This document shows positions 1 to 64,000 of a DNA stretch of 64,000 bases, piece after piece. Location: positions 26,375 to 90,374 of the forward strand of contig JAFVGK010000031.1 in the NCBI GenBank assembly GCA_017475035.1. The letters are read 5' to 3'. Each line of letters starts with the position of its first letter. The stretch's first letter is position 1. The notes under the pieces were generated by a model that was not told the DNA's origin, made no database searches, and worked only from the letters and a program-made list of their open reading frames with translations. The translations under genes were made by a program, and so were the position numbers. This DNA comes from Blautia sp. (lineage in GTDB: Bacteria; Bacillota; Clostridia; Lachnospirales; Lachnospiraceae).

Positions 1-1
1 C

Positions 2-121
2 GGTCTTACGAAAGGGCAGTGGTTTATGGCCAAACTGAGATACGGTGATCCATGCAGAGCAAACGAGAAGCTGCGTGAGCAGATCTACAGATCCATAAAA
101 CAGAGCAGACGAGAGGGCTGA
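2..121 (+). CDS. C-terminal end of a gene that starts before the window
   Basis: An open frame enters from the left edge and stops at TGA 119-121, giving 39 codons that end in a basic tail (KLREQIYRSIKQSRREG). Its place upstream of the portal region suggests the end of a terminase or another packaging gene, but nothing in the 39 residues proves this. A strong terminator follows directly, which supports a real gene end here. Confidence 0.5.
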   Translation, partial: GLTKGQWFMAKLRYGDPCRANEKLREQIYRSIKQSRREG

Positions 122-145
122 ACAAACAGCTCTCTTCGTTTTTCG

Positions 146-175
146 GGACGCGAAACGCGTCCTTTTTATTTTTTC
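146..175 (+). terminator. Rho-independent terminator
   Basis: A perfect 7-bp stem GGACGCG/CGCGTCC with an AAA loop is followed by a T-rich run. It separates the upstream partial gene from the head operon. Confidence 0.9.
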
Positions 176-190
176 GGAGCAAAATTCAAA

Positions 191-838
191 ATGGAAGCGA
201 GGTTGGTTTCGTTGAGTGACTACAAAGCCGTTTCACCGGTCATGAGAGAAACGGAACTTTACCATCACGGCATCCTCGGAATGAAGTGGGGCGTCCGGCG
301 CTATCAGAATTCGGACGGGAGCTATACAGCCGCAGGGAAGATCCGATACGGCGGCGGATCTCGTATCGGGACCGGTAGGACGAACATGCACCGGGCCTAT
401 GAACGGGAATATAATCTGCCGGAGAACGTCCGGGAGCGCGAGAACTATAAGCGGACGCAGAAAGAAATTCAGGATCGTCTGCAGGCCGACCGCGATAAAA
501 AACGGTCCGGACATGCTCAGGCCAGCAATTACAGCGAGCAGCAGCGAACCCGGGACCGGAAGATCTATGGTAAGGGCGCGGAAAAGCGGATCAACAAACG
601 CATGCTGGAGGGCGAATCCATTCAGAGCGCCCGCCACAATGAAGTCATCCGAAAGGGCCGCGTCGACACCGCCAAGAAGATCGGAAAGACCGCCGCAAAG
701 GGCGCTCTTGTGGTCGGAGGAAGCATTGCCGTAACTAAATACCTGAAGAAACAGGGCTTCAACACGTACCAGGTGGACCAGCTGGCCAGCACCATGATTA
801 ATATGGGGCGGCATTTCATTAATCAGATTTTCCGATAG
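191..838 (+). CDS. Phage structural protein with GMKWGVRRYQ motif (copy 1)
   Basis: 215 aa, very basic. Residues 24-45 carry the signature YHHGILGMKWGVRRYQNSDG, common near the ends of head-associated proteins of Firmicutes phages; its exact role is not known. A charged, probably helical middle follows, then a short hydrophobic stretch (KGALVVGGSIAVTKYL). The ATG is the one inside the recurring AATTCAAAATGGAA motif, with GGAGC 11 nt upstream. The next gene begins with the same signature, so the two look like tandem paralogues lying just upstream of the portal gene. Confidence 0.75.
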   Translation: MEARLVSLSDYKAVSPVMRETELYHHGILGMKWGVRRYQNSDGSYTAAGKIRYGGGSRIGTGRTNMHRAYEREYNLPENVRERENYKRTQKEIQDRLQADRDKKRSGHAQASNYSEQQRTRDRKIYGKGAEKRINKRMLEGESIQSARHNEVIRKGRVDTAKKIGKTAAKGALVVGGSIAVTKYLKKQGFNTYQVDQLASTMINMGRHFINQIFR

Positions 839-853
839 GTGGTGAGAAACAAG

Positions 854-1633
854 ATGTATTACGCAGCAATTATTCCCAATTCAGAGGAACTGTATCACTA
901 CGGTGTACAGGGCATGAAGTGGGGCGTGCGGCGGTATCAGAATCCTGATGGCAGTTTAACTGCAGCAGGCCTTGCCAGATACGGAAACCTGAGCCGCAGC
1001 CAGCGAAACGATCTGGCCAATTACGGAACCCGCGGCTTTGCCCGTATGCAGAGAATGCAAAAGAAGGGCTACAGCCAGGAGCGGGCCAGACGGTATGAGC
1101 AGGACCGAAAAGAGTTCGGACGCAAAGGCGCAAACCGTATTCAGAAGGGCATGAATCGAGATCAGAGACGGTATGACCGCGCAAAAGAACGCTATGAACG
1201 CACCGGCCAGGGAAGACCGATCAAAGACCGCACCGACGTTTACGGAAGCGGCAGTCAGCGTTCCAGGGAGCGTGCCAGACGCTTTGTCAAAAAAGCTCTG
1301 AGAATTACCGCCGGTGTGGCGGTCGGTGTCTACGCTATCAAGCACCGGAAGCAGATTGCCGCCGGGGCCAAGACCGCCGGACGTATTCTGAAGAAATCCG
1401 GAAATGCCGTACAATGGGCAAAGAACGCTTCTCAGGGCTACAAAGCTCAGCGATTCACACAGACCGCGAAAGACACAATCCGCAGCTTCGGGCGAGATGT
1501 TACCCAGCGGCGGGCCGTCTTCACAGAGAAAGGCAGAGCTGTTAACCGTTCCGGACGGCGTTATATTCGCAGGGCCAGTCAGACTCCCGAGCGCTTTGCC
1601 GGACGGACCGTTCAGAGAGCGAGGTTCCGCTGA
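854..1633 (+). CDS. Phage structural protein with GMKWGVRRYQ motif (copy 2)
   Basis: 259 aa from ATG 854; a GTG at 839 is a weaker alternative. Residues near 15-35 repeat the signature (YHYGVQGMKWGVRRYQNPDG). The rest is extremely rich in Arg and Lys and contains a short hydrophobic stretch (ALRITAGVAVGVYAI). High charge suggests contact with DNA or with capsid proteins during assembly, which is an inference. It starts 15 bases after the stop of copy 1 and ends before a long terminator hairpin. Confidence 0.75.
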   Translation: MYYAAIIPNSEELYHYGVQGMKWGVRRYQNPDGSLTAAGLARYGNLSRSQRNDLANYGTRGFARMQRMQKKGYSQERARRYEQDRKEFGRKGANRIQKGMNRDQRRYDRAKERYERTGQGRPIKDRTDVYGSGSQRSRERARRFVKKALRITAGVAVGVYAIKHRKQIAAGAKTAGRILKKSGNAVQWAKNASQGYKAQRFTQTAKDTIRSFGRDVTQRRAVFTEKGRAVNRSGRRYIRRASQTPERFAGRTVQRARFR

Positions 1634-1660
1634 ACCGAGACAATTTCATAAACTAACCCC

Positions 1661-1710
1661 AGCCGACTTGAGTATCACACAGGCGTGATATTTGAGCCGG
1701 CTATTTTTAT
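1661..1710 (+). terminator. Terminator with an 18-bp stem
   Basis: Arms at 1661-1678 and 1685-1702 pair at 17 of 18 positions, counting G-U pairs, around a 6-nt loop. TATTTTTA follows. The 3' arm contains the recurring GTGATATT string. Confidence 0.85.
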
Positions 1711-1757
1711 GCCCTTTTTTTTCGGGGCAAAACCAATAAACAGGGAGGCATTTTCCC

Positions 1758-3053
1758 ATGCCAACATTTGCCGAAAGGCTCCAGCACGGCTGGAATGCCT
1801 TCATCAACAATAAAGATCCGACGCCGGTGATCCCGACGATCAGTTACGGCGGCTACTCCTATCGACCGGATCGGCCGCGCCTCACCAGAGGAAACGAACG
1901 ATCCATCGTTAACGCGATCTACAACCGGATCGCGACGGATGTCGCCGAGATCGGCATTCAGCACGTGCGGACCGATGAAAACGGCCTCTTCATGGAGGTC
2001 GTGCACTCGGGGCTTAACAACGTGCTGACCCTGGAGGCGAACCTGGATCAGACCGGGCGGGCGTTCATCATGGACATCGTGATGAGCATGTTCGACGAGG
2101 GTGTGGTCGCAGCCGTGCCCATCGACACCAGCATCGACCCGATCAATAACAACGCATTCGACATTCTCACAATGCGGACGGGCAAGATTAAGCAGTGGTA
2201 CCCGGAGGCGATCCGGGTGGAGCTGTACAACGAGAAGACGGGAAAGAAACAGGAAGTCGTCGTCCCGAAGCGGATGTGCGCGATCATGGAAAACCCATTT
2301 TACTCGATCATGAACGAGCCCAACTCCACGCTGCAGAGACTGATTCGAAAACTGAACCTGCTGGACGCCATCGATGAGCAGAGCGGAGCAGGGAAGCTGG
2401 ATCTGATCATTCAGCTGCCCTACACGATCCGATCTGAGGCGAGAAGGCTGCAGGCAGATGCAAGACGCAAGGATATCGAGAACCAGCTTAACAACTCGAA
2501 ATACGGCATCGCGTATGCCGACGGCACCGAGAAAATCGTTCAGCTGAACCGCCCCGTGGACAACAATCTGATGAATCAAATCAAATACTTGACTGAGACA
2601 CTGATGGGCCAGCTCGGGATTACGAATGAGATTCTGAACATGACGGCCTCGGAGCAGGTGATGGCAAACTATTACGCCCGGATTGTCGAGCCGATTCTCG
2701 CAACGATTGTCAATGAGATGAAACGCAAGTTCCTGACGAAGACCGCAAGGACCCAAGGACAGAGCATCATGTTCTTCCGCGAGCCGTTCAAACTGGTTCC
2801 GGCGACGAACCTGGCGAATATCGCGGATCGTCTCACGAGCAATGAAATCCTGTCGCCGAACGAGATCAGGCGTCTGATCGGCTACAAGCCGAGCACGGAC
2901 CCGCGTTCGGACGAACTCAGAAACCGCAACATCAGCCAGCCCATGCAGGGCGAGATGCTTCCCGAAGATCCGTACCCGGAGGACGACCTGTCGCCTGAAG
3001 AGGCCCAGGGCGGGTACTACGACGAGGGAACATACCCTGAAGACGGCGGATGA
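1758..3053 (+). CDS. Portal protein
   Basis: 431 aa, a usual length for HK97-type portals. The protein would form the dodecameric ring at one capsid vertex through which DNA is packaged and the tail attached. Visible portal-like features are the N-terminal NAIYNRIATDVAEI helix, the IDPINNNAFDILTMRTGKIKQWYPE segment and the LMGQLGITNEIL helix in the stem/clip region. The C terminus is acidic and Pro-rich. GGAGG at 1743-1747 sets the start. The stop overlaps an ATG at 3050 (ATGA), but the next gene more likely starts at 3083. The position immediately before a protease-capsid gene fits the standard HK97 head order. Confidence 0.88.
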   Translation: MPTFAERLQHGWNAFINNKDPTPVIPTISYGGYSYRPDRPRLTRGNERSIVNAIYNRIATDVAEIGIQHVRTDENGLFMEVVHSGLNNVLTLEANLDQTGRAFIMDIVMSMFDEGVVAAVPIDTSIDPINNNAFDILTMRTGKIKQWYPEAIRVELYNEKTGKKQEVVVPKRMCAIMENPFYSIMNEPNSTLQRLIRKLNLLDAIDEQSGAGKLDLIIQLPYTIRSEARRLQADARRKDIENQLNNSKYGIAYADGTEKIVQLNRPVDNNLMNQIKYLTETLMGQLGITNEILNMTASEQVMANYYARIVEPILATIVNEMKRKFLTKTARTQGQSIMFFREPFKLVPATNLANIADRLTSNEILSPNEIRRLIGYKPSTDPRSDELRNRNISQPMQGEMLPEDPYPEDDLSPEEAQGGYYDEGTYPEDGG

Positions 3054-3082
3054 ATACAAGTATTTCCCGGAGGAAATTCAAA

Positions 3083-5032
3083 ATGAGCAGGAAGTTTGAC
3101 TTCAGTGGATGGGCCACGAAAAATGACTTGCTTTGCGCCGACGGGCGGATCATCCGCCATGACGCATTCAAGGACAACGACGGTCAGACAGTCCCCCTGG
3201 TCTATCAGCATCAGCATACCGACCCCACCAACATTCTGGGGCACGCGATCCTGGAGAACCGCGACGACGGCGTTTACGCCTATTGCAGCTTCAACGACAC
3301 GGACGCGGCGCAGCATGTGAAGGAAGCGGTGCGGCACGGAGACGTGGTGTCTCTGTCCATCTATGCCAACAAGCTGGTCCAGAAGGGCAACGAAGTGCTT
3401 CACGGCGTCATCCGCGAAGTCAGCATCGTACTGGCCGGTGCAAACCCCGGAGCCTACATCGATAACCCGATTCTGGTGCACGGTGAAGGAACCGACAGCG
3501 AAAGCTATGAAGACGTCCTGACCGAGGCCGTCATCTACGCAGACAGTGATATTTCACTTTATCACGCCGAGCCCGAAGAGGACGAGAAGAAGACCAAAGA
3601 AGCGGAAGCTTCCAAGGAAGGCAACGAGTCCAAGGAAACCAAGGCTTCCGGCATCGCCGAAAAGAAAGAGGAGGAACCTGAAATGGCGAAAGAGAACGAA
3701 GGAAAGACTGTTCAGGACGTGTTCGACGAGTTCACCGAGGAACAGAAGAATGTTGTTTACTATCTGATCGGCCAGGCGCTGGAGGATCAGAACAATGACG
3801 CCGACGACGATGAAGACGGCGACGAAGACGAAGGAGAAAAAGAAATGAAGCACAATGTATTTGACACCGACGGCGATTACCTGTACGGCCCTGTCCTGAG
3901 CCACTCCGACGAGATGGAGATCCTCGCCAACGCCAAGAAGTACGGCAGCCTGAACCAGGCCTGTGAAGACTTCTGCATCGATAACGGCCTGCAGCACGAC
4001 GCCCTTGCCGGCGCGAGCGGCTTCGGCTCCTATCCCCCGGTCGGCGGCGGTGCGGCGAATGTCGACCAGCTGTTCCCGGATTACCACGAAGTATACCCCG
4101 GCGCTCCCGAGATCGTCACCAATGACCACGCGTGGGTAAAGGCTGTTCTCGGTAAAGTTCACAAGAGCCCGTTCAGCCGTATCCGCACCAGCTCCGTCGA
4201 CCTGCGCGGCATCGAAGAGATCCGTGCCAAGGGCTACGCGAAGGGCAAGCAGAAGGTCCTGGCCGGCAACTACGCCGTCGCGAAGCGTGCCACCGACCCG
4301 CAGACTGTGTATGTTCGCAGCAGCCTGAACCACGACGACATCGTGGACATCACCGACTTCGACTATGTTGACTATCAGTACGGCATTGACCGCGCCCAGC
4401 TGGAGTTCGAGCTGGCCCAGGCCATTCTGATCGGCGACAACCGCGAAGACACCGATGCCGACAAGATTATGCCGGATCACATCCGCAACATCTGGACCGA
4501 CGCCGACATCTTCACCATTCACAAGATTGTCAATGTCTCCGGTACCCCGAACGGCACCAACACCGCCGCGAACTTCGGCAGCAACTACCTGTACGCCCAG
4601 GCCACCGAGGAAGCCCTCCTCGACGCGAAGATCGACTTCCGCGGCACCGGCGCCTGCGACATGTTCTGCACCCAGCAGTTCTTCAACAAGCTCCTGCTTG
4701 CCAAGGACCTCAACGGCCGCAGACTGTATCAGAACAAGGGCGAACTCACCGCGGCTCTCGACGTGGAGAACATGTTCCCGGTCGCCGAGATGGCCAACAA
4801 GACCCGCACCGTGACCGTGGACGGCGTGGAGAAGACCTATCGTCTGCTTGCCATCATCGGCAACCTCAGCGCTTATGCTCTGGGCGCCACCAAGGGCGGC
4901 GAGGTCATCCACCGCACCCAGTTCGACATCGACTTCAACCAGGAGAAGAGCCTGCTTGAGACCCGTGTCAGCGGCGCCACCACCAAGCTCTACAGCTTCA
5001 TCGTCCTCGAAGAGGAAGTTACAAACCCTTAA
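3083..5032 (+). CDS. Prohead protease fused to HK97-type major capsid protein
   Basis: 649 aa from ATG 3083, which has GGAGG at 3069-3073. Residues 1-140 look like an HK97 prohead protease: LVYQHQHTDPTNILGHA carries the likely catalytic His, and VSLSIYANK followed by IREVSIVLAGANPGA is typical of the family. Residues 145-255 are acidic and low in complexity, like a delta/scaffold domain. Residues 330-649 form the HK97-fold capsid protein (IVTNDHAWVKAVLGKV, LAQAILIGDNR, IGNLSAYALGATKGG). These are normally two genes. Two in-frame internal starts with good ribosome binding sites (3683 and 3845) could make the capsid part alone, and the stop lies in a -1 frameshift site. All are listed separately. 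Confidence 0.9.
   Translation: MSRKFDFSGWATKNDLLCADGRIIRHDAFKDNDGQTVPLVYQHQHTDPTNILGHAILENRDDGVYAYCSFNDTDAAQHVKEAVRHGDVVSLSIYANKLVQKGNEVLHGVIREVSIVLAGANPGAYIDNPILVHGEGTDSESYEDVLTEAVIYADSDISLYHAEPEEDEKKTKEAEASKEGNESKETKASGIAEKKEEEPEMAKENEGKTVQDVFDEFTEEQKNVVYYLIGQALEDQNNDADDDEDGDEDEGEKEMKHNVFDTDGDYLYGPVLSHSDEMEILANAKKYGSLNQACEDFCIDNGLQHDALAGASGFGSYPPVGGGAANVDQLFPDYHEVYPGAPEIVTNDHAWVKAVLGKVHKSPFSRIRTSSVDLRGIEEIRAKGYAKGKQKVLAGNYAVAKRATDPQTVYVRSSLNHDDIVDITDFDYVDYQYGIDRAQLEFELAQAILIGDNREDTDADKIMPDHIRNIWTDADIFTIHKIVNVSGTPNGTNTAANFGSNYLYAQATEEALLDAKIDFRGTGACDMFCTQQFFNKLLLAKDLNGRRLYQNKGELTAALDVENMFPVAEMANKTRTVTVDGVEKTYRLLAIIGNLSAYALGATKGGEVIHRTQFDIDFNQEKSLLETRVSGATTKLYSFIVLEEEVTNP
3683..5032 (+). CDS. 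Candidate nested product: scaffold plus capsid (internal start)
   Basis: ATG 3683 lies in frame inside the fusion gene, 8 nt after AGGAGG (3669-3674). Translation from here would give 449 aa starting MAKENEGKTVQDVFDEF, which lacks the protease but keeps the acidic scaffold-like segment and the capsid domain. Phage lambda C/Nu3 is a known precedent for a scaffold translated from inside a protease gene. The site is seen directly; its use is inferred. Confidence 0.5.
   Translation: MAKENEGKTVQDVFDEFTEEQKNVVYYLIGQALEDQNNDADDDEDGDEDEGEKEMKHNVFDTDGDYLYGPVLSHSDEMEILANAKKYGSLNQACEDFCIDNGLQHDALAGASGFGSYPPVGGGAANVDQLFPDYHEVYPGAPEIVTNDHAWVKAVLGKVHKSPFSRIRTSSVDLRGIEEIRAKGYAKGKQKVLAGNYAVAKRATDPQTVYVRSSLNHDDIVDITDFDYVDYQYGIDRAQLEFELAQAILIGDNREDTDADKIMPDHIRNIWTDADIFTIHKIVNVSGTPNGTNTAANFGSNYLYAQATEEALLDAKIDFRGTGACDMFCTQQFFNKLLLAKDLNGRRLYQNKGELTAALDVENMFPVAEMANKTRTVTVDGVEKTYRLLAIIGNLSAYALGATKGGEVIHRTQFDIDFNQEKSLLETRVSGATTKLYSFIVLEEEVTNP
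3845..5032 (+). CDS. Candidate nested product: major capsid protein alone (internal start)
   Basis: ATG 3845 lies in frame, 8 nt after AAGGAG (3831-3836). It would give 395 aa starting MKHNVFDTDGDYL, which looks like the natural N terminus of a free capsid protein. A virion needs hundreds of capsid copies but few protease copies, and an internal start of this strength would supply that ratio. Use of the site is inferred. Confidence 0.55.
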   Translation: MKHNVFDTDGDYLYGPVLSHSDEMEILANAKKYGSLNQACEDFCIDNGLQHDALAGASGFGSYPPVGGGAANVDQLFPDYHEVYPGAPEIVTNDHAWVKAVLGKVHKSPFSRIRTSSVDLRGIEEIRAKGYAKGKQKVLAGNYAVAKRATDPQTVYVRSSLNHDDIVDITDFDYVDYQYGIDRAQLEFELAQAILIGDNREDTDADKIMPDHIRNIWTDADIFTIHKIVNVSGTPNGTNTAANFGSNYLYAQATEEALLDAKIDFRGTGACDMFCTQQFFNKLLLAKDLNGRRLYQNKGELTAALDVENMFPVAEMANKTRTVTVDGVEKTYRLLAIIGNLSAYALGATKGGEVIHRTQFDIDFNQEKSLLETRVSGATTKLYSFIVLEEEVTNP

Positions 5033-5118
5033 CAGGGCTGACGGTAACGGCATATTCCGGCAATGAAGATCTCCTCGGCAAGTCTGTCGGGGATCTTCAG
5101 ACCGGGGTAACCGTCAGC
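5023..5118 (+). promoter_or_regulatory. Programmed -1 ribosomal frameshift signal in the capsid gene
   Basis: The heptamer A AAC CCT (5023-5029) has the X XXY YYZ form in the capsid reading frame and sits directly before the TAA stop. Seven nt downstream begins a 9-bp perfect stem, 5037-5045 with 5110-5118 (GCTGACGGT/ACCGTCAGC). A second stem of 10 pairs, one of them G-U, lies inside it: 5065-5074 with 5089-5098. Spacing and structure match known -1 frameshift signals. The -1 frame stays open to 5418. Confidence 0.8.
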
Positions 5119-5418
5119 GGCACTGCCATTACCGGCACGCTGAAGTATGTGGATGACTATATCGGATTCTCCGGCGATGTGAATGAGCAGAGCGGAAACT
5201 ATCTGGTCCTGCACGCCGATGTCGATGAGGACACCATCGTAACCGCTGAGGTTATAGGCGGAGACCACGGGCCTGTAACCCTGGATCCTGACGGCATTCT
5301 GGTCGTGAGAATCAAGAACACCACGCAGCAGGTGAAGTTCACCGCCAGCAGTGACGACGCGGACGACAACGTTCAGACCTTCACTCTGACGGGCCTGACC
5401 CTTGAGCCTGAAATCTGA
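5029..5418 (+). CDS. Capsid C-terminal extension domain, read after a -1 frameshift
   Basis: 129 codons in the -1 frame relative to the capsid gene, beginning LTGLTVTAYSGNEDLLG and ending TLTGLTLEPEI. The frame has no good start of its own: the first ATG (5149) is deep inside the domain and has no clear ribosome binding site. Alternating hydrophobic and polar residues with many Thr, Val and Gly suggest a beta-sandwich, like Ig-like or decoration domains on capsid surfaces. Frameshifting would give a 778-residue long form besides the 649-residue form; Listeria phage PSA is a known precedent for frameshifted capsid proteins. If frameshifting does not occur, part of this could be a separate head-fibre gene. 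Confidence 0.75.
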   Translation, partial: LTGLTVTAYSGNEDLLGKSVGDLQTGVTVSGTAITGTLKYVDDYIGFSGDVNEQSGNYLVLHADVDEDTIVTAEVIGGDHGPVTLDPDGILVVRIKNTTQQVKFTASSDDADDNVQTFTLTGLTLEPEI

Positions 5419-5453
5419 GCAACTGAATAAAATCAAAATGGAAGTGGTGAAGC

Positions 5454-5783
5454 ATGGCGAAATTCTACGGCGCGATCGGTTTTGAAGTGACGGAGGAGAC
5501 CCGGCCGAGCGTCTGGACCCCGGTGATCACAGAGCGGCAGTACGCAGGCGATGTGGTCAAACACTACAGACGGCTTGAATCCGGAGCCGGGATCAACGAC
5601 GATCTCAATCTTCAGAACGAACTGAGCATCCTCGCAGACCCCTATGCGATGAACCACTTCCAGGACATGCGCTATGTCAAATGGCACGGCGCATACTGGA
5701 AAGTGACCGGCGTAGAGGTCTCCTTTCCGCGATTATCGCTTACGATCGGAGGAGTCTACAATGGACCGACGGCTGAAACTTGA
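5454..5783 (+). CDS. Head-tail connector-type protein
   Basis: 109 aa, starting MAKFYGAIGFEVTEETRPSVW. Size, beta-rich look (YVKWHGAYWKVTGVEVSFPRLSLTIGG) and place between the capsid gene and the next small connector gene fit a head-closure (stopper) protein of siphophages. It overlaps the next gene by 23 bases. The exact family is not certain. Confidence 0.65.
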   Translation: MAKFYGAIGFEVTEETRPSVWTPVITERQYAGDVVKHYRRLESGAGINDDLNLQNELSILADPYAMNHFQDMRYVKWHGAYWKVTGVEVSFPRLSLTIGGVYNGPTAET

Positions 5784-6081
5784 CGAAGAGCTGCGCGAGG
5801 TGCTGCAGAACGTTCTGGGGTATGTGAACCTCTACTTTCAGCCCCCGGCGTCCGTGAAAATGAAGTACGACTGTATCCGATACAGCGAAGAAACCATGAA
5901 TGTAACCTCGGCCGACAGCATGAAGTATCTTGTGCGGAAACGGTATGAGGTGATCGTTATTACAAGAGATCCGGATTCAGCACTGCCGAAGGCGGTCCTG
6001 GACCGGTTTGAGTACTGCAGTCCAGGACGGAAGTATACGGCAGACAACCTGTATCACTATCCGTTCACGATCTACTACTGA
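5761..6081 (+). CDS. Head-tail joining or tail-completion protein
   Basis: 106 aa beginning MDRRLKLDEELREVLQNVLG, with a central RKRYEVIVITRDPDSALPKAVLDRF segment like tail-terminator or joining proteins that help fix the tail tube to the head. The start lies inside the end of the preceding gene, which suggests translational coupling. The major tail protein follows 17 bases later. Confidence 0.6.
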   Translation: MDRRLKLDEELREVLQNVLGYVNLYFQPPASVKMKYDCIRYSEETMNVTSADSMKYLVRKRYEVIVITRDPDSALPKAVLDRFEYCSPGRKYTADNLYHYPFTIYY

Positions 6082-6098
6082 GAAAGAGGTATTCTACT

Positions 6099-6917
6099 AT
6101 GAGTGCTACTACTGGAAAGCTTGTTTGGGACGAATCCGGCAAGCGATTTTATCAGACCGGCGTCCGTAAGGGTGTACTCTATGTCCGAAACGGCAACACC
6201 TATCCCAATGGCGTGGCCTGGAACGGCCTGACCGCCGTCACGGAGTCTCCCGAAGGCGCGGAACCCACCGATATCTACGCCGACGACATCAAGTACCTGT
6301 CCATCCGCAGCGCAGAGAACTACAAGGCCACGATCGAGGCCCTGTTCAGCCCGGATGAATTTGACGAATGTGACGGCTCGGTCTCGGTGATCCCCGGCAT
6401 GCGCATCAGCGGTCAGGCTAGAAAGCCCTTCGGCTTCAGCTGGCAGACCCGCCTGGGCAACGACGAGCTCTTTGAGGAATACGGCTATGTGATCCACGTG
6501 ATCTACGGCGCGACCGTCAGCCCCTCCGAAAAGAACTATCAGACCATCAACGACAGCCCCGAGACCATGAACCTGAGCTGGGAGATCGACACGATTCCCG
6601 TGCCAGTCACTGGTCACAGGGCCACGGCGCATCTGTCCTTCGACTCCACCGAGCTGAAGCCCGCGCAGCTGACAGCTCTGGAGGCGGCGCTTTACGGCAC
6701 CGACGGCACCTACATCGAGACCGAGGACACCGAACCGCAGGCAGGCAAGACCTATTACACCAAGAGCGGCGAGACCTATACGGAATTCACAGGCGAAGAG
6801 TTCGCCACCGGCACGACCTATTACGAGATGAGCGCCGGTACCGTCGCCCACCTGCCGATGCCGGATGAGATCATTTCTCTTCTGCAGGCCGCCGACCCCG
6901 ACAACCCGAATCCCTGA
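6099..6917 (+). CDS. Major tail protein with C-terminal YYT-type module
   Basis: 272 aa. Residues 1-195 look like a major tail tube protein of Firmicutes siphophages (YPNGVAWNGLTAVTESPEGAEPTDIYAD, FGFSWQTRLGN). After about residue 205 comes an added module with the pattern PQAGKTYYTKSG...YTEFTGEEFATGTTYYE. Close versions of the module occur in the Tal-like protein (15064-17406) and in the baseplate protein (20908-23589). A C-terminal surface domain on the tail tube is common, so this copy may display the module along the tail; that is inferred. A terminator follows. Confidence 0.85.
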   Translation: MSATTGKLVWDESGKRFYQTGVRKGVLYVRNGNTYPNGVAWNGLTAVTESPEGAEPTDIYADDIKYLSIRSAENYKATIEALFSPDEFDECDGSVSVIPGMRISGQARKPFGFSWQTRLGNDELFEEYGYVIHVIYGATVSPSEKNYQTINDSPETMNLSWEIDTIPVPVTGHRATAHLSFDSTELKPAQLTALEAALYGTDGTYIETEDTEPQAGKTYYTKSGETYTEFTGEEFATGTTYYEMSAGTVAHLPMPDEIISLLQAADPDNPNP

Positions 6918-6953
6918 TTCGTGATATTTCCAGGCGATACCAATCCATAAGCA

Positions 6954-7008
6954 AAAGTGGGAGAAGGGCTTTCGGGCAATCCGTCCGGGTCCTTCTCCGC
7001 TTTTTATA
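6954..7008 (+). terminator. Rho-independent terminator
   Basis: GGAGAAGG near 6960 pairs with CCTTCTCC near 6990, and CGCTTTTTATAAC follows. It lies between the major tail protein and the tail chaperones, where transcript levels usually drop. Confidence 0.8.
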
Positions 7009-7045
7009 ACTTTTCTGGCCGTGATATTTGAAAGGAGAGCACAAC

Positions 7046-7501
7046 ATGATCGTTAAAACAGTGAAGTATAAAGGCTTTGACGGAGAAGACATTGAAGAGA
7101 CCATCCGACTGCACCTGACGAAGGCAGAGTTTCTGAATCTGGACCTCAAGTACAGTGACTACGGCGGACTGATCAACTACCTCAGGAAGCTGCTGACCGA
7201 TGTGAAGGACGGGGACAGCTACATGCGGCCGATGGTCACCATGCTCCAGACTCTGATCCTTGCCGCCTACGGCAAGAAGACAGACGACGGACGTTTTGTA
7301 AAGAAAGTAAACGGCACCCTGCTGGCGGATGAGTTTGAGACCTCGGAGGCGTACTCCCAGCTGCTTATCCATCTGTTGAGTGAGGAGGGCCTTGACGAAA
7401 TAGAGCCTCTGATCATGGGCATTATCCCGAGCGACGGCGTGGACCCGAAGGAACTGCAGGCTAAGAAAGAGCAGATTAACGCCGCGCTGAACCTGGCGTA
7501 A
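7046..7501 (+). CDS. Tail assembly chaperone, gpG-like
   Basis: 151 aa from ATG 7046 (GAAAGGAG at 7030-7037). Small and acidic, placed between the major tail protein and the tape measure gene as in nearly all siphophages. This class of protein coats the tape measure during tail assembly. The next gene begins 4 bases after the stop, in the +1 frame. No convincing slippery site was seen at the junction, so G and T appear to be separate genes here. Confidence 0.75.
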   Translation: MIVKTVKYKGFDGEDIEETIRLHLTKAEFLNLDLKYSDYGGLINYLRKLLTDVKDGDSYMRPMVTMLQTLILAAYGKKTDDGRFVKKVNGTLLADEFETSEAYSQLLIHLLSEEGLDEIEPLIMGIIPSDGVDPKELQAKKEQINAALNLA

Positions 7502-7505
7502 GCTC

Positions 7506-8072
7506 ATGCCGATGCAGATCCAGGTCCCCGCGACGGAAATCTATGACGAGGCAAAGGGCCGGTTCTTCTTCACCCCGAAGACGGTGCTGACGCTGGAGCA
7601 CTCGCTGATCAGTGTGAGCAAATGGGAAGAGAAGTGGCACCGGCCCTATCTCTACCAGACGGTTCTAACCGAGGAAGCGAACCAGAAGACGAAGGAAGAG
7701 GAACTGGATTATATCCGCTGCATGACGATCGGAAACGGCGTGGACCCGAACGTGTACCGGGTACTGCGGGCGAGCGATATTCAGAAGATCAAGGATTACA
7801 TCAATAATCCTATGACTGCGACGAAGATCCGTCAGCAGCAGAAGAAACCGAACCGGGAGATTGTCACGAATGAACTCATCTATTACTGGATGGTTGCGGC
7901 GGGTATCCCGTTCAAGCCCTGCGAGACCTGGCATCTGAACAAGCTGCTGACGCTGATCGGCGTGTACGCGGCCAAGAACCAGGAGCAGGAGAAGGCAAAT
8001 CCCAGACAGCAGGCACAGCAGCGCCACTCGATCAACGCGGCGAGACGTGCGGCGCACGCCAGAAGACGATAA
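7506..8072 (+). CDS. Tail assembly chaperone, gpT / Gp15-like
   Basis: 188 aa. The segment TPKTVLTLEHSLISVSKWEEKWHRPYL is like the Gp15-type proteins found between gpG and tape measure genes in Firmicutes phages. The C terminus is rich in Gln, Arg and Ala. It is probably the partner that links the G-like chaperone to the tape measure. ATG 7506 has no obvious ribosome binding site, so it may be translated by coupling with the gene before. Confidence 0.7.
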   Translation: MPMQIQVPATEIYDEAKGRFFFTPKTVLTLEHSLISVSKWEEKWHRPYLYQTVLTEEANQKTKEEELDYIRCMTIGNGVDPNVYRVLRASDIQKIKDYINNPMTATKIRQQQKKPNREIVTNELIYYWMVAAGIPFKPCETWHLNKLLTLIGVYAAKNQEQEKANPRQQAQQRHSINAARRAAHARRR

Positions 8073-8088
8073 AAGGAGTGAACCACGC

Positions 8089-8463
8089 ATGGTCACGTTT
8101 CAGGCCAAAGGAAGTTTTCGCAAGACCAAAAAGTTTCTGGAGCGGGCCGAGCAGATGGACTTCCGTGATATTCTGGACCGCTACGGCGTGAAGGGCGTGG
8201 CTGCCCTGGCGGCGGCAACCCCGAAGGACAGCGGCAACACGGCTGCCTGCTGGGGGTATGAGATCAAGTACGGTCCAGGAGTGGCAAGAATCTACTGGAC
8301 CAACAGCAACATCAATGACGGTGTGCCAATCGCCGTGATCTTACAGTACGGGCACGGCACCGGAACAGGCGGCTGGGTGGAAGGGCGCGATTACATCAAC
8401 CCCGCCATTCAGCCGATTTTTGACGAAATCGCCGAGAAGGCATGGAAGGAGGTTAACCGCTGA
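8089..8463 (+). CDS. HK97 gp10-like tail component
   Basis: 124 aa from ATG 8089, with GGAG upstream. The pattern AAATPKDSGNTAACWGYEI then LQYGHGTGTGGWVEGRDYINPAIQPIFD is typical of the HK97 gp10 family, which completes the tail or head-tail joint. It is unusual that it lies after the chaperones rather than beside the connectors. Its last base overlaps the tape measure start. Confidence 0.75.
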   Translation: MVTFQAKGSFRKTKKFLERAEQMDFRDILDRYGVKGVAALAAATPKDSGNTAACWGYEIKYGPGVARIYWTNSNINDGVPIAVILQYGHGTGTGGWVEGRDYINPAIQPIFDEIAEKAWKEVNR

Positions 8464-11400
8464 TGGCTACAGAAGTTGAAGAACGGATTGTACAAATGAA
8501 GTTCGACAACGCCCAGTTTGAGAAAGGCGCGAAGCAGTCGCTTTTGACACTCGAAAAACTGGACGGGGTTCTGGACCGGCTCGGACAGGGCGGCCTGGAC
8601 CATCTGGCAAACACACTGGACATGGTGGAACGGCGGTTTTCCTCTTTTGGCATTGCCGGTATGACGGCGATTCAGAAGATCACCAACTCGGCAATTGACC
8701 TCGGCGTGCGCCTGATGACGGCAATTCCGCAGCAGATTATCTCAGGCGGTACAAGGCGAGCCAACAACATTGAGCAGGCGAGATTCCAGCTGAAGGGTTT
8801 GGGTATTGAATGGGATCAGGTCAAGGACGCGATGGATTATGCCGTTAGCGGCACGGCTTACGGTCTGGATGAGGCAGCCAAGGCAGCCGCCCAGTTCGCG
8901 GCCTCCAAGAAAGACATGATCACCACGGCGGACATCAACGGCGTCACGGACATGGCAAAAGCACTGAGAGCCATCTCAGGCGTCGCAGCCATGACCAACA
9001 GCACCTATGACGAGATCGCGAATATCTTTACCGGCATTTCAGGCACCGGCCACGTGATGACACAGGACCTTCGAATGCTGGAAGGGCGAGGCCTGAACGC
9101 GGCAGCCAAACTGGCGGAAGTGTTGAGCGATGGCCCTGATAATATCAAGTACACCGAGGAACAGATCCGCGAGATGATCTCGAAGGGCGAAATCGACTTT
9201 TTGACCTTCGCGAAAGCTATGGACTATGCCTTCGGTGAGCACGCAACCGCAGCAAACGAGACCTATACTGGCTCACTCGCAAACATGAAGGCGGCTCTGA
9301 GCCGAATCGGCGCGGACTTTATTCAGCCCTGGCACAACGGAATGATCAAGATCCAGAATGCGCTGAGAAATACCTTCAATCTGGCGAGAAAGGTGACGCA
9401 GCCTTTCGCGGAAGGGCACTTCACCGACTGGGCGGAGAGACTCTCGGATATTGTGTCGAGACTTGCTGGAAACATTAAATTCGGCTGGCTGGAGAATCTG
9501 TTGAATCTGGCTGGAAACGCTGGAGATAAGATTCTTGATGTCCTTGAAGGAGTTGCCAGCGCTTTCCCACGCGGTCTCTTCGGCGAAGACAAGATTCTGG
9601 CCTTTACGAACCAGGATGCCATGAACCGCTACAGCAAGCTGCAGCATACGCTGGCAGGTATCCGCGTGATATTTGACAGCTTGAGGAAAGTCGGAAAGGG
9701 CGTCTTCGAGAACCTTTTCGGCGGAAAAAGCTTCGATGCCGTCGAACTGCTGGACAAGCTCCTGGACAAGGGAAAACAGTTCGGCGACTGGATCGTCAAT
9801 CTGAAGGGCCGAAACCAGGGCTTTGCACCGCAGATTCAGAATGCGGTCACAAGGATCAGCAACGTTCTGCAGTCGGCGTCCAAGGTGTTTAAGTCGGCCG
9901 GCAATGTGATCGCGGCCATTATCGAACGGATCTTCGGATATCTCAGCAAAAATGGCAGCAAAATGGCCGGACGTTTCGGGACCATCTTTAACGGTCTCGC
10001 GGACGGACTCACCGGAGTGAACAACAAACTTTCGGAGTTTCTGGACAAGATCGCCGAGTTTATCAGGGAACATGGCATCCTCAGCGGAATTCTGGAGGCG
10101 GCCAGCGATGGATTCTGGAATCTCGGAAGCGGGATCTGGAACGCGATCCAGAAGGTCACGGACTTTGTGAAGGGTCTTCTTGGAATCGAGGACGGCGTGA
10201 ATGCCTGGGAGAAGATCAGTAACGCATTCCAGACGGCAGGAGAAAAAATGCGCGGTGCATTTGATCTGATGCGAAACGGTTTGCAGGAAATCTTTGCTCC
10301 CGGCGGGATCGGCGAAGGCGCGATTACGGTCGCTTCGCTGCTATACACGGCGCTGTTTGGGTTCCGAAAGTACCAGACAACAAAATGGTCTTTCCAACGT
10401 CTCGGCAGAGGCATTGAACTGGTACGGCATTCCGGGCAGACGCTTTGGAAATGGATGAAGGCGATCAACCCACTGGAGTACATCGACAAGGTCGAAACCC
10501 TTCTTGGCCGAACCTCTGGTGCACTGAGAGCCTTTGCGGATAACCTGAATGCAAAGTCTCTGCTGACGATCGGCGGAGCGGTCTTTGTCCTTGCGACAGC
10601 CCTTGGGATCTTGTTCATGCTGGCAGGCGATGCACAGAGAATGACCGTGGCAATCACGGGCTTGGCGGCCGTTATGGGCATTCTTACTGCAGCGGCCTCC
10701 GCGATGTGGAAGATCTTTGGAAGCGATAAGCTGATCATGGGCACCGTCGACAAAAATCTGAAGGGCTTTAAGAAGCTGAAAGCGGTATTCGGAAATTTCG
10801 GATCATTTTTAATCGGATTTGCAGACAGATTTGCAAGAGGTTACAATTTCCAGCAAATCGCGAAGGGCCTGCTGTACTTCGCCGGTGCGGTGCTGGTGCT
10901 GGCGGTGGCTGTCGGTGTCTTTGCCTATACCTATAACAAATTCGGATGGAAGGCCATGGCAGCCGGTGTCATCGGCATGGCTGTTGCAATCGGGGTATTG
11001 GTGGCAGCCATTGCTTTGCTTGACAAATATGTCAAAAGCACTATGCCATTCAAAATGGCAGGAATTGCCGTGGCTCTTGTAGGCCTCGGCGTTGCGCTGC
11101 TGCTGGTTACGGCCGCGATGTGGGCCCTGAGCAGACTGAGCTGGTCAGAACTGGCGAAAGGAATGCTCGGAGTTGCCGTCGGAATTGGTATTATGGTCGC
11201 GGCTATCGCGTTCCTTGGATCGAGTATCGAAGGAAAAGGCGCAAGGATCAAGCTTCGGGCGGCACTGCTGGCACTGAGCCTAGTGGCGGTGGCCGCGGCA
11301 GTCCTGATCCTGGCGGTTGCTATTCGTGTGATTGCGAGCCTGCCCATGCAGCAGCTGGGCCTGGCGCTTGGAACTCTGGCAATCGGCCTGTTCGCCATGG

Positions 11401-14261
11401 TAGCGGCATTGGCTCTGCTCAGTAATATTAATCCGGGCAAGCTGCTTGCTGCGGGAGCCTCGATGATGATGGCTGGCGTTGCGATGATCTTACTTGCGGC
11501 GGCCATGACCATTATGACGGTGGCTCTGATGGCGTTATCGGTGGTTCCGTATGACGCGCTGATGAATTCACTGAAGGCGCTGGGGCTCACTCTGCTCGGC
11601 ATTGTCGCGGCTCTGGTTATTCTCGGCGCAATGGGGCCGATTGTCCTGGCTGCCGGAGGCGCGATCCTGATGGTTGGTATCGCCTTCCTGGCACTTGGAG
11701 CTGGTCTGTCTCTGGCGGGTACGGGAATCATTAAGCTTGCCGTTGCGGCAAATATGCTTCAGGGGATCAACCTCCTGAAACTGGCAGGCGGTCTGCTGGC
11801 AATGAGCGTCGCTCTGGCGGCACTCGGCGTCGGGGGTATTCTGACCAACTTTGCAAGCGGTGGATTTGACGGGCTTGTGGTCCTGGCCACGGCAATGAAG
11901 ATGATGCAGGGCCTGGATTATAAGACTCTGAACGATAAAGAAAACGGACTTCGCGGACTTGCCAAGAGCCTGAGAGCCTTTGGCGGTCTGAAGGGTATCT
12001 GGCTTTCTCTCGGCGCAGGCGGTCTGGTCACAGTCGGCCCGGCTCTTGTTTCGCTGGCAGCCGGCGTAAAAGCCATGGTTCCGGCGATGAAAGAACTGAC
12101 TACCATTGAGAACCCTGAAAAGGCTCTCGGCATTTATGAGGGTATCGCCAACAGTGCCAGAAAACTCATGTCTATCGGTGCATTCAGCAAACGTGCAGAT
12201 ACGGAAGGCTTCGCCGATGCGATTGTTGCTATTGTTCCGGCAATCAAGCAGCTTGATGATATTAAGGACCCCTATCAGGCGATAACGGTTCTGGAAGCAA
12301 TCGCAGAAGCCGGACGGATCATGGGGAGCGCCGGGTTCTTCCAGCACAATACCGACATGTCCGGTGTTGCGGATGCACTTGTAAAGATCGTGCCTGTCAT
12401 GCATGAACTGAACGGCGTGGAAGACCCGGCCAAGGTCCGACAGGTGCTTGACGCAATCGCCTATGCCGGGAGCATCTTCGGAACAACAGAATTCTGGAAT
12501 AAGTCCATAGATGTTACATCGGTCGGAACCGCCATGTCGACCATTCTGCCGTCGATTCGAGAACTGAACGATGTGACGATTGATCCGGTAAACGTCGCCG
12601 CGATCCTGAAGGCAATCGGCGAGGCCGGCAGAATACTCGGCGGAATGTCTGTATTCGAGCGCCAGTCCGATGTTATCGCAATCGGTGATGCACTGAAGGC
12701 CGTGATTCCGGTCATTCAGGACATGAACGGCATTACCACCGATCCCGCCTCCATCGACAGTATTCTCACCTCGGTTGCCGATGCCGGCAAGAAGCTCGGG
12801 ACCATGAGCTTTGCCAGCAAGGGTACGGATGTGGAAGCTATCGCATCGGCTCTGCGAACGGTCATCCCTGTGATTCAGGAGCTGAACGCGGTTACCATTG
12901 ATGCAGACAGTGTGGATCTGATCATGAGCGCGATCGGCTCAACAGCCGACCATATGAGCGAAATGCCGGTGTTCAAAAAACAGGCTGATGTGGCGGCAAT
13001 TGCAGATGCCTTAAATATTATCATACCAGTGATCGCCAATCTCGGGACAATCACAGACCCGACAGGCGTCGCGCTCACTCTTGACACCTTAGGACCGTCT
13101 CTTCAGACATTTGGAACGCGGAGTTTCTGGTCGAAAGAGAGCAACATGGACGGAATCGCAGATGCAATCGTCAAGATTATACCGGCGATCGTACAGCTCG
13201 GAACAATCACAGACCCGACAGGCGTCGCACTCACGCTGGATACCTTGGGTCCATCGCTTCAGACGTTCGGAACGCGGAGTTTCTGGTCGAAAGAGAGCAA
13301 TATTGACGGGATCGCGGATGCGATCACCAAAATTGTGCCGGCGGTCCTGCAGCTCGAGCAGATCTCGGATACCGAAGGTCTGTCTGCAAAGATGTCTATA
13401 CTTGGCTCAGCAATAGAAGCCTTCGGGACCAGGGGAATCTTTAGCAAAGAACAAAATCTGGTCCCTGTGGCCGACGGACTTGTCGGTATCGCCTCAGCGC
13501 TCTCCAGCATCACGGACGATCAGGTTTCACGACTGGGCCAGCTGGCTACCATACTGATGACTGACTTCGGTGCGGGGATTACCGGGATGGCTCTTGAAAT
13601 CGAGACCTCGTTCAGTACGATGCTCAGCAACCTGACTACGACGATCACAGCCTATGACGCAACCTGGGTGACTCTGGGCGGAAACATCACGGCAGGCATC
13701 GCCAACGGTATCATGAGCCGGACGGCGGAGGCGGCCAGCGCCATGGCAAGCATGGCATCTTCTCTTGCCACAAGCTTCACGGTTACCCTCGGCATCAATT
13801 CACCGTCCAGGGTCTTTGCGGGACTTGCCGGTTATATTCCGGAAGGCGTCGCGAAGGGCATTACGGACGGCAGTGGTCAGGTTACGGATGCGATGATCAC
13901 GGCCATGAGCCCGGCGATGATGGTTCTGATGAGCCTGATGAGCTCGGATTATGACTTCAGCCCGACCATCACCCCGGTGGTGGATCTCAGCAACGTGACC
14001 AGCGCGGCAAACGCGGTGGACGGCATGTTCGGGTCGGCCGATTTCTCGGCGGGCTATAACGGTCATGTCAGCAGCATCGCGGACTACGTTGGAAACCTCG
14101 CATCCGAAATGGGCGAGGTGACCAACATCACTAACAATACCGGAGACTCGTACAACTTCAACATTTACGCGTCGGAAGGTATGGATGAAGAAGCAATCGC
14201 CGAAGCGGTGATGAACCGGATTCGGACGACAACAGTTAGAAGAGGGGCCGCCTTCGGGTAA
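8463..14261 (+). CDS. Tail tape measure protein
   Basis: 1932 aa. It sets tail length and is thought to leave the tail during DNA entry. The N-terminal 350 residues match tape measure proteins of Firmicutes phages (QARFQLKGLGIEWDQVKDAMDYAV, GISGTGHVMTQDLRMLEGRGLNAA). Residues of about 690-1150 form a long hydrophobic tract with many membrane-type helices. Residues of about 1180-1690 are tandem repeats of roughly 50-60 aa (GIADAIVKIIPAI type). Two neighbouring units are nearly identical in DNA and lie 156 bp apart (about 13043 and 13199). At about 0.15 nm per residue the tail would be near 290 nm, a rule of thumb only. Confidence 0.93.
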   Translation: MATEVEERIVQMKFDNAQFEKGAKQSLLTLEKLDGVLDRLGQGGLDHLANTLDMVERRFSSFGIAGMTAIQKITNSAIDLGVRLMTAIPQQIISGGTRRANNIEQARFQLKGLGIEWDQVKDAMDYAVSGTAYGLDEAAKAAAQFAASKKDMITTADINGVTDMAKALRAISGVAAMTNSTYDEIANIFTGISGTGHVMTQDLRMLEGRGLNAAAKLAEVLSDGPDNIKYTEEQIREMISKGEIDFLTFAKAMDYAFGEHATAANETYTGSLANMKAALSRIGADFIQPWHNGMIKIQNALRNTFNLARKVTQPFAEGHFTDWAERLSDIVSRLAGNIKFGWLENLLNLAGNAGDKILDVLEGVASAFPRGLFGEDKILAFTNQDAMNRYSKLQHTLAGIRVIFDSLRKVGKGVFENLFGGKSFDAVELLDKLLDKGKQFGDWIVNLKGRNQGFAPQIQNAVTRISNVLQSASKVFKSAGNVIAAIIERIFGYLSKNGSKMAGRFGTIFNGLADGLTGVNNKLSEFLDKIAEFIREHGILSGILEAASDGFWNLGSGIWNAIQKVTDFVKGLLGIEDGVNAWEKISNAFQTAGEKMRGAFDLMRNGLQEIFAPGGIGEGAITVASLLYTALFGFRKYQTTKWSFQRLGRGIELVRHSGQTLWKWMKAINPLEYIDKVETLLGRTSGALRAFADNLNAKSLLTIGGAVFVLATALGILFMLAGDAQRMTVAITGLAAVMGILTAAASAMWKIFGSDKLIMGTVDKNLKGFKKLKAVFGNFGSFLIGFADRFARGYNFQQIAKGLLYFAGAVLVLAVAVGVFAYTYNKFGWKAMAAGVIGMAVAIGVLVAAIALLDKYVKSTMPFKMAGIAVALVGLGVALLLVTAAMWALSRLSWSELAKGMLGVAVGIGIMVAAIAFLGSSIEGKGARIKLRAALLALSLVAVAAAVLILAVAIRVIASLPMQQLGLALGTLAIGLFAMVAALALLSNINPGKLLAAGASMMMAGVAMILLAAAMTIMTVALMALSVVPYDALMNSLKALGLTLLGIVAALVILGAMGPIVLAAGGAILMVGIAFLALGAGLSLAGTGIIKLAVAANMLQGINLLKLAGGLLAMSVALAALGVGGILTNFASGGFDGLVVLATAMKMMQGLDYKTLNDKENGLRGLAKSLRAFGGLKGIWLSLGAGGLVTVGPALVSLAAGVKAMVPAMKELTTIENPEKALGIYEGIANSARKLMSIGAFSKRADTEGFADAIVAIVPAIKQLDDIKDPYQAITVLEAIAEAGRIMGSAGFFQHNTDMSGVADALVKIVPVMHELNGVEDPAKVRQVLDAIAYAGSIFGTTEFWNKSIDVTSVGTAMSTILPSIRELNDVTIDPVNVAAILKAIGEAGRILGGMSVFERQSDVIAIGDALKAVIPVIQDMNGITTDPASIDSILTSVADAGKKLGTMSFASKGTDVEAIASALRTVIPVIQELNAVTIDADSVDLIMSAIGSTADHMSEMPVFKKQADVAAIADALNIIIPVIANLGTITDPTGVALTLDTLGPSLQTFGTRSFWSKESNMDGIADAIVKIIPAIVQLGTITDPTGVALTLDTLGPSLQTFGTRSFWSKESNIDGIADAITKIVPAVLQLEQISDTEGLSAKMSILGSAIEAFGTRGIFSKEQNLVPVADGLVGIASALSSITDDQVSRLGQLATILMTDFGAGITGMALEIETSFSTMLSNLTTTITAYDATWVTLGGNITAGIANGIMSRTAEAASAMASMASSLATSFTVTLGINSPSRVFAGLAGYIPEGVAKGITDGSGQVTDAMITAMSPAMMVLMSLMSSDYDFSPTITPVVDLSNVTSAANAVDGMFGSADFSAGYNGHVSSIADYVGNLASEMGEVTNITNNTGDSYNFNIYASEGMDEEAIAEAVMNRIRTTTVRRGAAFG

Positions 14262-14276
14262 ACCCCTCTTCTTTAT
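14238..14276 (+). terminator. Probable terminator after the tape measure gene
   Basis: AGAAGAGGGG (14238-14247) pairs with CCCCTCTTCT (14263-14272), and TTAT follows. The T-run is short, so termination may be partial. The 5' arm overlaps the end of the tape measure gene. Confidence 0.6.
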
Positions 14277-14303
14277 ACACAGCAGGAAGGAGGCGTTTCC
14301 CGG

Positions 14304-15044
14304 ATGATTATCTGGGCCGGAACCAGCAGCGACGAGGTCGGCATGATTGTCGAGCATCTTCCAAGCATTCTGGTTCCGAAGAAGAGTCAGGAAGTACAGG
14401 TCGTTCCGGGACGAAACGGGAATATTGTGCTGGAGGACGGATCATTTGAAGATTACGAGCAGCCATATTCCGTGTTTCTTGACGCGAAGGAGATTGGTGG
14501 TATTCAGCGCGTGATGCCGAGAGTCGTGGACTGGCTGCTCGGACACGAAGGATACCAGAGACTGGAGGATACCTATTTCCCGGATGTGTACCGCAAAGCC
14601 TATTACAGCGGCGGCTCGGAGTTTCTGAACATCTTCGGCGAGTACGGAGAGGGAACCCTGACCTTTGTATGCGCTCCGGCGAAATATTTCAAAATGGGAG
14701 AGAGACCCGTGCAGATAACAAGCGGCGGGAAGCTCTTTAACCCCTCGGCCTTTGCAGCCCACCCGACATTCGTCTTCGATATGATCAGTCCGGCGGGCAC
14801 CGGCAGCATCACGGTGAATGATAGCACCGTAAACATTGTCAGCAATGGCCAAAGCTATGAAGAAGGAACGGTGACGGTCTACCTGGACACGGCAAAACAC
14901 AAGGCGTACACATCCGGGAACCTGAACCTCAACAATAAAATCAGCGGAGACTATGAAGCGCTGAAGCTCGGAAAGACCTCAGTGATCAGCTATACGGGCG
15001 ACGTGCAGAACCTGCGGGTGATCCCGAATTGGTGGACCGTCTGA
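14304..15044 (+). CDS. Distal tail protein (Dit)
   Basis: 246 aa. The beginning (MIIWAGTSSDEVGMIVEHLP, VQVVPGRNGNIVLEDGSFEDYEQPYSV) matches Dit proteins, which form the hub between tail tube and baseplate. The second half (GGKLFNPSAFAAHPTFVFDM...) is the usual beta-rich C-terminal domain. AGGAGG lies 13 nt upstream. The gene is placed directly after the tape measure and before Tal, the standard order. Confidence 0.88.
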   Translation: MIIWAGTSSDEVGMIVEHLPSILVPKKSQEVQVVPGRNGNIVLEDGSFEDYEQPYSVFLDAKEIGGIQRVMPRVVDWLLGHEGYQRLEDTYFPDVYRKAYYSGGSEFLNIFGEYGEGTLTFVCAPAKYFKMGERPVQITSGGKLFNPSAFAAHPTFVFDMISPAGTGSITVNDSTVNIVSNGQSYEEGTVTVYLDTAKHKAYTSGNLNLNNKISGDYEALKLGKTSVISYTGDVQNLRVIPNWWTV

Positions 15045-15063
15045 CGGAAGGGCGTGATATTCT

Positions 15064-17406
15064 TTGATACCAATTCTGTTTGAATATGACGCGACCGATT
15101 TTTCTACGCACGGAATCGGCGATCTGATCGAAGCAACGAACTGCAAAGCCAAGGTAACGGCAGAGGGTGAGTATGAACTGTCCTTCCAGTATCCGGCCAG
15201 TGGCGAGATGTTCCCAGAGCTGCAGATCAACCGTATCGTGCTGGCGAAGGTGAACGACTATCAGGACCTGCAGCAGTTTCGCATCTACGGCGTGGGCTCG
15301 GAGACTAAGAAAATGGTCACGGTCAATTGTCAGCACATCAGCTATGATCTGGCGAACTATCCAGTGAGGCTGTTCAAGGATCAGGTATCCCCGGCGGGCG
15401 CAATCGCCATGCTGCGGCGGAATATCGTGTCCATCGACCCTATAAATCCACAGGCGCATCCGTTCACGCTGTCCGGTTACGCCATCGAGGACTACACCCA
15501 GAGAGCCTACGCCCTTGGGGAATACGCGCTCTATGACGGCGGAGGAGACCTGGGCAAATGCACCTGGCAGTGCGTGGAGGCGATCCCGACTGGAGAGGTC
15601 TGGAACAGCGACCACTGGAATATCCTGAAGAAGTTTGAAGTCAACGAGCCGAGGAGCGCCCGCAGCATTCTGCTGGATGGGAGCGACAGCATTCTGGGCC
15701 ACTGGGGCGGGGATCTGGTGATCGACAACCTCAGTTTCACGATCGAAAAGGACGCCGGCGCGGAGCGGAAGGCTCTGAACCATGTGATCGAGTATGGGGT
15801 AGATCTGATCGACCTGAAACAGGAAAAGAACATCTCGGAACGGGTGACCGGCATTCTGCCCTACTGGAAGGGAACCATCCGCGGCGCGACATCCTCGGAT
15901 TACTATGTGAGCTCTGTATCCAGTGGCTTTGAGTCCGGCGTCACGTATTTCGAGCTCAACGCGAACTACAGCCAGACGGTGGACGCGAGTCGGCAGCTCA
16001 GCAAAACCTATTATATTTCCGTGAGCGGGGTATTCGTGCCGGCTACGGACGCGCAGATGGACTTTCTGAGCGGCATCACGTATTACGAGTATAAGGCGAT
16101 TATTGATGAGGATACGGAACTTGCCAAGATGGAGTACGTCCAGACGGAGGACACACACTATAATTCGCTGACCTCGTATTACAGGAAAAACGGCCAGGTC
16201 TATGAGCCGATCGTGTCGGCAGATCTGGGCTTCGACAGCAGGAAGACCTATTTTGAGGAGACCTCACACTCCTTCACACCGACCGCGGATACCACGCCGC
16301 AGGCCGGGAAGACCTATTACCGCTATGAGACCAACGCGTACTCTGAGGAAGAGGAGATCATCTACGGTGATATTCAGTACTGCGAGGGGGCGAGACAGCT
16401 CTCTCAGGCAGCGCAGAAGATCGAGGCAGTGGATCTAAGCGAGTTCTTCGATGCGGAGACCAATGAGCAGCTGCCGAGCAAGGACGCGATCAACAAAAAG
16501 GCAAGGCACTACATGATCGTGAACAATGTAGGAGAGCCGACTGTCGACCTGACTGTCAGCTATGCCAACATGGGACAGGATATTCGCCTTCACGATACGG
16601 TCACAGTGCGTTTTGTAAAGCTTGGCGTCGACGCGAAGGCCAAGGTGACCAGCTTTACCTACGACGTGCTGAACGAACGCTGCACACAGATCGAGGTGGC
16701 AAATGAGAAGGCGGTCTCGGCCTGGTCAGCACTGGAGGACGCGTCCAGACTCCGGAAGGGGACGCTGAGCACGGACCGTATCGCGGATAAATCCCTGACC
16801 AGTGAGAAATACGGGACAGGCTCGGTCGGCAGCAAGGCGATCGGGACTACAGCCGTGCACGACTGGCACATCGGGAACGAGGATATTACGACCAGGACGA
16901 TCGCCAAGGACGCCGTGGTCGAGGAGAAGATCAAGGATACGTCCGTCACAGTGAACAAGATCAAGGACGGAGCCGTGATCACTGAGAAGATTGCGCCAAA
17001 TGCCGTAACCACCAGCAAGGTCCTGAATGAGGCGATTACCCTTGCGAAAATGTGGGGCGACTTTCAGGTGTTCTACGCGGATATTGTCGCGGCACTGGCG
17101 ATCTTCTCTGATTACGTTAAAGTTACGAGGTCTCTGGAGTGCAGTGTATTGTATGTGCGCAGTAATCAGATCGTCATGGGGGCGGCCGGATCCAGTAATA
17201 TTTATTCGCCGACAACCGCGACGCTGAATATGGCAACCGGTATCAGCGGAGGATCGTACAGCATCGACCACTCTCGTTACAGCGCTTGGGTTGATGAAGA
17301 CGGCAAATACCGCTATTATCTGACCAGCTTATATGGAAGTGCACCAAGTCTGAGTAAGACGACGATTTATCTTTATTATCTTGGAAAATACACAGGAACC
17401 GGATAA
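15064..17406 (+). CDS. Tail-associated (Tal-like) baseplate protein
   Basis: 780 aa starting at TTG 15064. The first 380 residues resemble the prophage endopeptidase tail family that caps the Dit hub. Residues of about 280-450 hold several repeats of a YY-rich module (GVTYFELN, KTYYISVSGVF, GITYYEY, PQAGKTYYRY), related to the C terminus of the major tail protein. A stretch near residues 560-660 has short repeats (TSEKYGTGSVGSKAIGTTAVHD, VVEEKIKDTSVTVNKIKDG), like trimeric fibre repeats. No clear peptidase active site was recognised, so it may be structural only. The gap to Dit contains GTGATATT. Confidence 0.82.
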   Translation: MIPILFEYDATDFSTHGIGDLIEATNCKAKVTAEGEYELSFQYPASGEMFPELQINRIVLAKVNDYQDLQQFRIYGVGSETKKMVTVNCQHISYDLANYPVRLFKDQVSPAGAIAMLRRNIVSIDPINPQAHPFTLSGYAIEDYTQRAYALGEYALYDGGGDLGKCTWQCVEAIPTGEVWNSDHWNILKKFEVNEPRSARSILLDGSDSILGHWGGDLVIDNLSFTIEKDAGAERKALNHVIEYGVDLIDLKQEKNISERVTGILPYWKGTIRGATSSDYYVSSVSSGFESGVTYFELNANYSQTVDASRQLSKTYYISVSGVFVPATDAQMDFLSGITYYEYKAIIDEDTELAKMEYVQTEDTHYNSLTSYYRKNGQVYEPIVSADLGFDSRKTYFEETSHSFTPTADTTPQAGKTYYRYETNAYSEEEEIIYGDIQYCEGARQLSQAAQKIEAVDLSEFFDAETNEQLPSKDAINKKARHYMIVNNVGEPTVDLTVSYANMGQDIRLHDTVTVRFVKLGVDAKAKVTSFTYDVLNERCTQIEVANEKAVSAWSALEDASRLRKGTLSTDRIADKSLTSEKYGTGSVGSKAIGTTAVHDWHIGNEDITTRTIAKDAVVEEKIKDTSVTVNKIKDGAVITEKIAPNAVTTSKVLNEAITLAKMWGDFQVFYADIVAALAIFSDYVKVTRSLECSVLYVRSNQIVMGAAGSSNIYSPTTATLNMATGISGGSYSIDHSRYSAWVDEDGKYRYYLTSLYGSAPSLSKTTIYLYYLGKYTGTG

Positions 17407-17440
17407 CGCGAACATTCTGCAATTGCGAAAGGAGAGCAGT

Positions 17441-17881
17441 ATGAGCTATAAAATCATCTTGGCAAACGGAACCGTATATGATTCTTCTTCGATGACTTAC
17501 AGTTTCAATAAACTCAACGGATTTCTGACCTTTCAGGTCCAGCCTACGAACCCGGTTGAGCTGTATAACCGATTTGGCAACCAGGAAGCCACGAAGATGA
17601 TCAAAGTCGTCCACTTCATTGAGAAGAGCGTCATCATCACGGAAGCAGACGGAAGACGGCATATCGAGACCACGGTGGAGCAGGACCCGAAGGTCAAGAT
17701 CTTCAAAACGTACACTTCAATCCATGCAATCGAGAAGGCCGATGACGGAGACGATGCCTGGGAACTGACGCTATCTTCCAATGAAACCCCGGAACCGGAG
17801 ATCGTTCTGGAGATCTACGAAGAAGACGAGCCTACCACTGAACCTGGAGGCAATGCTGATGACGACAGTACGGCTGAATAA
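17441..17881 (+). CDS. Small baseplate-region protein
   Basis: 146 aa from ATG 17441 (GGAGAGC upstream). It begins MSYKIILANGTVYDSSSM, has a middle segment predicted to be beta-rich and a long acidic tail. Its layout (NGT near the start, an ITEADGRRHIE core, a YTSIHAIEKADD end) resembles the next gene, so they may be distant paralogues. Position between Tal and endolysin suggests a baseplate or accessory tail role. Confidence 0.6.
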   Translation: MSYKIILANGTVYDSSSMTYSFNKLNGFLTFQVQPTNPVELYNRFGNQEATKMIKVVHFIEKSVIITEADGRRHIETTVEQDPKVKIFKTYTSIHAIEKADDGDDAWELTLSSNETPEPEIVLEIYEEDEPTTEPGGNADDDSTAE

Positions 17882-18191
17882 CGGTACCGAGATCGAGGCG
17901 GCTGTGGCCCTCTACGCCGAGCAGTTCCGCCTGATTCACATCTACACGGACAAACTCAGCATGACTCAGGCCTGCGAGCTGTTCGACAACCCGGAGAACA
18001 CGGCAGTTATCACGGTCAAACGGGATGACGAAACCCGGGAAGTCTATAAGGGCTATACGGAGCTCTACTCCGTGCAGAAGGGAAAAGCACTCGGCGGAGA
18101 CGGCATGATCCTGATCTGGCTGCAGCCGCCGGACGTCACTCCGGACCAGACACAGCAGACAATGGGGAAGTTCCTCGGTCATCTGCAGTAG
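17859..18191 (+). CDS. Small baseplate-region protein, possible paralogue of the gene before
   Basis: 110 aa from ATG 17859, 9 nt after GGAGG; an ATG at 17853 is only 3 nt from the ribosome binding site. It begins MTTVRLNNGTEIEAAVAL and holds FRLIHIYTDKLSMTQACELF and YKGYTELYSVQKG. It overlaps the previous gene by 23 bases. Function is not known. Confidence 0.6.
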   Translation: MTTVRLNNGTEIEAAVALYAEQFRLIHIYTDKLSMTQACELFDNPENTAVITVKRDDETREVYKGYTELYSVQKGKALGGDGMILIWLQPPDVTPDQTQQTMGKFLGHLQ

Positions 18192-18206
18192 AAATTCAAA
18201 ATGGAA
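18192..18206 (+). repeat. AATTCAAAATGGAA motif, intergenic copy
   Basis: The motif follows the previous stop directly. Its ATG opens a 7-codon frame (MEITKTS) before the lysis genes. Confidence 0.6.
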
Positions 18207-18242
18207 ATCACGAAAACTTCATAACGAAAGAGGTGACAGACC

Positions 18243-18302
18243 GTGACAAGAGACGATCTTGACGAGTTTGTCAATGAACTGTTGGAGGCAGGCAGAAAAT
18301 GA
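18243..18302 (+). CDS. 19-residue microprotein before the endolysin
   Basis: GTG 18243 to TGA 18302 encodes a small acidic peptide (MTRDDLDEFVNELLEAGRK). AAAGAGGTGA lies about 9 nt upstream, and its stop overlaps the endolysin ATG as ATGA. It may be a real XkdX-like microprotein or a device that couples endolysin translation. It is too short to assign. Confidence 0.5.
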   Translation: MTRDDLDEFVNELLEAGRK

Positions 18303-19126
18303 GCTACTACCAGACGATTTACAACAGGCTCCGGCAGCATGGCATTTCGGAGGCCGGGGCGCTCGGATTCCTCGGCAACTGGGACTGCGAATCCAACTGT
18401 GAGCCATACCGGGTCCAAGGCGATTTCTCGTCCTATCGCTCGACCAGCAAGGCCTATGTGAATTCCCTGAACACCGGCGAGCTGACCAGAGACCGCTTCA
18501 TGCACGATCAGAAGGGTTTTGGTCTGGCACAGTGGACCTATTTCAGCAGGAAGGCTGAACTCTATGACGAGTGGAAAAAGCTCGGCTGCCTGATCGACGA
18601 TCCGGTTTTCCAGACAGACTTCGCGATGAAGGAACTGAAGCGGGACAATGGTGATCTATATCGGTATCTTCTCAGTACGAACAACGTTTACGACGCCTGC
18701 AGCAGGATCTGCGTAGAGTTTGAGAGACCCTATCATAACAATGTCGACGCGCGGTTCCAGTCAGCGACTCGGATCAAGTCCGAAATTGACCTGAATGCCT
18801 GGAGCGGAGAGGAAGCACTGAAACCGGCAGAGAGTTCCTCATCGTCTACTCAGCCGCAGGAGGCTGTTACCGTGAAACCGGAGCTGATCCCGGCGACGGA
18901 TTACTGGCCGCCGAGAGATGTGGATCAGAATATGCATGGCTATGACGTAATGGTCCTGCAGGCGGTTCTGAAGGCTAGAGGCTATCCGGTGACGATCATC
19001 ACAGGAGACTTCGATGCGGAGCTTGACAAGATTGTCCGGCAGTTTCAGGAGGCCTATCAGCTCGGAGCCGACGGGGTTGTCGGGCCAAAGACCTGGAAGA
19101 AACTCCTGGAGCTGAGCCGGATATGA
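18299..19126 (+). CDS. Endolysin: phage tail-lysozyme domain plus peptidoglycan-binding domain
   Basis: 275 aa. Residues 1-170 match the phage tail lysozyme type (GISEAGALGFLGNWDCESNCEP with the likely catalytic Glu, then HDQKGFGLAQWTYFSRKAELY), which would cleave glycan strands. A Ser- and Pro-rich linker near 178-195 leads to a peptidoglycan-binding domain (YDVMVLQAVLKARGYPVTIITGDFD...GADGVVGPKTWKKLL). There is no signal peptide, so a holin is expected to release it. An internal GTG at 18872 could make the binding domain separately. The next two genes fit a lysis cassette. Confidence 0.9.
   Translation: MSYYQTIYNRLRQHGISEAGALGFLGNWDCESNCEPYRVQGDFSSYRSTSKAYVNSLNTGELTRDRFMHDQKGFGLAQWTYFSRKAELYDEWKKLGCLIDDPVFQTDFAMKELKRDNGDLYRYLLSTNNVYDACSRICVEFERPYHNNVDARFQSATRIKSEIDLNAWSGEEALKPAESSSSSTQPQEAVTVKPELIPATDYWPPRDVDQNMHGYDVMVLQAVLKARGYPVTIITGDFDAELDKIVRQFQEAYQLGADGVVGPKTWKKLLELSRI
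18872..19126 (+). CDS. Candidate nested product: free wall-binding domain of the endolysin
   Basis: In-frame GTG 18872 lies 8 nt after GGAGG (18859-18863), exactly at the linker between the catalytic and binding domains. It would give 84 aa holding the complete peptidoglycan-binding domain. Several clostridial and enterococcal endolysins (CD27L, CTP1L, Lys170) are known to make such a second product that joins the full-length enzyme. The site is seen; its use is inferred. Confidence 0.55.
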   Translation: MKPELIPATDYWPPRDVDQNMHGYDVMVLQAVLKARGYPVTIITGDFDAELDKIVRQFQEAYQLGADGVVGPKTWKKLLELSRI

Positions 19127-19425
19127 AAGGACTGAGTGTAATGAACAGTCACAGCGAGAAAGATCCCATTCATAGTCCCGAGAATGTGGTTCCGCGGAAA
19201 AAGCTCCAGATCCGGATAATCAAAATGGATGATCAGGGACCGGACGTGAAGCTGGCTCAGGCGGCCCTGCAGTGCTGGGGCTACTCCACGATTGTGTCCG
19301 GCATTTTCGGCAGGGAGATGCATGACAAGATCCGGGACTTCCAGGAGAAGCACGGTCTCCCGGCAAACGGAGAGATCGGGTCTGAGACCTGGAGAGCGCT
19401 GTTGACGCTGCCGGATAAACTATAA
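19123..19425 (+). CDS. Stand-alone peptidoglycan-binding protein
   Basis: 100 aa (or 94 from ATG 19141). After a charged 30-residue start it is a single peptidoglycan-binding fold (GPDVKLAQAALQCWGYSTIVSGIFG...FQEKHGLPANGEIGSETWRALL). It has no catalytic domain. The start overlaps the endolysin stop (ATGA). It could act as an extra binding subunit of the endolysin or in blocking superinfection; both are guesses. Confidence 0.75.
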   Translation: MKGLSVMNSHSEKDPIHSPENVVPRKKLQIRIIKMDDQGPDVKLAQAALQCWGYSTIVSGIFGREMHDKIRDFQEKHGLPANGEIGSETWRALLTLPDKL

Positions 19426-19470
19426 GCAAGGCGTGATATTTGAAAGGAGCCTCTTCGGAGTGGTACCAAC

Positions 19471-19977
19471 ATGAGCTATCAGGATTTTTTGACGGCAATC
19501 GGGATGAAGTCCTTCACGTTCTGGGGGATTCTGGTGTTCCTGATGTCGCTGGGGATTGAGTTTACCCCTAAAATCAAGTGGAACCCGTGGACCGCGATCT
19601 TCAAGTGGATCGGATCGCGGTTCAACAGTGCAATCGATGCAAAGATGGACAGTGTCCGGGGAGAGCTTAAGGCATTGGACAAAAAAGTCGGCCATCTGCA
19701 GGATGAGCTGGAAAAGCATATTACAGAATCAAAAGCAAAGGAACTCCAGGATACCAGGCGTGATATTCTGGAGTTCTGCAATTCCTGCATGAACAAGCGA
19801 AGACATACCAGGGAACAGTTTCGGTTCGTTCTGAAGCAATGCGACGAATACGAAGCGTATATCGAGAAGAACCATTTGAAGAACGGTGAAATCACGGACG
19901 CCATCAACGAAATCCGGCGTCTGCATGCCAAGTGTATTCAGGAGAATGATTTCCTGAAGGAAGGAGAAGAGTCATGA
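19471..19977 (+). CDS. Membrane-anchored coiled-coil protein of the lysis region
   Basis: 168 aa. One N-terminal membrane segment (FTFWGILVFLMSLGIEF) is followed by a short helix and a long charged coiled coil with a CNSCMNKRRHTREQF part. Such proteins often sit before the holin in Clostridia phages. It may be a holin partner or antiholin. Its stop overlaps the holin start (ATGA). Confidence 0.6.
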   Translation: MSYQDFLTAIGMKSFTFWGILVFLMSLGIEFTPKIKWNPWTAIFKWIGSRFNSAIDAKMDSVRGELKALDKKVGHLQDELEKHITESKAKELQDTRRDILEFCNSCMNKRRHTREQFRFVLKQCDEYEAYIEKNHLKNGEITDAINEIRRLHAKCIQENDFLKEGEES

Positions 19978-20321
19978 GCAACAAAGTGTATGATATTCTG
20001 AAGTTTATTGCGCAGATCGTGCTGCCGGCTATCGGTACGCTGTACTTCGCGCTGGCCGGAATCTGGGGCTTTCCGTACGGCGAGGAGATCGTCGGCACAA
20101 TCGCGGCGATCGACGCATTCCTGGGTGCGCTGCTGGGGATCAGCTCGGCGCAGTATTACAAGGCCGGGAAAGACATCGACGGAACGCTCAATATTGACAC
20201 GGAAAATGAGGTCATTACCTATAATTTCGGTAAGGTCTCCGTGGACGATCTGCTGAAGAAGCAGGTTGCAAAGGTCGAAATTACATCCGAGACAGACCCA
20301 GACTACCAGGGACAGCACTGA
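19974..20321 (+). CDS. Holin
   Basis: 115 aa with two membrane segments (FIAQIVLPAIGTLYFALAGIW and EEIVGTIAAIDAFLGALLGISSAQYY), the usual look of small phage holins of the r1t/phi-LC3 type. It would form membrane holes to let the endolysin through. A hydrophilic C-terminal tail of about 50 residues is longer than in classic members. It overlaps the gene before by 4 bases. Confidence 0.8.
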   Translation: MSNKVYDILKFIAQIVLPAIGTLYFALAGIWGFPYGEEIVGTIAAIDAFLGALLGISSAQYYKAGKDIDGTLNIDTENEVITYNFGKVSVDDLLKKQVAKVEITSETDPDYQGQH

Positions 20322-20355
20322 ACCGGTGAATCGTATCTGAGGAGGAACTGAGGCA

Positions 20356-20733
20356 ATGGGCAGACCTATGTACAGTCCTGATACGGACTATGCGATCATC
20401 AAGAACAAGCCTCGTATCGGAGGGATTGAGCTTGACGGTGACATGAAGCTGTCCGACCTGGGGATGCGGTCCATTCACTACGGGACAAAAGAGGAATGGG
20501 ACGCCGCTGGAGAGACCGTCAGCGAGAACGGCGCGATCTATATCTACAGCGACTTCGACAGCAGCGGATCAGTGGCGAGACCCGCCATCAAGATCGGCGA
20601 CGGCACGACGAAGCTGAAGAATCTGCCCGTGATCGGGGGAGCTGATTCCGCGGATCAAGGCAAGAGACTGTTCAATGCCATGTCCGCGCTGGTCGACGGT
20701 CTGTACGGCATCTTCGGGCTGGTGACGACCTGA
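20356..20733 (+). CDS. Small tail-fibre-like structural protein
   Basis: 125 aa. SVARPAIKIGDGTTKLKNLPVIGGA resembles the short fibre repeats (GDGxTxxxxLP) found in Firmicutes tail-fibre proteins, and the N terminus (YAIIKNKPRIGGIELDG) is of the same kind. It lies between holin and receptor-binding protein and ends before a strong terminator. Confidence 0.65.
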   Translation: MGRPMYSPDTDYAIIKNKPRIGGIELDGDMKLSDLGMRSIHYGTKEEWDAAGETVSENGAIYIYSDFDSSGSVARPAIKIGDGTTKLKNLPVIGGADSADQGKRLFNAMSALVDGLYGIFGLVTT

Positions 20734-20751
20734 GCTAGCGAGAACAAGACG

Positions 20752-20801
20752 AAGAGACTCTGAGCGGGCGGCAAACGGCTTCCCCTCAGGGTCTCTTTTA
20801 C
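20752..20801 (+). terminator. Rho-independent terminator
   Basis: AAGAGACTCTGAG (20752-20764) pairs with CTCAGGGTCTCTT (20785-20797) with one G-U pair, and TTTA follows. It closes the lysis unit before the receptor-binding gene. Confidence 0.88.
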
Positions 20802-20865
20802 GATACGGATTCCGCACGCCTTCTAAATTTTATTGAGAAATTGGAGGGCCGCAGAGTTCTGTCAA

Positions 20866-20880
20866 CAATTCAAAATGGAA
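20866..20880 (+). repeat. AATTCAAAATGGAA motif before the receptor-binding gene
   Basis: The motif stands in the untranslated stretch before ATG 20908. Its ATG opens a 5-codon frame (MEILE) that stops next to the AAAGGAG ribosome binding site. Confidence 0.6.
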
Positions 20881-20907
20881 ATTTTGGAATGAAAGGAGCC
20901 GTGAATC

Positions 20908-23589
20908 ATGGCTTTAGACATTATCAGTACGATCAATCTTGATCTGAAACGTCCGAATACGGAGACCGTTTATGCGGTGCAGTACGACACGGCCGGACGT
21001 ATCAAGGCTCAGTTGACCAACGACGGAGAGGCCTGGCATGTTCCGAGCAGCGCCGGCGGTATGGTGTCCTTCCGCAAGAGCGACAACATCGGCGGATTCT
21101 ATGACACGACGGAACTTGGCGAAGTGGCGGTCAGTGTGGATGAGAACGACGATTCCATCATCTATATCGCGCTGGATGCGCAGACCACGATCACCGCAAC
21201 ACCGCTGGATCATCCGGTGCAGATGCAGATCAATTTCTACAACAGCCAAGGGAAGCGGCTCAGCACCTTCGCGTTTTATCTGAGGGTTCAGGCGAGCGTG
21301 CTGTTCGATGGCGACCAGGATGAAAGACCGGCGGCATCCGAGTGGACATTCCGCATTTTGACCGGGGCGCTCGGACAGACTATCAAGAACCAGGAAGATG
21401 CCATCAAGTGGATGGCGGACAACATCCGCACCCAGGCGGGCTACGTTGTTGATGACACGCTGAAGGTCCCGGGCGCGGCCGGCGACGCCAAGAAGATTGG
21501 TGAGCTATTCGAGGAGATCGTCAAGATTTCGGACTCAATGCCGGGGTATTTCCCAACGATGGATACCGAGCGGGTCGGCAGCACGAAGTACTACACCCGC
21601 AGCGGGACATCGCCCGACTATGTGTATACCGAGTTCACCGGGGCAACCTTCGCGACCGGTGTGACGTATTATGAATACTCCCCGTGGAACCGCATCTGGA
21701 TCGACCCGGACGACAATGATGTCGTGATTCCGACGATGGATGATATCGATGAGTTAAATCGCCATTTAAGTGATGTGACAGAGGCGATTGAAGACATATC
21801 AAAGCGTATTAACCTTTTTGATAAAAGGACAGTCGTTTCAGGTGGGTATTTTTCATCTGCTGGTGGTATCTTGCCAAACGCTAACAGCGAATACTCGACA
21901 CAGTATATCAAAGTTGACCCAAGCAAGACTTACTCTATGAGCAAAGCAAAGACTGGCGCAGAATTTCTTACCTACAATCAGAATAAGCAGTTTATTAGTG
22001 GCGGCAGAATTACTCCGTCTACAAATATAAACTTTTCTTTTGGTTCGGGTGTCTATTATGTCAGGCTTTCTTTCTACAATACAACATTTGGAAACGATTT
22101 CATGCTGGTCGAAGGAGCAACAGTCCCTAGCACATATGTAGGATATATTAACTACATTGAAGGATCATCTGTCCTCCCCGGTTCGCTTGATGTTAGTGCA
22201 TTGCCAGCTTCTATATCTGACAGTATTAACGCGAACACTGGGGCATTTTCAAGAGAAATACGTGATAATGCAAATTGGACTTTCTACGGTAATTATTTCC
22301 CAAGCAGTGCTGGAACGCAAAACGCATCTGCCAATTACAATGAATATTATTTTGTTGCCCCGTCAGATTTTGAAATCTGGACAGACACAGATTTGTGGAG
22401 TGGCACGGACTGTGATGACTTCTGGCTGAAGTTATACACGGGCCTTCCTTTTGGCACGGAAACAAATGTTACTGGTGTATATAGACAGAGGAAAAATAGC
22501 AGTGGCGTAATTACATCGGACACAATGCCAAAGGAAAACAGCAAACTCAAGGTAACGGCTGGTCAGTATGTTGTTATATCATACTATAAAACTGTTTCTT
22601 ATTTCAGGTTCATGGTAAGCGGTTTGGAAAGTGCTTACTATTATGGCAACGATAAAATCGTGCTTAGTGAAGACACCTGTAAACAAATCGCGGCATCAGA
22701 TGCGTTTAAGACTTGTAAGTTTATATATAACGCATACACAGGGCCTTATCCCGGAGATTTTTACCATACTGAAAGAGTTTGCATTTACCTCCCGGCAAAG
22801 TATGGGTATGTCCGACACAGTCTGTATCATTGCGTCCTTGAGTCTGCATATGCTGATTCGTGGAGACTTGCACCGTCACTTGCGTGCGATGATAACTATA
22901 TCAAACGGTTTGACTTAACAGTCGGAGGCGAATGGGAATTTGCAGTAAAACTAAATGGCCGGGATGATTTCAGCGGTGGAATTACACATGGTGATGAGAT
23001 TTATACGAATATCACATTCTTCCTTGACGGTGAGGAAATCACAATCACCGACTACACAGCCTTAACATTATTCAACGAATTGAGAGTTGTCGAGACTACT
23101 GATGTTTACGACCCGGCTGACCACACTACTGTAATAGGCGTGCATACTAGAGAATACGTATTTAACAGCGACGGGTTAAGGCTACGGCAAACAATGAAGT
23201 GGGCTGGTGTTTTCCCCGTTCTCAATGCTTATATGCCAATGTATCTCCCGGCTAAAACAAGCAACGGTATAACGGTTACAAATGAGATCGTGCTTGATAG
23301 TAATTATACGCCGTTTTCTATTCCCGCATCAAGATTTAATTACACATTCCCGGACACTAAAAATTGCGTTATTTATTCTGCTGAAAGCGCAGCAATACAA
23401 GCTGTTGACTGTACTTGGCAGGTTGTAAACGTTGCACGCAGCGGCGAGTTTAACCTTACGGATAACGCAAATAATAATTACAACAAGATTTATTATCGCA
23501 CAGTAGAAAACACTGTATACAACACATCAGAAAACGAACTTTGGAAAAGCGAACAGCACGTAAAAATAAGCATTTCAGATAATTCTTAA
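20908..23589 (+). CDS. Baseplate upper protein (BppU-like N terminus) with receptor-binding C terminus
   Basis: 893 aa. Residues 1-140 match the BppU-type baseplate domain (INLDLKRPNTETVYAVQYDTAGR, MVSFRKSDNIGGFYDTT). A YYTRSG...YTEFTGATFATGVTYYE module near residues 225-255 matches modules in the major tail protein and Tal. From about base 21750 codon use changes abruptly: GC-rich before, AT-rich with ATT, AAA and TTA codons after. The rest (600 aa, beta-rich) is probably the receptor-binding part and looks like a transferred segment. Its stop overlaps the antisense regulator gene by 4 bases. Confidence 0.8.
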   Translation: MALDIISTINLDLKRPNTETVYAVQYDTAGRIKAQLTNDGEAWHVPSSAGGMVSFRKSDNIGGFYDTTELGEVAVSVDENDDSIIYIALDAQTTITATPLDHPVQMQINFYNSQGKRLSTFAFYLRVQASVLFDGDQDERPAASEWTFRILTGALGQTIKNQEDAIKWMADNIRTQAGYVVDDTLKVPGAAGDAKKIGELFEEIVKISDSMPGYFPTMDTERVGSTKYYTRSGTSPDYVYTEFTGATFATGVTYYEYSPWNRIWIDPDDNDVVIPTMDDIDELNRHLSDVTEAIEDISKRINLFDKRTVVSGGYFSSAGGILPNANSEYSTQYIKVDPSKTYSMSKAKTGAEFLTYNQNKQFISGGRITPSTNINFSFGSGVYYVRLSFYNTTFGNDFMLVEGATVPSTYVGYINYIEGSSVLPGSLDVSALPASISDSINANTGAFSREIRDNANWTFYGNYFPSSAGTQNASANYNEYYFVAPSDFEIWTDTDLWSGTDCDDFWLKLYTGLPFGTETNVTGVYRQRKNSSGVITSDTMPKENSKLKVTAGQYVVISYYKTVSYFRFMVSGLESAYYYGNDKIVLSEDTCKQIAASDAFKTCKFIYNAYTGPYPGDFYHTERVCIYLPAKYGYVRHSLYHCVLESAYADSWRLAPSLACDDNYIKRFDLTVGGEWEFAVKLNGRDDFSGGITHGDEIYTNITFFLDGEEITITDYTALTLFNELRVVETTDVYDPADHTTVIGVHTREYVFNSDGLRLRQTMKWAGVFPVLNAYMPMYLPAKTSNGITVTNEIVLDSNYTPFSIPASRFNYTFPDTKNCVIYSAESAAIQAVDCTWQVVNVARSGEFNLTDNANNNYNKIYYRTVENTVYNTSENELWKSEQHVKISISDNS

Positions 23590-23852
23590 ATAAATCTATG
23601 CGGATCGAGCTGGAGAACGTCACAAATAGCCAGACCTATCCGAAGAGATACGCTTGCCATTGTGCGCTCTCCGCTTTCCAATCGGGTGTACTGACGGAGA
23701 TTGATTCCTGACTGGTTGGCTACATCTTGTTGAGTCAGCCCTAATTGGTTACGTCTTGCATAGAGGATGCCTTTGCCGGGCTGGAGTAGCTCAAAAGATT
23801 CGCCATTAATGATTTCGATAGGCGTCTGATAGTTGTCATTATAGCTGGTCAT
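23586..23852 (-). CDS. XRE-family helix-turn-helix regulator
   Basis: 88 aa on the minus strand from ATG 23852 (GGAGG 8 nt upstream on that strand). The HTH is clear: ILYARRNQLGLTQQDVANQSGINLRQYTRLESGER, then SLRIGLAICDVLQLDPH. This form is common on Clostridia chromosomes. It converges on the receptor-binding gene and overlaps its stop. Its AT-rich codon use is like that gene's 3' half, so both may have arrived together. It is the only confident minus-strand gene; a role as phage repressor is possible but unproven. Confidence 0.82.
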   Translation of the reverse strand: MTSYNDNYQTPIEIINGESFELLQPGKGILYARRNQLGLTQQDVANQSGINLRQYTRLESGERTMASVSLRIGLAICDVLQLDPHRFI

Positions 23853-23960
23853 AACATTACCTCCGAAAAAAGATAATCCAACTATATGACCAATCGGACA
23901 TAATGTCAATTGTATCTTAAATCTAAACTCAAGTCACTTAAAGGCCTATTTAACTCAACA

Positions 23961-23975
23961 AAATTCAAAATGGAA
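23961..23975 (+). repeat. AATTCAAAATGGAA motif at a gene start
   Basis: A full copy. The ATG within it is in frame with the gene that follows (MEVINMNPSIF), as it is for the gene at 191. Confidence 0.6.
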
Positions 23976-24449
23976 GTGATTAACATGAATCCTTCAATAT
24001 TCGCCATTCCACATAAGGTTGAGATCCCAGCAGGAGCTTACGGTGTATGGCAGCTTCCGGAACTCGGTGTCTCGATTCCTGTCTACAGAGCGTTCGGGTA
24101 CGCGGCTCAGAAGATTGTCGATACGGAAAACGCGGCGTCGCTTCAGAACTTCGGCGTCGGAAAGCTTATCGCGGACCACGCAGCGTCGTTAAGTAACGGC
24201 GGAAAGGGAAGCTGGGACCTCTGGAAATGCCATCCGGATGACTCAGCTTTCTTTATTCTGCCTAACGAGACGCAGCAGTATCGCTGTATCTCCGTTTCCA
24301 GGGTAAAAGTCCTTCGTGGCGGCTATCAGCTTGACGGAGCCGGGGTGTATCTGAGGCTTCCAACAGATATTGCCTGTGTAGGCTGTGTCGATCCGGAAGG
24401 GAAAGAGAACTACATGGCAATTTTCAAGCTGACAGGAAAACTGCCGTAA
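23970..24449 (+). CDS. Hypothetical protein after the receptor-binding region
   Basis: 159 aa from ATG 23970; ATG 23985 (MNPSIF) is an alternative with GGAAGTGA upstream. The protein is soluble with mixed alpha and beta character (VEIPAGAYGVWQLPELGVSIPVYRA, ENAASLQNFGVGKLIADH, ISVSRVKVLRGGYQLDG). It is GC-rich like the structural genes, unlike the AT-rich block before it. I do not recognise a family. Confidence 0.65.
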   Translation: MEVINMNPSIFAIPHKVEIPAGAYGVWQLPELGVSIPVYRAFGYAAQKIVDTENAASLQNFGVGKLIADHAASLSNGGKGSWDLWKCHPDDSAFFILPNETQQYRCISVSRVKVLRGGYQLDGAGVYLRLPTDIACVGCVDPEGKENYMAIFKLTGKLP

Positions 24450-24455
24450 ACAATG

Positions 24456-24502
24456 AGAGATCGGGAACTTTATGAGATTCATAGAGCACCCGATCTCTTT
24501 TG
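24456..24502 (+). terminator. Rho-independent terminator
   Basis: AGAGATCGGG (24456-24465) pairs perfectly with CCCGATCTCT (24489-24498), and TTTGC follows. Confidence 0.85.
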
Positions 24503-24553
24503 CTTTACGCGAATTATACACCGCTTCTTTTTTTTTTCGCCAGTAAGATGATT

Positions 24554-24589
24554 CTTTCAACCATGAGAGCTGTTTTGTATGGTTGAAAG
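24554..24589 (+). repeat. Perfect 11-bp inverted repeat
   Basis: CTTTCAACCAT (24554-24564) and ATGGTTGAAAG (24579-24589) flank 14 nt. It could be a hairpin in RNA or an operator. No T-run follows directly, so it is not a standard terminator. No gene is seen at 24503-24640. Confidence 0.6.
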
Positions 24590-24640
24590 GCTTGTTTTAG
24601 GGGTAAATAGGGCCTGAGACGGCTTACAACTACATACAGC

Positions 24641-24666
24641 CTCGCAATTTTTACATCTCCATTAAT
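24641..24666 (+). promoter_or_regulatory. CTCGC-type promoter element 1
   Basis: CTCGCA, 14 nt, then ATTAAT; TTTACAT is present inside the spacer. It precedes two micro-frames, each with a good ribosome binding site. Confidence 0.7.
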
Positions 24667-24705
24667 GACAGGAGAAGACTAATTGAAAGGAGGCGATCTG
24701 AGACA

Positions 24706-24747
24706 ATGATGAACATTCTGGACAAAAAGGAGGACGATGTGAAGTGA
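24706..24747 (+). CDS. 13-residue micro-frame with strong ribosome binding site
   Basis: ATG 24706 to TGA 24747 follows GAAAGGAGG by 13 nt. The peptide (MMNILDKKEDDVK) is charged. It stands directly after promoter element 1. It may be a leader peptide or a real microprotein. Confidence 0.35.
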   Translation: MMNILDKKEDDVK

Positions 24748-24784
24748 AAAAGAGAAGTTTTACGTAAAGGAGTGAGGCTAGACA

Positions 24785-24823
24785 ATGAGAAACGGAAGTC
24801 TTGTGAAAAGGAGTGACGCGTAG
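24785..24823 (+). CDS. 12-residue micro-frame with strong ribosome binding site
   Basis: ATG 24785 to TAG 24823 (MRNGSLVKRSDA) follows AAAGGAGTGAGG. It lies between promoter element 1 and a terminator, in a transcript that seems to hold no larger gene. Confidence 0.3.
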   Translation: MRNGSLVKRSDA

Positions 24824-24864
24824 AACAGAGAGACGAAACGAGATAGTCGATTCTGACTGACACG

Positions 24865-24904
24865 AAAAGAAGTGGCTTTTACACGCCGCTTCTTTTTTTT
24901 TTCT
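24865..24904 (+). terminator. Rho-independent terminator
   Basis: AAGAAGTGGC (24867-24876) pairs with GCCGCTTCTT (24885-24894, one G-U), followed by a long T-run. It ends the micro-frame transcript. Confidence 0.88.
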
Positions 24905-24919
24905 TGTGGCCACAGTAAT

Positions 24920-24945
24920 CTCGCAAGTTTTACATGGCTTATAAT
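24920..24945 (+). promoter_or_regulatory. CTCGC-type promoter element 2
   Basis: CTCGCA, 14 nt with TTTTACAT, then a perfect TATAAT. It lies 32 nt before the start of the next gene. Confidence 0.82.
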
Positions 24946-24976
24946 AGAAAGAACATATTATAAGGAGGTTTTTGAA

Positions 24977-25312
24977 ATGAAAGAAATTAATGGTCACAAA
25001 GTGGTAGCATGCCCGTATCAGTGCGGAGCCTGCCCTTATTGGGTCAGCGACGGCGAAAGCGGGTTTCTCTACTGCTATGAGGATGAGAAACCAAACGTAT
25101 GTGTGTTTGAGAAGGAAGGAGAAGGAATAAGAGAAGACGTAGAGGAGAACGAGAAACTAATAAACGAGGTAGACGAGCGTCTCGATGCGGTTGAGGAGAC
25201 TCTGGGCAAACTGGTCAAAAATCAGGTGATCGATGAAGATGATTATCTGTATAAGATCCTGGAACTCATGAGGCATGAACTCAGCAGCACAAGAGAATGT
25301 ATCTATCTTTGA
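24977..25312 (+). CDS. Cys-rich small protein with coiled-coil tail
   Basis: 111 aa from ATG 24977 (AAGGAGG upstream). The N terminus has a compact cluster, CPYQCGACPYW, plus further Cys at about 33 and 41, likely a metal site. The second half is an acidic coiled coil (INEVDERLDAVEETLGKLV). It is the sole gene between promoter element 2 and a terminator. No family recognised. Confidence 0.75.
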   Translation: MKEINGHKVVACPYQCGACPYWVSDGESGFLYCYEDEKPNVCVFEKEGEGIREDVEENEKLINEVDERLDAVEETLGKLVKNQVIDEDDYLYKILELMRHELSSTRECIYL

Positions 25313-25340
25313 GGAGGTCTAAGATCTCCTCTTCTTTTTA
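25311..25340 (+). terminator. Rho-independent terminator
   Basis: GAGGAGGTCT (25311-25320) pairs with GATCTCCTC after a 2-nt gap, and TTCTTTTTA follows. The hairpin begins over the stop codon of the Cys-rich gene. Confidence 0.75.
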
Positions 25341-25349
25341 TCGCGGGAC

Positions 25350-25375
25350 CTCGCAAATTTTGCATACCTTTTAAT
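25350..25375 (+). promoter_or_regulatory. CTCGC-type promoter element 3
   Basis: CTCGCA, 14 nt, TTTAAT. It drives a 39-residue gene. Confidence 0.78.
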
Positions 25376-25412
25376 GGAAGGACAATAAATACTTTAGAAG
25401 GAGGTTCTGACG

Positions 25413-25532
25413 ATGAAAGAAAAGATTCGGAAAATGATGAAAAAGCTGGCCGATGGATTGGCGCAAGGAATGATCCAGGGCGAGCTGATCGTAGCAAACG
25501 GAGGAGGTGTGTATATTAGAACAGCTCCGTAA
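25413..25532 (+). CDS. 39-residue amphipathic protein
   Basis: ATG 25413 with AAGGAGG upstream, stop TAA 25530-25532. The N terminus is basic (MKEKIRKMMKKLADGLAQGM) and could be an amphipathic helix; the C terminus (VANGGGVYIRTAP) is uncharged. It is the only gene between promoter element 3 and a terminator, which supports it being expressed. Confidence 0.65.
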   Translation: MKEKIRKMMKKLADGLAQGMIQGELIVANGGGVYIRTAP

Positions 25533-25553
25533 ATGGAGTATGAGCCTACGCAA

Positions 25554-25590
25554 GAGAGTCGTTGAGTGATCAGCGGCTCTCAATTTTTTC
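25554..25590 (+). terminator. Terminator of the CGTTGA/TCAGCG type
   Basis: GAGAGTCGTTGA (25554-25565) pairs with TCAGCGGCTCTC (25570-25581), and ATTTTTT follows. The core CGTTGA-4 nt-TCAGCGG recurs in the terminators near 32180, 42250 and 42905. Confidence 0.85.
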
Positions 25591-25613
25591 ATCGTCAGAG
25601 CTTTTTATCAGCG

Positions 25614-25628
25614 CAATTCAAAATGGAA
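25614..25628 (+). repeat. AATTCAAAATGGAA motif, intergenic copy
   Basis: The motif opens a 4-codon frame (MEIL) that stops before the AAGGAGG of the next gene. Confidence 0.55.
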
Positions 25629-25652
25629 ATCTTATAAGCAAGGAGGCAGAAG

Positions 25653-26240
25653 ATGGATGTTATCGCGAGTCGAAACAGTCAGATGTTCCATCGAACAAAC
25701 TGCACATATGTAAAGCGAATCCATAAGGAGAACCGAATACATCTGGATGACAGTGATATTTTGCTGCAGGGCTACAGTCCGTGCAGTGTATGCAGTATCG
25801 CGAACCGGGTTGCGAAAAAGTATCACAAGCGAAACCCCAGGATCTTCTGGGACAGAAAACATGACGGCGTCTGCATCAGGACGGATGACAGCTTCTGGCG
25901 GGCCAAGTTCAACAGCGAGCAGCGAAACTGGGTGCTGTATCACCAGAACAGCAAGGGCACCAAGTGCTTTGACAAAGTCGCGCCCGACGAGATCCTGATG
26001 CAGGGCGCATTTCACAAGCAGTCTGATTTCGGCGCAGTACCGTCGGACCAGTTCGACAGGATCTTTGAATACATCGGGAAACATGATCATTATCGGCGGA
26101 TCTGTGAGGACGACTACAGAAAGCTGCCGGCGAAAGATCGCAAGCGCGAGAAAAAGCGCCGTAAAAAGGCAGGACTCAGAAAAGTAAACAAGCTGTTTAA
26201 GCAGCTGGAAAAAGAGAAAGGAGCAAACAAACATGGATGA
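25653..26240 (+). CDS. Hypothetical protein with Ada-like His/Cys N-terminal domain
   Basis: 195 aa. The start (MFHRTNCTYVKRIHKENRIHL...LLQGYSPCSVCS) has the FHxxxCxYV...GYxPCxxC pattern of small Ada-like metal-binding domains also found at the ends of some nucleases. The middle is Trp-rich; the last 50 residues are very basic (KKRRKKAGLRKVNKLFKQ). Nucleic-acid contact is plausible but inferred. It overlaps the next gene by 8 bases. Confidence 0.7.
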   Translation: MDVIASRNSQMFHRTNCTYVKRIHKENRIHLDDSDILLQGYSPCSVCSIANRVAKKYHKRNPRIFWDRKHDGVCIRTDDSFWRAKFNSEQRNWVLYHQNSKGTKCFDKVAPDEILMQGAFHKQSDFGAVPSDQFDRIFEYIGKHDHYRRICEDDYRKLPAKDRKREKKRRKKAGLRKVNKLFKQLEKEKGANKHG

Positions 26241-27033
26241 AAGCATCAGAATCTACAGCCCGGGAACGCAGATCACCAGGGCACGGATGATCGCGGACAA
26301 CAGCATCTACGGACTGACTCAGGCGAGATTCGACCTGCCGGCGAGCGACAAGCGGAGGAAGCAGTCGCCGTGGAGAAGGAAGAGCAACATGGAGATCCTG
26401 AAGGATGTCTTTGACGAGCGGGAGGCTGAGATTCATGCCCTGTATCAGAAATATCCGTGGGCGGACATCCTGCGCAACTGGATCAATGCACTTCTGATCA
26501 TAGCATTATTTGCGAGCTTCGTGATCTGGGGTCTGAACATTCGGACCGAGCGGATTGCGGCGGATATGGCAGCCGTTGAGGTCGCCAAGGTCAATGCCGA
26601 ACATGAAGCGAAAGAGCTGGCCAGACAGCAGGAGTTGGAGGCCTTGGAGCGATCTCGGGAGGCCATTATGAAGAAGAATGCCAGGATCAAGGCGCAGGTG
26701 TTCTACGGGTCCAGGAACTTCGAGGAGAAATACGGCTATACAAAAGCGGACTTCCTGACGCTCGGGACCTGCATGGACAATCGCTGCGAGTTCTACGGCC
26801 TGGACCTGGAGACGGTGGCGAAGAAGGAGGGTTGGTGGGTCGGTTATTACGATTCGAATCCACCGATCGACAAATATTACCAGTGGGCGCTGGAGTCCGA
26901 GAAGGAACGCGTGGAGCAGGATGTCAAGGCGATCGGGACCGATTATATTTACACGAATTACACCGAGCGCGGTCTCTATCTGTCCAAGGAATTCAACAGC
27001 GACGCGCCATATACCTGGTGGCGGCACGAGTGA
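26233..27033 (+). CDS. Single-pass membrane protein with coiled coil
   Basis: 266 aa. The first 75 residues are basic; one membrane segment follows (NWINALLIIALFASFVIWGL), then a coiled coil (AVEVAKVNAEHEAKELARQQELEALERS) and a C-terminal domain with two Cys (LGTCMDNRCEFYGLD). The family is not known. It lies in the unit that leads to the integrase. Confidence 0.65.
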   Translation: MDESIRIYSPGTQITRARMIADNSIYGLTQARFDLPASDKRRKQSPWRRKSNMEILKDVFDEREAEIHALYQKYPWADILRNWINALLIIALFASFVIWGLNIRTERIAADMAAVEVAKVNAEHEAKELARQQELEALERSREAIMKKNARIKAQVFYGSRNFEEKYGYTKADFLTLGTCMDNRCEFYGLDLETVAKKEGWWVGYYDSNPPIDKYYQWALESEKERVEQDVKAIGTDYIYTNYTERGLYLSKEFNSDAPYTWWRHE

Positions 27034-27074
27034 TATTTTGCGGATGTGATACGGAGAGGAGGTGAGATGTTCGC

Positions 27075-27212
27075 ATGACCGATATACCGCTGACAAGAGA
27101 GGAACAGGACAGGGCCTTGAGAAGGCTCAGAGCAATCAAGAGATTTGTAGACGCGTATCTGGCCGAGGAAGCGGAGAGCCAGACGGAGAGAGAAGTGACG
27201 GACGATGGATAA
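27075..27212 (+). CDS. 45-residue charged helical protein
   Basis: ATG 27075 to TAA 27212, with AGAGGAGGTGAG about 9 nt upstream. The peptide is strongly charged (REEQDRALRRLRAIKRFVDAYLAEEAES). It overlaps the next gene start by 8 bases. Confidence 0.6.
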   Translation: MTDIPLTREEQDRALRRLRAIKRFVDAYLAEEAESQTEREVTDDG

Positions 27213-27477
27213 CTATGTGAAGGCGAGAATGCTGTATCTTTTATACAGTATGCTCGCCATGGAGGCGGCTGGAGACAGGCGTGATATTTACCGGATTGTA
27301 TTCGAGCCGCATGACGGGTTGCATCACAGCGGAACCTATGATGTGTATGCTAATCCGGAGGTCTGTGATATTCCGGACGAGGCGGAAGAACAAACAACAG
27401 ATGAAACAATTGAAACTACGAATGAAACGGCCGATGAGCCGGAATTGAAAGGAGAACATGACAATGGAATTTCTTAA
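27205..27477 (+). CDS. Small acidic hypothetical protein
   Basis: 90 aa. The first 45 residues are mixed; the end is a Thr- and Glu-rich low-complexity tail (EEQTTDETIETTNETADEPE). It overlaps both neighbours, as expected in a coupled operon. Function unknown. Confidence 0.6.
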   Translation: MDNYVKARMLYLLYSMLAMEAAGDRRDIYRIVFEPHDGLHHSGTYDVYANPEVCDIPDEAEEQTTDETIETTNETADEPELKGEHDNGIS

Positions 27478-28060
27478 GAAGATTATCGCATGGTTTAAGG
27501 CACTGATTTGCGGGCTTGAGGCGCTGGAGGAGAGCCCGGAGAAGATTGCAGCGGATCAGGCGGTGCTAACCGGGGCGGTGTCCTATACGAAGCCGCAGGA
27601 TCAGCAGCCGGTCGTGATCTATGAGGAGCGGGAGGAAGTGAAACCTGCGGAGGACGCGACGAATGGAATGGTTGAGGCTGAGGAGTTTGTTGAAATGACC
27701 GAGACTTTGAATCCCGAGCCGAGCTTTCAGTACTATAAGCTGAGCTATGTGATGGACCGTTACATCGAGTCCGTCGCGGGTGAGAAGGCGGTGAGTACCA
27801 TCAAGGGTTACCTCAGTATTCGGCGGAACTACTTCCTGGAACTGCAGGAAATGGGCGTCAATGAGATCGACGCGGTGTATGTGCAGGCTGCCCTGGATGA
27901 TGAGATGCGAAAAGGTCTGGCGCTGAAGACCGTCCAGAACGCCTATCGATTCCTGAAGAATGTGCTGGAGTATGCCTTCCAGGAGCATTGGATCCAGCGT
28001 CCGATCAACCTGGAGTATGTCAAGCCGACAATATTTGCCCAATTGAGGCCAGCGAAATGA
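27458..28060 (+). CDS. Stand-alone integrase core-binding (SAM-like) domain protein
   Basis: 200 aa. The N-terminal 95 residues are a hydrophobic patch (FLKKIIAWFKALICGLEAL) and an acidic linker. Residues of about 100-185 match the N-terminal core-binding domain of tyrosine integrases (VMDRYIESVAGEKAVSTIKGYLSIRRNYF...LKTVQNAYRFLKNVLEYAF). The next gene, the integrase, has the same domain with clear similarity (DRYIE, STIxGY, IRxNY, KTxxNA). No catalytic domain follows. ATGA overlap with the integrase implies coupled translation. It may compete for or share att DNA, or act as a directionality factor; both are inferred. Confidence 0.72.
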   Translation: MTMEFLKKIIAWFKALICGLEALEESPEKIAADQAVLTGAVSYTKPQDQQPVVIYEEREEVKPAEDATNGMVEAEEFVEMTETLNPEPSFQYYKLSYVMDRYIESVAGEKAVSTIKGYLSIRRNYFLELQEMGVNEIDAVYVQAALDDEMRKGLALKTVQNAYRFLKNVLEYAFQEHWIQRPINLEYVKPTIFAQLRPAK

Positions 28061-29100
28061 GACTGCCGAAACCTGAGAAACTTCCATCCGGCAACTGGCG
28101 GGTCAGGCTGCAGGTCGGCAAGGAGCGAAAGTCTTTCACTGCGGCCACGAAGAAGGAAGCGCTAGAGAAGGCGAAAAAGTTTTATGCCGGGATCGAAATG
28201 GAGAAGAGGATTCCTCTGACGGTCGGAAAAGCGATCGACCGGTATATCGAGGAGAAGGGCAAGGTTCTGTCTCCGTCTACGATTCAGGGATACAAGACGA
28301 TCCGTAAGAACTATCTGCAGTCTCTGATGAACATTAACATAATTGACCTGAAACAGAGTGATATTCAGGTTGCGGTCGGTGACGATGCTGTGGACGGCAA
28401 AAGCCCGAAGACGATTCGGAACGCGCACGGCTTGTTAGCGGCAGTACTTGACTTGTATCGGCCGGAATTTGTGCTGAAGACCAGATTGCCGCAGAAAAAG
28501 AAGTATACGGCTCGCATCCCCGGCGAAGAGGAGATGCAAAAGATATTGGCAGCTCTGAAGGGTGATCCTTATGAGCTGCCTATTCTTTTGGCGATCTGGC
28601 TCGGACTGCGTATGAGTGAGGTACGAGGTCTTCGCTACCGTGATATTTGCGACGGACGGGTTCACATCCACACGGCAATTGTGACTGGGCCGGACGGAGA
28701 TGTCGAGAAGGGGACGAAGACCGTTGCAGGTGATCGGTGGATCAAGCTGCCGGAGGAGATTGAGCAGCTGATCGATAAGGACAAAGTCGAGGCCAAGTCA
28801 GATGAGTTTATTGTCAAGGCGGCTCACAATACGATCTATAAAAACTTCATCCGAATCTGTGAGGTTGCCGGTGTTAAGCCCTGTCGCTTCCATGACCTGA
28901 GGCATTTTGCGGCGAGTGAATCCTTGGCTTTGGGTGTCCCGGACAAGTATTCCATGAAGCGTATGGGGCACCAGACCGACAATATGTTGAAGACAGTGTA
29001 CCAGCATACGCTGACAACCAAAGAGGACGAGTTTTCGGATCTTATTGACAAGAAAATGCGAGAATTGTATAATAGTGGACACGAAAGTGGTCACGAGTAG
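28057..29100 (+). CDS. int: Tyrosine integrase
   Basis: 347 aa from ATG 28057. Order: arm-binding domain (KLPSGNWRVRLQVGKERKSFTAATKKEAL), core-binding domain (KAIDRYIEEKG...STIQGYKTIRKNY), catalytic domain. Catalytic residues are visible: Arg in GLRMSEVRGLRY, a Lys in the following beta hairpin, HDLRHFAA, GHQ in MGHQTDNM and the nucleophile Tyr in VYQHTL. It recombines attP with the host attB. The candidate attP begins about 30 bases after the stop. The C terminus ends in a small repeat (SGHESGHE) whose DNA is similar to a repeat on the other side of attP. Confidence 0.95.
   Translation: MRLPKPEKLPSGNWRVRLQVGKERKSFTAATKKEALEKAKKFYAGIEMEKRIPLTVGKAIDRYIEEKGKVLSPSTIQGYKTIRKNYLQSLMNINIIDLKQSDIQVAVGDDAVDGKSPKTIRNAHGLLAAVLDLYRPEFVLKTRLPQKKKYTARIPGEEEMQKILAALKGDPYELPILLAIWLGLRMSEVRGLRYRDICDGRVHIHTAIVTGPDGDVEKGTKTVAGDRWIKLPEEIEQLIDKDKVEAKSDEFIVKAAHNTIYKNFIRICEVAGVKPCRFHDLRHFAASESLALGVPDKYSMKRMGHQTDNMLKTVYQHTLTTKEDEFSDLIDKKMRELYNSGHESGHE
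29075..29097 (+). repeat. Arm-type repeat, left copy
   Basis: 23 bp beginning GTGGACACGAAAGTGG, matching 29308-29330 at 19 of 23 positions in direct orientation. It lies in the last codons of int, 33 bp left of the putative att core. Paired direct repeats around a core are usual for integrase arm sites. Confidence 0.55.
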
Positions 29101-29129
29101 TGAAGAAGGTCAATGAATACTGGCCTATT

Positions 29130-29171
29130 GAGGGGTTCGTGACTCGGGTTCAACTCCCCTCATCTCCACCA
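29130..29171 (+). other. attP: Putative attP core matching a tmRNA (ssrA) 3' end
   Basis: The segment holds GGGTTCAACTCCC, the T-loop signature, followed by CATCTCCACCA. The last 11 bases fit a tRNA-type acceptor arm with CCA. The T at the position equivalent to 70 would make the G3-U70 pair of alanine-accepting tmRNA. The rest of a tRNA is absent, so it is a 3' fragment, the usual att design that restores the host gene on integration. Position right after int supports this. A plain tRNA gene as target is the alternative. Confidence 0.75.
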
Positions 29172-29205
29172 AATAAGTGGTTCCACAAGGGGCCTGTAAA
29201 ACTTG

Positions 29206-29248
29206 AAAAGCTCGTTAATCCTTAGTGATTGGCGGGCTTTTCTGTTTT
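29206..29248 (+). terminator. Terminator after attP
   Basis: AAAAGCTCGTTAATC (29206-29220) pairs with GATTGGCGGGCTTTT (29227-29241) with several G-U pairs. TCTGTTTTTC follows. Confidence 0.7.
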
Positions 29249-29307
29249 TCAGGAGAGAAATCAAAATGGAAAAACTGCATGGAAAAGTGCACACATGAGA
29301 TAAAAAA

Positions 29308-29330
29308 GTGGACATGAAAATGGACACGCG
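29308..29330 (+). repeat. Arm-type repeat, right copy
   Basis: Direct repeat of 29075-29097. It is followed by ATTTCGAG, as is a related GTGGACA...ATGGACA arrangement near 63109-63136. Confidence 0.5.
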
Positions 29331-29353
29331 ATTTCGAGAAGGAGGTGATATTT

Positions 29354-29491
29354 ATGAGGGACAAAAAGAGGATGGATCCAAATGAGATTGAGTTTATGTC
29401 AGATGAAGAACTGGCGGCGATGGAGTTCATGCTTCACGACATTGAGGAACATCCAGACCTCTACCCGGAGATTGAGCTTGTGCATTTCTAA
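29354..29491 (+). CDS. 45-residue acidic protein
   Basis: ATG 29354 to TAA 29491, with AAGGAGG 8 nt upstream. The sequence (NEIEFMSDEELAAMEFMLHDIEEHP) is acidic and helical. Function unknown. Confidence 0.65.
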   Translation: MRDKKRMDPNEIEFMSDEELAAMEFMLHDIEEHPDLYPEIELVHF

Positions 29492-29530
29492 AAATTTTGC
29501 ACATGAGTTAGATTAAACTAATTAAGGAGG

Positions 29531-30028
29531 ATGATAACAACCACCAATTTAAAAGATTACAGAATCCCGGAGATTACGGTCCGGATGTACGTCAAAGAGA
29601 TCGACGCGATGTATTCCAGAGAGCCTGTCACGAATACCTTTGAGATGGGCGAACTGCTTTGTCGGCAATTCCGAGACCTGGACCGTGAACAGATGATCGT
29701 GATGAACCTGGACGCACAGGGACGGCCGATCAGTTATTATGTGGCCGGCGTTGGCGGGACAAACGCGGTTCATTTCCCGATCACTAATGTATTCAAGACC
29801 GCGATTATTCAGAACGCGGTATCCATTGTGCTGTGCCACAATCATCCAGGCGGAAGGCTGGTTCCATCGAGCGAAGACCTTGACGCGACAAAAGAGTGCG
29901 TCCGGGTCGGTGAATTATTGGGTATCAGGCTGCTGGACCACTTCATCATCAGTCCGGATGATTACTACAGCATGCGTGAACGAAATCCAGAGCTATTTCA
30001 TTACAATAATAAAGGAGGAATTATTTGA
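29531..30028 (+). CDS. radC: RadC-like JAB/MPN-domain protein
   Basis: 165 aa. The metal site motif is complete: VLCHNHPGGRLVPSSEDLDATK, the HxH...S...D pattern of RadC (UPF0758) JAB domains, plus LDAQGRPISYYVAGVGG upstream. It lacks the N-terminal HhH part of chromosomal RadC. Such genes are frequent on mobile elements; the reaction is not established. AAGGAGG abuts ATG 29531 with no spacer, so the true start may be slightly downstream or non-standard. Confidence 0.85.
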   Translation: MITTTNLKDYRIPEITVRMYVKEIDAMYSREPVTNTFEMGELLCRQFRDLDREQMIVMNLDAQGRPISYYVAGVGGTNAVHFPITNVFKTAIIQNAVSIVLCHNHPGGRLVPSSEDLDATKECVRVGELLGIRLLDHFIISPDDYYSMRERNPELFHYNNKGGII

Positions 30029-30426
30029 GTAATAACATCAGATTATCGAAAAAATACGGTGTGAATCCATCGCTCGGCATCTGCTTTTGGTGCGGAGAGA
30101 ATAATGGAGAGATTATTCTGTTTGGCAAGATCGGCAAGGGTCAGGATGACCAGGAAGCTCCCAAGAGAGCTCTGACAGGTTATGATCCATGCTTCGAATG
30201 CCGGAAGAAGTGGGAGCTCGGGGTCGCAGTACTTGAGGCCAGCGAAGAACCGGTCTTTGAGAACCAGCCGGAAATTCAAAATGGAATTTATCCGACCGGC
30301 AGATGGAGTGTCGTCAAGGGAGAGGCAGCGGAACGGATCTTCCAGATTGACTCGGAAGAGAACAAAATCCTGCTGCTCGACAAAGAACTGTACGAAGAAA
30401 TCGGATTCGGCGGTGCTGAATGCTGA
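30025..30426 (+). CDS. Zinc-finger-like hypothetical protein
   Basis: 133 aa from TTG 30025, overlapping the RadC stop. Cys pairs at the start (GICFWCGE) and near residue 53 (YDPCFECRKKW) suggest one zinc site. It contains a GIYPTGRWSVV segment. The coding sequence also holds an exact copy of the AAATTCAAAATGGAA motif at 30272. A conserved phage protein of unknown role. Confidence 0.72.
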   Translation: MSNNIRLSKKYGVNPSLGICFWCGENNGEIILFGKIGKGQDDQEAPKRALTGYDPCFECRKKWELGVAVLEASEEPVFENQPEIQNGIYPTGRWSVVKGEAAERIFQIDSEENKILLLDKELYEEIGFGGAEC

Positions 30427-30740
30427 GATTCTTCCAGCAGATGTGCGAGGACACCGGATATTCGCCGCAGACAAGCTTCTGGGAGGATTTCTCAATCGCT
30501 GAGTACTACGGTTCGGATGCTATTTACGATACTTTCTTCAAAGCCATGCGTGAATGGCGTAAGAATCATGTTTATCTCACGGAACTTGTCATGATTCTGA
30601 ACTGGAAGATCTGGGCCTGGTATAAGCATGATCCTGAGCTGTCCAAAGTGTATCAGGCATTGTATGAGCAGGCCGACAAGTTCGCAATCGATAATCTTAA
30701 AGATGAAGAACTCGAATACTTTCTCAGGACGGTAGATTAA
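30420..30740 (+). CDS. Hypothetical protein
   Basis: 106 aa, alpha-helical and rich in aromatics (FLQQMCEDTGYSPQTSFWEDFSIAEYYG). It overlaps the previous gene by 7 bases. No family recognised. Confidence 0.65.
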   Translation: MLRFFQQMCEDTGYSPQTSFWEDFSIAEYYGSDAIYDTFFKAMREWRKNHVYLTELVMILNWKIWAWYKHDPELSKVYQALYEQADKFAIDNLKDEELEYFLRTVD

Positions 30741-30755
30741 GAAAGGAGAGCGAGC

Positions 30756-31031
30756 ATGAAACAAATCAAGCGCAACCTGGACGATGTAAACTCGGAATCC
30801 AGGTTCGACAAGGTCATACCGACAAGCGCTCAGGATGCCGGTGAACTTCAGATGCACAATACCGGATACAAGTATCTGGCGGTCGGATTCGATACAGCGA
30901 AAGGTCAGACACCGATGTTCGGGATGGATCCAGATATGGCGGTCGGCGTAGGCAGCTATCTGGTGAAACGCGGACTGCGGGCAGTGATCAACAACGGCTT
31001 TGTTCGCGGGGCCGGCAAACTGCACAAATAG
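30756..31031 (+). CDS. Hypothetical protein
   Basis: 91 aa, preceded by AAAGGAG. It shows a mixed Gly-rich C-terminal half (FGMDPDMAVGVGSYLVKRGLRAVINNGFVRG). No family recognised. It is the last gene before a promoter region. Confidence 0.65.
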   Translation: MKQIKRNLDDVNSESRFDKVIPTSAQDAGELQMHNTGYKYLAVGFDTAKGQTPMFGMDPDMAVGVGSYLVKRGLRAVINNGFVRGAGKLHK

Positions 31032-31097
31032 ATTTCAGGGCTGCAATAAAAATTCGGCATACACAGCTGAAAGGAATCTTGCAGATCTGAAAGAAAA

Positions 31098-31113
31098 GTT
31101 TCAAAGTTGAAAC
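31098..31113 (+). promoter_or_regulatory. Palindromic operator candidate
   Basis: GTTTCAA-AG-TTGAAAC is a perfect 7-bp inverted repeat, 18 bp upstream of a canonical -35 box. Its size and place suit a phage repressor or activator site. Confidence 0.5.
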
Positions 31114-31131
31114 AAGTGGTAACAAAGTGGC

Positions 31132-31160
31132 TTGACGAGTGAAAACACCTCAATTATACT
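31132..31160 (+). promoter_or_regulatory. Canonical sigma-70 promoter
   Basis: TTGACG (31132-31137), a 17-nt spacer, then TATACT (31155-31160). This is unlike the CTCGC elements and should be read by the host vegetative polymerase. It precedes an HTH-like gene. Confidence 0.8.
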
Positions 31161-31203
31161 GATCGTGCTGGCCAGCAATCTATATTTGATAAGGAGATTG
31201 CTG

Positions 31204-31518
31204 ATGATGAAAATCGGATTGACCGAACAGGAGAGGCTGTTGGAGCTGGTCCGGAGACGGATGGATCGCTTTGACGCAGTCGTGAACGAGCATCTAAGGG
31301 CTTACAACGAAACTACCAGATGCTTCGCGGAAAAGATCGGCTGTGATCCATCCAGTCTCTGGCGCTACCGGAACGATGTAAAGGCCTTCATGAGGATGCC
31401 CACATCGGTTCTGAGCGCGAGCCTGCGACTGATCAATGTTTCGAACGAGGACCTTCGTTATATTCTGGGGCTGCCAACGGGGAAGGCAGACGACTCCGGG
31501 AGGTCCGAGCATCGATGA
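31204..31518 (+). CDS. Small HTH-like protein
   Basis: 104 aa from ATG 31204 or 31207 (AAGGAG upstream). The middle reads ETTRCFAEKIGCDPSSLWRYRND, the look of a helix-turn-helix. It stands right after a sigma-70 promoter with a palindrome, so it may be a regulator with self-control. Its stop overlaps the next gene. Confidence 0.65.
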   Translation: MMKIGLTEQERLLELVRRRMDRFDAVVNEHLRAYNETTRCFAEKIGCDPSSLWRYRNDVKAFMRMPTSVLSASLRLINVSNEDLRYILGLPTGKADDSGRSEHR

Positions 31519-31832
31519 AAACTGAATACACACTGAGTAAGCATCGCTTTTACGAGCTGAAGCACTTCTGCCTTCAATATCCGGATTGGAAGAAGTTATA
31601 TTCTCTGAGCGACGGATGGCCGAAGGAGATCAGCAAAGGTGAAGGCGACACGACTTCAAGAGATGGGATCAAGCGCGGAGATCTGCGGCGTAACATTGAG
31701 CTTGTGGAGGAATGCGCTCGATTGGTCGGGAATGATATTCTTCGTTTCGTGACCGATGACAGCCTTGCCATGCCTTCTGACCGAATGTACGATTACAGAC
31801 GATTCTTCTGGGAGTTGAGCAGGAGACGGTGA
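31515..31832 (+). CDS. Conserved small phage protein (IELVEECA type)
   Basis: 105 aa. It follows a pattern seen widely in Clostridia phages and mobile elements: an aromatic start (FYELKHFCLQYPDWKKLY), a central RRNIELVEECARLVG helix and a C-terminal YDYRRFFWELSRRR. Such genes often lie next to regulators. No reaction is known. Confidence 0.75.
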   Translation: MKTEYTLSKHRFYELKHFCLQYPDWKKLYSLSDGWPKEISKGEGDTTSRDGIKRGDLRRNIELVEECARLVGNDILRFVTDDSLAMPSDRMYDYRRFFWELSRRR

Positions 31833-31839
31833 TATTCTG

Positions 31840-31865
31840 CTCGCGGATTTTTCATCTCCTTTAAT
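31840..31865 (+). promoter_or_regulatory. CTCGC-type promoter element 4
   Basis: CTCGCG, 14 nt, TTTAAT; GTGATATT lies just upstream. It lies 30 bases before the next start. Confidence 0.75.
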
Positions 31866-31895
31866 GGAACAATACTATTTGAGGAGGTTTATCCA

Positions 31896-32168
31896 ATGAA
31901 GAAGAAAATCAGTTATGAAGCGTACCAGGAAATGTTTCCCGAGAGAGTGAAGATCGAAGATCAGGTCACACATCTGCTTGAAAAAGATCTCAGGAATCGA
32001 TGGGATAGTATCTGGTGGCCAGGTACGACCAACGAAGAATTGAGAACCATTATCCGCATGGCGGAAGATCTGAGAGATTATATGGATTCAATTAGGGAGA
32101 AGTCGCAGGAGGCTTTTGACGAGGACGAAGAAGGAGACGCCATAGTAGTTATTGACGTAAAGGAATAA
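31896..32168 (+). CDS. Small acidic hypothetical protein
   Basis: 90 aa with GAGGAGG upstream. It is helical, with an acidic tail (SQEAFDEDEEGDAIVVIDVKE). It is the only gene between promoter element 4 and a terminator. Confidence 0.7.
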   Translation: MKKKISYEAYQEMFPERVKIEDQVTHLLEKDLRNRWDSIWWPGTTNEELRTIIRMAEDLRDYMDSIREKSQEAFDEDEEGDAIVVIDVKE

Positions 32169-32173
32169 GCAAA

Positions 32174-32210
32174 GAGACCGTTGAGAAATCAGCGGTCTTT
32201 TTATTTTTGA
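32174..32210 (+). terminator. Terminator of the CGTTGA/TCAGCG type
   Basis: AGACCGTTGA and TCAGCGGTCT pair around GAAA, and TTTTATTTTT follows. It shares its core with the terminators at 25554, 42243 and 42897. Confidence 0.88.
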
Positions 32211-32225
32211 AAGGAGAACTATGCA

Positions 32226-32690
32226 ATGACAGAACCACAAAATAAGAAGCTGAGCAAACCGATTGAGGACGGCGAGCAGCTGTTCAACACCATGATGACG
32301 TACAATTCTTTTCTGTTCGGCCGCAACTTCAACTGGGCGGAAAAAGGACTCGCCAGTGGCGAGGCTCGGAGTCTGCTCATCTCTATTGCCGAGGGTACGT
32401 GGCTTGATGGGGATTCGATTCTTCATGATCTAACAGAAAAATACGGCTCCGGCAGCAGTAAATCGGACGCTGACAAAGAATCTTCGGATATCATGAAGGA
32501 TCTTCTCAGCAAGATCGACACTCAGATTGATGGACTGCACGAGTATCTGTTTCAATTCAGATGGGAGCTTGAGACCGATCCAGATCTGCAGTGGAAACTC
32601 GGGATGAGCGAATATGACCTGGAGAAAATCCGGACAACAATAGAGCTCATCCGCTACAAGCATGAGAACACAAAAAAGCATTCAGTTTAA
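32226..32690 (+). CDS. Hypothetical protein
   Basis: 154 aa, ATG preceded by AAAGGAG. Alpha-helical, with a Ser-rich acidic middle (GSGSSKSDADKESSD). No membrane segment. It overlaps the next gene by 29 bases. Confidence 0.65.
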   Translation: MTEPQNKKLSKPIEDGEQLFNTMMTYNSFLFGRNFNWAEKGLASGEARSLLISIAEGTWLDGDSILHDLTEKYGSGSSKSDADKESSDIMKDLLSKIDTQIDGLHEYLFQFRWELETDPDLQWKLGMSEYDLEKIRTTIELIRYKHENTKKHSV

Positions 32691-32979
32691 AAACGGCAAC
32701 ATCAATCTGCGGATCCCGCGGGAGGACCTGGAGGACTTCAAGAAAGACCAGGTCCTCTATCTTTCGGAGCTGCTGAGCTGGAACAATTGTGACTTTATCG
32801 GAGAGACCTACTGCCTGAATAACTTCGAGACGGGCCACACAATCTATAACTGGTATATGGACTGCACTTATATTTTCCCGTGGCGAGAACTGGAAACACT
32901 GGCAGCAGGGAAGATGGTGAAGCTGTATGCAAGACCGGTAGAAGACTGGGAACTAGAGATCATCGAACGTGATATTTGA
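32662..32979 (+). CDS. Hypothetical protein
   Basis: 105 aa beginning in the end of the gene before. Rich in aromatic residues (ETGHTIYNWYMDCTYIFPWRELE). No family recognised. Confidence 0.6.
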   Translation: MRTQKSIQFKNGNINLRIPREDLEDFKKDQVLYLSELLSWNNCDFIGETYCLNNFETGHTIYNWYMDCTYIFPWRELETLAAGKMVKLYARPVEDWELEIIERDI

Positions 32980-32990
32980 AAGGAGCTAAC

Positions 32991-33182
32991 ATGGACTCGA
33001 TCACAGGAAATGATTTGATTCGAATTATACAGGAAAATCATCTGGAAGAATATCCTGTATATACCGGTTATGATGAGATCCGGTTTGAAGCGTCCGCCAA
33101 AGAAAATGAAGATGGTACCTTCGAGTACACGGATTATGTGGTGGACATTTATACCGGCGAAGTAAAGAAACACGACTATTAA
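32991..33182 (+). CDS. Small hypothetical protein
   Basis: 63 aa from ATG 32991, with GAAAGGAG upstream in a GTGATATTTGAAAGGAG leader of the recurring kind. Acidic, with a beta-type C terminus (EDGTFEYTDYVVDIYTGEVKK). Confidence 0.65.
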   Translation: MDSITGNDLIRIIQENHLEEYPVYTGYDEIRFEASAKENEDGTFEYTDYVVDIYTGEVKKHDY

Positions 33183-33199
33183 GAAAAGGAGAAAATATT

Positions 33200-34252
33200 A
33201 TGTTCGCTATTATCATCGCTGTTTTTCTGTTGGTTGCCGGCTTCGTTGCAAGCGCGGCTATGATGGGTCACAATGCCAAGCAGAGGAGTGAGCACTCGCC
33301 CGACTTCCAGGAGCTGATCCCTGAAGGTCTGGTGAAGGCTCCGAGACTGGTTGGAATCCTGCTGGCTATTGTGATATTGGCAGCAAGCTGTATTTCAATT
33401 GTGCCAACTGGTTATACTGGCATTCTGACGACCTTCGGCAAGGTGGAGGACCGGACAATCGGCTCAGGTATTAACTTTGTCGCACCCTGGCAGCAGATTG
33501 TGAAGATGGACAACCGGACACAGAAGATTGAGATCCAGACCTCGGCCTTCAGTAGTGATATTCAGCAGGTGGACCTTGTGCTGTCCGTCAACTACTGCAT
33601 CGATCAGACGACGGCACAGAAGCTGTATCGCACGGTCGGCCTGAATTACTATGACAATGTTATGCATCCGAGGATTCAGGAGAATGTAAAGGCAGTCATC
33701 GCACAATACACGGCGGAAAACCTGATCGGTAAGCGTGATATTCTGTCCGATCAGATTGCGGAGACCACCGCTACAGACATGAAGAGCTACGGCATTACGA
33801 TTGTATCGATCGCGGTAGAAGATATTGACTTCACTGATGCTTTCACGAATGCGGTGGAAGCCAAGCAAGTCGCGGCTCAGAACAAGCTGACGGCGGAGAC
33901 TCAGCAGGCCCAGAAGACCATGGAGGAGAAAGCGGCTGCCGAGCGTTCCGTGATTGTAGCGAACGCGGAAGCAGAAAAATCCATCATTGCAGCCAATGCT
34001 GATCTTGAGGTCGTAAAGGTACAGGCCGAAGCAGCACTTTACGCCGGCGAAAAGGAAGCCGAGATGAACAAGCGAATCTCTGAATCTCTGGCTGGTGATA
34101 TTATTCAGTACTACTGGATCAAGCAGTGGAACGGGGAACTGCCGACGACCGTATTGGGCGGTGACACGAGTTATATGATCGATCTGACGAAGGAACCAGC
34201 AAGCGGCAAAATTCCAAATAATTCTGAAGATGAAAATGAAATGACAGAATAA
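33200..34252 (+). CDS. SPFH/Band 7 (prohibitin-like) membrane protein
   Basis: 350 aa. Two N-terminal membrane segments (residues 2-20 and about 48-68) are followed by an SPFH domain (VPTGYTGILTTFGKVEDRTIGSGINFVAPWQQIVKMDNR) and a coiled coil typical of the family (VEAKQVAAQNKLTAETQQAQK...ERSVIVANAEAEKSIIAANA). These proteins form large ring or cage assemblies on membranes. Phage copies are known but their role is not settled; membrane organisation or protection from host defence are possibilities. The C terminus is acidic. A terminator follows. Confidence 0.9.
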   Translation: MFAIIIAVFLLVAGFVASAAMMGHNAKQRSEHSPDFQELIPEGLVKAPRLVGILLAIVILAASCISIVPTGYTGILTTFGKVEDRTIGSGINFVAPWQQIVKMDNRTQKIEIQTSAFSSDIQQVDLVLSVNYCIDQTTAQKLYRTVGLNYYDNVMHPRIQENVKAVIAQYTAENLIGKRDILSDQIAETTATDMKSYGITIVSIAVEDIDFTDAFTNAVEAKQVAAQNKLTAETQQAQKTMEEKAAAERSVIVANAEAEKSIIAANADLEVVKVQAEAALYAGEKEAEMNKRISESLAGDIIQYYWIKQWNGELPTTVLGGDTSYMIDLTKEPASGKIPNNSEDENEMTE

Positions 34253-34331
34253 TAAAGAAGTACTCCGTTTAAGATATTGAATAAGATACTTTTCCAGTAA
34301 CGGTATTATTCAACATTTTCGAAACATAAAC

Positions 34332-34378
34332 TAAAGAGGCCACTGTATTTAACAGTCAGCCTCTTTATGTTTTTTTTT
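34332..34378 (+). terminator. Rho-independent terminator
   Basis: TAAAGAGGC near 34332 pairs perfectly with GCCTCTTTA near 34359, and TGTTTTTTTTT follows. A weaker inverted repeat (TTGAATAA/TTATTCAA) lies just upstream near 34276-34312. Confidence 0.88.
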
Positions 34379-34396
34379 AAAGGAGGCTATTCTGAA

Positions 34397-34594
34397 ATGG
34401 GACAGCATAAGTATAATCCGACAGCTATTGCTGCTAAAAATGGTGAGATCCCAGAAAAGCCAAAAAGGCCATCCAAACGAGAAAGAGAACTTGCCGAATA
34501 TATGGCTTTTCAAGAAGCCATGCATCGTAAAGGCTTGCTTACTCCATTTGACATTAACGCTTTATTGGGTAATGACATATTTTATAAGTATTGA
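34397..34594 (+). CDS. Small basic protein
   Basis: 65 aa from ATG 34397. It starts MGQHKYNPTAIAAKNGEIPEK and has a basic middle (KPKRPSKRERELAEYMAF). Codon use is AT-rich, unlike the SPFH gene. A conserved small phage protein of unknown role. Confidence 0.65.
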   Translation: MGQHKYNPTAIAAKNGEIPEKPKRPSKRERELAEYMAFQEAMHRKGLLTPFDINALLGNDIFYKY

Positions 34595-34608
34595 AGGGAG
34601 AGCCAAAA

Positions 34609-34809
34609 ATGTGCAATAACTATGTGCTTGCTGAGTCAGAATTCGCCGAATGGGATAAGGACTATCTAGTTATTGATGAAAACGGTCATAGTCCATACAG
34701 TTTGACTCGCAAAGGACTTCTGATTGCAGGTTTTGATACACGAGAAGAAGCCGAGGCTCTTGTTGAAGAACTGGATAGTCCGGGTCATGTCATTCTTGGA
34801 CCGAGGTGA
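34609..34809 (+). CDS. Small hypothetical protein
   Basis: 66 aa from ATG 34609 (AAGGGAGAGCC upstream). Acidic with an EEAEALVEELDSPGHVI end. AT-rich codon use. Unknown function. Confidence 0.6.
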   Translation: MCNNYVLAESEFAEWDKDYLVIDENGHSPYSLTRKGLLIAGFDTREEAEALVEELDSPGHVILGPR

Positions 34810-34834
34810 AGTAAGGCTATGGAGGAAAAGAATT

Positions 34835-35338
34835 ATGAATAAAATTTATATCGAGAAAAATACAAATGGGGATTCGAGAGTGGCTGATCATGAGCCTACC
34901 ATTGAAGAATTTATGCAAGCAAACACTTCTCATATTGTGGATGTTGCGAATCTTATGCAGATCTGTGCCCACGAGCTTATAGATCGCTCCTGCCGACATG
35001 ACTGGACAAAGCTTGAAGAACCATACCGTACCATGTTCTATAAGGATCTCTGTGCAACGATCCGTGGTGAAATGAACTTCACGGACGGAGAGTGGTCAAA
35101 GCTGCACTATACCGAACTGGAACGGCACCACCTGTCCAGACATGTTCCAGACGATGTCGATCTCTTCGATGTCATAGAGATGCTCTGTGACTGTGTCTGC
35201 GCCGGAAAAGCCCGCAATGAAGAAGAGTTGTATTTGCCGAAGATCGATCCGGAAGTCCTCAACAGAGCATTCCAAAACACTTTTCAGAAGCTGGCAGAAT
35301 GCGTTGAGGTGAAGGACGTTGAGACACCGGCCGAGTAA
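34835..35338 (+). CDS. DUF5662-like protein
   Basis: 167 aa from ATG 34835 (GGAGG upstream). HDWTKLEEPYRTMFYKDL and KLHYTELERHHLSRHVPDDVDLFDVIEMLCDCVCAG give the spaced His/Asp pattern of the DUF5662 type, which looks like a small HD-type metal fold. A larger relative lies at 52963-53925. The reaction is unknown. A terminator follows. Confidence 0.65.
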   Translation: MNKIYIEKNTNGDSRVADHEPTIEEFMQANTSHIVDVANLMQICAHELIDRSCRHDWTKLEEPYRTMFYKDLCATIRGEMNFTDGEWSKLHYTELERHHLSRHVPDDVDLFDVIEMLCDCVCAGKARNEEELYLPKIDPEVLNRAFQNTFQKLAECVEVKDVETPAE

Positions 35339-35347
35339 TCCGAACGG

Positions 35348-35386
35348 TGAAAGAGGCTTCTGAGTTTTTCAGGAGCCTCTTATATT
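35348..35386 (+). terminator. Rho-independent terminator
   Basis: GAGGCTTCTGAG pairs with TCAGGAGCCTC around a TTTT loop; TTATATTTAC follows. Confidence 0.75.
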
Positions 35387-35405
35387 TACAAAAAGGATGA
35401 TTAAG

Positions 35406-35570
35406 ATGATCTGCAACAATGATTGTAATAATTGTATTTATGCTGTTCCACACATTACGATCCGATGCAAAAAAGACGGAATCGTTTGTAATAAAGATTG
35501 CTCGAACTGTCCATTTCGAAGCAGACTGAAAACAACTTATATTTGCAGAAAGGGAATGAAACTAAGATGA
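35406..35570 (+). CDS. Cys-rich 54-residue protein, two CxxxCxxC knuckles
   Basis: ATG 35406 to TGA 35570. CNNDCNNC and CNKDCSNC are spaced by about 24 residues, so a small zinc-binding protein is likely. Its end overlaps the start of the dCTP deaminase gene by 4 bases. Confidence 0.65.
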   Translation: MICNNDCNNCIYAVPHITIRCKKDGIVCNKDCSNCPFRSRLKTTYICRKGMKLR

Positions 35571-36181
35571 TCCTGACAGGACAACAGATTAAATGGGCTC
35601 AGGAGCAGGGATATTTGAGCATTTCCGATTTCGACGAGAAGCGGCTCAATCCGAATTCTTATAACCTGAGGCTGGCGGATGAGCTGATGGTGTACGGAGC
35701 TGCTGATGTTTCATTCAGGCCTTTGGGGATGAGAGACGGCATTATCTACCCACATGAACTGGACATGAAGAAGCAACTGCCAACAGTCACTTTTCGCGTT
35801 CCAGAAGAAGGCTATACTCTTGAGCCCGGTATTTTATATTTGGGACGGACCATGGAGTACACAGAGACTCATAAGTTCGTACCTATGTTGGAAGGGAGAT
35901 CTTCAGTGGGACGGCTGGGGATCTCTATTCATTCAACGGCCGGGTTCGGAGATATCGGGTTCTGTGGATACTGGACACTGGAGATCAGCTGTGTTGAGCC
36001 GGTGGTAATCTATCCGGGTGTGGAGATCTGCCAGATCTATTATCACACGATCGGACCTGACTGTGATATTTGGATTCCAGATGGCGATAACAAAAACATC
36101 ATGAAGTATGAAGAAAGCGGTAAGTACCAAAAGAACACCGGTATTCAGCCGAGCATGCTGTGGAAGGAGTTTGAATCATGA
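35567..36181 (+). CDS. dcd: dCTP deaminase
   Basis: 204 aa from ATG 35567. The family signature is complete: LNPNSYNLRLADEL, then EGRSSVGRLGISIHSTAGFGDIGFCGYWTLEISC with the catalytic Glu, and YPGVEICQIYYH. It turns dCTP into dUTP (or dUMP in bifunctional forms), feeding thymidylate synthesis. A ThyX-like gene lies 3.2 kb downstream, so the phage probably boosts dTMP supply. Its stop overlaps the next start. Confidence 0.92.
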   Translation: MILTGQQIKWAQEQGYLSISDFDEKRLNPNSYNLRLADELMVYGAADVSFRPLGMRDGIIYPHELDMKKQLPTVTFRVPEEGYTLEPGILYLGRTMEYTETHKFVPMLEGRSSVGRLGISIHSTAGFGDIGFCGYWTLEISCVEPVVIYPGVEICQIYYHTIGPDCDIWIPDGDNKNIMKYEESGKYQKNTGIQPSMLWKEFES

Positions 36182-36372
36182 GCTTCAGTCTGGCGCAGTT
36201 TGTCACGATACTTGTTGTGTACGTGATATTTGTCGGAAGTTACATCCTTACATTGAACTCTAACAATAGCAATGAGCTTTATATATGGCTGATGATCATG
36301 ATCACTGTTATTCTGCCGATATGGAGTACCTTCCTAACGATACGGTTTTTCCTGGAGAAAGGATGGATGTGA
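36178..36372 (+). CDS. Two-pass small membrane protein
   Basis: 64 aa, nearly all hydrophobic: FVTILVVYVIFVGSYILTL and LYIWLMIMITVILPIWSTFLTI. It overlaps dcd by 4 bases. Function unknown. Confidence 0.7.
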   Translation: MSFSLAQFVTILVVYVIFVGSYILTLNSNNSNELYIWLMIMITVILPIWSTFLTIRFFLEKGWM

Positions 36373-36869
36373 TGACACGATGCAAATTCTACACTCCACA
36401 TCTGGAGACGATTCAGCGATATATCGAGTGCCTGTACTCCATCGAGGGCTGCAGCAGTGGAGGACTGCTGCACGTTCTGACGGACGACGGCAATATTCAG
36501 GACCATGATATTGACTGGTGCCTGGAATACATCGAGCAGGAAGAAAACCGCGGGCGGGAGGAGTATGAGATCTCGAAGCTGATCTGTCAGGAGATGAAGA
36601 AGCTGTCACTGCCGCAGAGAAAGCTCGTATATGGCTACGGACCGTATTCCTTCATCTGCAATGAACCGCATAGATGCTGCGAGTGCGAGGTCTGCGAGGA
36701 AACGACGAACTACTCAGATACCAACACTATTGAGGTATTTGGTGAAATGAAGCCAGGAACAGTCATTCGCCTGCCAGACGGAAGCTATGGCGTAATCAAG
36801 ACTACGGATGGAAAAGAAATTTACTCCTATCAGCCTTTGGCGAACTGTCATGTGGAGGAGTTGTCATGA
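36372..36869 (+). CDS. Hypothetical protein with Cys cluster
   Basis: 165 aa from ATG 36372; 36363 is an alternative. Residues near 95-110 carry CNEPHRCCECEVCEE, a probable metal site. The end (MKPGTVIRLPDGSYGVIKTTDG) looks like a small beta barrel. It overlaps both neighbours by a few bases. Confidence 0.65.
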   Translation: MTRCKFYTPHLETIQRYIECLYSIEGCSSGGLLHVLTDDGNIQDHDIDWCLEYIEQEENRGREEYEISKLICQEMKKLSLPQRKLVYGYGPYSFICNEPHRCCECEVCEETTNYSDTNTIEVFGEMKPGTVIRLPDGSYGVIKTTDGKEIYSYQPLANCHVEELS

Positions 36870-37063
36870 GCAACGCGGAGCATCTGGTTGAAAACCTCAT
36901 CATGGGGATGAAGGACGGAAAATCTGCTGATGAGATCATCCTGTATCAGGAGAATCAGGACATGCTGAATGATATTCATACCGGGATCACGGGCGATGAG
37001 GCTGTCAGGATCGCCTGTCATGTGGTCTGGTCGCTGTATGACGGCCGGTTTCCGGAAGATTGA
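36866..37063 (+). CDS. Small hypothetical protein
   Basis: 65 aa, acidic and helical (ADEIILYQENQDMLNDIHTGITGDEAVRIA). Start overlaps the previous stop (ATGA). Confidence 0.6.
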   Translation: MSNAEHLVENLIMGMKDGKSADEIILYQENQDMLNDIHTGITGDEAVRIACHVVWSLYDGRFPED

Positions 37064-37085
37064 GTGATATTTGAAGGAGAATGCA

Positions 37086-37628
37086 ATGAGTAAAGCTATC
37101 ATTATTTCGGGCTTTCCGGGGGTTGGGAAGTCCTATCTTGCCAAACAATCGGCAGTCGATTCGCAGCTTCCGCCCTGCTATGACTGTGAGTCGTCCGATT
37201 ACCAGTGGAAGAGGGATCCGCTTGGGATCGCCGGACCGACCAGAGTGGAAAACTGGGTCGAAAAGTACGTGGATGATATTATCCATCTGAAAGACTATGG
37301 GACGAACGGCCGGTTCGACGCCAAGATCTACGATTATATTCTCATTTCGGCGCATGAGGAGGTCCGCAAAGAACTTCAGAAACGAAAAGTTGACTATCTT
37401 GTGGTATATCCGGCAGGCGGCTTGAGAAATCGGTACATGGCCAGATATCTCAAGAGGGGTTCGTCTCTTGAATTCATGAAGAACATGTATAGCACCTGGA
37501 TGTATAAGATCAGCTCTATGGCGGAAGACCCGATGCCGCAGATCATCCTCGCAGATGGACAGTATCTGATTGATCTGTTCACGGGAGAACGCTTTGACCG
37601 AGTGAAGATATGCCACGGGACCCATTGA
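37086..37628 (+). CDS. P-loop nucleotide kinase-like protein
   Basis: 180 aa from ATG 37086 (GAAGGAG upstream in a GTGATATTTGAAGGAG leader). Walker A is GFPGVGKSYLA at residues 9-19; VDYLVVYPAGGLRNRYMARYL follows a predicted strand, and Arg residues could form a lid. It resembles small phage (d)NMP or polynucleotide kinases; the substrate cannot be told. Confidence 0.75.
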   Translation: MSKAIIISGFPGVGKSYLAKQSAVDSQLPPCYDCESSDYQWKRDPLGIAGPTRVENWVEKYVDDIIHLKDYGTNGRFDAKIYDYILISAHEEVRKELQKRKVDYLVVYPAGGLRNRYMARYLKRGSSLEFMKNMYSTWMYKISSMAEDPMPQIILADGQYLIDLFTGERFDRVKICHGTH

Positions 37629-37852
37629 TGGATCAGCCGATTCTGACGCTGCTGATTCAGGATCGGAGTAGAAAATTCATACCGACCATTCGAAAAATCG
37701 AGTCATGGAAGTATTATGAGATCATCGATGAGCTGCGGAGTCTCGGTGTGGAACGTCAGGCGGCCTATGATGCAGCAAAGTGGGCAAGTCGATGCAGAGA
37801 GTCCGGTGTGCAGTATACCGGGCTCTCTGATTATATTCTAAGGATTGAATGA
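37628..37852 (+). CDS. Small hypothetical protein
   Basis: 74 aa from ATG 37628, one base overlap with the kinase gene. Mixed helical (YYEIIDELRSLGVERQAAYDAAKWAS). No family recognised. Confidence 0.6.
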   Translation: MDQPILTLLIQDRSRKFIPTIRKIESWKYYEIIDELRSLGVERQAAYDAAKWASRCRESGVQYTGLSDYILRIE

Positions 37853-37862
37853 GGTGAAGTGC

Positions 37863-38057
37863 TTGGGCATAGCAGAAACTGGTAAAAGACCTCGGGGAAG
37901 GCCGAAGATTCAGAACTCGCGGTACCGGAGCTTTCGTATCCGGCTGACTGAGTTCGAGTATCAGCAGCTGGATGTGATCGCGAAGGGTACGGGCATGAGC
38001 AAGAGCGAGATCTTCCGCAGTGTGCTGGGGGATTCGAAAGGACGAGAATCAGTATGA
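37863..38057 (+). CDS. Ribbon-helix-helix regulator with AT-hook-like start
   Basis: 64 aa from TTG 37863 (GAGGTGAAG upstream). KRPRGRPKIQ is an AT-hook pattern; RYRSFRIRLTEFEYQQLDVIAKGTGMSKSEIFRSVLG is a ribbon-helix-helix of the Arc/CopG kind. It is likely a DNA-binding repressor or activator. A TTG at 37845 would add six residues. Confidence 0.75.
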   Translation: MGIAETGKRPRGRPKIQNSRYRSFRIRLTEFEYQQLDVIAKGTGMSKSEIFRSVLGDSKGRESV

Positions 38058-38093
38058 TCTGAAGAACTATGCGGAAGAGGAAGGAGAAAGAAT

Positions 38094-38693
38094 ATGAATA
38101 CGAATGAAGTACTACGGGAAAACTGGCAGGAAATCAGACAGAAGCTTGGAAACCTGATCAGTTGGATTGACGGTCAGATTGACAGTCTGGACGCGAAAGA
38201 GAAGCGGCTTGAGAAGCTGGAGAATGAGAGCTATATTCGCGGGCTTAACGATATGAAAGAAGCTTGCCTTATCTTTACTGCAATTGACGGCGGAATGAGT
38301 AGTTCTGATATCCGAGAATATTTTGAAATAGAAAAAGGAACTCCTATCGATGTTGATAAGATCATTGAAAAATCAGAAGCCGCGGATTTTGTTGAGTGTA
38401 TTAACAAGTGGAAAAAAGACCAAGAAGCTGAGAAGATGAAGGCTGATGATATTCAGGTCGGAGATGAGATTACTTATGACTATTTCAATGGCGTCAAGCA
38501 GGTATCCGGCAAAGGGATTGTAACCTCGATTGAAAGCGAACGTATCGGGACCCCAGTGTACGTGATTAATAAAGGCGTAAATTCTGATACATTTCATAAT
38601 TTTTGGATCAACAAAAATGAAGATGACGTCAAGAAAACCGGCCGGCATTTCGACAGCATTCCGTTTGATTACGACGGAAGATTTGACGAATGA
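38094..38693 (+). CDS. VGDE...KTGRHFD-type protein (copy 1)
   Basis: 199 aa. An N-terminal coiled coil is followed by a helical segment, a VGDEITYDYFNG beta-type domain and the end KKTGRHFDSIPFDYDG. The same C-terminal pattern ends the genes at 51652 and 58691. The domain looks SH3- or KOW-like by eye. Codon use is AT-rich compared with the left half. Unknown function. Confidence 0.72.
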   Translation: MNTNEVLRENWQEIRQKLGNLISWIDGQIDSLDAKEKRLEKLENESYIRGLNDMKEACLIFTAIDGGMSSSDIREYFEIEKGTPIDVDKIIEKSEAADFVECINKWKKDQEAEKMKADDIQVGDEITYDYFNGVKQVSGKGIVTSIESERIGTPVYVINKGVNSDTFHNFWINKNEDDVKKTGRHFDSIPFDYDGRFDE

Positions 38694-38887
38694 AAAACTG
38701 GCAAGAAGTGACCAAAGATGAACTGGCCGAGTTCATCAACTCCTATCCATGCGAACTTGTGAGCGATTATTACATGGACCATTTGTCGTGGAATGATTTT
38801 CGAGACGGAAGAGTTTTTCCGGAGAGCATGGTCGCATGGATAGACCTTGTGGATGAGGGCTGTCGGATCTGTAAGGATTATATTTGA
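38690..38887 (+). CDS. Small hypothetical protein
   Basis: 65 aa, acidic, with Cys at 21, 57 and 60 (CELVSDYYMDH, GCRICKDYI). Overlaps the previous stop. Confidence 0.6.
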   Translation: MKNWQEVTKDELAEFINSYPCELVSDYYMDHLSWNDFRDGRVFPESMVAWIDLVDEGCRICKDYI

Positions 38888-38902
38888 AGGAGGAGAAATT
38901 AA

Positions 38903-39070
38903 ATGACAATTCACAAATGTGACATTTGCGGAAAGGAAATGGATGTTTGGTTCAAGTTGGTATTAACTGTTGAAGCTTCGCGCCCTGAAACCAATGTCGC
39001 GGATATTATTCATCTGCAAGGGTCGACTGAGATTTGTAAAGATTGTTATCTATCGCGAAGTCCGAAATGA
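38903..39070 (+). CDS. 55-residue zinc-ribbon-like protein
   Basis: ATG 38903 with AAGGAGGAG upstream. Paired Cys at both ends (HKCDICGKEM, EICKDCYLS) form a likely zinc ribbon. TGA at 39068-39070. Confidence 0.7.
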   Translation: MTIHKCDICGKEMDVWFKLVLTVEASRPETNVADIIHLQGSTEICKDCYLSRSPK

Positions 39071-39108
39071 AAAGCTGACATCTAGGCAAGCTAGAAGGAG
39101 GGACTAAA

Positions 39109-39357
39109 ATGAGCAACGAAGAAATCCTTGACCGTATTGGGCGAGATGTGACAGATATTTATGGCGATATGTTCAGCAAAAGAGACATTACGATCTGGAT
39201 GACGAAAGGATTGTTTACTCGACTATTTCCTAAACAGTTTATCCTCCAAAAGGACACCGCAATGATTACGCTGTTTGGGTGCAGCCTTAAAGTTGTGATT
39301 TTCCCGTATGCAGGAGATCGATGGATCGTAGGTTATGAGGGGACGGCAAATGATTAG
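39109..39357 (+). CDS. Small hypothetical protein
   Basis: 82 aa with GGAGG upstream. Mixed, with a beta-type end (MITLFGCSLKVVIFPYAGDRWIVGYEG). Overlaps the ThyX-like gene by 8 bases, so it may be coupled to it. Confidence 0.6.
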   Translation: MSNEEILDRIGRDVTDIYGDMFSKRDITIWMTKGLFTRLFPKQFILQKDTAMITLFGCSLKVVIFPYAGDRWIVGYEGTAND

Positions 39358-40186
39358 AATTGAAAATACACAGGTGTTCGGCTGGGAAGCAGCCATCAGA
39401 GGCGCAAGAAACCCGATGAATAGCTGGGAGAAGTCGGATAGTAATTTTCTTGACCATATTTCGCTAAAAGGCGGAATTTTAAAGAAAGTATTTCGGAACA
39501 TTCTTAAAAAGATATTTCATAAAGATGATATTCAAATTGCGATTGGATTCGCTGGCGATGATAAAGAGTGTGGAATAAACGTGCTTGACTCTTTTGTAAT
39601 CGGTCCAAACGATCACAAACTTCTCATGAACCTCAGCAAGGGTGGAACTGAGGAAGCAAAATGGAGGCGCATGGTTCATGTCCAGTGTGATATTACAGCG
39701 CCTCTTTATTGGTGGAAGGAGTTTGAGACTTACCGCATAGGAACTGTCAGCAACTCCTGCAGCACCATGCATAAAATTCACGCGAAAGAATTTACTCTGG
39801 ATGATTTTTCGTGTGAGCATCTTTTGGATTGTGACGATCCACTTGAAAGTGCGTTTGATATCCCACTGATAGGAGTTGAATTTACAGATCTATACGATGA
39901 TCCAGGAAGACTTATTCAAACTCCAATGGATATCTTGAAGCATACGATTGAAATGCTCAATAGAGCCAGAGAACTTTTTCTGAAAGATAAAGACAAGTCC
40001 GACTGGTGGCAGATGATCCAGCTCCTTCCGACAAGTTATAATCAGAAGAGGACGATTGACCTGAATTATGAAGTCCTGGCCGCACAGTATCGGCAAAGGA
40101 AAGATCACAAGCTCGATGAATGGCATCAGTATTGTGACTGGATTAAGGCTCTGCCATATTCGGAGTTCATTACGACGGAGGAATGA
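39350..40186 (+). CDS. ThyX-like flavin-dependent thymidylate synthase homologue
   Basis: 278 aa from ATG 39350. The core reads MVHVQCDITAPLYWWKEFETYRIGT then NSCSTMHKI, and later WWQMIQLLPTSYNQKRTIDLNYEVL and WHQYCDWIKALPYSEFI. It is the divergent ThyX-type family seen in Clostridia phages. The classic RHRxxSxNExSxR motif is replaced by YRIGTVSNSCSTMH, so catalysis is uncertain. Together with dcd it would supply dTMP. Codon use is AT-rich. Confidence 0.65.
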   Translation: MIRIENTQVFGWEAAIRGARNPMNSWEKSDSNFLDHISLKGGILKKVFRNILKKIFHKDDIQIAIGFAGDDKECGINVLDSFVIGPNDHKLLMNLSKGGTEEAKWRRMVHVQCDITAPLYWWKEFETYRIGTVSNSCSTMHKIHAKEFTLDDFSCEHLLDCDDPLESAFDIPLIGVEFTDLYDDPGRLIQTPMDILKHTIEMLNRARELFLKDKDKSDWWQMIQLLPTSYNQKRTIDLNYEVLAAQYRQRKDHKLDEWHQYCDWIKALPYSEFITTEE

Positions 40187-40614
40187 TTATGGAAAATGAT
40201 ATCTCTAGAGAAGAATTATTAGCCAAAATCGAAGAACTTGAGCGAGAAAATGCGATGTTAAAAAAGTTAAATGAAAAAGTTGATGGACGATACGCACTTC
40301 CGGATCGATTACGTCAAAAATATAATGCAAAAAAGTATCTGCGCTCTGCTGCCAGAGTGGATCTTCCTTTTATGTATCATAGCGATATTCAGTTTCTTTC
40401 TCAAATGATCCGGCGCATTTGTTTTCCAGAAAAGCTTATCAAAAATAAGTTGCATCCAAATGGCATCTTTTCAGTTATATCATTAAAAGACATGACCGAC
40501 GAAGAATATACTCGATACACGGATATTTTAGATAAAGTGTTAGAACCTTTTATGAAAAATGCAGCGAAGGAAACTGGTGGCGTTGAAAAAATGATGAGAT
40601 CAGAGGAAACATGA
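40183..40614 (+). CDS. Coiled-coil hypothetical protein
   Basis: 143 aa (ATG 40183 overlapping the previous stop, or 40189). An N-terminal coiled coil (REELLAKIEELERENAMLKKL) precedes a helical domain. Its end overlaps the HTH gene by 4 bases. Confidence 0.65.
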   Translation: MIMENDISREELLAKIEELERENAMLKKLNEKVDGRYALPDRLRQKYNAKKYLRSAARVDLPFMYHSDIQFLSQMIRRICFPEKLIKNKLHPNGIFSVISLKDMTDEEYTRYTDILDKVLEPFMKNAAKETGGVEKMMRSEET

Positions 40615-41117
40615 CAGTAGAAGAAATCGGAAGTACTATTCACAAAGAACGAATTCGTAAGGGACTTTCGTGCAGAGAGCTTGCCGAACTATCGAATACT
40701 TCAGCGGCTACCGTGTGCCGTCTTGAGACCGGAAAGCGCAAAGGATCCACAAAAGCAGCGCTGAAAATACTCAAAGCTCTTGGCATCGAGTTGGAAATTA
40801 CTGGAGAAAAGACTGTCGAATCAATTGTCGACCCGAACAGTTTATATTCAAGAATCGAGTTCGCAATCAAAGCATCAACTGGAACAGACGCGTATATGGT
40901 TGGTTTTCGTAATGGTCTTCGATATGCATTATATTTGCTTGATGGCAAGGCTCCACAATATGAGTTTATTACAATGGCGGAAACTCAAAAGACGGAAGAA
41001 CAGGTCGAGCCTACAGCTATAAGCAGACAGAAAAAGCCAAAGGACGATGATATTTCAACATATCAAGAATATTCTTATATGAGACATCCTGATCGCGTTG
41101 AAATGGGAACGTACTAA
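40611..41117 (+). CDS. XRE-family regulator with C-terminal extension
   Basis: 168 aa. The HTH (IHKERIRKGLSCRELAELSNTSAATVCRLETGKRKGS) is at residues 9-47; ALKILKALGIELEI ends the domain. A helical middle and a charged tail follow. It may control the nucleotide-metabolism block or the phage switch. AT-rich codons. Confidence 0.82.
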   Translation: MTVEEIGSTIHKERIRKGLSCRELAELSNTSAATVCRLETGKRKGSTKAALKILKALGIELEITGEKTVESIVDPNSLYSRIEFAIKASTGTDAYMVGFRNGLRYALYLLDGKAPQYEFITMAETQKTEEQVEPTAISRQKKPKDDDISTYQEYSYMRHPDRVEMGTY

Positions 41118-41135
41118 TTTTAGCGGAGGAATAAA

Positions 41136-41300
41136 ATGCTAACAGAAAACATTTGTTGTAATTGCCGTTGGTATAACGGTGTAAATGCGGTCCCCGGAAT
41201 GGCGCCATGCTCAAAACAAAATAAACAGGTTCTTTGGAATGAAGACTGTGACGAGATTTGGTTAATACCGGAAAGATTGAAAGTTGAAAAAAAGGAGTAA
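41136..41300 (+). CDS. Cys-rich 54-residue protein
   Basis: ATG 41136 with GCGGAGGA upstream; TAA 41298-41300. CCNCRWYNG near the start plus Cys at about 26 and 39 resemble small phage zinc-knuckle proteins. Unknown role. Confidence 0.65.
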   Translation: MLTENICCNCRWYNGVNAVPGMAPCSKQNKQVLWNEDCDEIWLIPERLKVEKKE

Positions 41301-41313
41301 ACAAATATCCGGC

Positions 41314-41339
41314 CTCGCGAAAAATTCATCTCTCTTAAT
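41314..41339 (+). promoter_or_regulatory. CTCGC-type promoter element 5
   Basis: CTCGCG, 14 nt with TTCAT, CTTAAT. It lies 35 nt before the next start. Confidence 0.75.
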
Positions 41340-41373
41340 AGGAACCATAAAATTTTAAGGAGGTTTTGATGAG

Positions 41374-42000
41374 ATGAATCAGGACAAGTTAATTAAGGAG
41401 ATTGAACGTCTGCAGGATATTCTGGCGACATTGACGCCCGGAACGGAGCAGTACAAAAACGTGTCAGAGGACATCAGGGCGCTACTGAAAATGTACCTTG
41501 AGGAAAGCAAGGAAGGGCAGGATCAGGTCCGCAGTCAGCATGAATACGAGCTCAAATCAAGAGAGCTTGATATTCAGGAACGGAAAGTGACTTTGGAAGA
41601 AAAGAAACTGGATCAGCAGGATAAGGTCGAGGCAAGGCGTCTCGAGCTCGAGGAAAAGAAGATCGCGAATGAAAGCGAGCGGAATCTTCTTGAGGATCGG
41701 AAACTCGATCAGCAGGAAGAGGACGCAAAAGAGAGAACCGAGCTCGAACGCGAGAAGCTGCGAATCCAGGAGAAGGAAGTCGAGAACCGGATCGAAGTCG
41801 AGAAGGAAAAGATTCGTATTCAGGAAGCGGAACTGAAACAGCCGAGATTCAGCAAGGGACAGGCGATTGTAGAACTTGTGAAGATCCCACTGATCGTCGG
41901 AGGACAGATGCTGCTGATCGGGTTCACCGGCAGAATTCAGGAGACATCAATCCTGGACAAGAACCTGTTTGGGTTTGCAACAAGGTGGCCTAAGACTTAA
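41374..42000 (+). CDS. Long coiled-coil protein with hydrophobic end
   Basis: 208 aa. Residues 50-160 are a charged coiled coil with internal repeats (RELDIQERKVTLEEKKLDQQDK, RKLDQQEEDAKERTELEREKL, KIRIQEAEL). The last 45 residues hold a hydrophobic stretch (IVELVKIPLIVGGQMLLIGF) that may sit on a membrane. AAGGAGG precedes it after promoter element 5. Confidence 0.7.
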   Translation: MNQDKLIKEIERLQDILATLTPGTEQYKNVSEDIRALLKMYLEESKEGQDQVRSQHEYELKSRELDIQERKVTLEEKKLDQQDKVEARRLELEEKKIANESERNLLEDRKLDQQEEDAKERTELEREKLRIQEKEVENRIEVEKEKIRIQEAELKQPRFSKGQAIVELVKIPLIVGGQMLLIGFTGRIQETSILDKNLFGFATRWPKT

Positions 42001-42072
42001 GGTTCCGGGAGAGAGGAAGCGTTATATTTGGCGTTTCCTCTTTCTCTTTTTGGTTTTCTTTTCGGCGAGGAG

Positions 42073-42098
42073 ATCGCGGATATTTCATCTTCTTTAAT
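42073..42098 (+). promoter_or_regulatory. CTCGC-type promoter element 6 (variant)
   Basis: ATCGCG, 14 nt with TTTCAT, TTTAAT. The first base differs from the consensus, but spacing is exact. It contains GGATATT. Confidence 0.65.
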
Positions 42099-42117
42099 AG
42101 AGGAGGTGAGGAATGCG

Positions 42118-42225
42118 ATGGACAGACAAGAAGTCCGGGAGGCAATTGTGGATGCCGTAGAGTCTCTGATTCTACTGATTGTCTTCCTGCCGATTGTCAG
42201 TATCCTTGAGAAAATGGATTTCTGA
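42118..42225 (+). CDS. 35-residue membrane microprotein
   Basis: ATG 42118 with GAGGAGGTGAGG upstream. One membrane segment (AVESLILLIVFLPIVSIL) with charged ends. The same frame is open upstream to 42028, but that start would sit ahead of the promoter element, so the short form is preferred. Confidence 0.6.
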   Translation: MDRQEVREAIVDAVESLILLIVFLPIVSILEKMDF

Positions 42226-42242
42226 GCCGAATCGGAGGAAGG

Positions 42243-42278
42243 GATCGTTGAGCAATCAGCGGTCTCTTCTTATATTTT
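42243..42278 (+). terminator. Terminator of the CGTTGA/TCAGCG type
   Basis: GATCGTTGA and TCAGCGGTC pair around GCAA, with TCTTCTTATATTTTTA downstream. Confidence 0.75.
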
Positions 42279-42294
42279 TAAAGTCCAAGGAGGA

Positions 42295-42534
42295 ATGGAA
42301 GTGGACGAAATAGTAGTCAGTTCAAGATTGTTTCGGTCATTTATTGCGTCATATATTGAGAAGACGGTGAGAAATAAGCTGGGCTTTGATCCGTCGCTCA
42401 AGTTCAATGACCCCATCAAGGTGACCTATGACGAGACCAAGGGCGCGTATCTGCACCTGAATGTCGATGTGATGCTGCCGAAGGAGCAGTTCGAGAGCCT
42501 GGTGGAGAAGGGCGTGGACAGCGTTTTCAACTGA
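42295..42534 (+). CDS. Small hypothetical protein
   Basis: 79 aa. Mixed sequence, NVDVMLPKEQFESLVEKG near the end. AAGGAGG lies close to the ATG. A terminator follows directly. Confidence 0.65.
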   Translation: MEVDEIVVSSRLFRSFIASYIEKTVRNKLGFDPSLKFNDPIKVTYDETKGAYLHLNVDVMLPKEQFESLVEKGVDSVFN

Positions 42535-42544
42535 ACGGTGAAGG

Positions 42545-42578
42545 GAGGCTCGTGATTTTTACGAGCCTTCTTTTTTTT
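42545..42578 (+). terminator. Rho-independent terminator
   Basis: GGCTCGT and ACGAGCC pair perfectly around GATTTTT; TTCTTTTTTTT follows. Confidence 0.88.
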
Positions 42579-42604
42579 CTCGCAGGAATTACACGCCTTA
42601 TAAT
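42579..42604 (+). promoter_or_regulatory. CTCGC-type promoter element 7
   Basis: CTCGCA, 14 nt with TTACAC, perfect TATAAT. It starts right after the T-run of the terminator before. Confidence 0.8.
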
Positions 42605-42622
42605 GAAAGGGGAGTGTATAAA

Positions 42623-42904
42623 ATGTTTAATTTTGATAAATTCAGACCGACACTTACTGAGAGAGCTATGCTGGTATGCCTGGCTATTCAGAATGACGCA
42701 GAGATGGCGAGAACCATCCGATGGGCAGAGAAGAACAGAACGTTCACATATGGGAACATTCGAATCAATAACTATCGGACAGCAATCGACTCGGCGATTG
42801 ATGAAATGAGCGAAAGGCTTGGAATCAGACTCAGTACAATGGAGAAACTGGATATTGCGACAAATTTTATATGTGACTTTGGCAACAAGAATCAAGGCCG
42901 TTGA
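42623..42904 (+). CDS. Small hypothetical protein
   Basis: 93 aa from ATG 42623. Alpha-helical (LTERAMLVCLAIQNDAEMARTIRWAEK). Sole gene between promoter element 7 and a terminator whose stem overlaps the stop codon. Confidence 0.68.
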   Translation: MFNFDKFRPTLTERAMLVCLAIQNDAEMARTIRWAEKNRTFTYGNIRINNYRTAIDSAIDEMSERLGIRLSTMEKLDIATNFICDFGNKNQGR

Positions 42905-42930
42905 ATAATCAGCGGTCTTATATTTTTTGT
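42897..42930 (+). terminator. Terminator of the CGTTGA/TCAGCG type
   Basis: GGCCGTTGA and TCAGCGGTC pair around ATAA, followed by TTATATTTTTTG. Confidence 0.75.
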
Positions 42931-42940
42931 TTACACATAA

Positions 42941-42966
42941 TTCGCAAGTTTTACACACCTTATAAT
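42941..42966 (+). promoter_or_regulatory. CTCGC-type promoter element 8
   Basis: TTCGCA, 14 nt with TTTTACAC, perfect TATAAT. Confidence 0.78.
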
Positions 42967-42997
42967 GAAAGGAATAATTTTTATGGAGGTTTGTAAA

Positions 42998-43285
42998 ATG
43001 AACTATAACGAAGAAAAAATGAAGAATGCACGTAAGTGGATGTATTTATTCTTGGCGCAGGCAAGTATAAATACACTGGGGGCAGCCTTAATGTGGGCAT
43101 GCGTTATCTTGATGTTAATCGCAGCCACACAGAACCCGGTTGCACTGGTGTATGTTGTGTACTATGGAGTCCTCGCCATCATGAATACCGCTTGGGCAAA
43201 GTGGGGTTTTGAGCATTATGTCGAATACAAAAAAGACTATAAAGATTATAAGAGCTATGTGAAAGGAGAATGGGTCGTGATTTAA
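42998..43285 (+). CDS. Multi-pass small membrane protein
   Basis: 95 aa from ATG 42998 (GGAGG upstream). Two or three membrane segments (ASINTLGAALMWACVILMLI, PVALVYVVYYGVLAIMN) and a Lys/Tyr-rich cytoplasmic end. Sole gene of its promoter-terminator unit. Confidence 0.72.
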   Translation: MNYNEEKMKNARKWMYLFLAQASINTLGAALMWACVILMLIAATQNPVALVYVVYYGVLAIMNTAWAKWGFEHYVEYKKDYKDYKSYVKGEWVVI

Positions 43286-43303
43286 TCGCGGCCTTTTCTT
43301 TTT
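43272..43303 (+). terminator. Rho-independent terminator
   Basis: GGTCGTGAT pairs with ATCGCGGCC (two G-U), and TTTTCTTTTT follows. Confidence 0.75.
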
Positions 43304-43329
43304 CTCGCAAGTTTTACATGCCTTATAAT
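43304..43329 (+). promoter_or_regulatory. CTCGC-type promoter element 9
   Basis: CTCGCA, 14 nt with TTTTACAT, perfect TATAAT. The structured RNA below begins right after it. Confidence 0.82.
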
Positions 43330-43330
43330 G

Positions 43331-43473
43331 GAGATGAGGGCAGTGGAATTCCTGGGTTATACCGGGGCGGTTGAGATACCGTAACCACACAAATCGTATT
43401 AATTGTAGGACACCGGAGCAATCCGGAGACTTAACCGTTAGAAGCGGGGAAACCTCATCTCTTATTTTTTTTT
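43331..43473 (+). ncRNA. Candidate structured small RNA A (about 131 nt plus terminator)
   Basis: The ends GAGATGAGG (43331-43339) and CCTCATCTC (43453-43461) pair perfectly, and a long T-run follows at once. Inside are CCGGA-GCAA-TCCGG and CGGT...ACCG hairpins. There is no open frame with a ribosome binding site. A transcript from the -10 box just upstream would begin at the closing stem. I know no class that matches. Confidence 0.7.
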
Positions 43474-43504
43474 CACTACGAACTTACAAGGTAAGCGAGT
43501 AATG

Positions 43505-43530
43505 CCTCGCAGCTTTTACATACCTTATAA
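43505..43530 (+). promoter_or_regulatory. CTCGC-type promoter element 10
   Basis: CTCGCA, 14 nt with TTTTACAT, perfect TATAAT. Confidence 0.82.
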
Positions 43531-43572
43531 TGGAAAGAACCCTAAACTATATTTGAAAAGGAGAGCAAGGCA

Positions 43573-43809
43573 ATGATTAAGGAATGTGTAAAATGCTGGG
43601 CGAGCTGGGGGCTTTACGGATATATTATCGGACCGGGGATCGATCAACTGATCCCGGAGGATTCGGATGGATTCCTGAAAGCCGCCAAGGAAGTAAACGA
43701 AGCAGCGACACATCTGTGCAAAGGAATGTTTCTGTTCCCGATTGCGGTAGTGGAAGGCGGAGTTTCCTATGTTGTGAACAAAACAAAGAAGGAAGAGGTT
43801 AAGAGCTGA
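43573..43809 (+). CDS. Small protein with hydrophobic segment
   Basis: 78 aa, AAAGGAG upstream. ECVKCWASWGLYGYIIGPGIDQL begins it and MFLFPIAVVEGGVSYVV forms a possible membrane segment. Sole gene of its unit. Confidence 0.68.
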   Translation: MIKECVKCWASWGLYGYIIGPGIDQLIPEDSDGFLKAAKEVNEAATHLCKGMFLFPIAVVEGGVSYVVNKTKKEEVKS

Positions 43810-43830
43810 AACGGCTCTTAACTTTTTTTC
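43801..43830 (+). terminator. Rho-independent terminator
   Basis: AAGAGC(TG) and GGCTCTT pair around a short loop; AACTTTTTTT follows. The stem covers the stop codon. Confidence 0.75.
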
Positions 43831-43855
43831 TCGCAAATTTTACATATGTTTTAAT
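43830..43855 (+). promoter_or_regulatory. CTCGC-type promoter element 11
   Basis: CTCGCA, 14 nt with TTTTACAT, TTTAAT. Confidence 0.78.
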
Positions 43856-43896
43856 GGAGAGATCCAAATATTATTTTTCAAAAGGAGAGCAAGGCA

Positions 43897-44052
43897 ATGA
43901 ATGAAATGAACATGGCGATGTATACCCCAACGAAAGGTCAGGCGATGGTCAACGACCTGAAGGGATGGGTCAGCATCATTTCACTGGGACTCACCCTGCT
44001 GGGAATGGTACTGGATATTCTCGCGGCAAAGAAAGCGAGACGGAGCGGCTGA
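43897..44052 (+). CDS. 51-residue membrane protein
   Basis: ATG 43897 with AAAGGAGAGC upstream; TGA 44050-44052. One membrane segment (VSIISLGLTLLGMVLDILAA) and a basic end (KKARRSG). Sole gene between promoter element 11 and a terminator. Confidence 0.68.
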   Translation: MNEMNMAMYTPTKGQAMVNDLKGWVSIISLGLTLLGMVLDILAAKKARRSG

Positions 44053-44074
44053 TACAGTCGCTCTATCTTTTCAC
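44042..44074 (+). terminator. Rho-independent terminator
   Basis: GAGCGGCTG pairs with CAGTCGCTC (with G-U) around ATA, followed by TATCTTTT. Confidence 0.7.
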
Positions 44075-44089
44075 AAAGGAGACAGCAAG

Positions 44090-44440
44090 ATGAAATACCA
44101 CTACGAGCCACCGGATATTGTGGTGCCGGTGTATGGCAAAGTCGTGAGGCTGGACTGGCATCCGATCTATAAATATGGGACCTTATATTTGCAGGACGGC
44201 AAGGGACTGATCGTGACACAGCAAAACTTCATGTCCGCTTCTCCGAATGATAAGTTCTGCTACTGGGGCTCGGTCGATCCGGCACTGGCGAATGATATTT
44301 ACCTGAATCCGCGCTTTCCGGAATTCTTCCGGGAGCATGCGACAGAAGGGCCGGATTACCCGATCTTCCAGGTGAGGAAACTCATGTGGACCCTGCGGAT
44401 GAAGCCGCTGAAGAAAGAAGACTGGGAAGAGTACTTCTAA
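44090..44440 (+). CDS. Conserved phage hypothetical protein
   Basis: 116 aa, AAAGGAG upstream. It is soluble and rich in aromatics and Pro (YHYEPPDIVVPVYGKVVRLDWHPIYKYG). No motif that shows function. It ends just before promoter element 12. Confidence 0.65.
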   Translation: MKYHYEPPDIVVPVYGKVVRLDWHPIYKYGTLYLQDGKGLIVTQQNFMSASPNDKFCYWGSVDPALANDIYLNPRFPEFFREHATEGPDYPIFQVRKLMWTLRMKPLKKEDWEEYF

Positions 44441-44443
44441 GGC

Positions 44444-44469
44444 CTCGCAAAAATTTCATACCCTTTAAT
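44444..44469 (+). promoter_or_regulatory. CTCGC-type promoter element 12
   Basis: CTCGCA, 14 nt with TTTCAT, TTTAAT. A hairpin leader follows. Confidence 0.78.
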
Positions 44470-44520
44470 GGAGAGACAGAGGATGTCCGGGCAGCAATGC
44501 TCGGCTCCTCTTTTTCTTTT
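44470..44520 (+). ncRNA. Short hairpin RNA or attenuator D
   Basis: Directly after promoter element 12, GAGGA pairs with TCCTC (with bulges), and inside CCGGGCA-GCAA-TGCTCGG forms a 7-bp stem with a GCAA loop. TTTTTCTTTT follows. It is either a short terminated RNA or an attenuator for the gene at 44562. RNA A also has a GCAA-loop hairpin. Confidence 0.55.
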
Positions 44521-44561
44521 CAATGTCTATTCAAAATTTTATGAAAAGGAGAGCATTTCAA

Positions 44562-45833
44562 ATGAACGCAGAAGCAGTGACCACATTCAATCAGGGAGTA
44601 TCGGGATTCAGAAAGCAGAGCCCGAAGATGTCGAGGCACAGGGCTCACGGAACGGCTGTCGCGAAACTCGGCAATAAGCGGCTGACCAACAAGGAGATCG
44701 CGGAGAGATGCGGGCCATGCATTAACTATGATCCGAAAGGATTCCCGCGGTATAAGCAGTTCCTGCAGTATTCGCCGGACCTTCAGACGGACTATCTGAA
44801 CCGGCTGCAGGACAAGTATGATATCGGCCTTGGTCAGATCAACAAGTATCTGTTCGAGAACGAGAAGCCGAATGAGCTGAAGGATCACTGCAAGGAGCTC
44901 AAGATCCTGCAGGATCTGAACCCCGGCAAGAAGCGCAGAAAGACCAGCCTGGAGCAGTTCAAGACGGATATTCAGGTGTATCGGGATAAGGAGCGCTTCG
45001 CGGAGGTCGTCGACTTCCAGCAGATGATCACGCCGATGGAGCATCCGGAGATTCCGAAGTTCATGACATATGAGGAATTCAAGAAGCTCTCGAACGACGA
45101 CAAGGTGATATTCCTCAATCGTCTGATTGACGAGTATCATGTCGGAGCCAGCCGCATTGGTATCGAACTGTTCGGACTCGGAATACATACTCTGCACAAC
45201 AGCCTGACCAAATCAGGGATTAGCAAAAGTGTCCGTGACGGCAGAATGTACAACAATTCGCCTGAGAAGATTCAGAAGTTCCATGATGACGTGGAGCGTT
45301 GGAAGGCATCCGGTGTGAGCAATGATATTCCGAGCAAGCCGGTGATGGAAGACGCAAAGCTGAATCAGGTATTTCTGGATCCGGTTACCGGGAAGTTCTT
45401 CCAGTCGAGTGAGGAAGCGCTAAGCGAGCGTATTAAGCAGTTCAACAATATGCTCTCGCCGGAGGTTTCGTTCGTCAGCGCGAATGATTTTCTCGACTGC
45501 ATCGGTGTAGAGGAAATCACAGACGAACGGAAAGAAGTTGAGACCCCGATGATCTGCTACAGCGAGGAGGAACTGGAACAGGCCTTCCAGGATCTGGACA
45601 TGCTCTCTGAACAGGAGAAATATGAAGCAGAGACCGATCATTCTGAAAAGGAGGAAACAATCATGAACTGTGAAACCAAAGCCGAAGTCGTGAAGCCGGA
45701 TATTCTGAACTCCATCTTCTCCACCAGCTACGAAGGGACCGGTGTGGACGCGATCCTGGAGCAGCTGAAGATCATGCTGCCGATGTTCGCTGGCAAGAAG
45801 GTCAAGGCCAGGATCGAGATCGAGACCATATGA
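44562..45833 (+). CDS. Hypothetical protein with two HTH-like repeats
   Basis: 423 aa from ATG 44562 (AAAGGAGAGC upstream). A motif occurs twice: DYLNRLQDKYDIGLGQINKYLF near residue 82 and IFLNRLIDEYHVGASRIGIELFG near residue 195. Each looks like a helix-turn-helix, so DNA binding is plausible. The N terminus is basic; the last 150 residues are acidic. An internal in-frame start (45663) could make the last 56 residues alone. No family recognised. Confidence 0.7.
   Translation: MNAEAVTTFNQGVSGFRKQSPKMSRHRAHGTAVAKLGNKRLTNKEIAERCGPCINYDPKGFPRYKQFLQYSPDLQTDYLNRLQDKYDIGLGQINKYLFENEKPNELKDHCKELKILQDLNPGKKRRKTSLEQFKTDIQVYRDKERFAEVVDFQQMITPMEHPEIPKFMTYEEFKKLSNDDKVIFLNRLIDEYHVGASRIGIELFGLGIHTLHNSLTKSGISKSVRDGRMYNNSPEKIQKFHDDVERWKASGVSNDIPSKPVMEDAKLNQVFLDPVTGKFFQSSEEALSERIKQFNNMLSPEVSFVSANDFLDCIGVEEITDERKEVETPMICYSEEELEQAFQDLDMLSEQEKYEAETDHSEKEETIMNCETKAEVVKPDILNSIFSTSYEGTGVDAILEQLKIMLPMFAGKKVKARIEIETI
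45663..45833 (+). CDS. Candidate nested product: 56-residue C-terminal protein
   Basis: In-frame ATG 45663 lies 8 nt after AAGGAGG (45648-45654). The product (MNCETKAEVVKPDILNSIF...AGKKVKARIEIETI) could fold alone. It may be a formerly separate gene fused to the one before. The site is seen; its use is inferred. Confidence 0.45.
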   Translation: MNCETKAEVVKPDILNSIFSTSYEGTGVDAILEQLKIMLPMFAGKKVKARIEIETI

Positions 45834-46153
45834 GCATGACGGAGCTGGAAGAGCTTGTTCAGAACTACCTGGATAAGCTCGAATGGCAGCATCCGCCGCA
45901 GAGGTCCGACCGGTTCATCGCCAACAGCATGGGTAAGTGGGCGTGTAAAGAGCTTCTCCGAGATATTCATATGAGTATCTCGGGGGAGCTTCCTTTTCAT
46001 CTCACGCCGGTGGAGCTGCTGGAGAACTTCATCGACCGCATGAACCGCTATGCCTGCGAGATCGGCAACAAGAACGCACGGTACCGGTTTTCAACGGCGG
46101 CGGATACCGGCGAGTACTTTATGGAAGAATACTGGCAGAGAGCAGCCAAATAA
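45830..46153 (+). CDS. Hypothetical protein
   Basis: 107 aa, overlaps the previous stop by 4 bases. Alpha-helical, with SMGKWACKELLRDIHMSIS. No family recognised. Confidence 0.65.
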   Translation: MSMTELEELVQNYLDKLEWQHPPQRSDRFIANSMGKWACKELLRDIHMSISGELPFHLTPVELLENFIDRMNRYACEIGNKNARYRFSTAADTGEYFMEEYWQRAAK

Positions 46154-46172
46154 AAGAAAGGAAATTGGTTTT

Positions 46173-46553
46173 ATGTCCAAGAAAGCACCATATGTGTTCC
46201 AAGCACACCGCAGCTACAACGATAAGGGCGCGGTGAAGAAAGCTGAATACGACGCAATGTATATTCAGACAATCCAGAAGTACCTGCTAGAACAACAGAC
46301 TGCGTACGGTTTCGTGACCTGGCTGGAGGTTTGCAGACTAATGGAGACAGAGTATCCGCACATGGATGACGAAGATATTCTGAAGCACCTGACCTGGGGC
46401 TGGGGTCCGGAGGACGAGATCGACTTCCATCTGGTGCAGAAGAGGCTGAGCATCGAGTGGAGCCTGCAGCCTTATATTCTGTATGATCCCGACAAGGACC
46501 GGAAAGAACGTATCTATCAGGAGTACATGGACCTCGTGGAGAAAGGAGTATAA
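46173..46553 (+). CDS. Hypothetical protein
   Basis: 126 aa from ATG 46173 (AAAGGAAA upstream). Starts MSKKAPYVFQAHRSYNDKG, rich in aromatics, TWGWGPEDEIDFHLVQKRLSIEW near the middle. Unknown function. Confidence 0.65.
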   Translation: MSKKAPYVFQAHRSYNDKGAVKKAEYDAMYIQTIQKYLLEQQTAYGFVTWLEVCRLMETEYPHMDDEDILKHLTWGWGPEDEIDFHLVQKRLSIEWSLQPYILYDPDKDRKERIYQEYMDLVEKGV

Positions 46554-46555
46554 AC

Positions 46556-46921
46556 ATGTTCAGCAAGATATTTAAAAAGACATTTAAGAAGACCGAACAG
46601 AAGCCGCGTCCTAACTGCTTCGTCCTGGAGGGCGGAGACGCGCTGCACGAGGAGATCGCCTTTGTGACCGGGCCTTCCGAGAAGACGATCCCGTTTCTGA
46701 AGAAGCACGGAATCCAGTACATGGACGATGTCGAGAGCCTCAGCAACAAGAAATCGCCAAGAGTGCATGTCGTGCTCTGCAAGATCAGCAAGGAAGATAC
46801 GGAGAACTGGCGAGCGGCCCTTGACGAGATCTGGGAGAATCCGCCGACCGAGGATTATCGGGATATTTGCGGGCAGCTCGATCAGATATTCACTGAAGAG
46901 GCTAGGAAGAAGCATGAATGA
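46556..46921 (+). CDS. Hypothetical protein
   Basis: 121 aa. Basic start (KIFKKTFKKTEQKPRPN), then a soluble domain (GPSEKTIPFLKKHGIQYMDD). Codon usage is GC-rich. It overlaps the next gene by 8 bases. Confidence 0.65.
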   Translation: MFSKIFKKTFKKTEQKPRPNCFVLEGGDALHEEIAFVTGPSEKTIPFLKKHGIQYMDDVESLSNKKSPRVHVVLCKISKEDTENWRAALDEIWENPPTEDYRDICGQLDQIFTEEARKKHE

Positions 46922-47201
46922 GCCGAAGGTCGCTTATATCTGTGACGGGAAAGTGCCGGAGTGCAGCGGCAAGGTAGGCTGCTACAAGTACACCGGCGCC
47001 GCCTTCGATGAAAACGCCATCTGCAGTCACACAACCGATCCTGAGCATGCGTTCTATGGGGCTTCCGACCATCCAGAGTTGGAGGTCCCGGAGCGCTTCA
47101 AGAAGATCGACGGCGGCGTCAACTTTCAGTATTTCGAGGAGACAAGGTTCTTCGAGGAACAATATTATAATCAAACAAAAGGAGAGAGCAAAGATGTGTA
47201 A
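46914..47201 (+). CDS. Cys-containing hypothetical protein
   Basis: 95 aa. CDGKVPECSGKVGCYKY and a later CSHTTDPEHAF make a Cys/His set that may bind zinc; the pattern occurs in other phage small proteins. Overlaps both neighbours. Confidence 0.65.
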   Translation: MNEPKVAYICDGKVPECSGKVGCYKYTGAAFDENAICSHTTDPEHAFYGASDHPELEVPERFKKIDGGVNFQYFEETRFFEEQYYNQTKGESKDV

Positions 47202-47514
47202 TTTCTGTATGTCGTTCAAGGGCCAGGGAGCCAAGTATGTTAACGATCACGGCGAAGAGGTCACCGTGAAGAACTTCCGGAGACTCGCCAAGGATAAGGC
47301 GGAGGACAACTCCAGAGGTTTTGTGATGGCGATGCTGCGTGATAGCGGCCACAACAGGATCGAGCGCGGTAAGCTGGTTGCGCTGCCTGAGGGCGAGACG
47401 GGCGATCCCTTTGTCTTCATCAAGGCCTGGGAGTGGGATAACAACCTGAAGGAGAAGGGGCAGCATCTGGCATTCCGGATCAACTACTGCCCGGTCTGCG
47501 GCGAGCGCTTCTGA
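47194..47514 (+). CDS. Zinc-ribbon-like protein
   Basis: 106 aa from ATG 47194. MCNFCMSFKG at the start and YCPVCGERF at the end give two Cys pairs that would come together in a zinc ribbon. Middle is soluble. Overlaps the previous gene by 8 bases. Confidence 0.7.
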   Translation: MCNFCMSFKGQGAKYVNDHGEEVTVKNFRRLAKDKAEDNSRGFVMAMLRDSGHNRIERGKLVALPEGETGDPFVFIKAWEWDNNLKEKGQHLAFRINYCPVCGERF

Positions 47515-47523
47515 GGTGCGGCG

Positions 47524-47703
47524 ATGGTGGACGTGAGCAAGCTGCCATGCCGCTTCAAGATGTACAGTCCAGTTCAGAAGGAGTTCGTACTCACCAAGCC
47601 CAGTGTTGGATGCAGCGAGGACTGTGAGCGCTGCGGTTGGAATCCAAAAATTCAGGAAGCCCGACTGAATCGACTGTACCGGGAAAAAGGCTGGCGGCGG
47701 TGA
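47524..47703 (+). CDS. 59-residue Cys-pair protein
   Basis: ATG 47524 to TGA 47703. CSEDCERCGWNPKIQEARLNRLY is a compact Cys set followed by a basic helix, a form seen in many phage zinc microproteins. Only a weak GAGGTG lies upstream, so coupling to the previous stop is likely. Confidence 0.65.
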   Translation: MVDVSKLPCRFKMYSPVQKEFVLTKPSVGCSEDCERCGWNPKIQEARLNRLYREKGWRR

Positions 47704-47735
47704 TATTTGAATCAACAGAAAGGAGAATGTGAGCA

Positions 47736-48392
47736 ATGACGGAGCCTATGATGATATTTGCGATGCTGGTGCTGACAGTTGTGACAGTGTTTCTCAACCG
47801 GCAGATCAGTGGACTGAGGACCCTGGTGGATCAGCAGAACGTAATCATGCAGAGCATCCTGCTAAAGCAGAAGAAAATTGAGACCTCTTGCCAGGAGATT
47901 GCGATGGTGGATGCTGCCATTCGAAGTCAATACCAGAACATCTGCGAGGCATATGACAAGATCAGCGCAGAACACAAGAAGCTGCTGGGGGCATGGAAAG
48001 ATATTTATGAGGAATACTCAGACAGCAAGACCTGCTACGAGAGCCTGGTGACCAATCTGGACGGAGTCGGCGGGACCGTGGAAGATATTTCGGAGAAGCT
48101 CCTGGGACTGGGGCATCAGTTCACGGAGCTCAATGAGACACTGAAACAGGCGGATATTTCATTTGGCTTTGATGGTGACACGAGCCACGGCGGCGATCAG
48201 AAAGCTGCTGAGGACATTCATTATATTGTAACCGGAGTGGATACGAGCCCACCGCGTTTCTGTCCGGATTTTAAGAGAACTCAAGATGCAGATATTATCA
48301 CGGCACCAGGGGATCCGGACCCGTCAGCGGATCGCTTTGTTGATCTGGGTTACATGCCGATAAAAGCATATTTGGAGGACGACGATGGATGA
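47736..48392 (+). CDS. Membrane-anchored coiled-coil protein
   Basis: 218 aa. One N-terminal membrane segment (PMMIFAMLVLTVVTVFLN), a coiled coil and a polar C-terminal part. It resembles the bitopic coiled-coil proteins at 26233 and 55902. Overlaps the next gene by 8 bases. Confidence 0.68.
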   Translation: MTEPMMIFAMLVLTVVTVFLNRQISGLRTLVDQQNVIMQSILLKQKKIETSCQEIAMVDAAIRSQYQNICEAYDKISAEHKKLLGAWKDIYEEYSDSKTCYESLVTNLDGVGGTVEDISEKLLGLGHQFTELNETLKQADISFGFDGDTSHGGDQKAAEDIHYIVTGVDTSPPRFCPDFKRTQDADIITAPGDPDPSADRFVDLGYMPIKAYLEDDDG

Positions 48393-48687
48393 TAGAACTG
48401 TTATTATGGATGCTCAGGGCGTTGAGATCATTGAAAGAACGCCCGAGAATCCGATGGAGCAGCTGAATGACGAGCAGCATGAGCAGGTAAAGCTCGTGGC
48501 GGACCGGATTATCCGGGCAAAGAAGGCCAGGCGAATGGGATCGGCAGTCTTCTGTGTCTCCTGCGGGGCAAGGCAGAGGACACTCTACAAATGGCACAAC
48601 AGTTATATTTGCCGGGACTGCCGGAAGATCCTGCTGGATGTCGGAGAGGAACAGTTCCTGAAAGCCCTGAGGGGTGAGGATGAATGA
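48385..48687 (+). CDS. Zinc-finger hypothetical protein
   Basis: 100 aa. FCVSCGARQRTLYKWHNSYICRDCRK is a CxxC...CxxC zinc ribbon with basic and aromatic residues between. The N-terminal half is acidic. A nucleic-acid role is possible. Confidence 0.7.
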   Translation: MDDRTVIMDAQGVEIIERTPENPMEQLNDEQHEQVKLVADRIIRAKKARRMGSAVFCVSCGARQRTLYKWHNSYICRDCRKILLDVGEEQFLKALRGEDE

Positions 48688-48830
48688 AGAAGCTGATCCG
48701 GCGCTGGAGGCTCTGGAAGGACTGGAGACAGTATACCCACTACGGGCTGCTGTCTCAGGTCCTTATCTTTTTGAAACTTAAGAAATGCACCTGGTTTGAA
48801 GAATACTGGATCAACGGAGGGAAGGAATAA
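48684..48830 (+). CDS. 48-residue basic, Trp-rich protein
   Basis: ATG 48684 overlapping the previous stop (ATGA), TAA 48828-48830. The start LIRRWRLWKDWRQYTHYG is basic and aromatic, with a hydrophobic middle (LLSQVLIFLKL). Unknown. Confidence 0.6.
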   Translation: MKKLIRRWRLWKDWRQYTHYGLLSQVLIFLKLKKCTWFEEYWINGGKE

Positions 48831-48832
48831 AA

Positions 48833-49345
48833 ATGGACAGTATATTTGCATGCAGGTATCAGGATACGCTGTACCTTGACGCACAGGACGATACGGATAT
48901 TGTAACAGGCTGCCATCATGAGAACGGCCCGGAGGAGTGCATCGGCTGCATGAACTGCAGTCTGTACAGCCCGATGACGACCGACGATGATATTCTGGAC
49001 TGGATGAGAGAGGCGGATAAAAGAGACACCGTAGTTCTGGCGCCGTTGGAGACAGACAATACCAGCAAAGACACTCACGACGCGGTGAATCACCCAGATC
49101 ACTACTGCCAGGGCGGGATCGAGTGCATTGACGCCATCCGGGCAAGCATGACGCCGGAGGGTTTCCAGGACTACTGCAAGGGCAACGTCATGAAGTACGT
49201 CTGGCGCTGGCGGGACAAGGCGGGCGTCCAGGATCTGAAAAAGGCGGCGGTCTATCTTAACTGGGCGATTGAGTCGGCAGAGAAGCAGGAAGACTATGAG
49301 ATGATGGACGAGCTTGACCGGGATCGGGAGGACAAAAAGACATGA
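48833..49345 (+). CDS. DUF3310 protein
   Basis: 170 aa. The C-terminal half has the family pattern VNHPDHYCQGGIECIDAI and FQDYCKGNVMKYVWRWRDKAGVQDLKKAAVYL, common in phages and sometimes annotated as a nucleotide-kinase-like domain. The N-terminal part has a Cys cluster (CHHENGPEECIGCMNCS), an unusual addition. Function is not established. Confidence 0.85.
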   Translation: MDSIFACRYQDTLYLDAQDDTDIVTGCHHENGPEECIGCMNCSLYSPMTTDDDILDWMREADKRDTVVLAPLETDNTSKDTHDAVNHPDHYCQGGIECIDAIRASMTPEGFQDYCKGNVMKYVWRWRDKAGVQDLKKAAVYLNWAIESAEKQEDYEMMDELDRDREDKKT

Positions 49346-49647
49346 TTGACATAGCCGAGCCTTTCTATCAGCGGGCGGAGTTCCCCATCGTGCGGCATGT
49401 TGTGGAGAGCGGCCATGAGTATGTCAAGACCCTGCAGCGTTATGACAAGGTTCCCTGCTGGCAGTGCGGACAAATCATCAAGCTGGACTATCCGACGGTT
49501 TACCTGGACGAGCAGGGACTTGAGGTCGTGCGCTGCCGGAACTGCGGAAGACGGGTGGATGCCTTCCACTATCTGGACAAGGTACTGAGCGACAAAGATA
49601 TTCGGGAGATCCGGAAAAAGACAAGAAAAAGGAGGACATACGTCTGA
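49342..49647 (+). CDS. Zinc-ribbon protein with basic tail
   Basis: 101 aa. VPCWQCGQIIKLDYPTVYL and VVRCRNCGRRVDAFHYL give two Cys pairs; the end is very basic (IRKKTRKRRTYV). Likely binds nucleic acid; inferred. Confidence 0.7.
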   Translation: MIDIAEPFYQRAEFPIVRHVVESGHEYVKTLQRYDKVPCWQCGQIIKLDYPTVYLDEQGLEVVRCRNCGRRVDAFHYLDKVLSDKDIREIRKKTRKRRTYV

Positions 49648-49901
49648 TGCTTGGTGATCTGGTGAGAGAGCTGGCCGAGGCGAAGGTGGCTCTGAAGGTG
49701 AAGCGGTCCGACGAAAACGAGAAGCGGCTGAATCTGGCCTACGCGGCACTGCGGAAGGTGGGCGTGGACTATCAGACGGCGCGGTTCGTGGCAGAGGATT
49801 ATATTCGCGAGCACAAGGATGAGTTCGTCGCCATGATGCAGGAGATGAAGAATGCTGAAAATGATTATTGCGGTAAGCATACTGCTGTTCTGGCTGGCTG
49901 A
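49647..49901 (+). CDS. Small hypothetical protein
   Basis: 84 aa, charged helical start (LVRELAEAKVALKVKRSDENEKRLNLA). Overlaps both neighbours. Confidence 0.62.
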   Translation: MLGDLVRELAEAKVALKVKRSDENEKRLNLAYAALRKVGVDYQTARFVAEDYIREHKDEFVAMMQEMKNAENDYCGKHTAVLAG

Positions 49902-50025
49902 GACCGTCATTCTGGCCTGGGACGATGAATGCAGTACGATCACGAATCTGCTCTGCGGACTCGCAAGCTATCTTCTGGTCGGACTGTTCTACATCGTCCC
50001 ATTCTGGATGATATTTGTCAAATGA
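49852..50025 (+). CDS. 57-residue two-pass membrane protein
   Basis: ATG 49852 to TGA 50025, overlapping the previous gene by 50 bases in another frame. Two hydrophobic segments (IIAVSILLFWLAETVILAW; SYLLVGLFYIVPFWMIFV) around a short polar loop with Cys. GGAGATGAAG precedes the start. Its end uses ATG ATA TTT, part of the GATATT pattern. Confidence 0.62.
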   Translation: MLKMIIAVSILLFWLAETVILAWDDECSTITNLLCGLASYLLVGLFYIVPFWMIFVK

Positions 50026-50043
50026 AAAGGAGACTGTAAAAAC

Positions 50044-50232
50044 ATGGGTGACAGCGAACTGAAGGAGGTCCGCTTTGATCTGTACTGCGCGACCTGCAAG
50101 CACAAAGATATTGACACAGAGCATGTGGACGTGACGAAAACCACGGAGCCCTGTAACAGCTGCCTGGAGACGGGCATGCGGGAGGGAACGGAGAAGCCGG
50201 AGCACTGGGAGGCAGCCCTGGAGAAACGATGA
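50044..50232 (+). CDS. Zinc-finger-like small protein
   Basis: 62 aa. FDLYCATCKHKDIDTEHVDVTKTTEPCNSCLETG is a CxxC...CxxC pattern typical of small phage proteins of this type. AAAGGAG upstream. Confidence 0.72.
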   Translation: MGDSELKEVRFDLYCATCKHKDIDTEHVDVTKTTEPCNSCLETGMREGTEKPEHWEAALEKR

Positions 50233-50372
50233 ATTATTGTAAATTTTATCCGGAGATCACGAATTGTGTCGATTGCAATTATTTAGACGTCATAGAAACG
50301 GACACTGATTTTAAAGTTGTTTGTTTAAAGTACGAGGAGGAATCTAATGAACAACCAAAAGACGTTCGCTGA
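50229..50372 (+). CDS. 47-residue Cys-rich protein
   Basis: ATG 50229 overlapping the previous stop, TGA 50370-50372. NYCKFYPEITNCVDCNYLDV and a later CLKY give four Cys. AT-rich codons begin here and continue to about 52980, unlike the GC-rich genes upstream. Confidence 0.62.
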   Translation: MNYCKFYPEITNCVDCNYLDVIETDTDFKVVCLKYEEESNEQPKDVR

Positions 50373-50448
50373 GTGGCTGCGGTTTATATTTCAGGAGAGG
50401 GCTGATACCTACGTGCCTAGTTATTATTGGGAGGAAAAAGCCAAATGA
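50347..50448 (+). CDS. 33-residue protein
   Basis: ATG 50347 (GAGGAGG upstream) to TGA 50448, overlapping both neighbours. Aromatic-rich (FAEWLRFIFQERADTYVPSYYWEE). FIF is written TTT ATA TTT. Confidence 0.5.
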   Translation: MNNQKTFAEWLRFIFQERADTYVPSYYWEEKAK

Positions 50449-50660
50449 TCTATATACTTACACTTAGTAAGATCTGCCCGGGAGAGCCATCTGGTTATAT
50501 TTCAGACCTTTGGGAAGACTGCTGGACAGATCGCGTTGCAGCTGAAAGAGCTTTTAATAAAATGCCGCTTGGAAACGTATATTTTCGCAAGGAACTTTGG
50601 CTGAAGGAGCCCGGCGGAAGAAGGACGCTTCTGATGGAGGAACGGTATAATGGGACCTGA
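50445..50660 (+). CDS. Small hypothetical protein
   Basis: 71 aa from ATG 50445 (GGGAGG upstream). Mixed sequence with SDLWEDCWTDRVAAERAFNKM. Overlaps the next gene by 11 bases. Confidence 0.62.
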   Translation: MIYILTLSKICPGEPSGYISDLWEDCWTDRVAAERAFNKMPLGNVYFRKELWLKEPGGRRTLLMEERYNGT

Positions 50661-51093
50661 TGACTCTCTACTTAGAAATGGTATGATAATGTATTATTCA
50701 GAAAATGGTGTACATTTTGAACCATTTCCAAAACCCTCTATAGATTATACTATTCCGGAACTTGATTCGAATTATTTTGATGAATTCTGTACGATAGGTT
50801 TTGACCTGGCAAAAGAATCAGATATGACTATATGTGGTTATATCATGCTTCCAAATAAGAAAATGTCCCGTAAGACATTCAAGAAATGGCTGATGTCCAG
50901 AGGTTTTAACAGAGATCTTGCTGAATGGTTTTGTAAAGCCGTTAAATCATTTCACGGAAAGAAAAGCTATCTATCGCTGTATCTCCATGGGCAATTCGCA
51001 TCGACCCCACAAACTTTATTTAATGATTTGTTTGACGCCCTATTTCCGATTCCGGATTCACCGTATACAAAATATAAGGAGAATAAAGAATAA
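50650..51093 (+). CDS. Hypothetical protein, AT-rich gene
   Basis: 147 aa, GGAGG upstream. Residues 60-110 are basic and helical (MSRKTFKKWLMSRGFNRDLAEWFCKAVK). No family recognised. Confidence 0.65.
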   Translation: MGPDDSLLRNGMIMYYSENGVHFEPFPKPSIDYTIPELDSNYFDEFCTIGFDLAKESDMTICGYIMLPNKKMSRKTFKKWLMSRGFNRDLAEWFCKAVKSFHGKKSYLSLYLHGQFASTPQTLFNDLFDALFPIPDSPYTKYKENKE

Positions 51094-51095
51094 TC

Positions 51096-51377
51096 ATGGA
51101 CAAAATAAAAGCTGTTACTGCAAATGATATTTCGGTTGAGGAATTCATGAAGCCGAGATGCAAGGTCAAACCCGGCGACCGCATTTATCGTAAGCATAAG
51201 GCTATGACAATTCCGGATCGGATGGAGGTTGTTGATGTAACTCCTGTCGAGACCGGATATTTTATTAAGTGTAAGTATATGTATCACGGAATCGGGCAAC
51301 AGGAGCGTACCTTCAGCGATGTGATATTCCGTGATGATTCTTGGGTGATTGAGAAGAAAGGAATTGACTTTCAATGA
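51096..51377 (+). CDS. Hypothetical protein
   Basis: 93 aa, AAGGAG upstream. Beta-type sequence (MEVVDVTPVETGYFIKCKYMYHG). VIF is written GTG ATA TTC. Overlaps the next gene by 4 bases. Confidence 0.65.
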   Translation: MDKIKAVTANDISVEEFMKPRCKVKPGDRIYRKHKAMTIPDRMEVVDVTPVETGYFIKCKYMYHGIGQQERTFSDVIFRDDSWVIEKKGIDFQ

Positions 51378-51655
51378 CTCCATCTCAGATTCTTATTTCG
51401 AATGCTCAATACTTCTGTAAAAAGCAAGGAATCAGGATCCAAGATTTTGAAGAAGAGTTGGGTTTTCGTCGTGGATATTTGGCAACCATGTTTCGAAGAG
51501 AAACTCCGATTGATCTGGACAGGGCGGTTAAGATCTCTGAAAAGTTCAATATCGCTTTAACTGAAATGATCAGCTGTGATATCCAGAGGCAGGAGCGGAT
51601 CGTTGCGCTTGAAAAGGAACTTAATCAACTTAAGAAAGAAGAAGGTTTGGCATGA
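51374..51655 (+). CDS. HTH-like protein with coiled-coil end
   Basis: 93 aa. ANAQYFCKK-type helix then IRIQDFEEELGFRRGYLATMFRRETPIDLDRAVKISEKFNIAL reads as an XRE-type HTH; the end is a short coiled coil. A likely regulator. AT-rich block. Confidence 0.7.
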   Translation: MTPSQILISNAQYFCKKQGIRIQDFEEELGFRRGYLATMFRRETPIDLDRAVKISEKFNIALTEMISCDIQRQERIVALEKELNQLKKEEGLA

Positions 51656-52116
51656 ACTATAAACAAGACTATGATATTTGCGGAAATGACCGTTATCGCG
51701 AAGGGCTTAAAGATTTGTATAAGGCTCTTTGCATTATCGCATCAGAAAGCTCGACTGGAGGAATGTCCGTTTCCGAATTAAATAATACATTTGGCTGCTG
51801 TTCTGTATGTAACATCATACTTGGAAATACACCTGAAGAAATTATCGATAAAGTAAATCGGTGGAAAGCTGAAAAAGATAAGAAAGATCAAGAATTTCAC
51901 GTTGGCGATGAAGTTGCTGTAGATAATAAGCTGATCGGAATCATTATAGATGCTGACGATGACAATGGCACTGGCATAATATGGGTAGCCTATAGAATAA
52001 CACCGGCGGCACGTGGTCTCGATTTTTGTTGGGTCAATAGGGCTGAGTGTAAGAAAACCGGGCGACACTTTGACAGTATTCCATTTGATTATAATCCGGA
52101 GAAAGGCGAAGATTAA
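51652..52116 (+). CDS. VGDE...KTGRHFD-type protein (copy 2)
   Basis: 154 aa. It is similar to 38094-38693 over nearly its whole length: a Y-x-x-GL-helix, IIDKVNRWKAEKD, FHVGDEVAV, then CKKTGRHFDSIPFDYNP. Both lie in AT-rich blocks, which suggests duplication by transfer rather than drift in place. It overlaps the HTH gene by 4 bases. Confidence 0.72.
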   Translation: MNYKQDYDICGNDRYREGLKDLYKALCIIASESSTGGMSVSELNNTFGCCSVCNIILGNTPEEIIDKVNRWKAEKDKKDQEFHVGDEVAVDNKLIGIIIDADDDNGTGIIWVAYRITPAARGLDFCWVNRAECKKTGRHFDSIPFDYNPEKGED

Positions 52117-52119
52117 ATT

Positions 52120-52527
52120 ATGGTCATTTCGGAAGACGCTTTTAATTGCCCAAACTGCGGGGCGCCAATCAACGGCGATTTGTGTCCTTACTGCGGTACT
52201 GCATTCATAGATTGGAGTGCCATCGATGTTCATAAGCCAAATTGGATTAAAATAAAGCTTGATAATAAAACCGTTCTTGTAAAAGCTATTTTAGAAGAAG
52301 CAAGCACGCATTATGGTTGTCCTGAACCTTTAGCAATTTATAGTAATGAACGTATCTTATATCCTAAAATGAATTCTAATATTATTATAGAATCAACATT
52401 TAGCTGCATTCCGTTTAAAATGCCAGGCAGCACTAATGAAGTTCTTTCTATAGAAATCAATAAAAATACCGCAGATATTCAAAAAGCCGGAGAAATATTA
52501 CATGAAATAATTTCGAAAGGTAGTTAA
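52120..52527 (+). CDS. Zinc-ribbon protein
   Basis: 135 aa. FNCPNCGAPINGDLCPYCGT is a classic zinc ribbon at residues 9-28. The rest is beta-rich with AT-rich codons. Unknown role. Confidence 0.72.
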   Translation: MVISEDAFNCPNCGAPINGDLCPYCGTAFIDWSAIDVHKPNWIKIKLDNKTVLVKAILEEASTHYGCPEPLAIYSNERILYPKMNSNIIIESTFSCIPFKMPGSTNEVLSIEINKNTADIQKAGEILHEIISKGS

Positions 52528-52529
52528 TC

Positions 52530-52982
52530 ATGGATATTTCAGAAGAATACATTACAAAAGACCAGGCGATGAAAGCTTACTGCGAACATTTCTGTCATCC
52601 AGGACCTCGCTGCCCGGATGGATATTGCAAGGAAGTTCGGGATGCTTTCGGACCACTGGAAAGTGTCGCATTTATTATTGACAAAGATGAGATCGAGGAT
52701 TGTCGCGAACTGTACGAAGAAGGCTATAACGAAGGCCTAAGGGCCGTAGAATGCATGCTTCATGTATTCTTTAAAAATTGTCCTTTACGTCCTGGTTTCG
52801 GTATGGAAAAACAAGACATAATTGAAGTTTTCGGAACTGATAATTATGGTGATATTTTTGCAAATAATTCTATATCTATAAAAGACTTTTTAGAAAAAAC
52901 GGATGAGTGGGCTTGTAAAAAAGATCTCGCGAAAGAGGAAAATAAAAGAGAAGGAGCTAAGTATGAGCATCAGTTACGATAA
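52530..52982 (+). CDS. Cys-rich hypothetical protein
   Basis: 150 aa. CEHFCHPGPRCPDGYCKEV near residue 18 is a probable metal site. The middle (YEEGYNEGLRAVECML then SISIKDFLEKTDEWACKKD) resembles the helical part of the VGDE...KTGRHFD proteins, but that end domain is missing. It overlaps the next gene by 20 bases. Confidence 0.65.
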   Translation: MDISEEYITKDQAMKAYCEHFCHPGPRCPDGYCKEVRDAFGPLESVAFIIDKDEIEDCRELYEEGYNEGLRAVECMLHVFFKNCPLRPGFGMEKQDIIEVFGTDNYGDIFANNSISIKDFLEKTDEWACKKDLAKEENKREGAKYEHQLR

Positions 52983-53925
52983 TTACATCTACGAGCACTG
53001 CGAGAACGTGCTGCGCGGACTACAGTGGATGAGAGATCACATTCCGGAGGTCGGGGACGCTGATATCTGGGTTAAGGCGATGGACGCGGCGAACCTGCAC
53101 GACGACTCGAAATGGGACGTGCGGGAATACGACGCCTATGACAGATATTTCTACGGCAGCAGATCTTCTGAGGTGGTGCGGAAGTTCGACTATGCCTGGC
53201 TGCATCATATTCACAACAACCCGCACCACTGGCAATACTGGCTGCTGTTCCAGGACGATCCGAAGGGCAAGGAATTCGTGAACCCGGAGACCGGCGACAG
53301 GATCAAGACTCCTTTCAAAGCCTTGGAGATACCGAGGTATGAGATCCTGCACATGATCGCAGACTGGTGGAGCTTCAGCTGGAAAATCGGTCGTTACGAA
53401 GAGATATTCGAGTGGTATGACTGCCACAGGAAGAAGATGATCCTGAATCCCATGACGCGGCATCTTGTGGAAGATATTCTGCTGAACCATCTGAGACCGG
53501 CGCTGATCAAGGAAGGCATGATTCCGGATACCATCATCGCTGATAGTCCTGGCGCAGAGGCACCGAAGCCTGATCTGCCAGCCTGGGAACATCAGGACCG
53601 CGAGGTAATCGGCAAAGTCATTGACAAGCGTATTACGGATGACGGACTTGAGGTGGTCGTGGCCCCGGTGCAGCACTCGGATATTTCAAACAAAGATGAT
53701 AAGGCGAAAAAGTACGGTGTGCCCGAGCAGGAGAAATTCCCCATGCCGGACGCGGATCATGTGCGTTCAGCGATTCGCTTCTTCAATTATGTCGACAAGC
53801 AGTATGAGAAGGAACTGGCCGAGGCAATCCTGAAGCGCATGAAGGAATACGGGATGAGCTTCGAGGACTTCAGCGTCGGCGAGGAGAATCGCTTCCGGAA
53901 TTATATTCCGAAGAAGGACCTATGA
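52963..53925 (+). CDS. DUF5662 protein
   Basis: 320 aa from ATG 52963 (AAGGAGC upstream). ANLHDDSKWDVREYDAYDRYFYG then WLHHIHNNPHHWQYWLL and MIADWWSFSWKIG are the family's His/Asp-rich signature, an HD-like metal fold. A C-terminal charged region of about 130 residues is added. A short relative lies at 34835. GC-rich codons resume here. Activity unknown. Confidence 0.82.
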   Translation: MSISYDNYIYEHCENVLRGLQWMRDHIPEVGDADIWVKAMDAANLHDDSKWDVREYDAYDRYFYGSRSSEVVRKFDYAWLHHIHNNPHHWQYWLLFQDDPKGKEFVNPETGDRIKTPFKALEIPRYEILHMIADWWSFSWKIGRYEEIFEWYDCHRKKMILNPMTRHLVEDILLNHLRPALIKEGMIPDTIIADSPGAEAPKPDLPAWEHQDREVIGKVIDKRITDDGLEVVVAPVQHSDISNKDDKAKKYGVPEQEKFPMPDADHVRSAIRFFNYVDKQYEKELAEAILKRMKEYGMSFEDFSVGEENRFRNYIPKKDL

Positions 53926-54128
53926 AACTCAGGCGTGTTTTCATCTATCCGAATATGAGCGCCCTGGACGCGCAAAACAAAGTGAACGCCATGCTGGAGG
54001 AGTATTCCAATTCCTCCGACATGGCGATTAATTTTGATCTGAAGATCGAAAACTCCGTGGTGGTCGGGGAGTATCACGAAACGCGGTATACCCTGATCAT
54101 CTATGTATTTGATACCAGCATTGAATGA
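53922..54128 (+). CDS. Small hypothetical protein
   Basis: 68 aa, overlaps the previous stop. Beta-type (LKIENSVVVGEYHETRYTLIIYVFD). Confidence 0.62.
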   Translation: MKLRRVFIYPNMSALDAQNKVNAMLEEYSNSSDMAINFDLKIENSVVVGEYHETRYTLIIYVFDTSIE

Positions 54129-54148
54129 TTTTTTGGAGGTGATGCAAT

Positions 54149-54454
54149 TTGAAACAGACAGTTAAGACATTCACGCACCGGTATCACGGAGAGGGCGGAC
54201 CGGTGGACGAGCAGATGAACCGATATCTGGAGGAGCACCCAAACGAGAAGGTGTCTCAGCTCGGCTATGTGCTAGGCGGCAACTTCGAGAAGGTGGTCGT
54301 CGTGTTTGATATTCGGGAGGACTCTGACGGCGACAAGCGTGAGAAAAACCGGGACAAGGGCAAGACAAAGGATCACCACAATACGGTCGGGCATGATGAG
54401 AGCAGCAACAAACAGAACCTCGGGGAGCCTCGCGTCGGCCCGTATCTGTCGTGA
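54149..54454 (+). CDS. Small hypothetical protein with charged tail
   Basis: 101 aa from TTG 54149 (GGAGGTGATGCAA before it). The first 60 residues form a domain (DEQMNRYLEEHPNEKVSQLGYVLGG); the tail is low-complexity and charged. A short domain of this look follows VFDI in other phage proteins. Confidence 0.6.
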   Translation: MKQTVKTFTHRYHGEGGPVDEQMNRYLEEHPNEKVSQLGYVLGGNFEKVVVVFDIREDSDGDKREKNRDKGKTKDHHNTVGHDESSNKQNLGEPRVGPYLS

Positions 54455-54464
54455 GGACGGCGCT

Positions 54465-54659
54465 ATGCGGACCAATCGGAACAAATACTTCTCGATCCCG
54501 AAGACGAGGAGAGGTGACCTGCTGACCTATTGGGAGGGCGGTGAGTCGGGTCACTGGGTCATCTGCAGCATGCAGGGCGTGGTTCTGGAGTACGCGGACG
54601 ACTCGGAGCTGCAGAGTGTGCTGGATATTCTGGCGGATGAAATGGAGGATGTATCATGA
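54465..54659 (+). CDS. Small hypothetical protein
   Basis: 64 aa from ATG 54465 (GAGGACGG upstream). Mixed (GDLLTYWEGGESGHWVICSMQGVV). Overlaps the next start by 4 bases. Confidence 0.6.
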   Translation: MRTNRNKYFSIPKTRRGDLLTYWEGGESGHWVICSMQGVVLEYADDSELQSVLDILADEMEDVS

Positions 54660-54724
54660 GCCCTGGACTGGGATTCGCAGTACTAGTCGGCCTGATTCTT
54701 TATATTCTGAGCAGGATCGACTGA
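54656..54724 (+). CDS. 22-residue single-pass microprotein
   Basis: ATG 54656 to TGA 54724. The peptide is almost entirely one hydrophobic helix (GFAVLVGLILYILSR). GGAGG lies 5 nt upstream, inside the previous gene. Confidence 0.5.
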   Translation: MSPGLGFAVLVGLILYILSRID

Positions 54725-54735
54725 GGTGGGGAGGC

Positions 54736-54761
54736 CTCGCAAAAATTTCATGTCCTTTAAT
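54736..54761 (+). promoter_or_regulatory. CTCGC-type promoter element 13
   Basis: CTCGCA, 14 nt with TTTCAT, TTTAAT. Structured RNA B begins right after it. Confidence 0.78.
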
Positions 54762-54848
54762 GGAGAGTGTAGACTGCTTACCTTGAATGGTAGATCAAAG
54801 CCGTGGTGTTTTTGCCCGGTCGGTAACGCACTCTCCATTATATTTTTA
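54762..54848 (+). ncRNA. Candidate structured small RNA B (75 nt plus T-run)
   Basis: Ends GGAGAGTG (54762-54769) and CACTCTCC (54829-54836) pair perfectly. Inside, TACC and GGTA can form a hairpin, and more stems are possible. TTATATTTTTA follows. It has tRNA size but no T-loop motif, so it is not a tRNA. It could be a free RNA or a leader of the gene at 54874. Confidence 0.65.
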
Positions 54849-54873
54849 ATTCAACTGAAAGGAGAGCAATGGC

Positions 54874-55746
54874 ATGATTAAAATCGTTGGACTGTTCGTG
54901 GAGGATTACATCGAGGAATTCGAGAACCTGGACTATGAGACTGATCACCAGGAGAACGTCAAGTACCACCTGTATGCGGTGGATGATCCTGGCTACAAGT
55001 GGAAGATCAGCCTGTGGGATGAGATCGGACCCTGTGGATCAGGCTACTGTATGTCGAGCTGGGGGCACATGGAGATTGAGCCGGTCAAGCAGTTCGGGCC
55101 GATGAATTATATCCCCAAGAACGGCTATCCGGTTCTGAACGCGTGCATCACCTGGAAGGACGGCGCGTACATCTGGAAAGAGAACGAGGAGAGCGAAAAG
55201 CGCTCGTGGGACAACGAGATCGACAATGATATCTTCTCCTATGACTGTGAAGGCGGAGACAGCTACTATCCATCCGGGTGTGGCTATGTGAAGATGGATC
55301 GATTTGAGCAACTGACGCGGAACATGGAAAAGAGGCCGGTCTGGATCTTCAGCGGTGCATCCGGACTCGGCAAGTCGACGCTGGGTGAGATGCTCGGCGG
55401 AAGGAAAGATATTTTCGAGACGGACTCGGTCAACGAGCTGCCGGATGAGATCTACGCGGATGTCGTGATCCTTGGGAATCGCTCGAAGTTCACGGTGGAA
55501 GATATTCTCCCGCGGCTCTACGGCAGCGTGAAAGTCATCCTGGTCGGCTTTAGCGAGTATATCGAGGAGAAGCCCGTGAAGCAGGAGCCTACGGTGAATT
55601 ACCAGGCATTCCTGGAGTATGTGAAGTCCCGGAAGGAACAGAGTTGGACGGATCACATGATCGCCATGTCTCTCGGGATGGACGGCACAGAATTCACACT
55701 GCACATGCTGAAAGCCCAGAATTACATAAGCACGGCAGACGCCTGA
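54874..55746 (+). CDS. P-loop protein with large N-terminal domain
   Basis: 290 aa, AAAGGAGAGC upstream. The N-terminal 150 residues are acidic and aromatic. WIFSGASGLGKSTLGEML near residue 157 is a Walker A motif; ADVVILGNRSKF may hold the Walker B strand. The end is helical. It may be an ATPase or kinase-like protein; the substrate is unknown. Confidence 0.72.
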   Translation: MIKIVGLFVEDYIEEFENLDYETDHQENVKYHLYAVDDPGYKWKISLWDEIGPCGSGYCMSSWGHMEIEPVKQFGPMNYIPKNGYPVLNACITWKDGAYIWKENEESEKRSWDNEIDNDIFSYDCEGGDSYYPSGCGYVKMDRFEQLTRNMEKRPVWIFSGASGLGKSTLGEMLGGRKDIFETDSVNELPDEIYADVVILGNRSKFTVEDILPRLYGSVKVILVGFSEYIEEKPVKQEPTVNYQAFLEYVKSRKEQSWTDHMIAMSLGMDGTEFTLHMLKAQNYISTADA

Positions 55747-55759
55747 TATCCCAAATTAC

Positions 55760-55793
55760 AAGGCTGTGCTTAATAGCATGGCCTTATATTTTT
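55760..55793 (+). terminator. Rho-independent terminator
   Basis: AAGGCTGTGCT pairs with AGCATGGCCTT (two G-U), followed by ATATTTTTG. The tRNA gene starts directly after it. Confidence 0.75.
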
Positions 55794-55868
55794 GCTCTCT
55801 TAGCTCAAAGGTCAGAGCCGGCGACTTATAATCGTCAGATCAGGGTTCGAGTCCCTGGGAGAGCACCA
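55794..55868 (+). tRNA. tRNA-Ile (anticodon UAU)
   Basis: 75 nt with a full cloverleaf: acceptor GCTCTCT/GGAGAGC (last pair U-G), D-stem GCTC/GAGC, anticodon stem GGCGA/TCGTC with loop CTTATAA giving anticodon UAU, T-arm CAGGG/CCCTG with TTCGAGT, and an encoded ACCA end. It would read AUA directly. Most bacteria read AUA with a lysidine-modified CAU tRNA instead, so this is an unusual tRNA. The phage writes Ile-Phe and Val-Ile-Phe with AUA unusually often (GATATT pattern). Confidence 0.92.
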
Positions 55869-55901
55869 TCCAAAAAAATATATTGTAAAGGAGAGCAAAG
55901 C

Positions 55902-56927
55902 ATGAACTGGAAACTTATCTGTGGCGTCGTGCTGGTCGGATCTCATGTGGCGGTAAGCGCTCTGGAGATCGCAGCGAATCGGAGACTAAGGAAAGTCGCA
56001 CAGCAGCGGGCCGTGGAGATGCGGCCGGAGAGCGAGACGGAGGCACTGAAGCTCGCGAAGGACGAGCTCAAGGCCTATGACAAGCTCAAGCGGGAAGAGG
56101 AGCGCGTGATGAATGTGCGCGTGGACACCTGGAAGCGTGAGGCGCGGTATGACGACCGCAAGCGGGATATTTACCGCAACCTTGAGGACGGGGTCAACCG
56201 CTTCAAGGAATCCATCGACTATGACGCGCAGAAACAGGCGGCAACAGATCTCTGCGAAAACGAACTGAAGGCCTTCAAGGAGTCCATCGACTACGACACC
56301 AAGATCGGTGATCTGGAGCGGACGATCTCGGAGGCGAGAAGCAAGTACGATGCGGATATTCGTCTGTGCGAATCCTACAGCGGGAGCAGCAACTCGGATG
56401 TGGCAGCAACACTGAAGCTGGACGCCGAGAAAGCCAAGAACAAGGCCGTCAACGAGGCGGAGGCGGAGATCAAGAAGATCAAAGCTGAAGTGGAGGCCAA
56501 GCAGAAGGTCCTGGAGAAGACCAAGCAGAACGAGATTCAGAAGCTTGAGTCTCAGGTTCTCAATGAGCGGACCAGGCTCAAGAAGGGCTCTGACGCCGAG
56601 CTGGATGCGCTGGAGAAGGAACTCAAAGCCGCCAAGGATGATATCTCGCGAGACATCGCCGCAAGCCGGACAGATGCCGACCGGGAAGCCATCAGGCGAC
56701 ACAGCACCAACAAGGAGACTGTCAAGGACCAGGAGTTCACGGATGCCAAGCGAGCCGCGGATATTCGTGAGGAGACCCCTAGGCACGAGAAGCTGGCAGA
56801 CTGGCTTAAGAGCAAGGAAGTCCCCAAGTGGCTAGTGGTGGGTCTGGCAGCAGTGCCCCTGATTGCCATCGGGTATCTCTGCGGACAATACGTCATCCTT
56901 GTAGCGAACGTCGTGAAGGCGATGTAA
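55902..56927 (+). CDS. Bitopic membrane protein with long coiled coil
   Basis: 341 aa from ATG 55902. A short hydrophobic start (WKLICGVVLVGSHVAVSAL), about 260 residues of charged coiled coil, and a C-terminal membrane segment (WLVVGLAAVPLIAIGYLCGQYVILVANVV). It could span between two membrane sites or form a scaffold. It begins a series of membrane proteins up to the right edge. Confidence 0.72.
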   Translation: MNWKLICGVVLVGSHVAVSALEIAANRRLRKVAQQRAVEMRPESETEALKLAKDELKAYDKLKREEERVMNVRVDTWKREARYDDRKRDIYRNLEDGVNRFKESIDYDAQKQAATDLCENELKAFKESIDYDTKIGDLERTISEARSKYDADIRLCESYSGSSNSDVAATLKLDAEKAKNKAVNEAEAEIKKIKAEVEAKQKVLEKTKQNEIQKLESQVLNERTRLKKGSDAELDALEKELKAAKDDISRDIAASRTDADREAIRRHSTNKETVKDQEFTDAKRAADIREETPRHEKLADWLKSKEVPKWLVVGLAAVPLIAIGYLCGQYVILVANVVKAM

Positions 56928-56930
56928 AGC

Positions 56931-56956
56931 CTCGCAAATTTTACATATCCTTTAAT
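56931..56956 (+). promoter_or_regulatory. CTCGC-type promoter element 14
   Basis: CTCGCA, 14 nt with TTTTACAT, TTTAAT. Confidence 0.8.
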
Positions 56957-56963
56957 GGTAGGA

Positions 56964-57061
56964 AGAGAAATTGAGAATGCCTGGTGGTGTGAAAAGGAAA
57001 GCACGGCCAAACCCATGGAGATGAGGGTTCGAATCCCTCCCAGCGCATTCTCTTTTTCTCT
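56964..57061 (+). ncRNA. tRNA-like structured RNA C
   Basis: Nested end stems AGAGAAA/TTTCTCT and GAGAATG/CATTCTC enclose a D-arm-like GTGT/GCAC and a perfect T-arm (GAGGG/CCCTC with TTCGAAT). The anticodon-arm position has only about 14 nt and no 5-bp stem, and no CCA follows the acceptor. So it mimics a tRNA but cannot decode normally. T-rich sequence follows. It could be a decayed tRNA or a functional mimic. Confidence 0.65.
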
Positions 57062-57106
57062 TATATTTTTATGTCGCTCGAACGAGCAGAAAGGAGAGCA
57101 GTATTC

Positions 57107-57259
57107 ATGAGAGCAATGTGGACGATGATGGCAGGGAGCTTGCTGACGCTGGTAACGTTCGGAGCAGGCTTTCTCTGCGGCGGGCTTCTGGCGTATGATG
57201 CAGGAGTGGATTACGCATCTAGGAAAAAGGCGAAGACAGCTGAGGAGGGCAAGGTATGA
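57107..57259 (+). CDS. 50-residue membrane protein
   Basis: ATG 57107 (AAAGGAGAGC upstream). One membrane segment (MAGSLLTLVTFGAGFLCGGLLAY), charged end. Overlaps the next gene by 4 bases. Confidence 0.65.
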   Translation: MRAMWTMMAGSLLTLVTFGAGFLCGGLLAYDAGVDYASRKKAKTAEEGKV

Positions 57260-57399
57260 GCAACCGGGAAGTCCTTGAGTTGTTTGTGGCCTGCGGACTG
57301 CTGGGACTCAGATTCTGCGCCTGGGCTATGGCCGGGGCGGCGATCGGAAACGCGGTGGTCCCGGTGGTTATGGAGGAAATCGGAAAGGAGGAAGTATAA
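57256..57399 (+). CDS. 47-residue hydrophobic protein
   Basis: ATG 57256 to TAA 57399. Hydrophobic middle (LFVACGLLGLRFCAWAMAGAAIGNAVVPVV). GAGGAGGGC upstream. Confidence 0.6.
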   Translation: MSNREVLELFVACGLLGLRFCAWAMAGAAIGNAVVPVVMEEIGKEEV

Positions 57400-57401
57400 G
57401 T

Positions 57402-57515
57402 ATGTGGCAGTATATTCTTAAAGGCACATTCGGACTCGGCTACACCTGCGGTAAGGCGTATCTGGTCGGATTCAAAGCGGCCAGGGCGATCGTGAAGGCG
57501 GTGGTAAAGGTATGA
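57402..57515 (+). CDS. 37-residue basic amphipathic protein
   Basis: ATG 57402 with AAAGGAGG upstream; TGA 57513-57515. Gly-rich start and basic amphipathic end (GFKAARAIVKAVVKV). Overlaps the next start. Confidence 0.58.
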   Translation: MWQYILKGTFGLGYTCGKAYLVGFKAARAIVKAVVKV

Positions 57516-57670
57516 GCACCGTCAAGTACGTCGCCTATGTGGGAGGCATCGTCGGCATTATATTCATCACGGCGATCTGCGTCTCATCCAATTTCGCAAC
57601 CGTGGTCATGACGAATCATAACCGCACCATGACCGCAGCCGAGAAGATCTTCGGCAGAAAGGAACACTGA
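57512..57670 (+). CDS. 52-residue membrane protein
   Basis: ATG 57512 to TGA 57670. One membrane segment (YVAYVGGIVGIIFITAICVSS), basic end. IIF is written ATT ATA TTC. Confidence 0.62.
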   Translation: MSTVKYVAYVGGIVGIIFITAICVSSNFATVVMTNHNRTMTAAEKIFGRKEH

Positions 57671-57672
57671 TC

Positions 57673-58569
57673 ATGGGATTCAGCACAATCCTGAAGGCAG
57701 GCGGCACAGGCGTACGGGTCTGCAGTAAATTCGTAGTGAAGCACCTGCCTACCATCTTAACGGCAGTCGGGACCGTCGGCGTGATTGTCGGCACGGTCCT
57801 GGCAGCCAAGAAGGCTCCTGAGGCGCAGGAAGAGTTTGCCAAGGAGAAGGAAAAGTGGGAGAAGATGACTCCCGAGGAGAAAGAGGAGCATGGAAAGGCC
57901 GAGTACGTCTTCCGCATTGCCAAGGTAGGAGCCAGATATTATGGGCTCGTATGCCTGGTGATCGGAGGATCGATCGTCTGCTTCTGGGTGGCGAACCATA
58001 TCAGTTTGAAGCGGACAGCGGCAGCCGTGGCAGGCCTGAAGGTCGTGAGTGATCAGCTGACCGATGAGGAAGGCAAGTTCAAGGAGAAGTTCGGCAAGAA
58101 GGAAGTCGACAAGGCCAAGGATGAGCTCAATGCGGAGAAGAACAAAGATATTAAGGTCGATCCCGAGATGGCCGCTAAGCTGAACCGCACGATCGGCGAG
58201 TGCGTCTGCTGGGATCCGATCATGAAGCATCCATTCACGTCATCCGCTGAGGCGATCCGGAGAGCCATCCGAATGGTCAAGGACGAGCTCCGGCAGCAGA
58301 TCATCGACGGAGACAAGTATGCGTTTGTGCCTTATTCAGACTTCCTGTGCTGGGCCGGATGCGAGGTAAGAGGTCCGTCTTATGACACAGATGCCGGACA
58401 GTATCTGGGATTCGGTGTCAATGTTACCGAGCGGTCGGTCGGCAATCTGGACGAGCTGATCGACGACGCTGTGGACGTGAGCTGGACAAGTGACATGTTG
58501 GAGGGAGAGATTCCGGTGCTGGCTCTCAAGTACGGAAACCCTCCGAAGTACGCGTATTTCAAGAGCTGA
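57673..58569 (+). CDS. DUF6353-like membrane protein (copy 1)
   Basis: 298 aa. Two membrane segments (LPTILTAVGTVGVIVGTVLAAKKAPEA; YYGLVCLVIGGSIVCFWVANH) with a charged coil between, then a soluble domain (TSSAEAIRRAIRMVKDELRQQIIDG, YSDFLCWAGCE, LGFGVNVTE). The layout and domain match the protein at 61908-62870. The family is common in gut Firmicutes phages; function unknown. A terminator follows. Confidence 0.75.
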   Translation: MGFSTILKAGGTGVRVCSKFVVKHLPTILTAVGTVGVIVGTVLAAKKAPEAQEEFAKEKEKWEKMTPEEKEEHGKAEYVFRIAKVGARYYGLVCLVIGGSIVCFWVANHISLKRTAAAVAGLKVVSDQLTDEEGKFKEKFGKKEVDKAKDELNAEKNKDIKVDPEMAAKLNRTIGECVCWDPIMKHPFTSSAEAIRRAIRMVKDELRQQIIDGDKYAFVPYSDFLCWAGCEVRGPSYDTDAGQYLGFGVNVTERSVGNLDELIDDAVDVSWTSDMLEGEIPVLALKYGNPPKYAYFKS

Positions 58570-58587
58570 ATCACTATCCATATATGG

Positions 58588-58632
58588 ACTGGGCTGCCTG
58601 GTAAGTGGGACGGGCGGCCCTTTCTTTTTGAA
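58588..58632 (+). terminator. Rho-independent terminator
   Basis: GGGCTGCC pairs with GGGCGGCCC across a 14-nt loop; TTTCTTTTTG follows. Confidence 0.82.
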
Positions 58633-58690
58633 TGTTAAATGGTAAATGTTAAATGTTCAATTATGAACGGTTGAAAGGAGAATTATATTC

Positions 58691-59860
58691 ATGGCCATGA
58701 ATGAAAACGAAAGCAAGACTACTGTATCGGCGGGAACCCCGAAGAACAGCGGACGCTATCCCTGGGTCGAGGATGATGGGCTGAAGGCTCTGAGCGAGAT
58801 GGATACGACTCTGATCGACCTGGATGACCAGCTCCGCGGTGTACTGGAAGATATTCAGTACTACTTCGGCCATTATGGCAGCGGAGAAGATAAAGGTATC
58901 ATAGGCGATCTTGACCATGCGATCGAGCTCCTCATACCGCGGCTCGGCTACCAGAAGGCTCTGATACGCTCACAGTACAATAAGAAGGCAACACAGCTGA
59001 ACGAGCTGGCAATCGCCTATGCACAGATCTGTGATAAGAACGCCAAGCTCGAGGAAGACTGCAAGAGACATGTCGACGACTGCAGCAACACGGCTCAGCA
59101 CTGCGTAAAACTGCAGACAGAGCTCAAGAACGAGCAGAACCGTGCCGAGAGAGATCGTGCGTATCTCAAGAATCAGATTATAGCGCTCCATCAGTATAAC
59201 TGTCAGATCCATGACGAATGCACTGACCTGCAGCAGAAGCTGAACACCACCAAGGGTGAACTCGAGGACACGCGTGATAATCTTGTAGTCGCTCGCAACA
59301 TGTACCTGCGGGAGTGCGACAAGACCAAGAAACTCGCTGAGCAGGTGGATGCACGCGACAACATTATTGCAGATCTTACGGCCGATCTTGAAGACTGGAA
59401 AGAGCGAACTGCGGAGCTGGAAGAGGAACTCGAATACGAGCAGGACGACACGAGGTATGACCGCGGATATCGTCACGGTTCGGAAGAACTGTATGATGCA
59501 CTCAAGGTCATGATCGACATGATCCGCCGTGATGATGACTTCTACAAGGTGTTCGATATCGATGAAAACGCGAACGACGATGATATTGTCAAACTGTTCG
59601 ATCAGATGAGCGCCGAAGAGTTCCTGAATGCCTGCCGGAATTACAGGAACCAGATCGTCAGAGAGATCAAGGTCGGTGACGAGATTGTTGACCTGGCCCA
59701 CGGAGATCATATGATCGTGATTGACGTCAATGATGACAGCTATAAGTGTGTGGTCAGACTCGCCCAGCCGCCGGTCCACCGCCCGAAGAAGATCTGCTCG
59801 AAGACCGGAAGGCACTACCTGCACGTACCGTTCGACTATGACGGACGCGAGCGAGGCTGA
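58691..59860 (+). CDS. Long coiled-coil protein with VGDE...KTGRH end (copy 3)
   Basis: 389 aa. A coiled coil of about 220 residues follows a polar start. The end has the helical segment (MSAEEFLNACRNYRNQIV), IKVGDEIVDLAHGDHMIVI and KICSKTGRHYLHVPFDYDG, the same module as in 38094 and 51652. Codon use is GC-rich, unlike the other two copies. Confidence 0.75.
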   Translation: MAMNENESKTTVSAGTPKNSGRYPWVEDDGLKALSEMDTTLIDLDDQLRGVLEDIQYYFGHYGSGEDKGIIGDLDHAIELLIPRLGYQKALIRSQYNKKATQLNELAIAYAQICDKNAKLEEDCKRHVDDCSNTAQHCVKLQTELKNEQNRAERDRAYLKNQIIALHQYNCQIHDECTDLQQKLNTTKGELEDTRDNLVVARNMYLRECDKTKKLAEQVDARDNIIADLTADLEDWKERTAELEEELEYEQDDTRYDRGYRHGSEELYDALKVMIDMIRRDDDFYKVFDIDENANDDDIVKLFDQMSAEEFLNACRNYRNQIVREIKVGDEIVDLAHGDHMIVIDVNDDSYKCVVRLAQPPVHRPKKICSKTGRHYLHVPFDYDGRERG

Positions 59861-59914
59861 GAATCCGGGCTTCGCGGTTTGTTAGAGGCTGTGTGACTGA
59901 TATTCGTCCGCAGC

Positions 59915-59940
59915 CTCGCAATTTTTACATCCCTTATAAT
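59915..59940 (+). promoter_or_regulatory. CTCGC-type promoter element 15
   Basis: CTCGCA, 14 nt with TTTTTACAT, perfect TATAAT. Confidence 0.82.
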
Positions 59941-59986
59941 GGAAGGAATTCCAAATATTATATCTAAAAAAAAAGGAGAGCTGAAA

Positions 59987-60343
59987 ATGGAAAACAAGAA
60001 AGTTCAGGAAGGTCAGTTTACGGAGATTCATGAGGTTAAGAACCCTGAAGCAGAATCCCAGCAGCAGACGAACACCGCCCCGGAAGAGGGCAAGACGGAT
60101 GCGCCCAAGGCCGAAAGCAAGATGAAGAGCATTGCGAAGAAAGTCGGGAAGGCACTACTGAAAGAGGCCGCATATGTCGGTGTCGGTATCGTAGTGACTC
60201 TCGGTATCTTCGGCATTCTCGGTGCTGCGGCCGGCGGCAAGAAGTCGGACGATGAGGACGGTGACAGCGAGGATTCGGATCAGGAGACCGATGACTCCGG
60301 TGACGTTACCGAGAGCAGTGACAGCGGAAGCTCGGAGGAATGA
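59987..60343 (+). CDS. Single-pass membrane protein with acidic tail
   Basis: 118 aa from ATG 59987 (AAAAGGAGAGC upstream). Polar start, one membrane segment (AAYVGVGIVVTLGIFGILGAAAGG) and a very acidic Ser/Asp tail. Overlaps the next gene by 4 bases. Confidence 0.68.
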   Translation: MENKKVQEGQFTEIHEVKNPEAESQQQTNTAPEEGKTDAPKAESKMKSIAKKVGKALLKEAAYVGVGIVVTLGIFGILGAAAGGKKSDDEDGDSEDSDQETDDSGDVTESSDSGSSEE

Positions 60344-60516
60344 TATTGGAGAGGATAACCAATATGGGGCCTGTGCAGAAATGCATGGGTCCCAGCTTTT
60401 TCGATGAGCATCCGACGGTCTATGTGAAGGAAGCGCGGGAGGGAGCCAGAGTGGAGCGGACGGATATTCTGGCGTCAAGGCCTCGCGAAAATTCCATCTC
60501 TCTTAATGAGAGCTAA
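60340..60516 (+). CDS. 58-residue hypothetical protein over a promoter element
   Basis: ATG 60340 to TAA 60516. Its last codons run through promoter element 16, which is unusual in this window. GGAGG lies upstream. It may be real or chance. Confidence 0.45.
   Translation: MILERITNMGPVQKCMGPSFFDEHPTVYVKEAREGARVERTDILASRPRENSISLNES
60482..60507 (+). promoter_or_regulatory. CTCGC-type promoter element 16
   Basis: CTCGCG, 14 nt with TTCCAT, CTTAAT. GATATT lies just upstream. Confidence 0.72.
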
Positions 60517-60549
60517 TCTCATTAAGATATTTGAAAGGAGAGCAGAACA

Positions 60550-60927
60550 ATGAAAGTGGTTATTCCGGTGAAAGAACTGGCAAAGAAAGGAATTAAGTTC
60601 GTCGCGAATATGGGAGTTGATGCCGCAGCCTGTGGATGTATTGCGGCCGCGGTGCCTGTCGCACTCATGAATCCTGTGGTTGCAGGACTCGTGGTGCTGG
60701 GAGGCGCAACGAGTGCAATGGCATTCAATGACAAGGTGGTCAACGGATTCATCGACGAATCGGTGGACAATGTCTGTGATTACTGGAAGGAGACCGTACA
60801 GACGGCGAAGGATGCTGTATATTCCATCAAATACGCCAACGAGATGGAGCGCAGACAGAAAGAAGAAGCTGCAAAGCAGAAAGAAAACGAAAAAGAAAAC
60901 AAAGAGTCTGACAATAAGAAAGACTGA
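60550..60927 (+). CDS. Membrane protein with charged tail
   Basis: 125 aa, AAAGGAGAGC upstream. A hydrophobic, Ala/Val-rich segment of about 45 residues (ACGCIAAAVPVALMNPVVAGLVVLGGA) and a Glu/Lys-rich tail. A terminator follows. Confidence 0.68.
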   Translation: MKVVIPVKELAKKGIKFVANMGVDAAACGCIAAAVPVALMNPVVAGLVVLGGATSAMAFNDKVVNGFIDESVDNVCDYWKETVQTAKDAVYSIKYANEMERRQKEEAAKQKENEKENKESDNKKD

Positions 60928-60941
60928 TAAGAAAAGATCGT

Positions 60942-60970
60942 GGGGCAAACGCCTCACTTTCTTTTTGCTT
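60942..60970 (+). terminator. Rho-independent terminator
   Basis: GTGGGGC pairs with GCCTCAC around AAAC (one G-U); TTTCTTTTTG follows. Confidence 0.75.
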
Positions 60971-60973
60971 TTC

Positions 60974-61045
60974 GAGTCTCTGAAAGAGACGAGGAATGAT
61001 CGAGCGAAGCGAGATAGCAGCGAACTCATGAAATGAGTGAGCAAC
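60974..61045 (+). repeat. String of three short hairpins
   Basis: GTCTCTgaaAGAGAC, a GAGCGAAGCGAG palindrome-like unit and CTCATgaaATGAG lie in a row. No gene is seen at 60930-61160. The hairpins could be part of an untranslated leader or protein sites. Confidence 0.5.
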
Positions 61046-61166
61046 ACGGTACTGATATTCTTCGCAGATCAAACGTCTCACAAAATTTTTCGCCCGGGGA
61101 CGACTCAAACCGGGATTTGGAATACAAATCACAACTATTATATTCAAAAGAAAGGGGTAATCGACA

Positions 61167-61886
61167 TTGGCTGAAAGAAAATTGGAACTGAACGACCTGC
61201 CGTCCAACTCGAAGACCAAAAACACGGTGGGAGAGAAAGAATCAAATGACAAAGATATTCAGGAAAAACACGTCGAACGGGCAGCTACCGGCAAGACCCA
61301 CACAAGGCGGGAGAGCTTCGGCCGCAAGTTCATGAAGACCTTCTTCGAGGGTAACTTCCAGGACACCAAAAAATATTTGGTGGAGGATGTGGTGAAGCCC
61401 GCGATCAAGGAGAACCTGGCAGATGCAATCAACGCAGCAGTCGGAATGATGCTCTTCAACGAGGTCCGACGGGGTGCCGGATCACGTCGCGGCGGCAATG
61501 GAAACAGCTCGAGGGTGAGCTACGGCGGATATTTCAACGGCGGATCCGGCGGCAACGGACGGCGTGAGAAGATGCCTTCGTATCAGAACTCGAGTGATTC
61601 TCCGAGCCGGGTCGCGGAGCTCATGAAGGAGACGCGAGGAGAGGCGGAGGATGTACTGGATATTCTGCAGGAGGTCCTCGAGAACTATGATCAGGTGACG
61701 GTCGCGGACTATTATGACGCATTCGGCTACACCAGCGACGACTTCCAGGACAACAAGTTTGGATGGAAGAATCTGGATGGCGTGATGGTCAAGCGGGTAC
61801 GCGGCGGTATTTACGATGATGAGAGCAGGCGGTGGGTCGACGGATTCATGCTGACCATGCCGCGCGAGATCGCTCTGACGCGATAA
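61167..61886 (+). CDS. Hypothetical protein with Gly-rich linker
   Basis: 239 aa from TTG 61167 (AAAGGGG upstream). Charged start, amphipathic middle (VVKPAIKENLADAINAAVGMML), a Gly/Ser/Asn-rich linker (SRRGGNGNSSRVSYGGYFNGG) and an acidic C-terminal domain (YDAFGYTSDDFQDNKFGW). The pattern is found beside DUF6353-like genes in gut phages. Role unknown. Confidence 0.68.
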   Translation: MAERKLELNDLPSNSKTKNTVGEKESNDKDIQEKHVERAATGKTHTRRESFGRKFMKTFFEGNFQDTKKYLVEDVVKPAIKENLADAINAAVGMMLFNEVRRGAGSRRGGNGNSSRVSYGGYFNGGSGGNGRREKMPSYQNSSDSPSRVAELMKETRGEAEDVLDILQEVLENYDQVTVADYYDAFGYTSDDFQDNKFGWKNLDGVMVKRVRGGIYDDESRRWVDGFMLTMPREIALTR

Positions 61887-61907
61887 GAAAAGAGGAGGAA
61901 TACTATT

Positions 61908-62870
61908 ATGGGTAAGATGCAAGCGGTAGGCGCTGTATCGGGCGTCATTGCAAAAGCAGGCGGAAAGGCCCTTCTGAAGTGCAAGAAGGCCTCGCCTGAG
62001 CTGCTGCTGGCCGGTGGAATCTTGTGCGGGGTTGCGGCGCTGGTGGCCGCGGTATGCTGCACAAAGAAGGCCATGCAGGATGAGGAACTCGGGGAACTGA
62101 GTCAGGAGCTGGATGATATTCAGGTACGGGAAGACGAAGCACTCAAGGCCGCGGAGGCTGACGGTGTGCTGAAGGAAGCCAGGAAAGATATTCTGGTGGA
62201 GTCCAGGAAGGCCAGTCTGAAGACCTACGGAAAGGTCTGTGTGAGGTGCGCCAAGATCTTCGCGCCGGTGATCATCTTCACGGTGGCGAGCGTGGGGCTG
62301 ACTCTGGCCTCGCACGGTGTATTGAAGGCTCGTTATGCGGGTGCTGTGGCGGCTTATACGGCACTGGACGAGAGCTTCAAGGACTACCGGAAACGGAATG
62401 CCGCGATCATCGGGGAAGAGGCCGAACGCAAGTTCTATAACGGCGTACAGGATGTGACGGTGGAGCGTGTGGACGAGGAAACCGGCAAAAAGAAGAAAGA
62501 AACCGTTGCCAAGAAGGTCACGGAGACCAAGAAATCACCTTATGAGTTCGAGTTTGACAAGAGCACCGCACCTCTGACCTGGAGCCCCAATCAGGACCGC
62601 AACTTCACCTTCCTGAGGCAGGTACAGAGCTATCTGAATGATAAATTCCATGCACAGGGACATCTGTTTATGAATGAGGCCCTGGATGAGCTTGGCATGG
62701 AGAGAACTCAGGCCGGAGCACTTGTTGGATGGGTTGTCGGCGGTGACGGAGATGGCTTCGTTGACCTCGGATTCACGGAGTACTACACAGATGAGTACTG
62801 TGATATTCACGGAGTGAAGTCCATTCACCTGAACATGAACGTCGACGGCGTCATCTACGACAAGATCTGA
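61908..62870 (+). CDS. DUF6353-like membrane protein (copy 2)
   Basis: 320 aa. Two membrane segments (LLLAGGILCGVAALVAAVCCTKKAM; FAPVIIFTVASVGLTLASHGVL), a charged region with EETGKKKKETVAKK, then a soluble domain (RNFTFLRQVQSYLNDKFHAQGHLFMNEALDELG, AGALVGWVVG). Domain order equals that of 57673-58569, so both are paralogues. The soluble domain keeps the ALxxLG...GWxxG...VxLG pattern. Confidence 0.75.
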   Translation: MGKMQAVGAVSGVIAKAGGKALLKCKKASPELLLAGGILCGVAALVAAVCCTKKAMQDEELGELSQELDDIQVREDEALKAAEADGVLKEARKDILVESRKASLKTYGKVCVRCAKIFAPVIIFTVASVGLTLASHGVLKARYAGAVAAYTALDESFKDYRKRNAAIIGEEAERKFYNGVQDVTVERVDEETGKKKKETVAKKVTETKKSPYEFEFDKSTAPLTWSPNQDRNFTFLRQVQSYLNDKFHAQGHLFMNEALDELGMERTQAGALVGWVVGGDGDGFVDLGFTEYYTDEYCDIHGVKSIHLNMNVDGVIYDKI

Positions 62871-63204
62871 TATTTTTGTGGCTACGGTTATGGACAAATG
62901 GCAGAAATTTCCTGAAACTTTTCTGAAAGAATCGTGTTTTAGGGGTACTGAGAGTATGATAAAGTCATGGTATAGGCCGCTTTCGACGTTTATAAGGCCT
63001 TAAAAGCCTGATATTTCGGCTGTTTTGGCCAAATCGGAGGAAATTCCGGTCAAAAGTGAATAGAAAATCGCGAGAAATCGTGGTTGTTGCGTATTTTGGA
63101 GAGCCCGGTGGACAGTTTTATGGACAAAAATTTCGAGGAAATGTCGAAAAGTGCCATCTGTCCATCGGTGTTTTGAACTTGATTCGTTGGAAAGGAGCGT
63201 GCTG
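62871..63204 (+). other. Intergenic region with GGACA repeats, no gene seen
   Basis: The stretch holds three ATGGACA/GTGGACA units (near 62890, 63109 and 63121) and CTGTCCATC in inverse form near 63159. GTGGACA-5 nt-ATGGACA then ATTTCGAG near 63109-63136 resembles 29308-29339 beside attP. Other short elements are AAGGCCTT and two GATATT. It may be a control region, origin or recombination site. Confidence 0.45.
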
Positions 63205-64000
63205 ATGAAGGCGGCATTATATTTCCTGGCGGGTGTGGCAATCGGCTCGGCAGCCACATTTCTCGTCGTTAAAGGATATTTGGAGAAGAAAGCTGAGCAA
63301 AGAATCGAGGAAGAAGTGGCGTCGGTGAAAGAGACTTACCTGAAGCGAGCAGCAGCGAAGGATCTGGCCGACAAGAATACCAGGGCGAAGAAGGAGCTTC
63401 AGGACGGAGGTTCCGGTAAGAATGATTCGGGCAACGGCGAGACTGATATTTCGAAGGACAGCTCGGAGCCTGATGATTCAGAACTGAGTCCGGATCCGGA
63501 CGACCCGGAGGAAAAGGAACTCATCAAAGATATTCGGAAGATCAGACGGAGCTATAACCGGAATGTATTCGAGGATTACGGCGACTTGGATTCCGGTTCG
63601 GGCGCTTCCGGGAAATCGAAGCGGAAGAACATCTGGGAAAGCCTCGGCAACAACATGGATCGTCAGGATCGGATCGACGAGGAATTCGACGACGGACTGG
63701 CCGAGGGAGGACCCAGGGAAGGTCTAAACGAGAAGCCGTATCCGATCACGGCGGAAGAATTTGCGAATGAGAATCGGCACTTTGACAAGACTACCATCTT
63801 TTACTATGGGGACGGCACCGCGGTGGACCAGTCGGACTACAGAGAACGTCTGATCGATGACCTGGACCAGCTGATCGGCAAAGACAATCTGCGTCAGTTG
63901 GGTGTTCTGGCGGATGACGAGGGTGTCGTCCTGATTCGAAATGAAATGAGGAGCACGGACTATGAGATCATCCTTCAGGAAGGGAATTATATTCCTGACA
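63205..64000 (+). CDS. Membrane-anchored protein, 3' end beyond the window
   Basis: 265 residues are visible from ATG 63205 (AAAGGAG upstream); the frame has no stop before the edge. One N-terminal membrane segment (LYFLAGVAIGSAATFLVV), a coiled coil, an acidic linker (SSEPDDSELSPDPDDPEE) and the start of a soluble domain (PYPITAEEFANENRHFDKTTIFYYGDGTAVD). It resembles proteins next to DUF6353-like genes in gut phages. Confidence 0.72.
   Translation, partial: MKAALYFLAGVAIGSAATFLVVKGYLEKKAEQRIEEEVASVKETYLKRAAAKDLADKNTRAKKELQDGGSGKNDSGNGETDISKDSSEPDDSELSPDPDDPEEKELIKDIRKIRRSYNRNVFEDYGDLDSGSGASGKSKRKNIWESLGNNMDRQDRIDEEFDDGLAEGGPREGLNEKPYPITAEEFANENRHFDKTTIFYYGDGTAVDQSDYRERLIDDLDQLIGKDNLRQLGVLADDEGVVLIRNEMRSTDYEIILQEGNYIPD

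Follow-up and report, generated by a model that had tools for sequence, protein, structure and literature searches.

An approximately 32-bp promoter-like element that is probably read by a phage's own single-chain RNA polymerase

The 64-kb stretch of DNA analysed here (the window; positions 26375-90374 of contig C153) carries 16 copies of a promoter-like element, all on the plus strand, and the question is which RNA polymerase reads them. Many phages encode relatives of cellular RNA polymerase that consist of a single chain, and promoters have been assigned for few of these enzymes. The copies in the window, mostly intergenic and at several places preceded by a terminator, are as follows (position 27 is the base directly past the hexamer).

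Element 1: 24641..24672, plus strand, hexamer ATTAAT.
Element 2: 24920..24951, plus strand, 111-aa ORF with ATG at +31.
Element 3: 25350..25381, plus strand, 39-aa ORF with ATG at +37.
Element 4: 31840..31871, plus strand, 90-aa ORF with ATG at +30.
Element 5: 41314..41345, plus strand, hexamer CTTAAT; 208-aa ORF with ATG at +34.
Element 6: 42073..42104, plus strand, ATCGC box and TTTAAT; AGGAGG begins 2 nt past position 27; ATG at +19.
Element 7: 42579..42610, plus strand, T-run immediately 5'; ATG at +18.
Element 8: 42941..42972, plus strand, TTCGC box; ATG at +31.
Element 9: 43304..43335, plus strand, precedes a structured RNA.
Element 10: 43506..43537, plus strand, 78-aa ORF with ATG at +41.
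Element 11: 43830..43861, plus strand, 51-aa ORF with ATG at +41.
Element 12: 44444..44475, plus strand, precedes a short hairpin RNA.
Element 13: 54736..54767, plus strand, precedes a structured RNA.
Element 14: 56931..56962, plus strand, precedes a structured RNA.
Element 15: 59915..59946, plus strand, 118-aa ORF with ATG at +46.
Element 16: 60482..60513, plus strand, hexamer CTTAAT.

Fifteen of the 16 starts given by the original prediction are right, and the remaining one, 43505, has to be shifted to 43506. Its formula of a CTCGC box, 14 nt and TWTAAT, which adds up to 25 nt, has no exact match in the window and two unrelated ones elsewhere in the genome, and is thus a miscount; the span of 26 nt stated alongside it is correct and corresponds to CTCGC-N15-TWTAAT, that is, CTCGCR-N14-TWTAAT. 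Eleven of the 16 copies fit this strict form, two elements (42073 and 42941) differ in the first base of the box, and three (CTTAAT at 41314 and 60482, ATTAAT at 24641) in that of the hexamer. The pattern TCGCNNNNNNTNCAYNNNNNWTAATR, derived from the same 16 elements that it recovers, matches exactly these and nothing else in the window, compared with 0.00 matches expected from 100 dinucleotide shuffles. With a weight matrix built from them, the 16 reach 33.9-46.7 bits and the next best place in the 64 kb reaches 7.9. The element is, indeed, longer than first described, as positions 27-30 past the hexamer (GGAA/GARA) are also conserved, bringing the total to about 32 nt.

Four further copies lie upstream of the window (C153:7245, 7318, 15422 and 26210), making 20 on the contig, and a relaxed pattern run against the whole 5.08-Mb genome gives 19 matches, all on this contig and strand. 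The set is therefore specific to the phage, as had been proposed. Element 7 lies inside a 42-nt stretch with a 93% match to an intergenic part of the Gordonia phage Secretariat. Searches of one open-licence library of papers gave no description of this promoter.

Two adjacent genes of the same contig, located outside the window, bear on the question.

C153:8268-11033: polymerase gene, predicted single-chain RNA polymerase of PHROG 4291.
C153:11050-11289: small neighbour gene (g10) directly after it, encoding a 79-aa PHROG 4303 protein.

The polymerase matches the PHROG 4291 profile, annotated as 'RNA-dependent RNA polymerase', over its full length (E 0, residues 15-918 of 921) and is 47% identical to gp83 of Secretariat. 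It carries an active-site motif of the DxDxD type expected of two-barrel (double-psi beta-barrel) single-chain RNA polymerases, LSGADFDGD, with L507-D515 invariant in 53 sequences, and profile matches place helix-turn-helix domains near both ends. Sigma70_r4_2 is matched by 50 of the 53 family members and Pfam RdRP by 33 (both at E≤0.01; best RdRP match 1.3e-5), two members scoring 18.1 and 22.7 bits against RdRP, below its curated cut-off of 23.8. The best hit among solved PDB polymerases has an E value of only 1.4, hhalign found no match to YonO, and the predicted structure model has a mean pLDDT of 83.8. The N-terminal tag of the family, HYGxxRxSGRYPWGSG, is nearly invariant and similar to a tag, HYGxxGMKWGxR, carried by proteins near the head genes. 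Many phage records name the gene 'RNA-dependent RNA polymerase' or 'helix-turn-helix protein'.

The element and this polymerase occur together well beyond the present contig. Starting from the element, we took 50 IMG/VR contigs that carry it, mainly by length, from the 80 listed among at least 120 stretches scanned; 36 of them match the polymerase (E≤1e-3), or 34 once two seemingly spurious cases (G022 and G046) are set aside, and among contigs of at least 50 kb the proportion is 18/20. Starting from the polymerase, the pattern is present in 21 of 23 IMG/VR contigs and in all four isolates, on a single strand in each record, with no match in the reversed-pattern control. The weight matrix, trained partly on the same contigs that it then scored, finds 3-26 elements in each of 28 polymerase-bearing phages: 344 on the strand of the polymerase gene, one on the opposite strand and none in the reversed sequence. 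In a panel of named phages searched with up to one mismatch, all six polymerase-positive members have 6-34 forward copies, with one reverse match in Qui and three reversed-pattern control matches over the six; SPbeta, phi14:2, P23-45, phiC31 and lactococcal c2, which are devoid of this polymerase family, have no element at the same setting. Lactococcus phage P078 yielded no forward and one reverse match in the panel scan and a 26-nt match by BLAST. When one 50-nt element was used as a BLAST query, 59 of 50,697 phage records were hit; they belong to five genera, each of which also contains records with the polymerase (250 in total, the overlap being judged by genus and not per record).

Of 217 matches found on the polymerase strand with gaps of 8-23 nt allowed, 210 have box and TATAAT separated by 14 nt. 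The block from portal to tape measure contains none of 133 elements in 13 phages, where 23.8 would be expected. Among 19 bacterial-genome loci, 15 have an element at 0.9-1.0 kb upstream of the polymerase, and the DNA in question is missing from two of the remaining four; the exact pattern is absent from six of 15 polymerase-bearing bacterial genomes, in which variants were seen on closer look.

The position of the RNA start bears directly on the choice between readings, and the following putative RNAs in the window point to it.

43330..43464: plus strand, putative small RNA; its 5' GGAGAUGAGG, from the first base past TATAAT, pairs with the 3' end before the T-run (z -4.7).
44470..44522: plus strand, putative short hairpin RNA beginning at the first base past TTTAAT (z -5.7).
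54762..54838: plus strand, putative small RNA in which GGAGAGUGU pairs with its own 3' end.
56957..57062: plus strand, putative small RNA with 5' GGUAGG unpaired.

Folding places the beginning of the end stems of three of these RNAs at the first base past the hexamer; of the four, one has its 5' end unpaired, and in another (54762..54838) the stem can be lengthened by A-U pairs that reach 4 nt back into the hexamer. In a relative (G051) the stem is retained with different letters and with no upstream extension, and it is lost if the start is moved 6 nt later (-33.5 vs -41.0 kcal/mol). Among six homologues of the first of the four RNAs, four have a longer leader at the 5' end, and of seven leaders folded, two (window 24667-24790 and L003:15448-15500) did not exceed shuffled sequences in stability. 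A helix followed by a T-run was found 39 times near the 344 elements as against 25 times near 1032 random anchors, which were unmatched for intergenic place and composition, and the commonest 5' start is position 27. The Shine-Dalgarno sequence begins before position 33 in 30 of 269 leaders. Taken together, the stems and the short leaders suggest that RNA starts at the purine directly past TWTAAT, at position 27, and not about 7 nt past a -10 box as had been anticipated. Apart from a tRNA-Ile, no known RNA family was matched at its gathering score, and a permissive search of 43320-57100 returned that tRNA, one weak hit to the strand opposite it and a snoRNA hit that looks like chance.

The explanation that we consider most probable, and hold with good though not full confidence, is that the single-chain RNA polymerase encoded by the phage itself uses the elements as its promoters, reading each as a rigid unit of about 32 bp and starting RNA right after the hexamer. 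The enzyme, possibly assisted by the product of the small gene that follows its own, would recognize the contiguous sequence as a whole, with TCGCA (-25 to -21) as the box, ACA(T/C) (-14 to -11) as the core and a segment like TATAAT occupying -6 to -1, and would initiate at the following purine (+1, GRRA). It may thereby transcribe small non-structural genes that lie in clusters, together with short structured RNAs and the operon to which the polymerase itself belongs, the head-tail block being excepted. The homologue in Lactococcus phage 1706 (EU081845 orf75) was deposited as 'structural protein', a label repeated in the ReqiPepy6 note, and the enzyme may thus enter with the DNA; this label and the near-invariant N-terminal tag make it probable that the virion carries the enzyme and that it acts early. 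What the sequence shows directly is that the elements exist, on one strand and with fixed spacing, that they occur together with the polymerase, and where they lie; that the polymerase recognizes them, where RNA begins, and that the enzyme is packaged and works early are inferred.

How closely the evidence ties the element to this particular protein deserves some caution. Among the 28 phages, the correlation of promoter-profile distance with polymerase distance (rho 0.22) ranks ninth of 15 proteins, behind, for instance, the helicase (0.56), g41 (0.41) and DNA polymerase (0.38), and co-evolution therefore does not single out the polymerase. Fifteen of 22 tested genes are present in 26-28 of the 28 phages; capsid and replication genes go along with the polymerase, and joint occurrence by itself cannot identify the reader. 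The polymerase might also need a partner: the 79-aa PHROG 4303 protein, which adjoins the polymerase in 28/28 phages, could be a promoter-reading or melting subunit, sigma-like for a core enzyme. Searches found no DNA-binding family in it, however, and the polymerase carries helix-turn-helix domains itself, so that we regard a need for this partner as unlikely.

Less likely still is that the hexamer serves host RNA polymerase as a sigma-A -10 box, the place of the -35 contact being taken by a MotA-like activator or a phage sigma factor at the CTCGC box. The elements do offer a good -10 box (TATAAT or TATAGT in 252 of the 344, with A at -11 in 283), and the lack of an enriched TTGACA-like -35 box (at least four matching bases in 29/344 elements vs 195/1720 random places, spacings 16-18), its absence having been noticed at the outset, is as at activator-dependent promoters; the phage-only distribution would fit as well. 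In the window, however, 10 of 16 elements have T at -11 instead of the A that sigma-A needs. This, together with the lack of -35 enrichment, a spacing almost without slack and stems and leaders placing the 5' end at position 27, leads us to reject sigma-A with an activator as the main reading. No sigma factor or activator was found among the conserved genes given a family name, a scan that covered 22 selected genes and g10 among 130 predicted and could miss a small conserved activator. The one candidate factor annotated in a relative, orf47 of Lactococcus phage 1706 ('putative positive regulator of sigma'), has no homologue in the other 27 phages (E≤0.01) and is thus not conserved. The earlier proposal of a regulon depending on a phage protein thus agrees with the phage-only motif, but its sigma or MotA-like mechanism acting on host RNA polymerase is probably wrong, as the element tracks the polymerase. 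Very improbable indeed are one-directional operators like mycobacteriophage stoperators, at which a repressor would silence the prophage: the single strand, the mostly intergenic placement, the many copies, an integrase (window 28057-29100), two repressor-like genes and the similar arrangement of stoperators in Rhodococcus Cluster CA phages would fit, but stoperators measure 13-14 bp and the conserved element about 30 bp, the latter contains a TATAAT-like segment with leaders and RNA ends at a fixed distance, and it also occurs in Scap1, in whose annotation neither an integrase nor a repressor is named.

A wider picture is conceivable, to which we give about even chances. A widespread family of tailed phages would inject a two-barrel single-chain polymerase bearing promoter-reading, sigma region 4-like helix-turn-helix domains at both ends, and the contiguous promoter, about 32 bp long, would have changed very little between phages of Lactococcus, Clostridia, Streptomyces, Gordonia, Arthrobacter and Rhodococcus; HYGxxRxSGRYPWGSG would be the packaging signal, and the enzyme would drive its own operon and small promoter-RNA-terminator cassettes. 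A single polymerase family and a single element of about 32 bp recur jointly across phages whose hosts are very far apart. Should the pairing be right, it could be tested at the bench with a short template and purified enzyme, another compact expression system would be added, a function would be assigned to a gene labelled 'RNA-dependent RNA polymerase' or 'helix-turn-helix protein' in many phage records, and it would be shown how a one-piece polymerase of this kind finds promoters without a sigma factor.

Several known systems invite comparison. Middle promoters of T4, dependent on MotA/AsiA, likewise combine an upstream box with a -10-like segment and have no -35 box, but they are used by host polymerase, with a start about 7 nt past the -10. 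T7-type promoters are short and contiguous, with a start G just past a TATA-like segment, and the Scap1 sequence CTATAGTGAGA resembles them; the fold of T7 polymerase is unrelated, and any resemblance would have come about by convergence or by chance. The crAss-like phage phi14:2 carries a single-chain polymerase, gp66, in its virion, but our searches gave no match to the present polymerase or element in phi14:2. YonO of the Bacillus prophage SPbeta is also a single-chain polymerase from a phage of a Gram-positive host; it differs in transcribing late genes, in having no detectable sequence match and in that SPbeta is without the element, and the study of YonO left the sequence of its promoter undetermined (PMC5467207). 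A further parallel is the Thermus phage P23-45, for which single-chain polymerases are described with two assigned promoter motifs, occurring solely in relatives with a matching polymerase, and a virion-carried polymerase that transcribes the first genes (PMC10770324). Our searches gave no match between P23-45 and the present polymerase or element, and its virion enzyme is fused to the tape measure protein, whereas ours is a separate gene product with helix-turn-helix ends (PMC10770324). Both cases share a phage-encoded single-chain polymerase paired with a motif, and, apart from P078 and the genomes with variants only, the present element is confined to polymerase-bearing phages and to the strand of the polymerase gene, as are promoters of the P23-45 type (PMC10770324).

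The pattern TCGCNNNNNNTNCAYNNNNNWTAATR matches exactly 16 elements within the window, with 0.00 expected from 100 shuffles; all the proposed copies are present and on one strand, with one of the predicted coordinates wrong by 1. The suggestion that the motif is specific to the phage is borne out by a search of the 5.08-Mb genome with a relaxed pattern, which gave 19 matches, all on the plus strand of the contig containing the window (C153, JAFVGK010000031.1); the reversed pattern, serving as a control, gave 0. A weight matrix finds 20 elements on C153. Since the first and last 386 bases of this contig (90,374 bases) overlap with 6 mismatches, it probably represents a complete phage genome that was assembled as a circle and binned with a bacterium. 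Its phage genes encode a portal, a head maturation protease, an integrase and repressors, as well as a DNA polymerase, an annealing protein, a helicase and nucleases. Most copies do sit directly ahead of short ORFs or RNAs, as predicted, but not all.

BLAST of window positions 41000-45900 against 50,697 phage records matched only Gordonia phage Secretariat (two records), where the counterpart of element 42579 (93% over 42 nt) lies between annotated genes. Secretariat gp83 carries the annotation RNA-dependent RNA polymerase; its homologue on C153, upstream of the window, has 921 aa and contains the motif LSGADFDGD. Helix-turn-helix matches occur near both ends of the members listed in full, and a scan of the 53 family members found Sigma70_r4_2 in 50 and Pfam RdRP in 33, the helix-turn-helix labels being generic. 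The loci concerned are as follows.

C153:7245, 7318 and 15422: elements outside the window, in all three of which TATAAT is directly followed by AGAGGGGATA; in the first two, this sequence opens an attenuator-like hairpin with a T-rich tail (folding z -2.5 for 7245, -0.7 for 15422)
C153:8268-11033: polymerase gene (PHROG 4291)
C153:11050-11289: gene for a 79-aa protein (PHROG 4303, motif LTTxDNPxxPxxxFDxW), found beside the polymerase gene in 28 of 28 phages
C153:14700-28004 (in part window 122-1630): products of five genes around the head genes, each bearing an HYGxxGM(K/R)WG-type tag
Window 43330-43464: structured RNA with a T-run end, kept in six related phages in all, with no Rfam family (homologues at ~8195-8324 in L238 and in L326, L327, L329 and L330); in several phages the next element directly follows such an RNA
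Window 56957-57062: structured RNA with a piece, GGGUUCGAAUCCC, resembling a tRNA T-arm; not called as a tRNA

The element and the polymerase occur together from whichever side the search is begun. Starting from the element, 36 of 50 IMG/VR contigs among the matches listed match the polymerase (34 without two doubtful cases), as do 18 of the 20 of at least 50 kb, the exceptions being G022 (a single element in the stretch covered) and G038 (none by matrix). The first matrix gives more than 17 bits to 118 of the 120 pattern-fetched stretches, all but L073 and L114. Starting from the polymerase, the exact pattern is present in 25 of 27 records, the two misses holding variant sites, and in 9 of 15 polymerase-bearing bacterial genomes searched, mostly clustered on one contig. 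With at most one mismatch, all six polymerase-positive phages of a panel of named phages have 6-34 forward copies and none of the five that are negative for this polymerase family has any; in the same run, Lactococcus phage 1706 gave three forward matches and one reverse, and P078 none forward and one reverse. Arthrobacter phage Qui (NC_070877) has 34 forward copies, most at 37.6-48.0 kb. Two observations count against this reading of the polymerase: all core genes travel together with it (22 genes and the adjoining small gene tested), and in covariation with the element it is not favoured, ranking ninth of 15 proteins.

The 262 unique sites from IMG/VR loci to which the first matrix gives more than 24 bits yield the consensus [CT]TCGCAnAWWWWACAnnnCnTATAATGARA. 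Variants are found as follows.

Secretariat: YTCGCAnnnATTACACGCCCTATAATGAGACC
ReqiPepy6: ATCGCAnAAAAAACACACCCTATAATGAGACC
Scap1: CTCGCAAGTTTTACATGCCTTATAGTGAGACC
Lactococcus phage 1706: TTTTACAT-n3/4-CTATAGTAGAAAG
Several bacterial-genome loci, some titled Oscillospiraceae: ...CTCTTTTATGGAGAG

In the 28 polymerase-bearing phages, 210 matches to TCGCR-N(gap)-TATARTR on the polymerase strand have gap 14 and 7 have some other gap within 8-23; the opposite strand has a single match. In the 13 phages with both ends of the portal-to-tape-measure block placeable automatically, 0 of 133 sites fall within it, versus 23.8 expected. The C153 phage has one or two elements ~1 kb ahead of its polymerase gene, as have 15 of 19 bacterial-genome loci. 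The element at C153:15422 precedes a gene matching a virion structural protein family, and not every element is thus in an early-type place. In our best reading, the elements quite probably constitute the promoter set of the phage-encoded single-chain RNA polymerase; we infer that it recognizes them, as we do its packaging and timing.

The original prediction, a regulon requiring a phage sigma factor or a MotA-like activator at the CTCGC box, appears unlikely, in part because of where the RNAs seem to begin. The sequence directly after four elements has a much more stable fold than its shuffles (z -3.4 to -5.7), and in three of these RNAs the end stem's 5' strand opens at the first base after the TWTAAT hexamer; A-U pairing can reach 4 nt further upstream in the RNA after 54736, and the 5' end of that after 56931 is unpaired. 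Over 132 nt, the RNA that follows 43304 shares 87% identity with one in the related phage G051, whose end stem (GGAAUGAG/CUCAUUCC versus GGAGAUGAGG/CCUCAUCUCU) opens at the same base without upstream extension and, in folding, is lost if the RNA begins 6 nt later; the leader is longer in four other homologues. Furthermore, among 269 leaders from the 28 phages with a Shine-Dalgarno and a start codon within 70 nt, 30 have a Shine-Dalgarno beginning before position 33 (counted from the start of the element), some of them chance calls, and about a dozen of the 30 are AGGAGG or a near form at most 3 nt from position 27, the base that directly follows the hexamer. RNAs that began 7 nt past the hexamer would have these early Shine-Dalgarnos truncated.

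As for the phage polymerase itself, its N-terminus reads HYGxxRxSGRYPWGSG, with H8, G10 and S15-P19 (numbered as in the first sequence) invariant in 53 sequences and residues 1-28 disordered in a structure model. HYGxxG(M/Q)KWG-like tags were found with one search pattern on other proteins in 20 of the 28 phages, mostly near the portal, and in G058 a 202-aa ORF near the portal bears the polymerase-type tag itself; we read the two kinds of tag as doing the same thing. Sequence comparison of the polymerase with YonO or a solved polymerase found no connection. Lactococcus phage 1706 was originally deposited (EU081845) with orf75 labelled 'structural protein'; this gene is the polymerase homologue in the RefSeq copy, and a note in the ReqiPepy6 record repeats the label.
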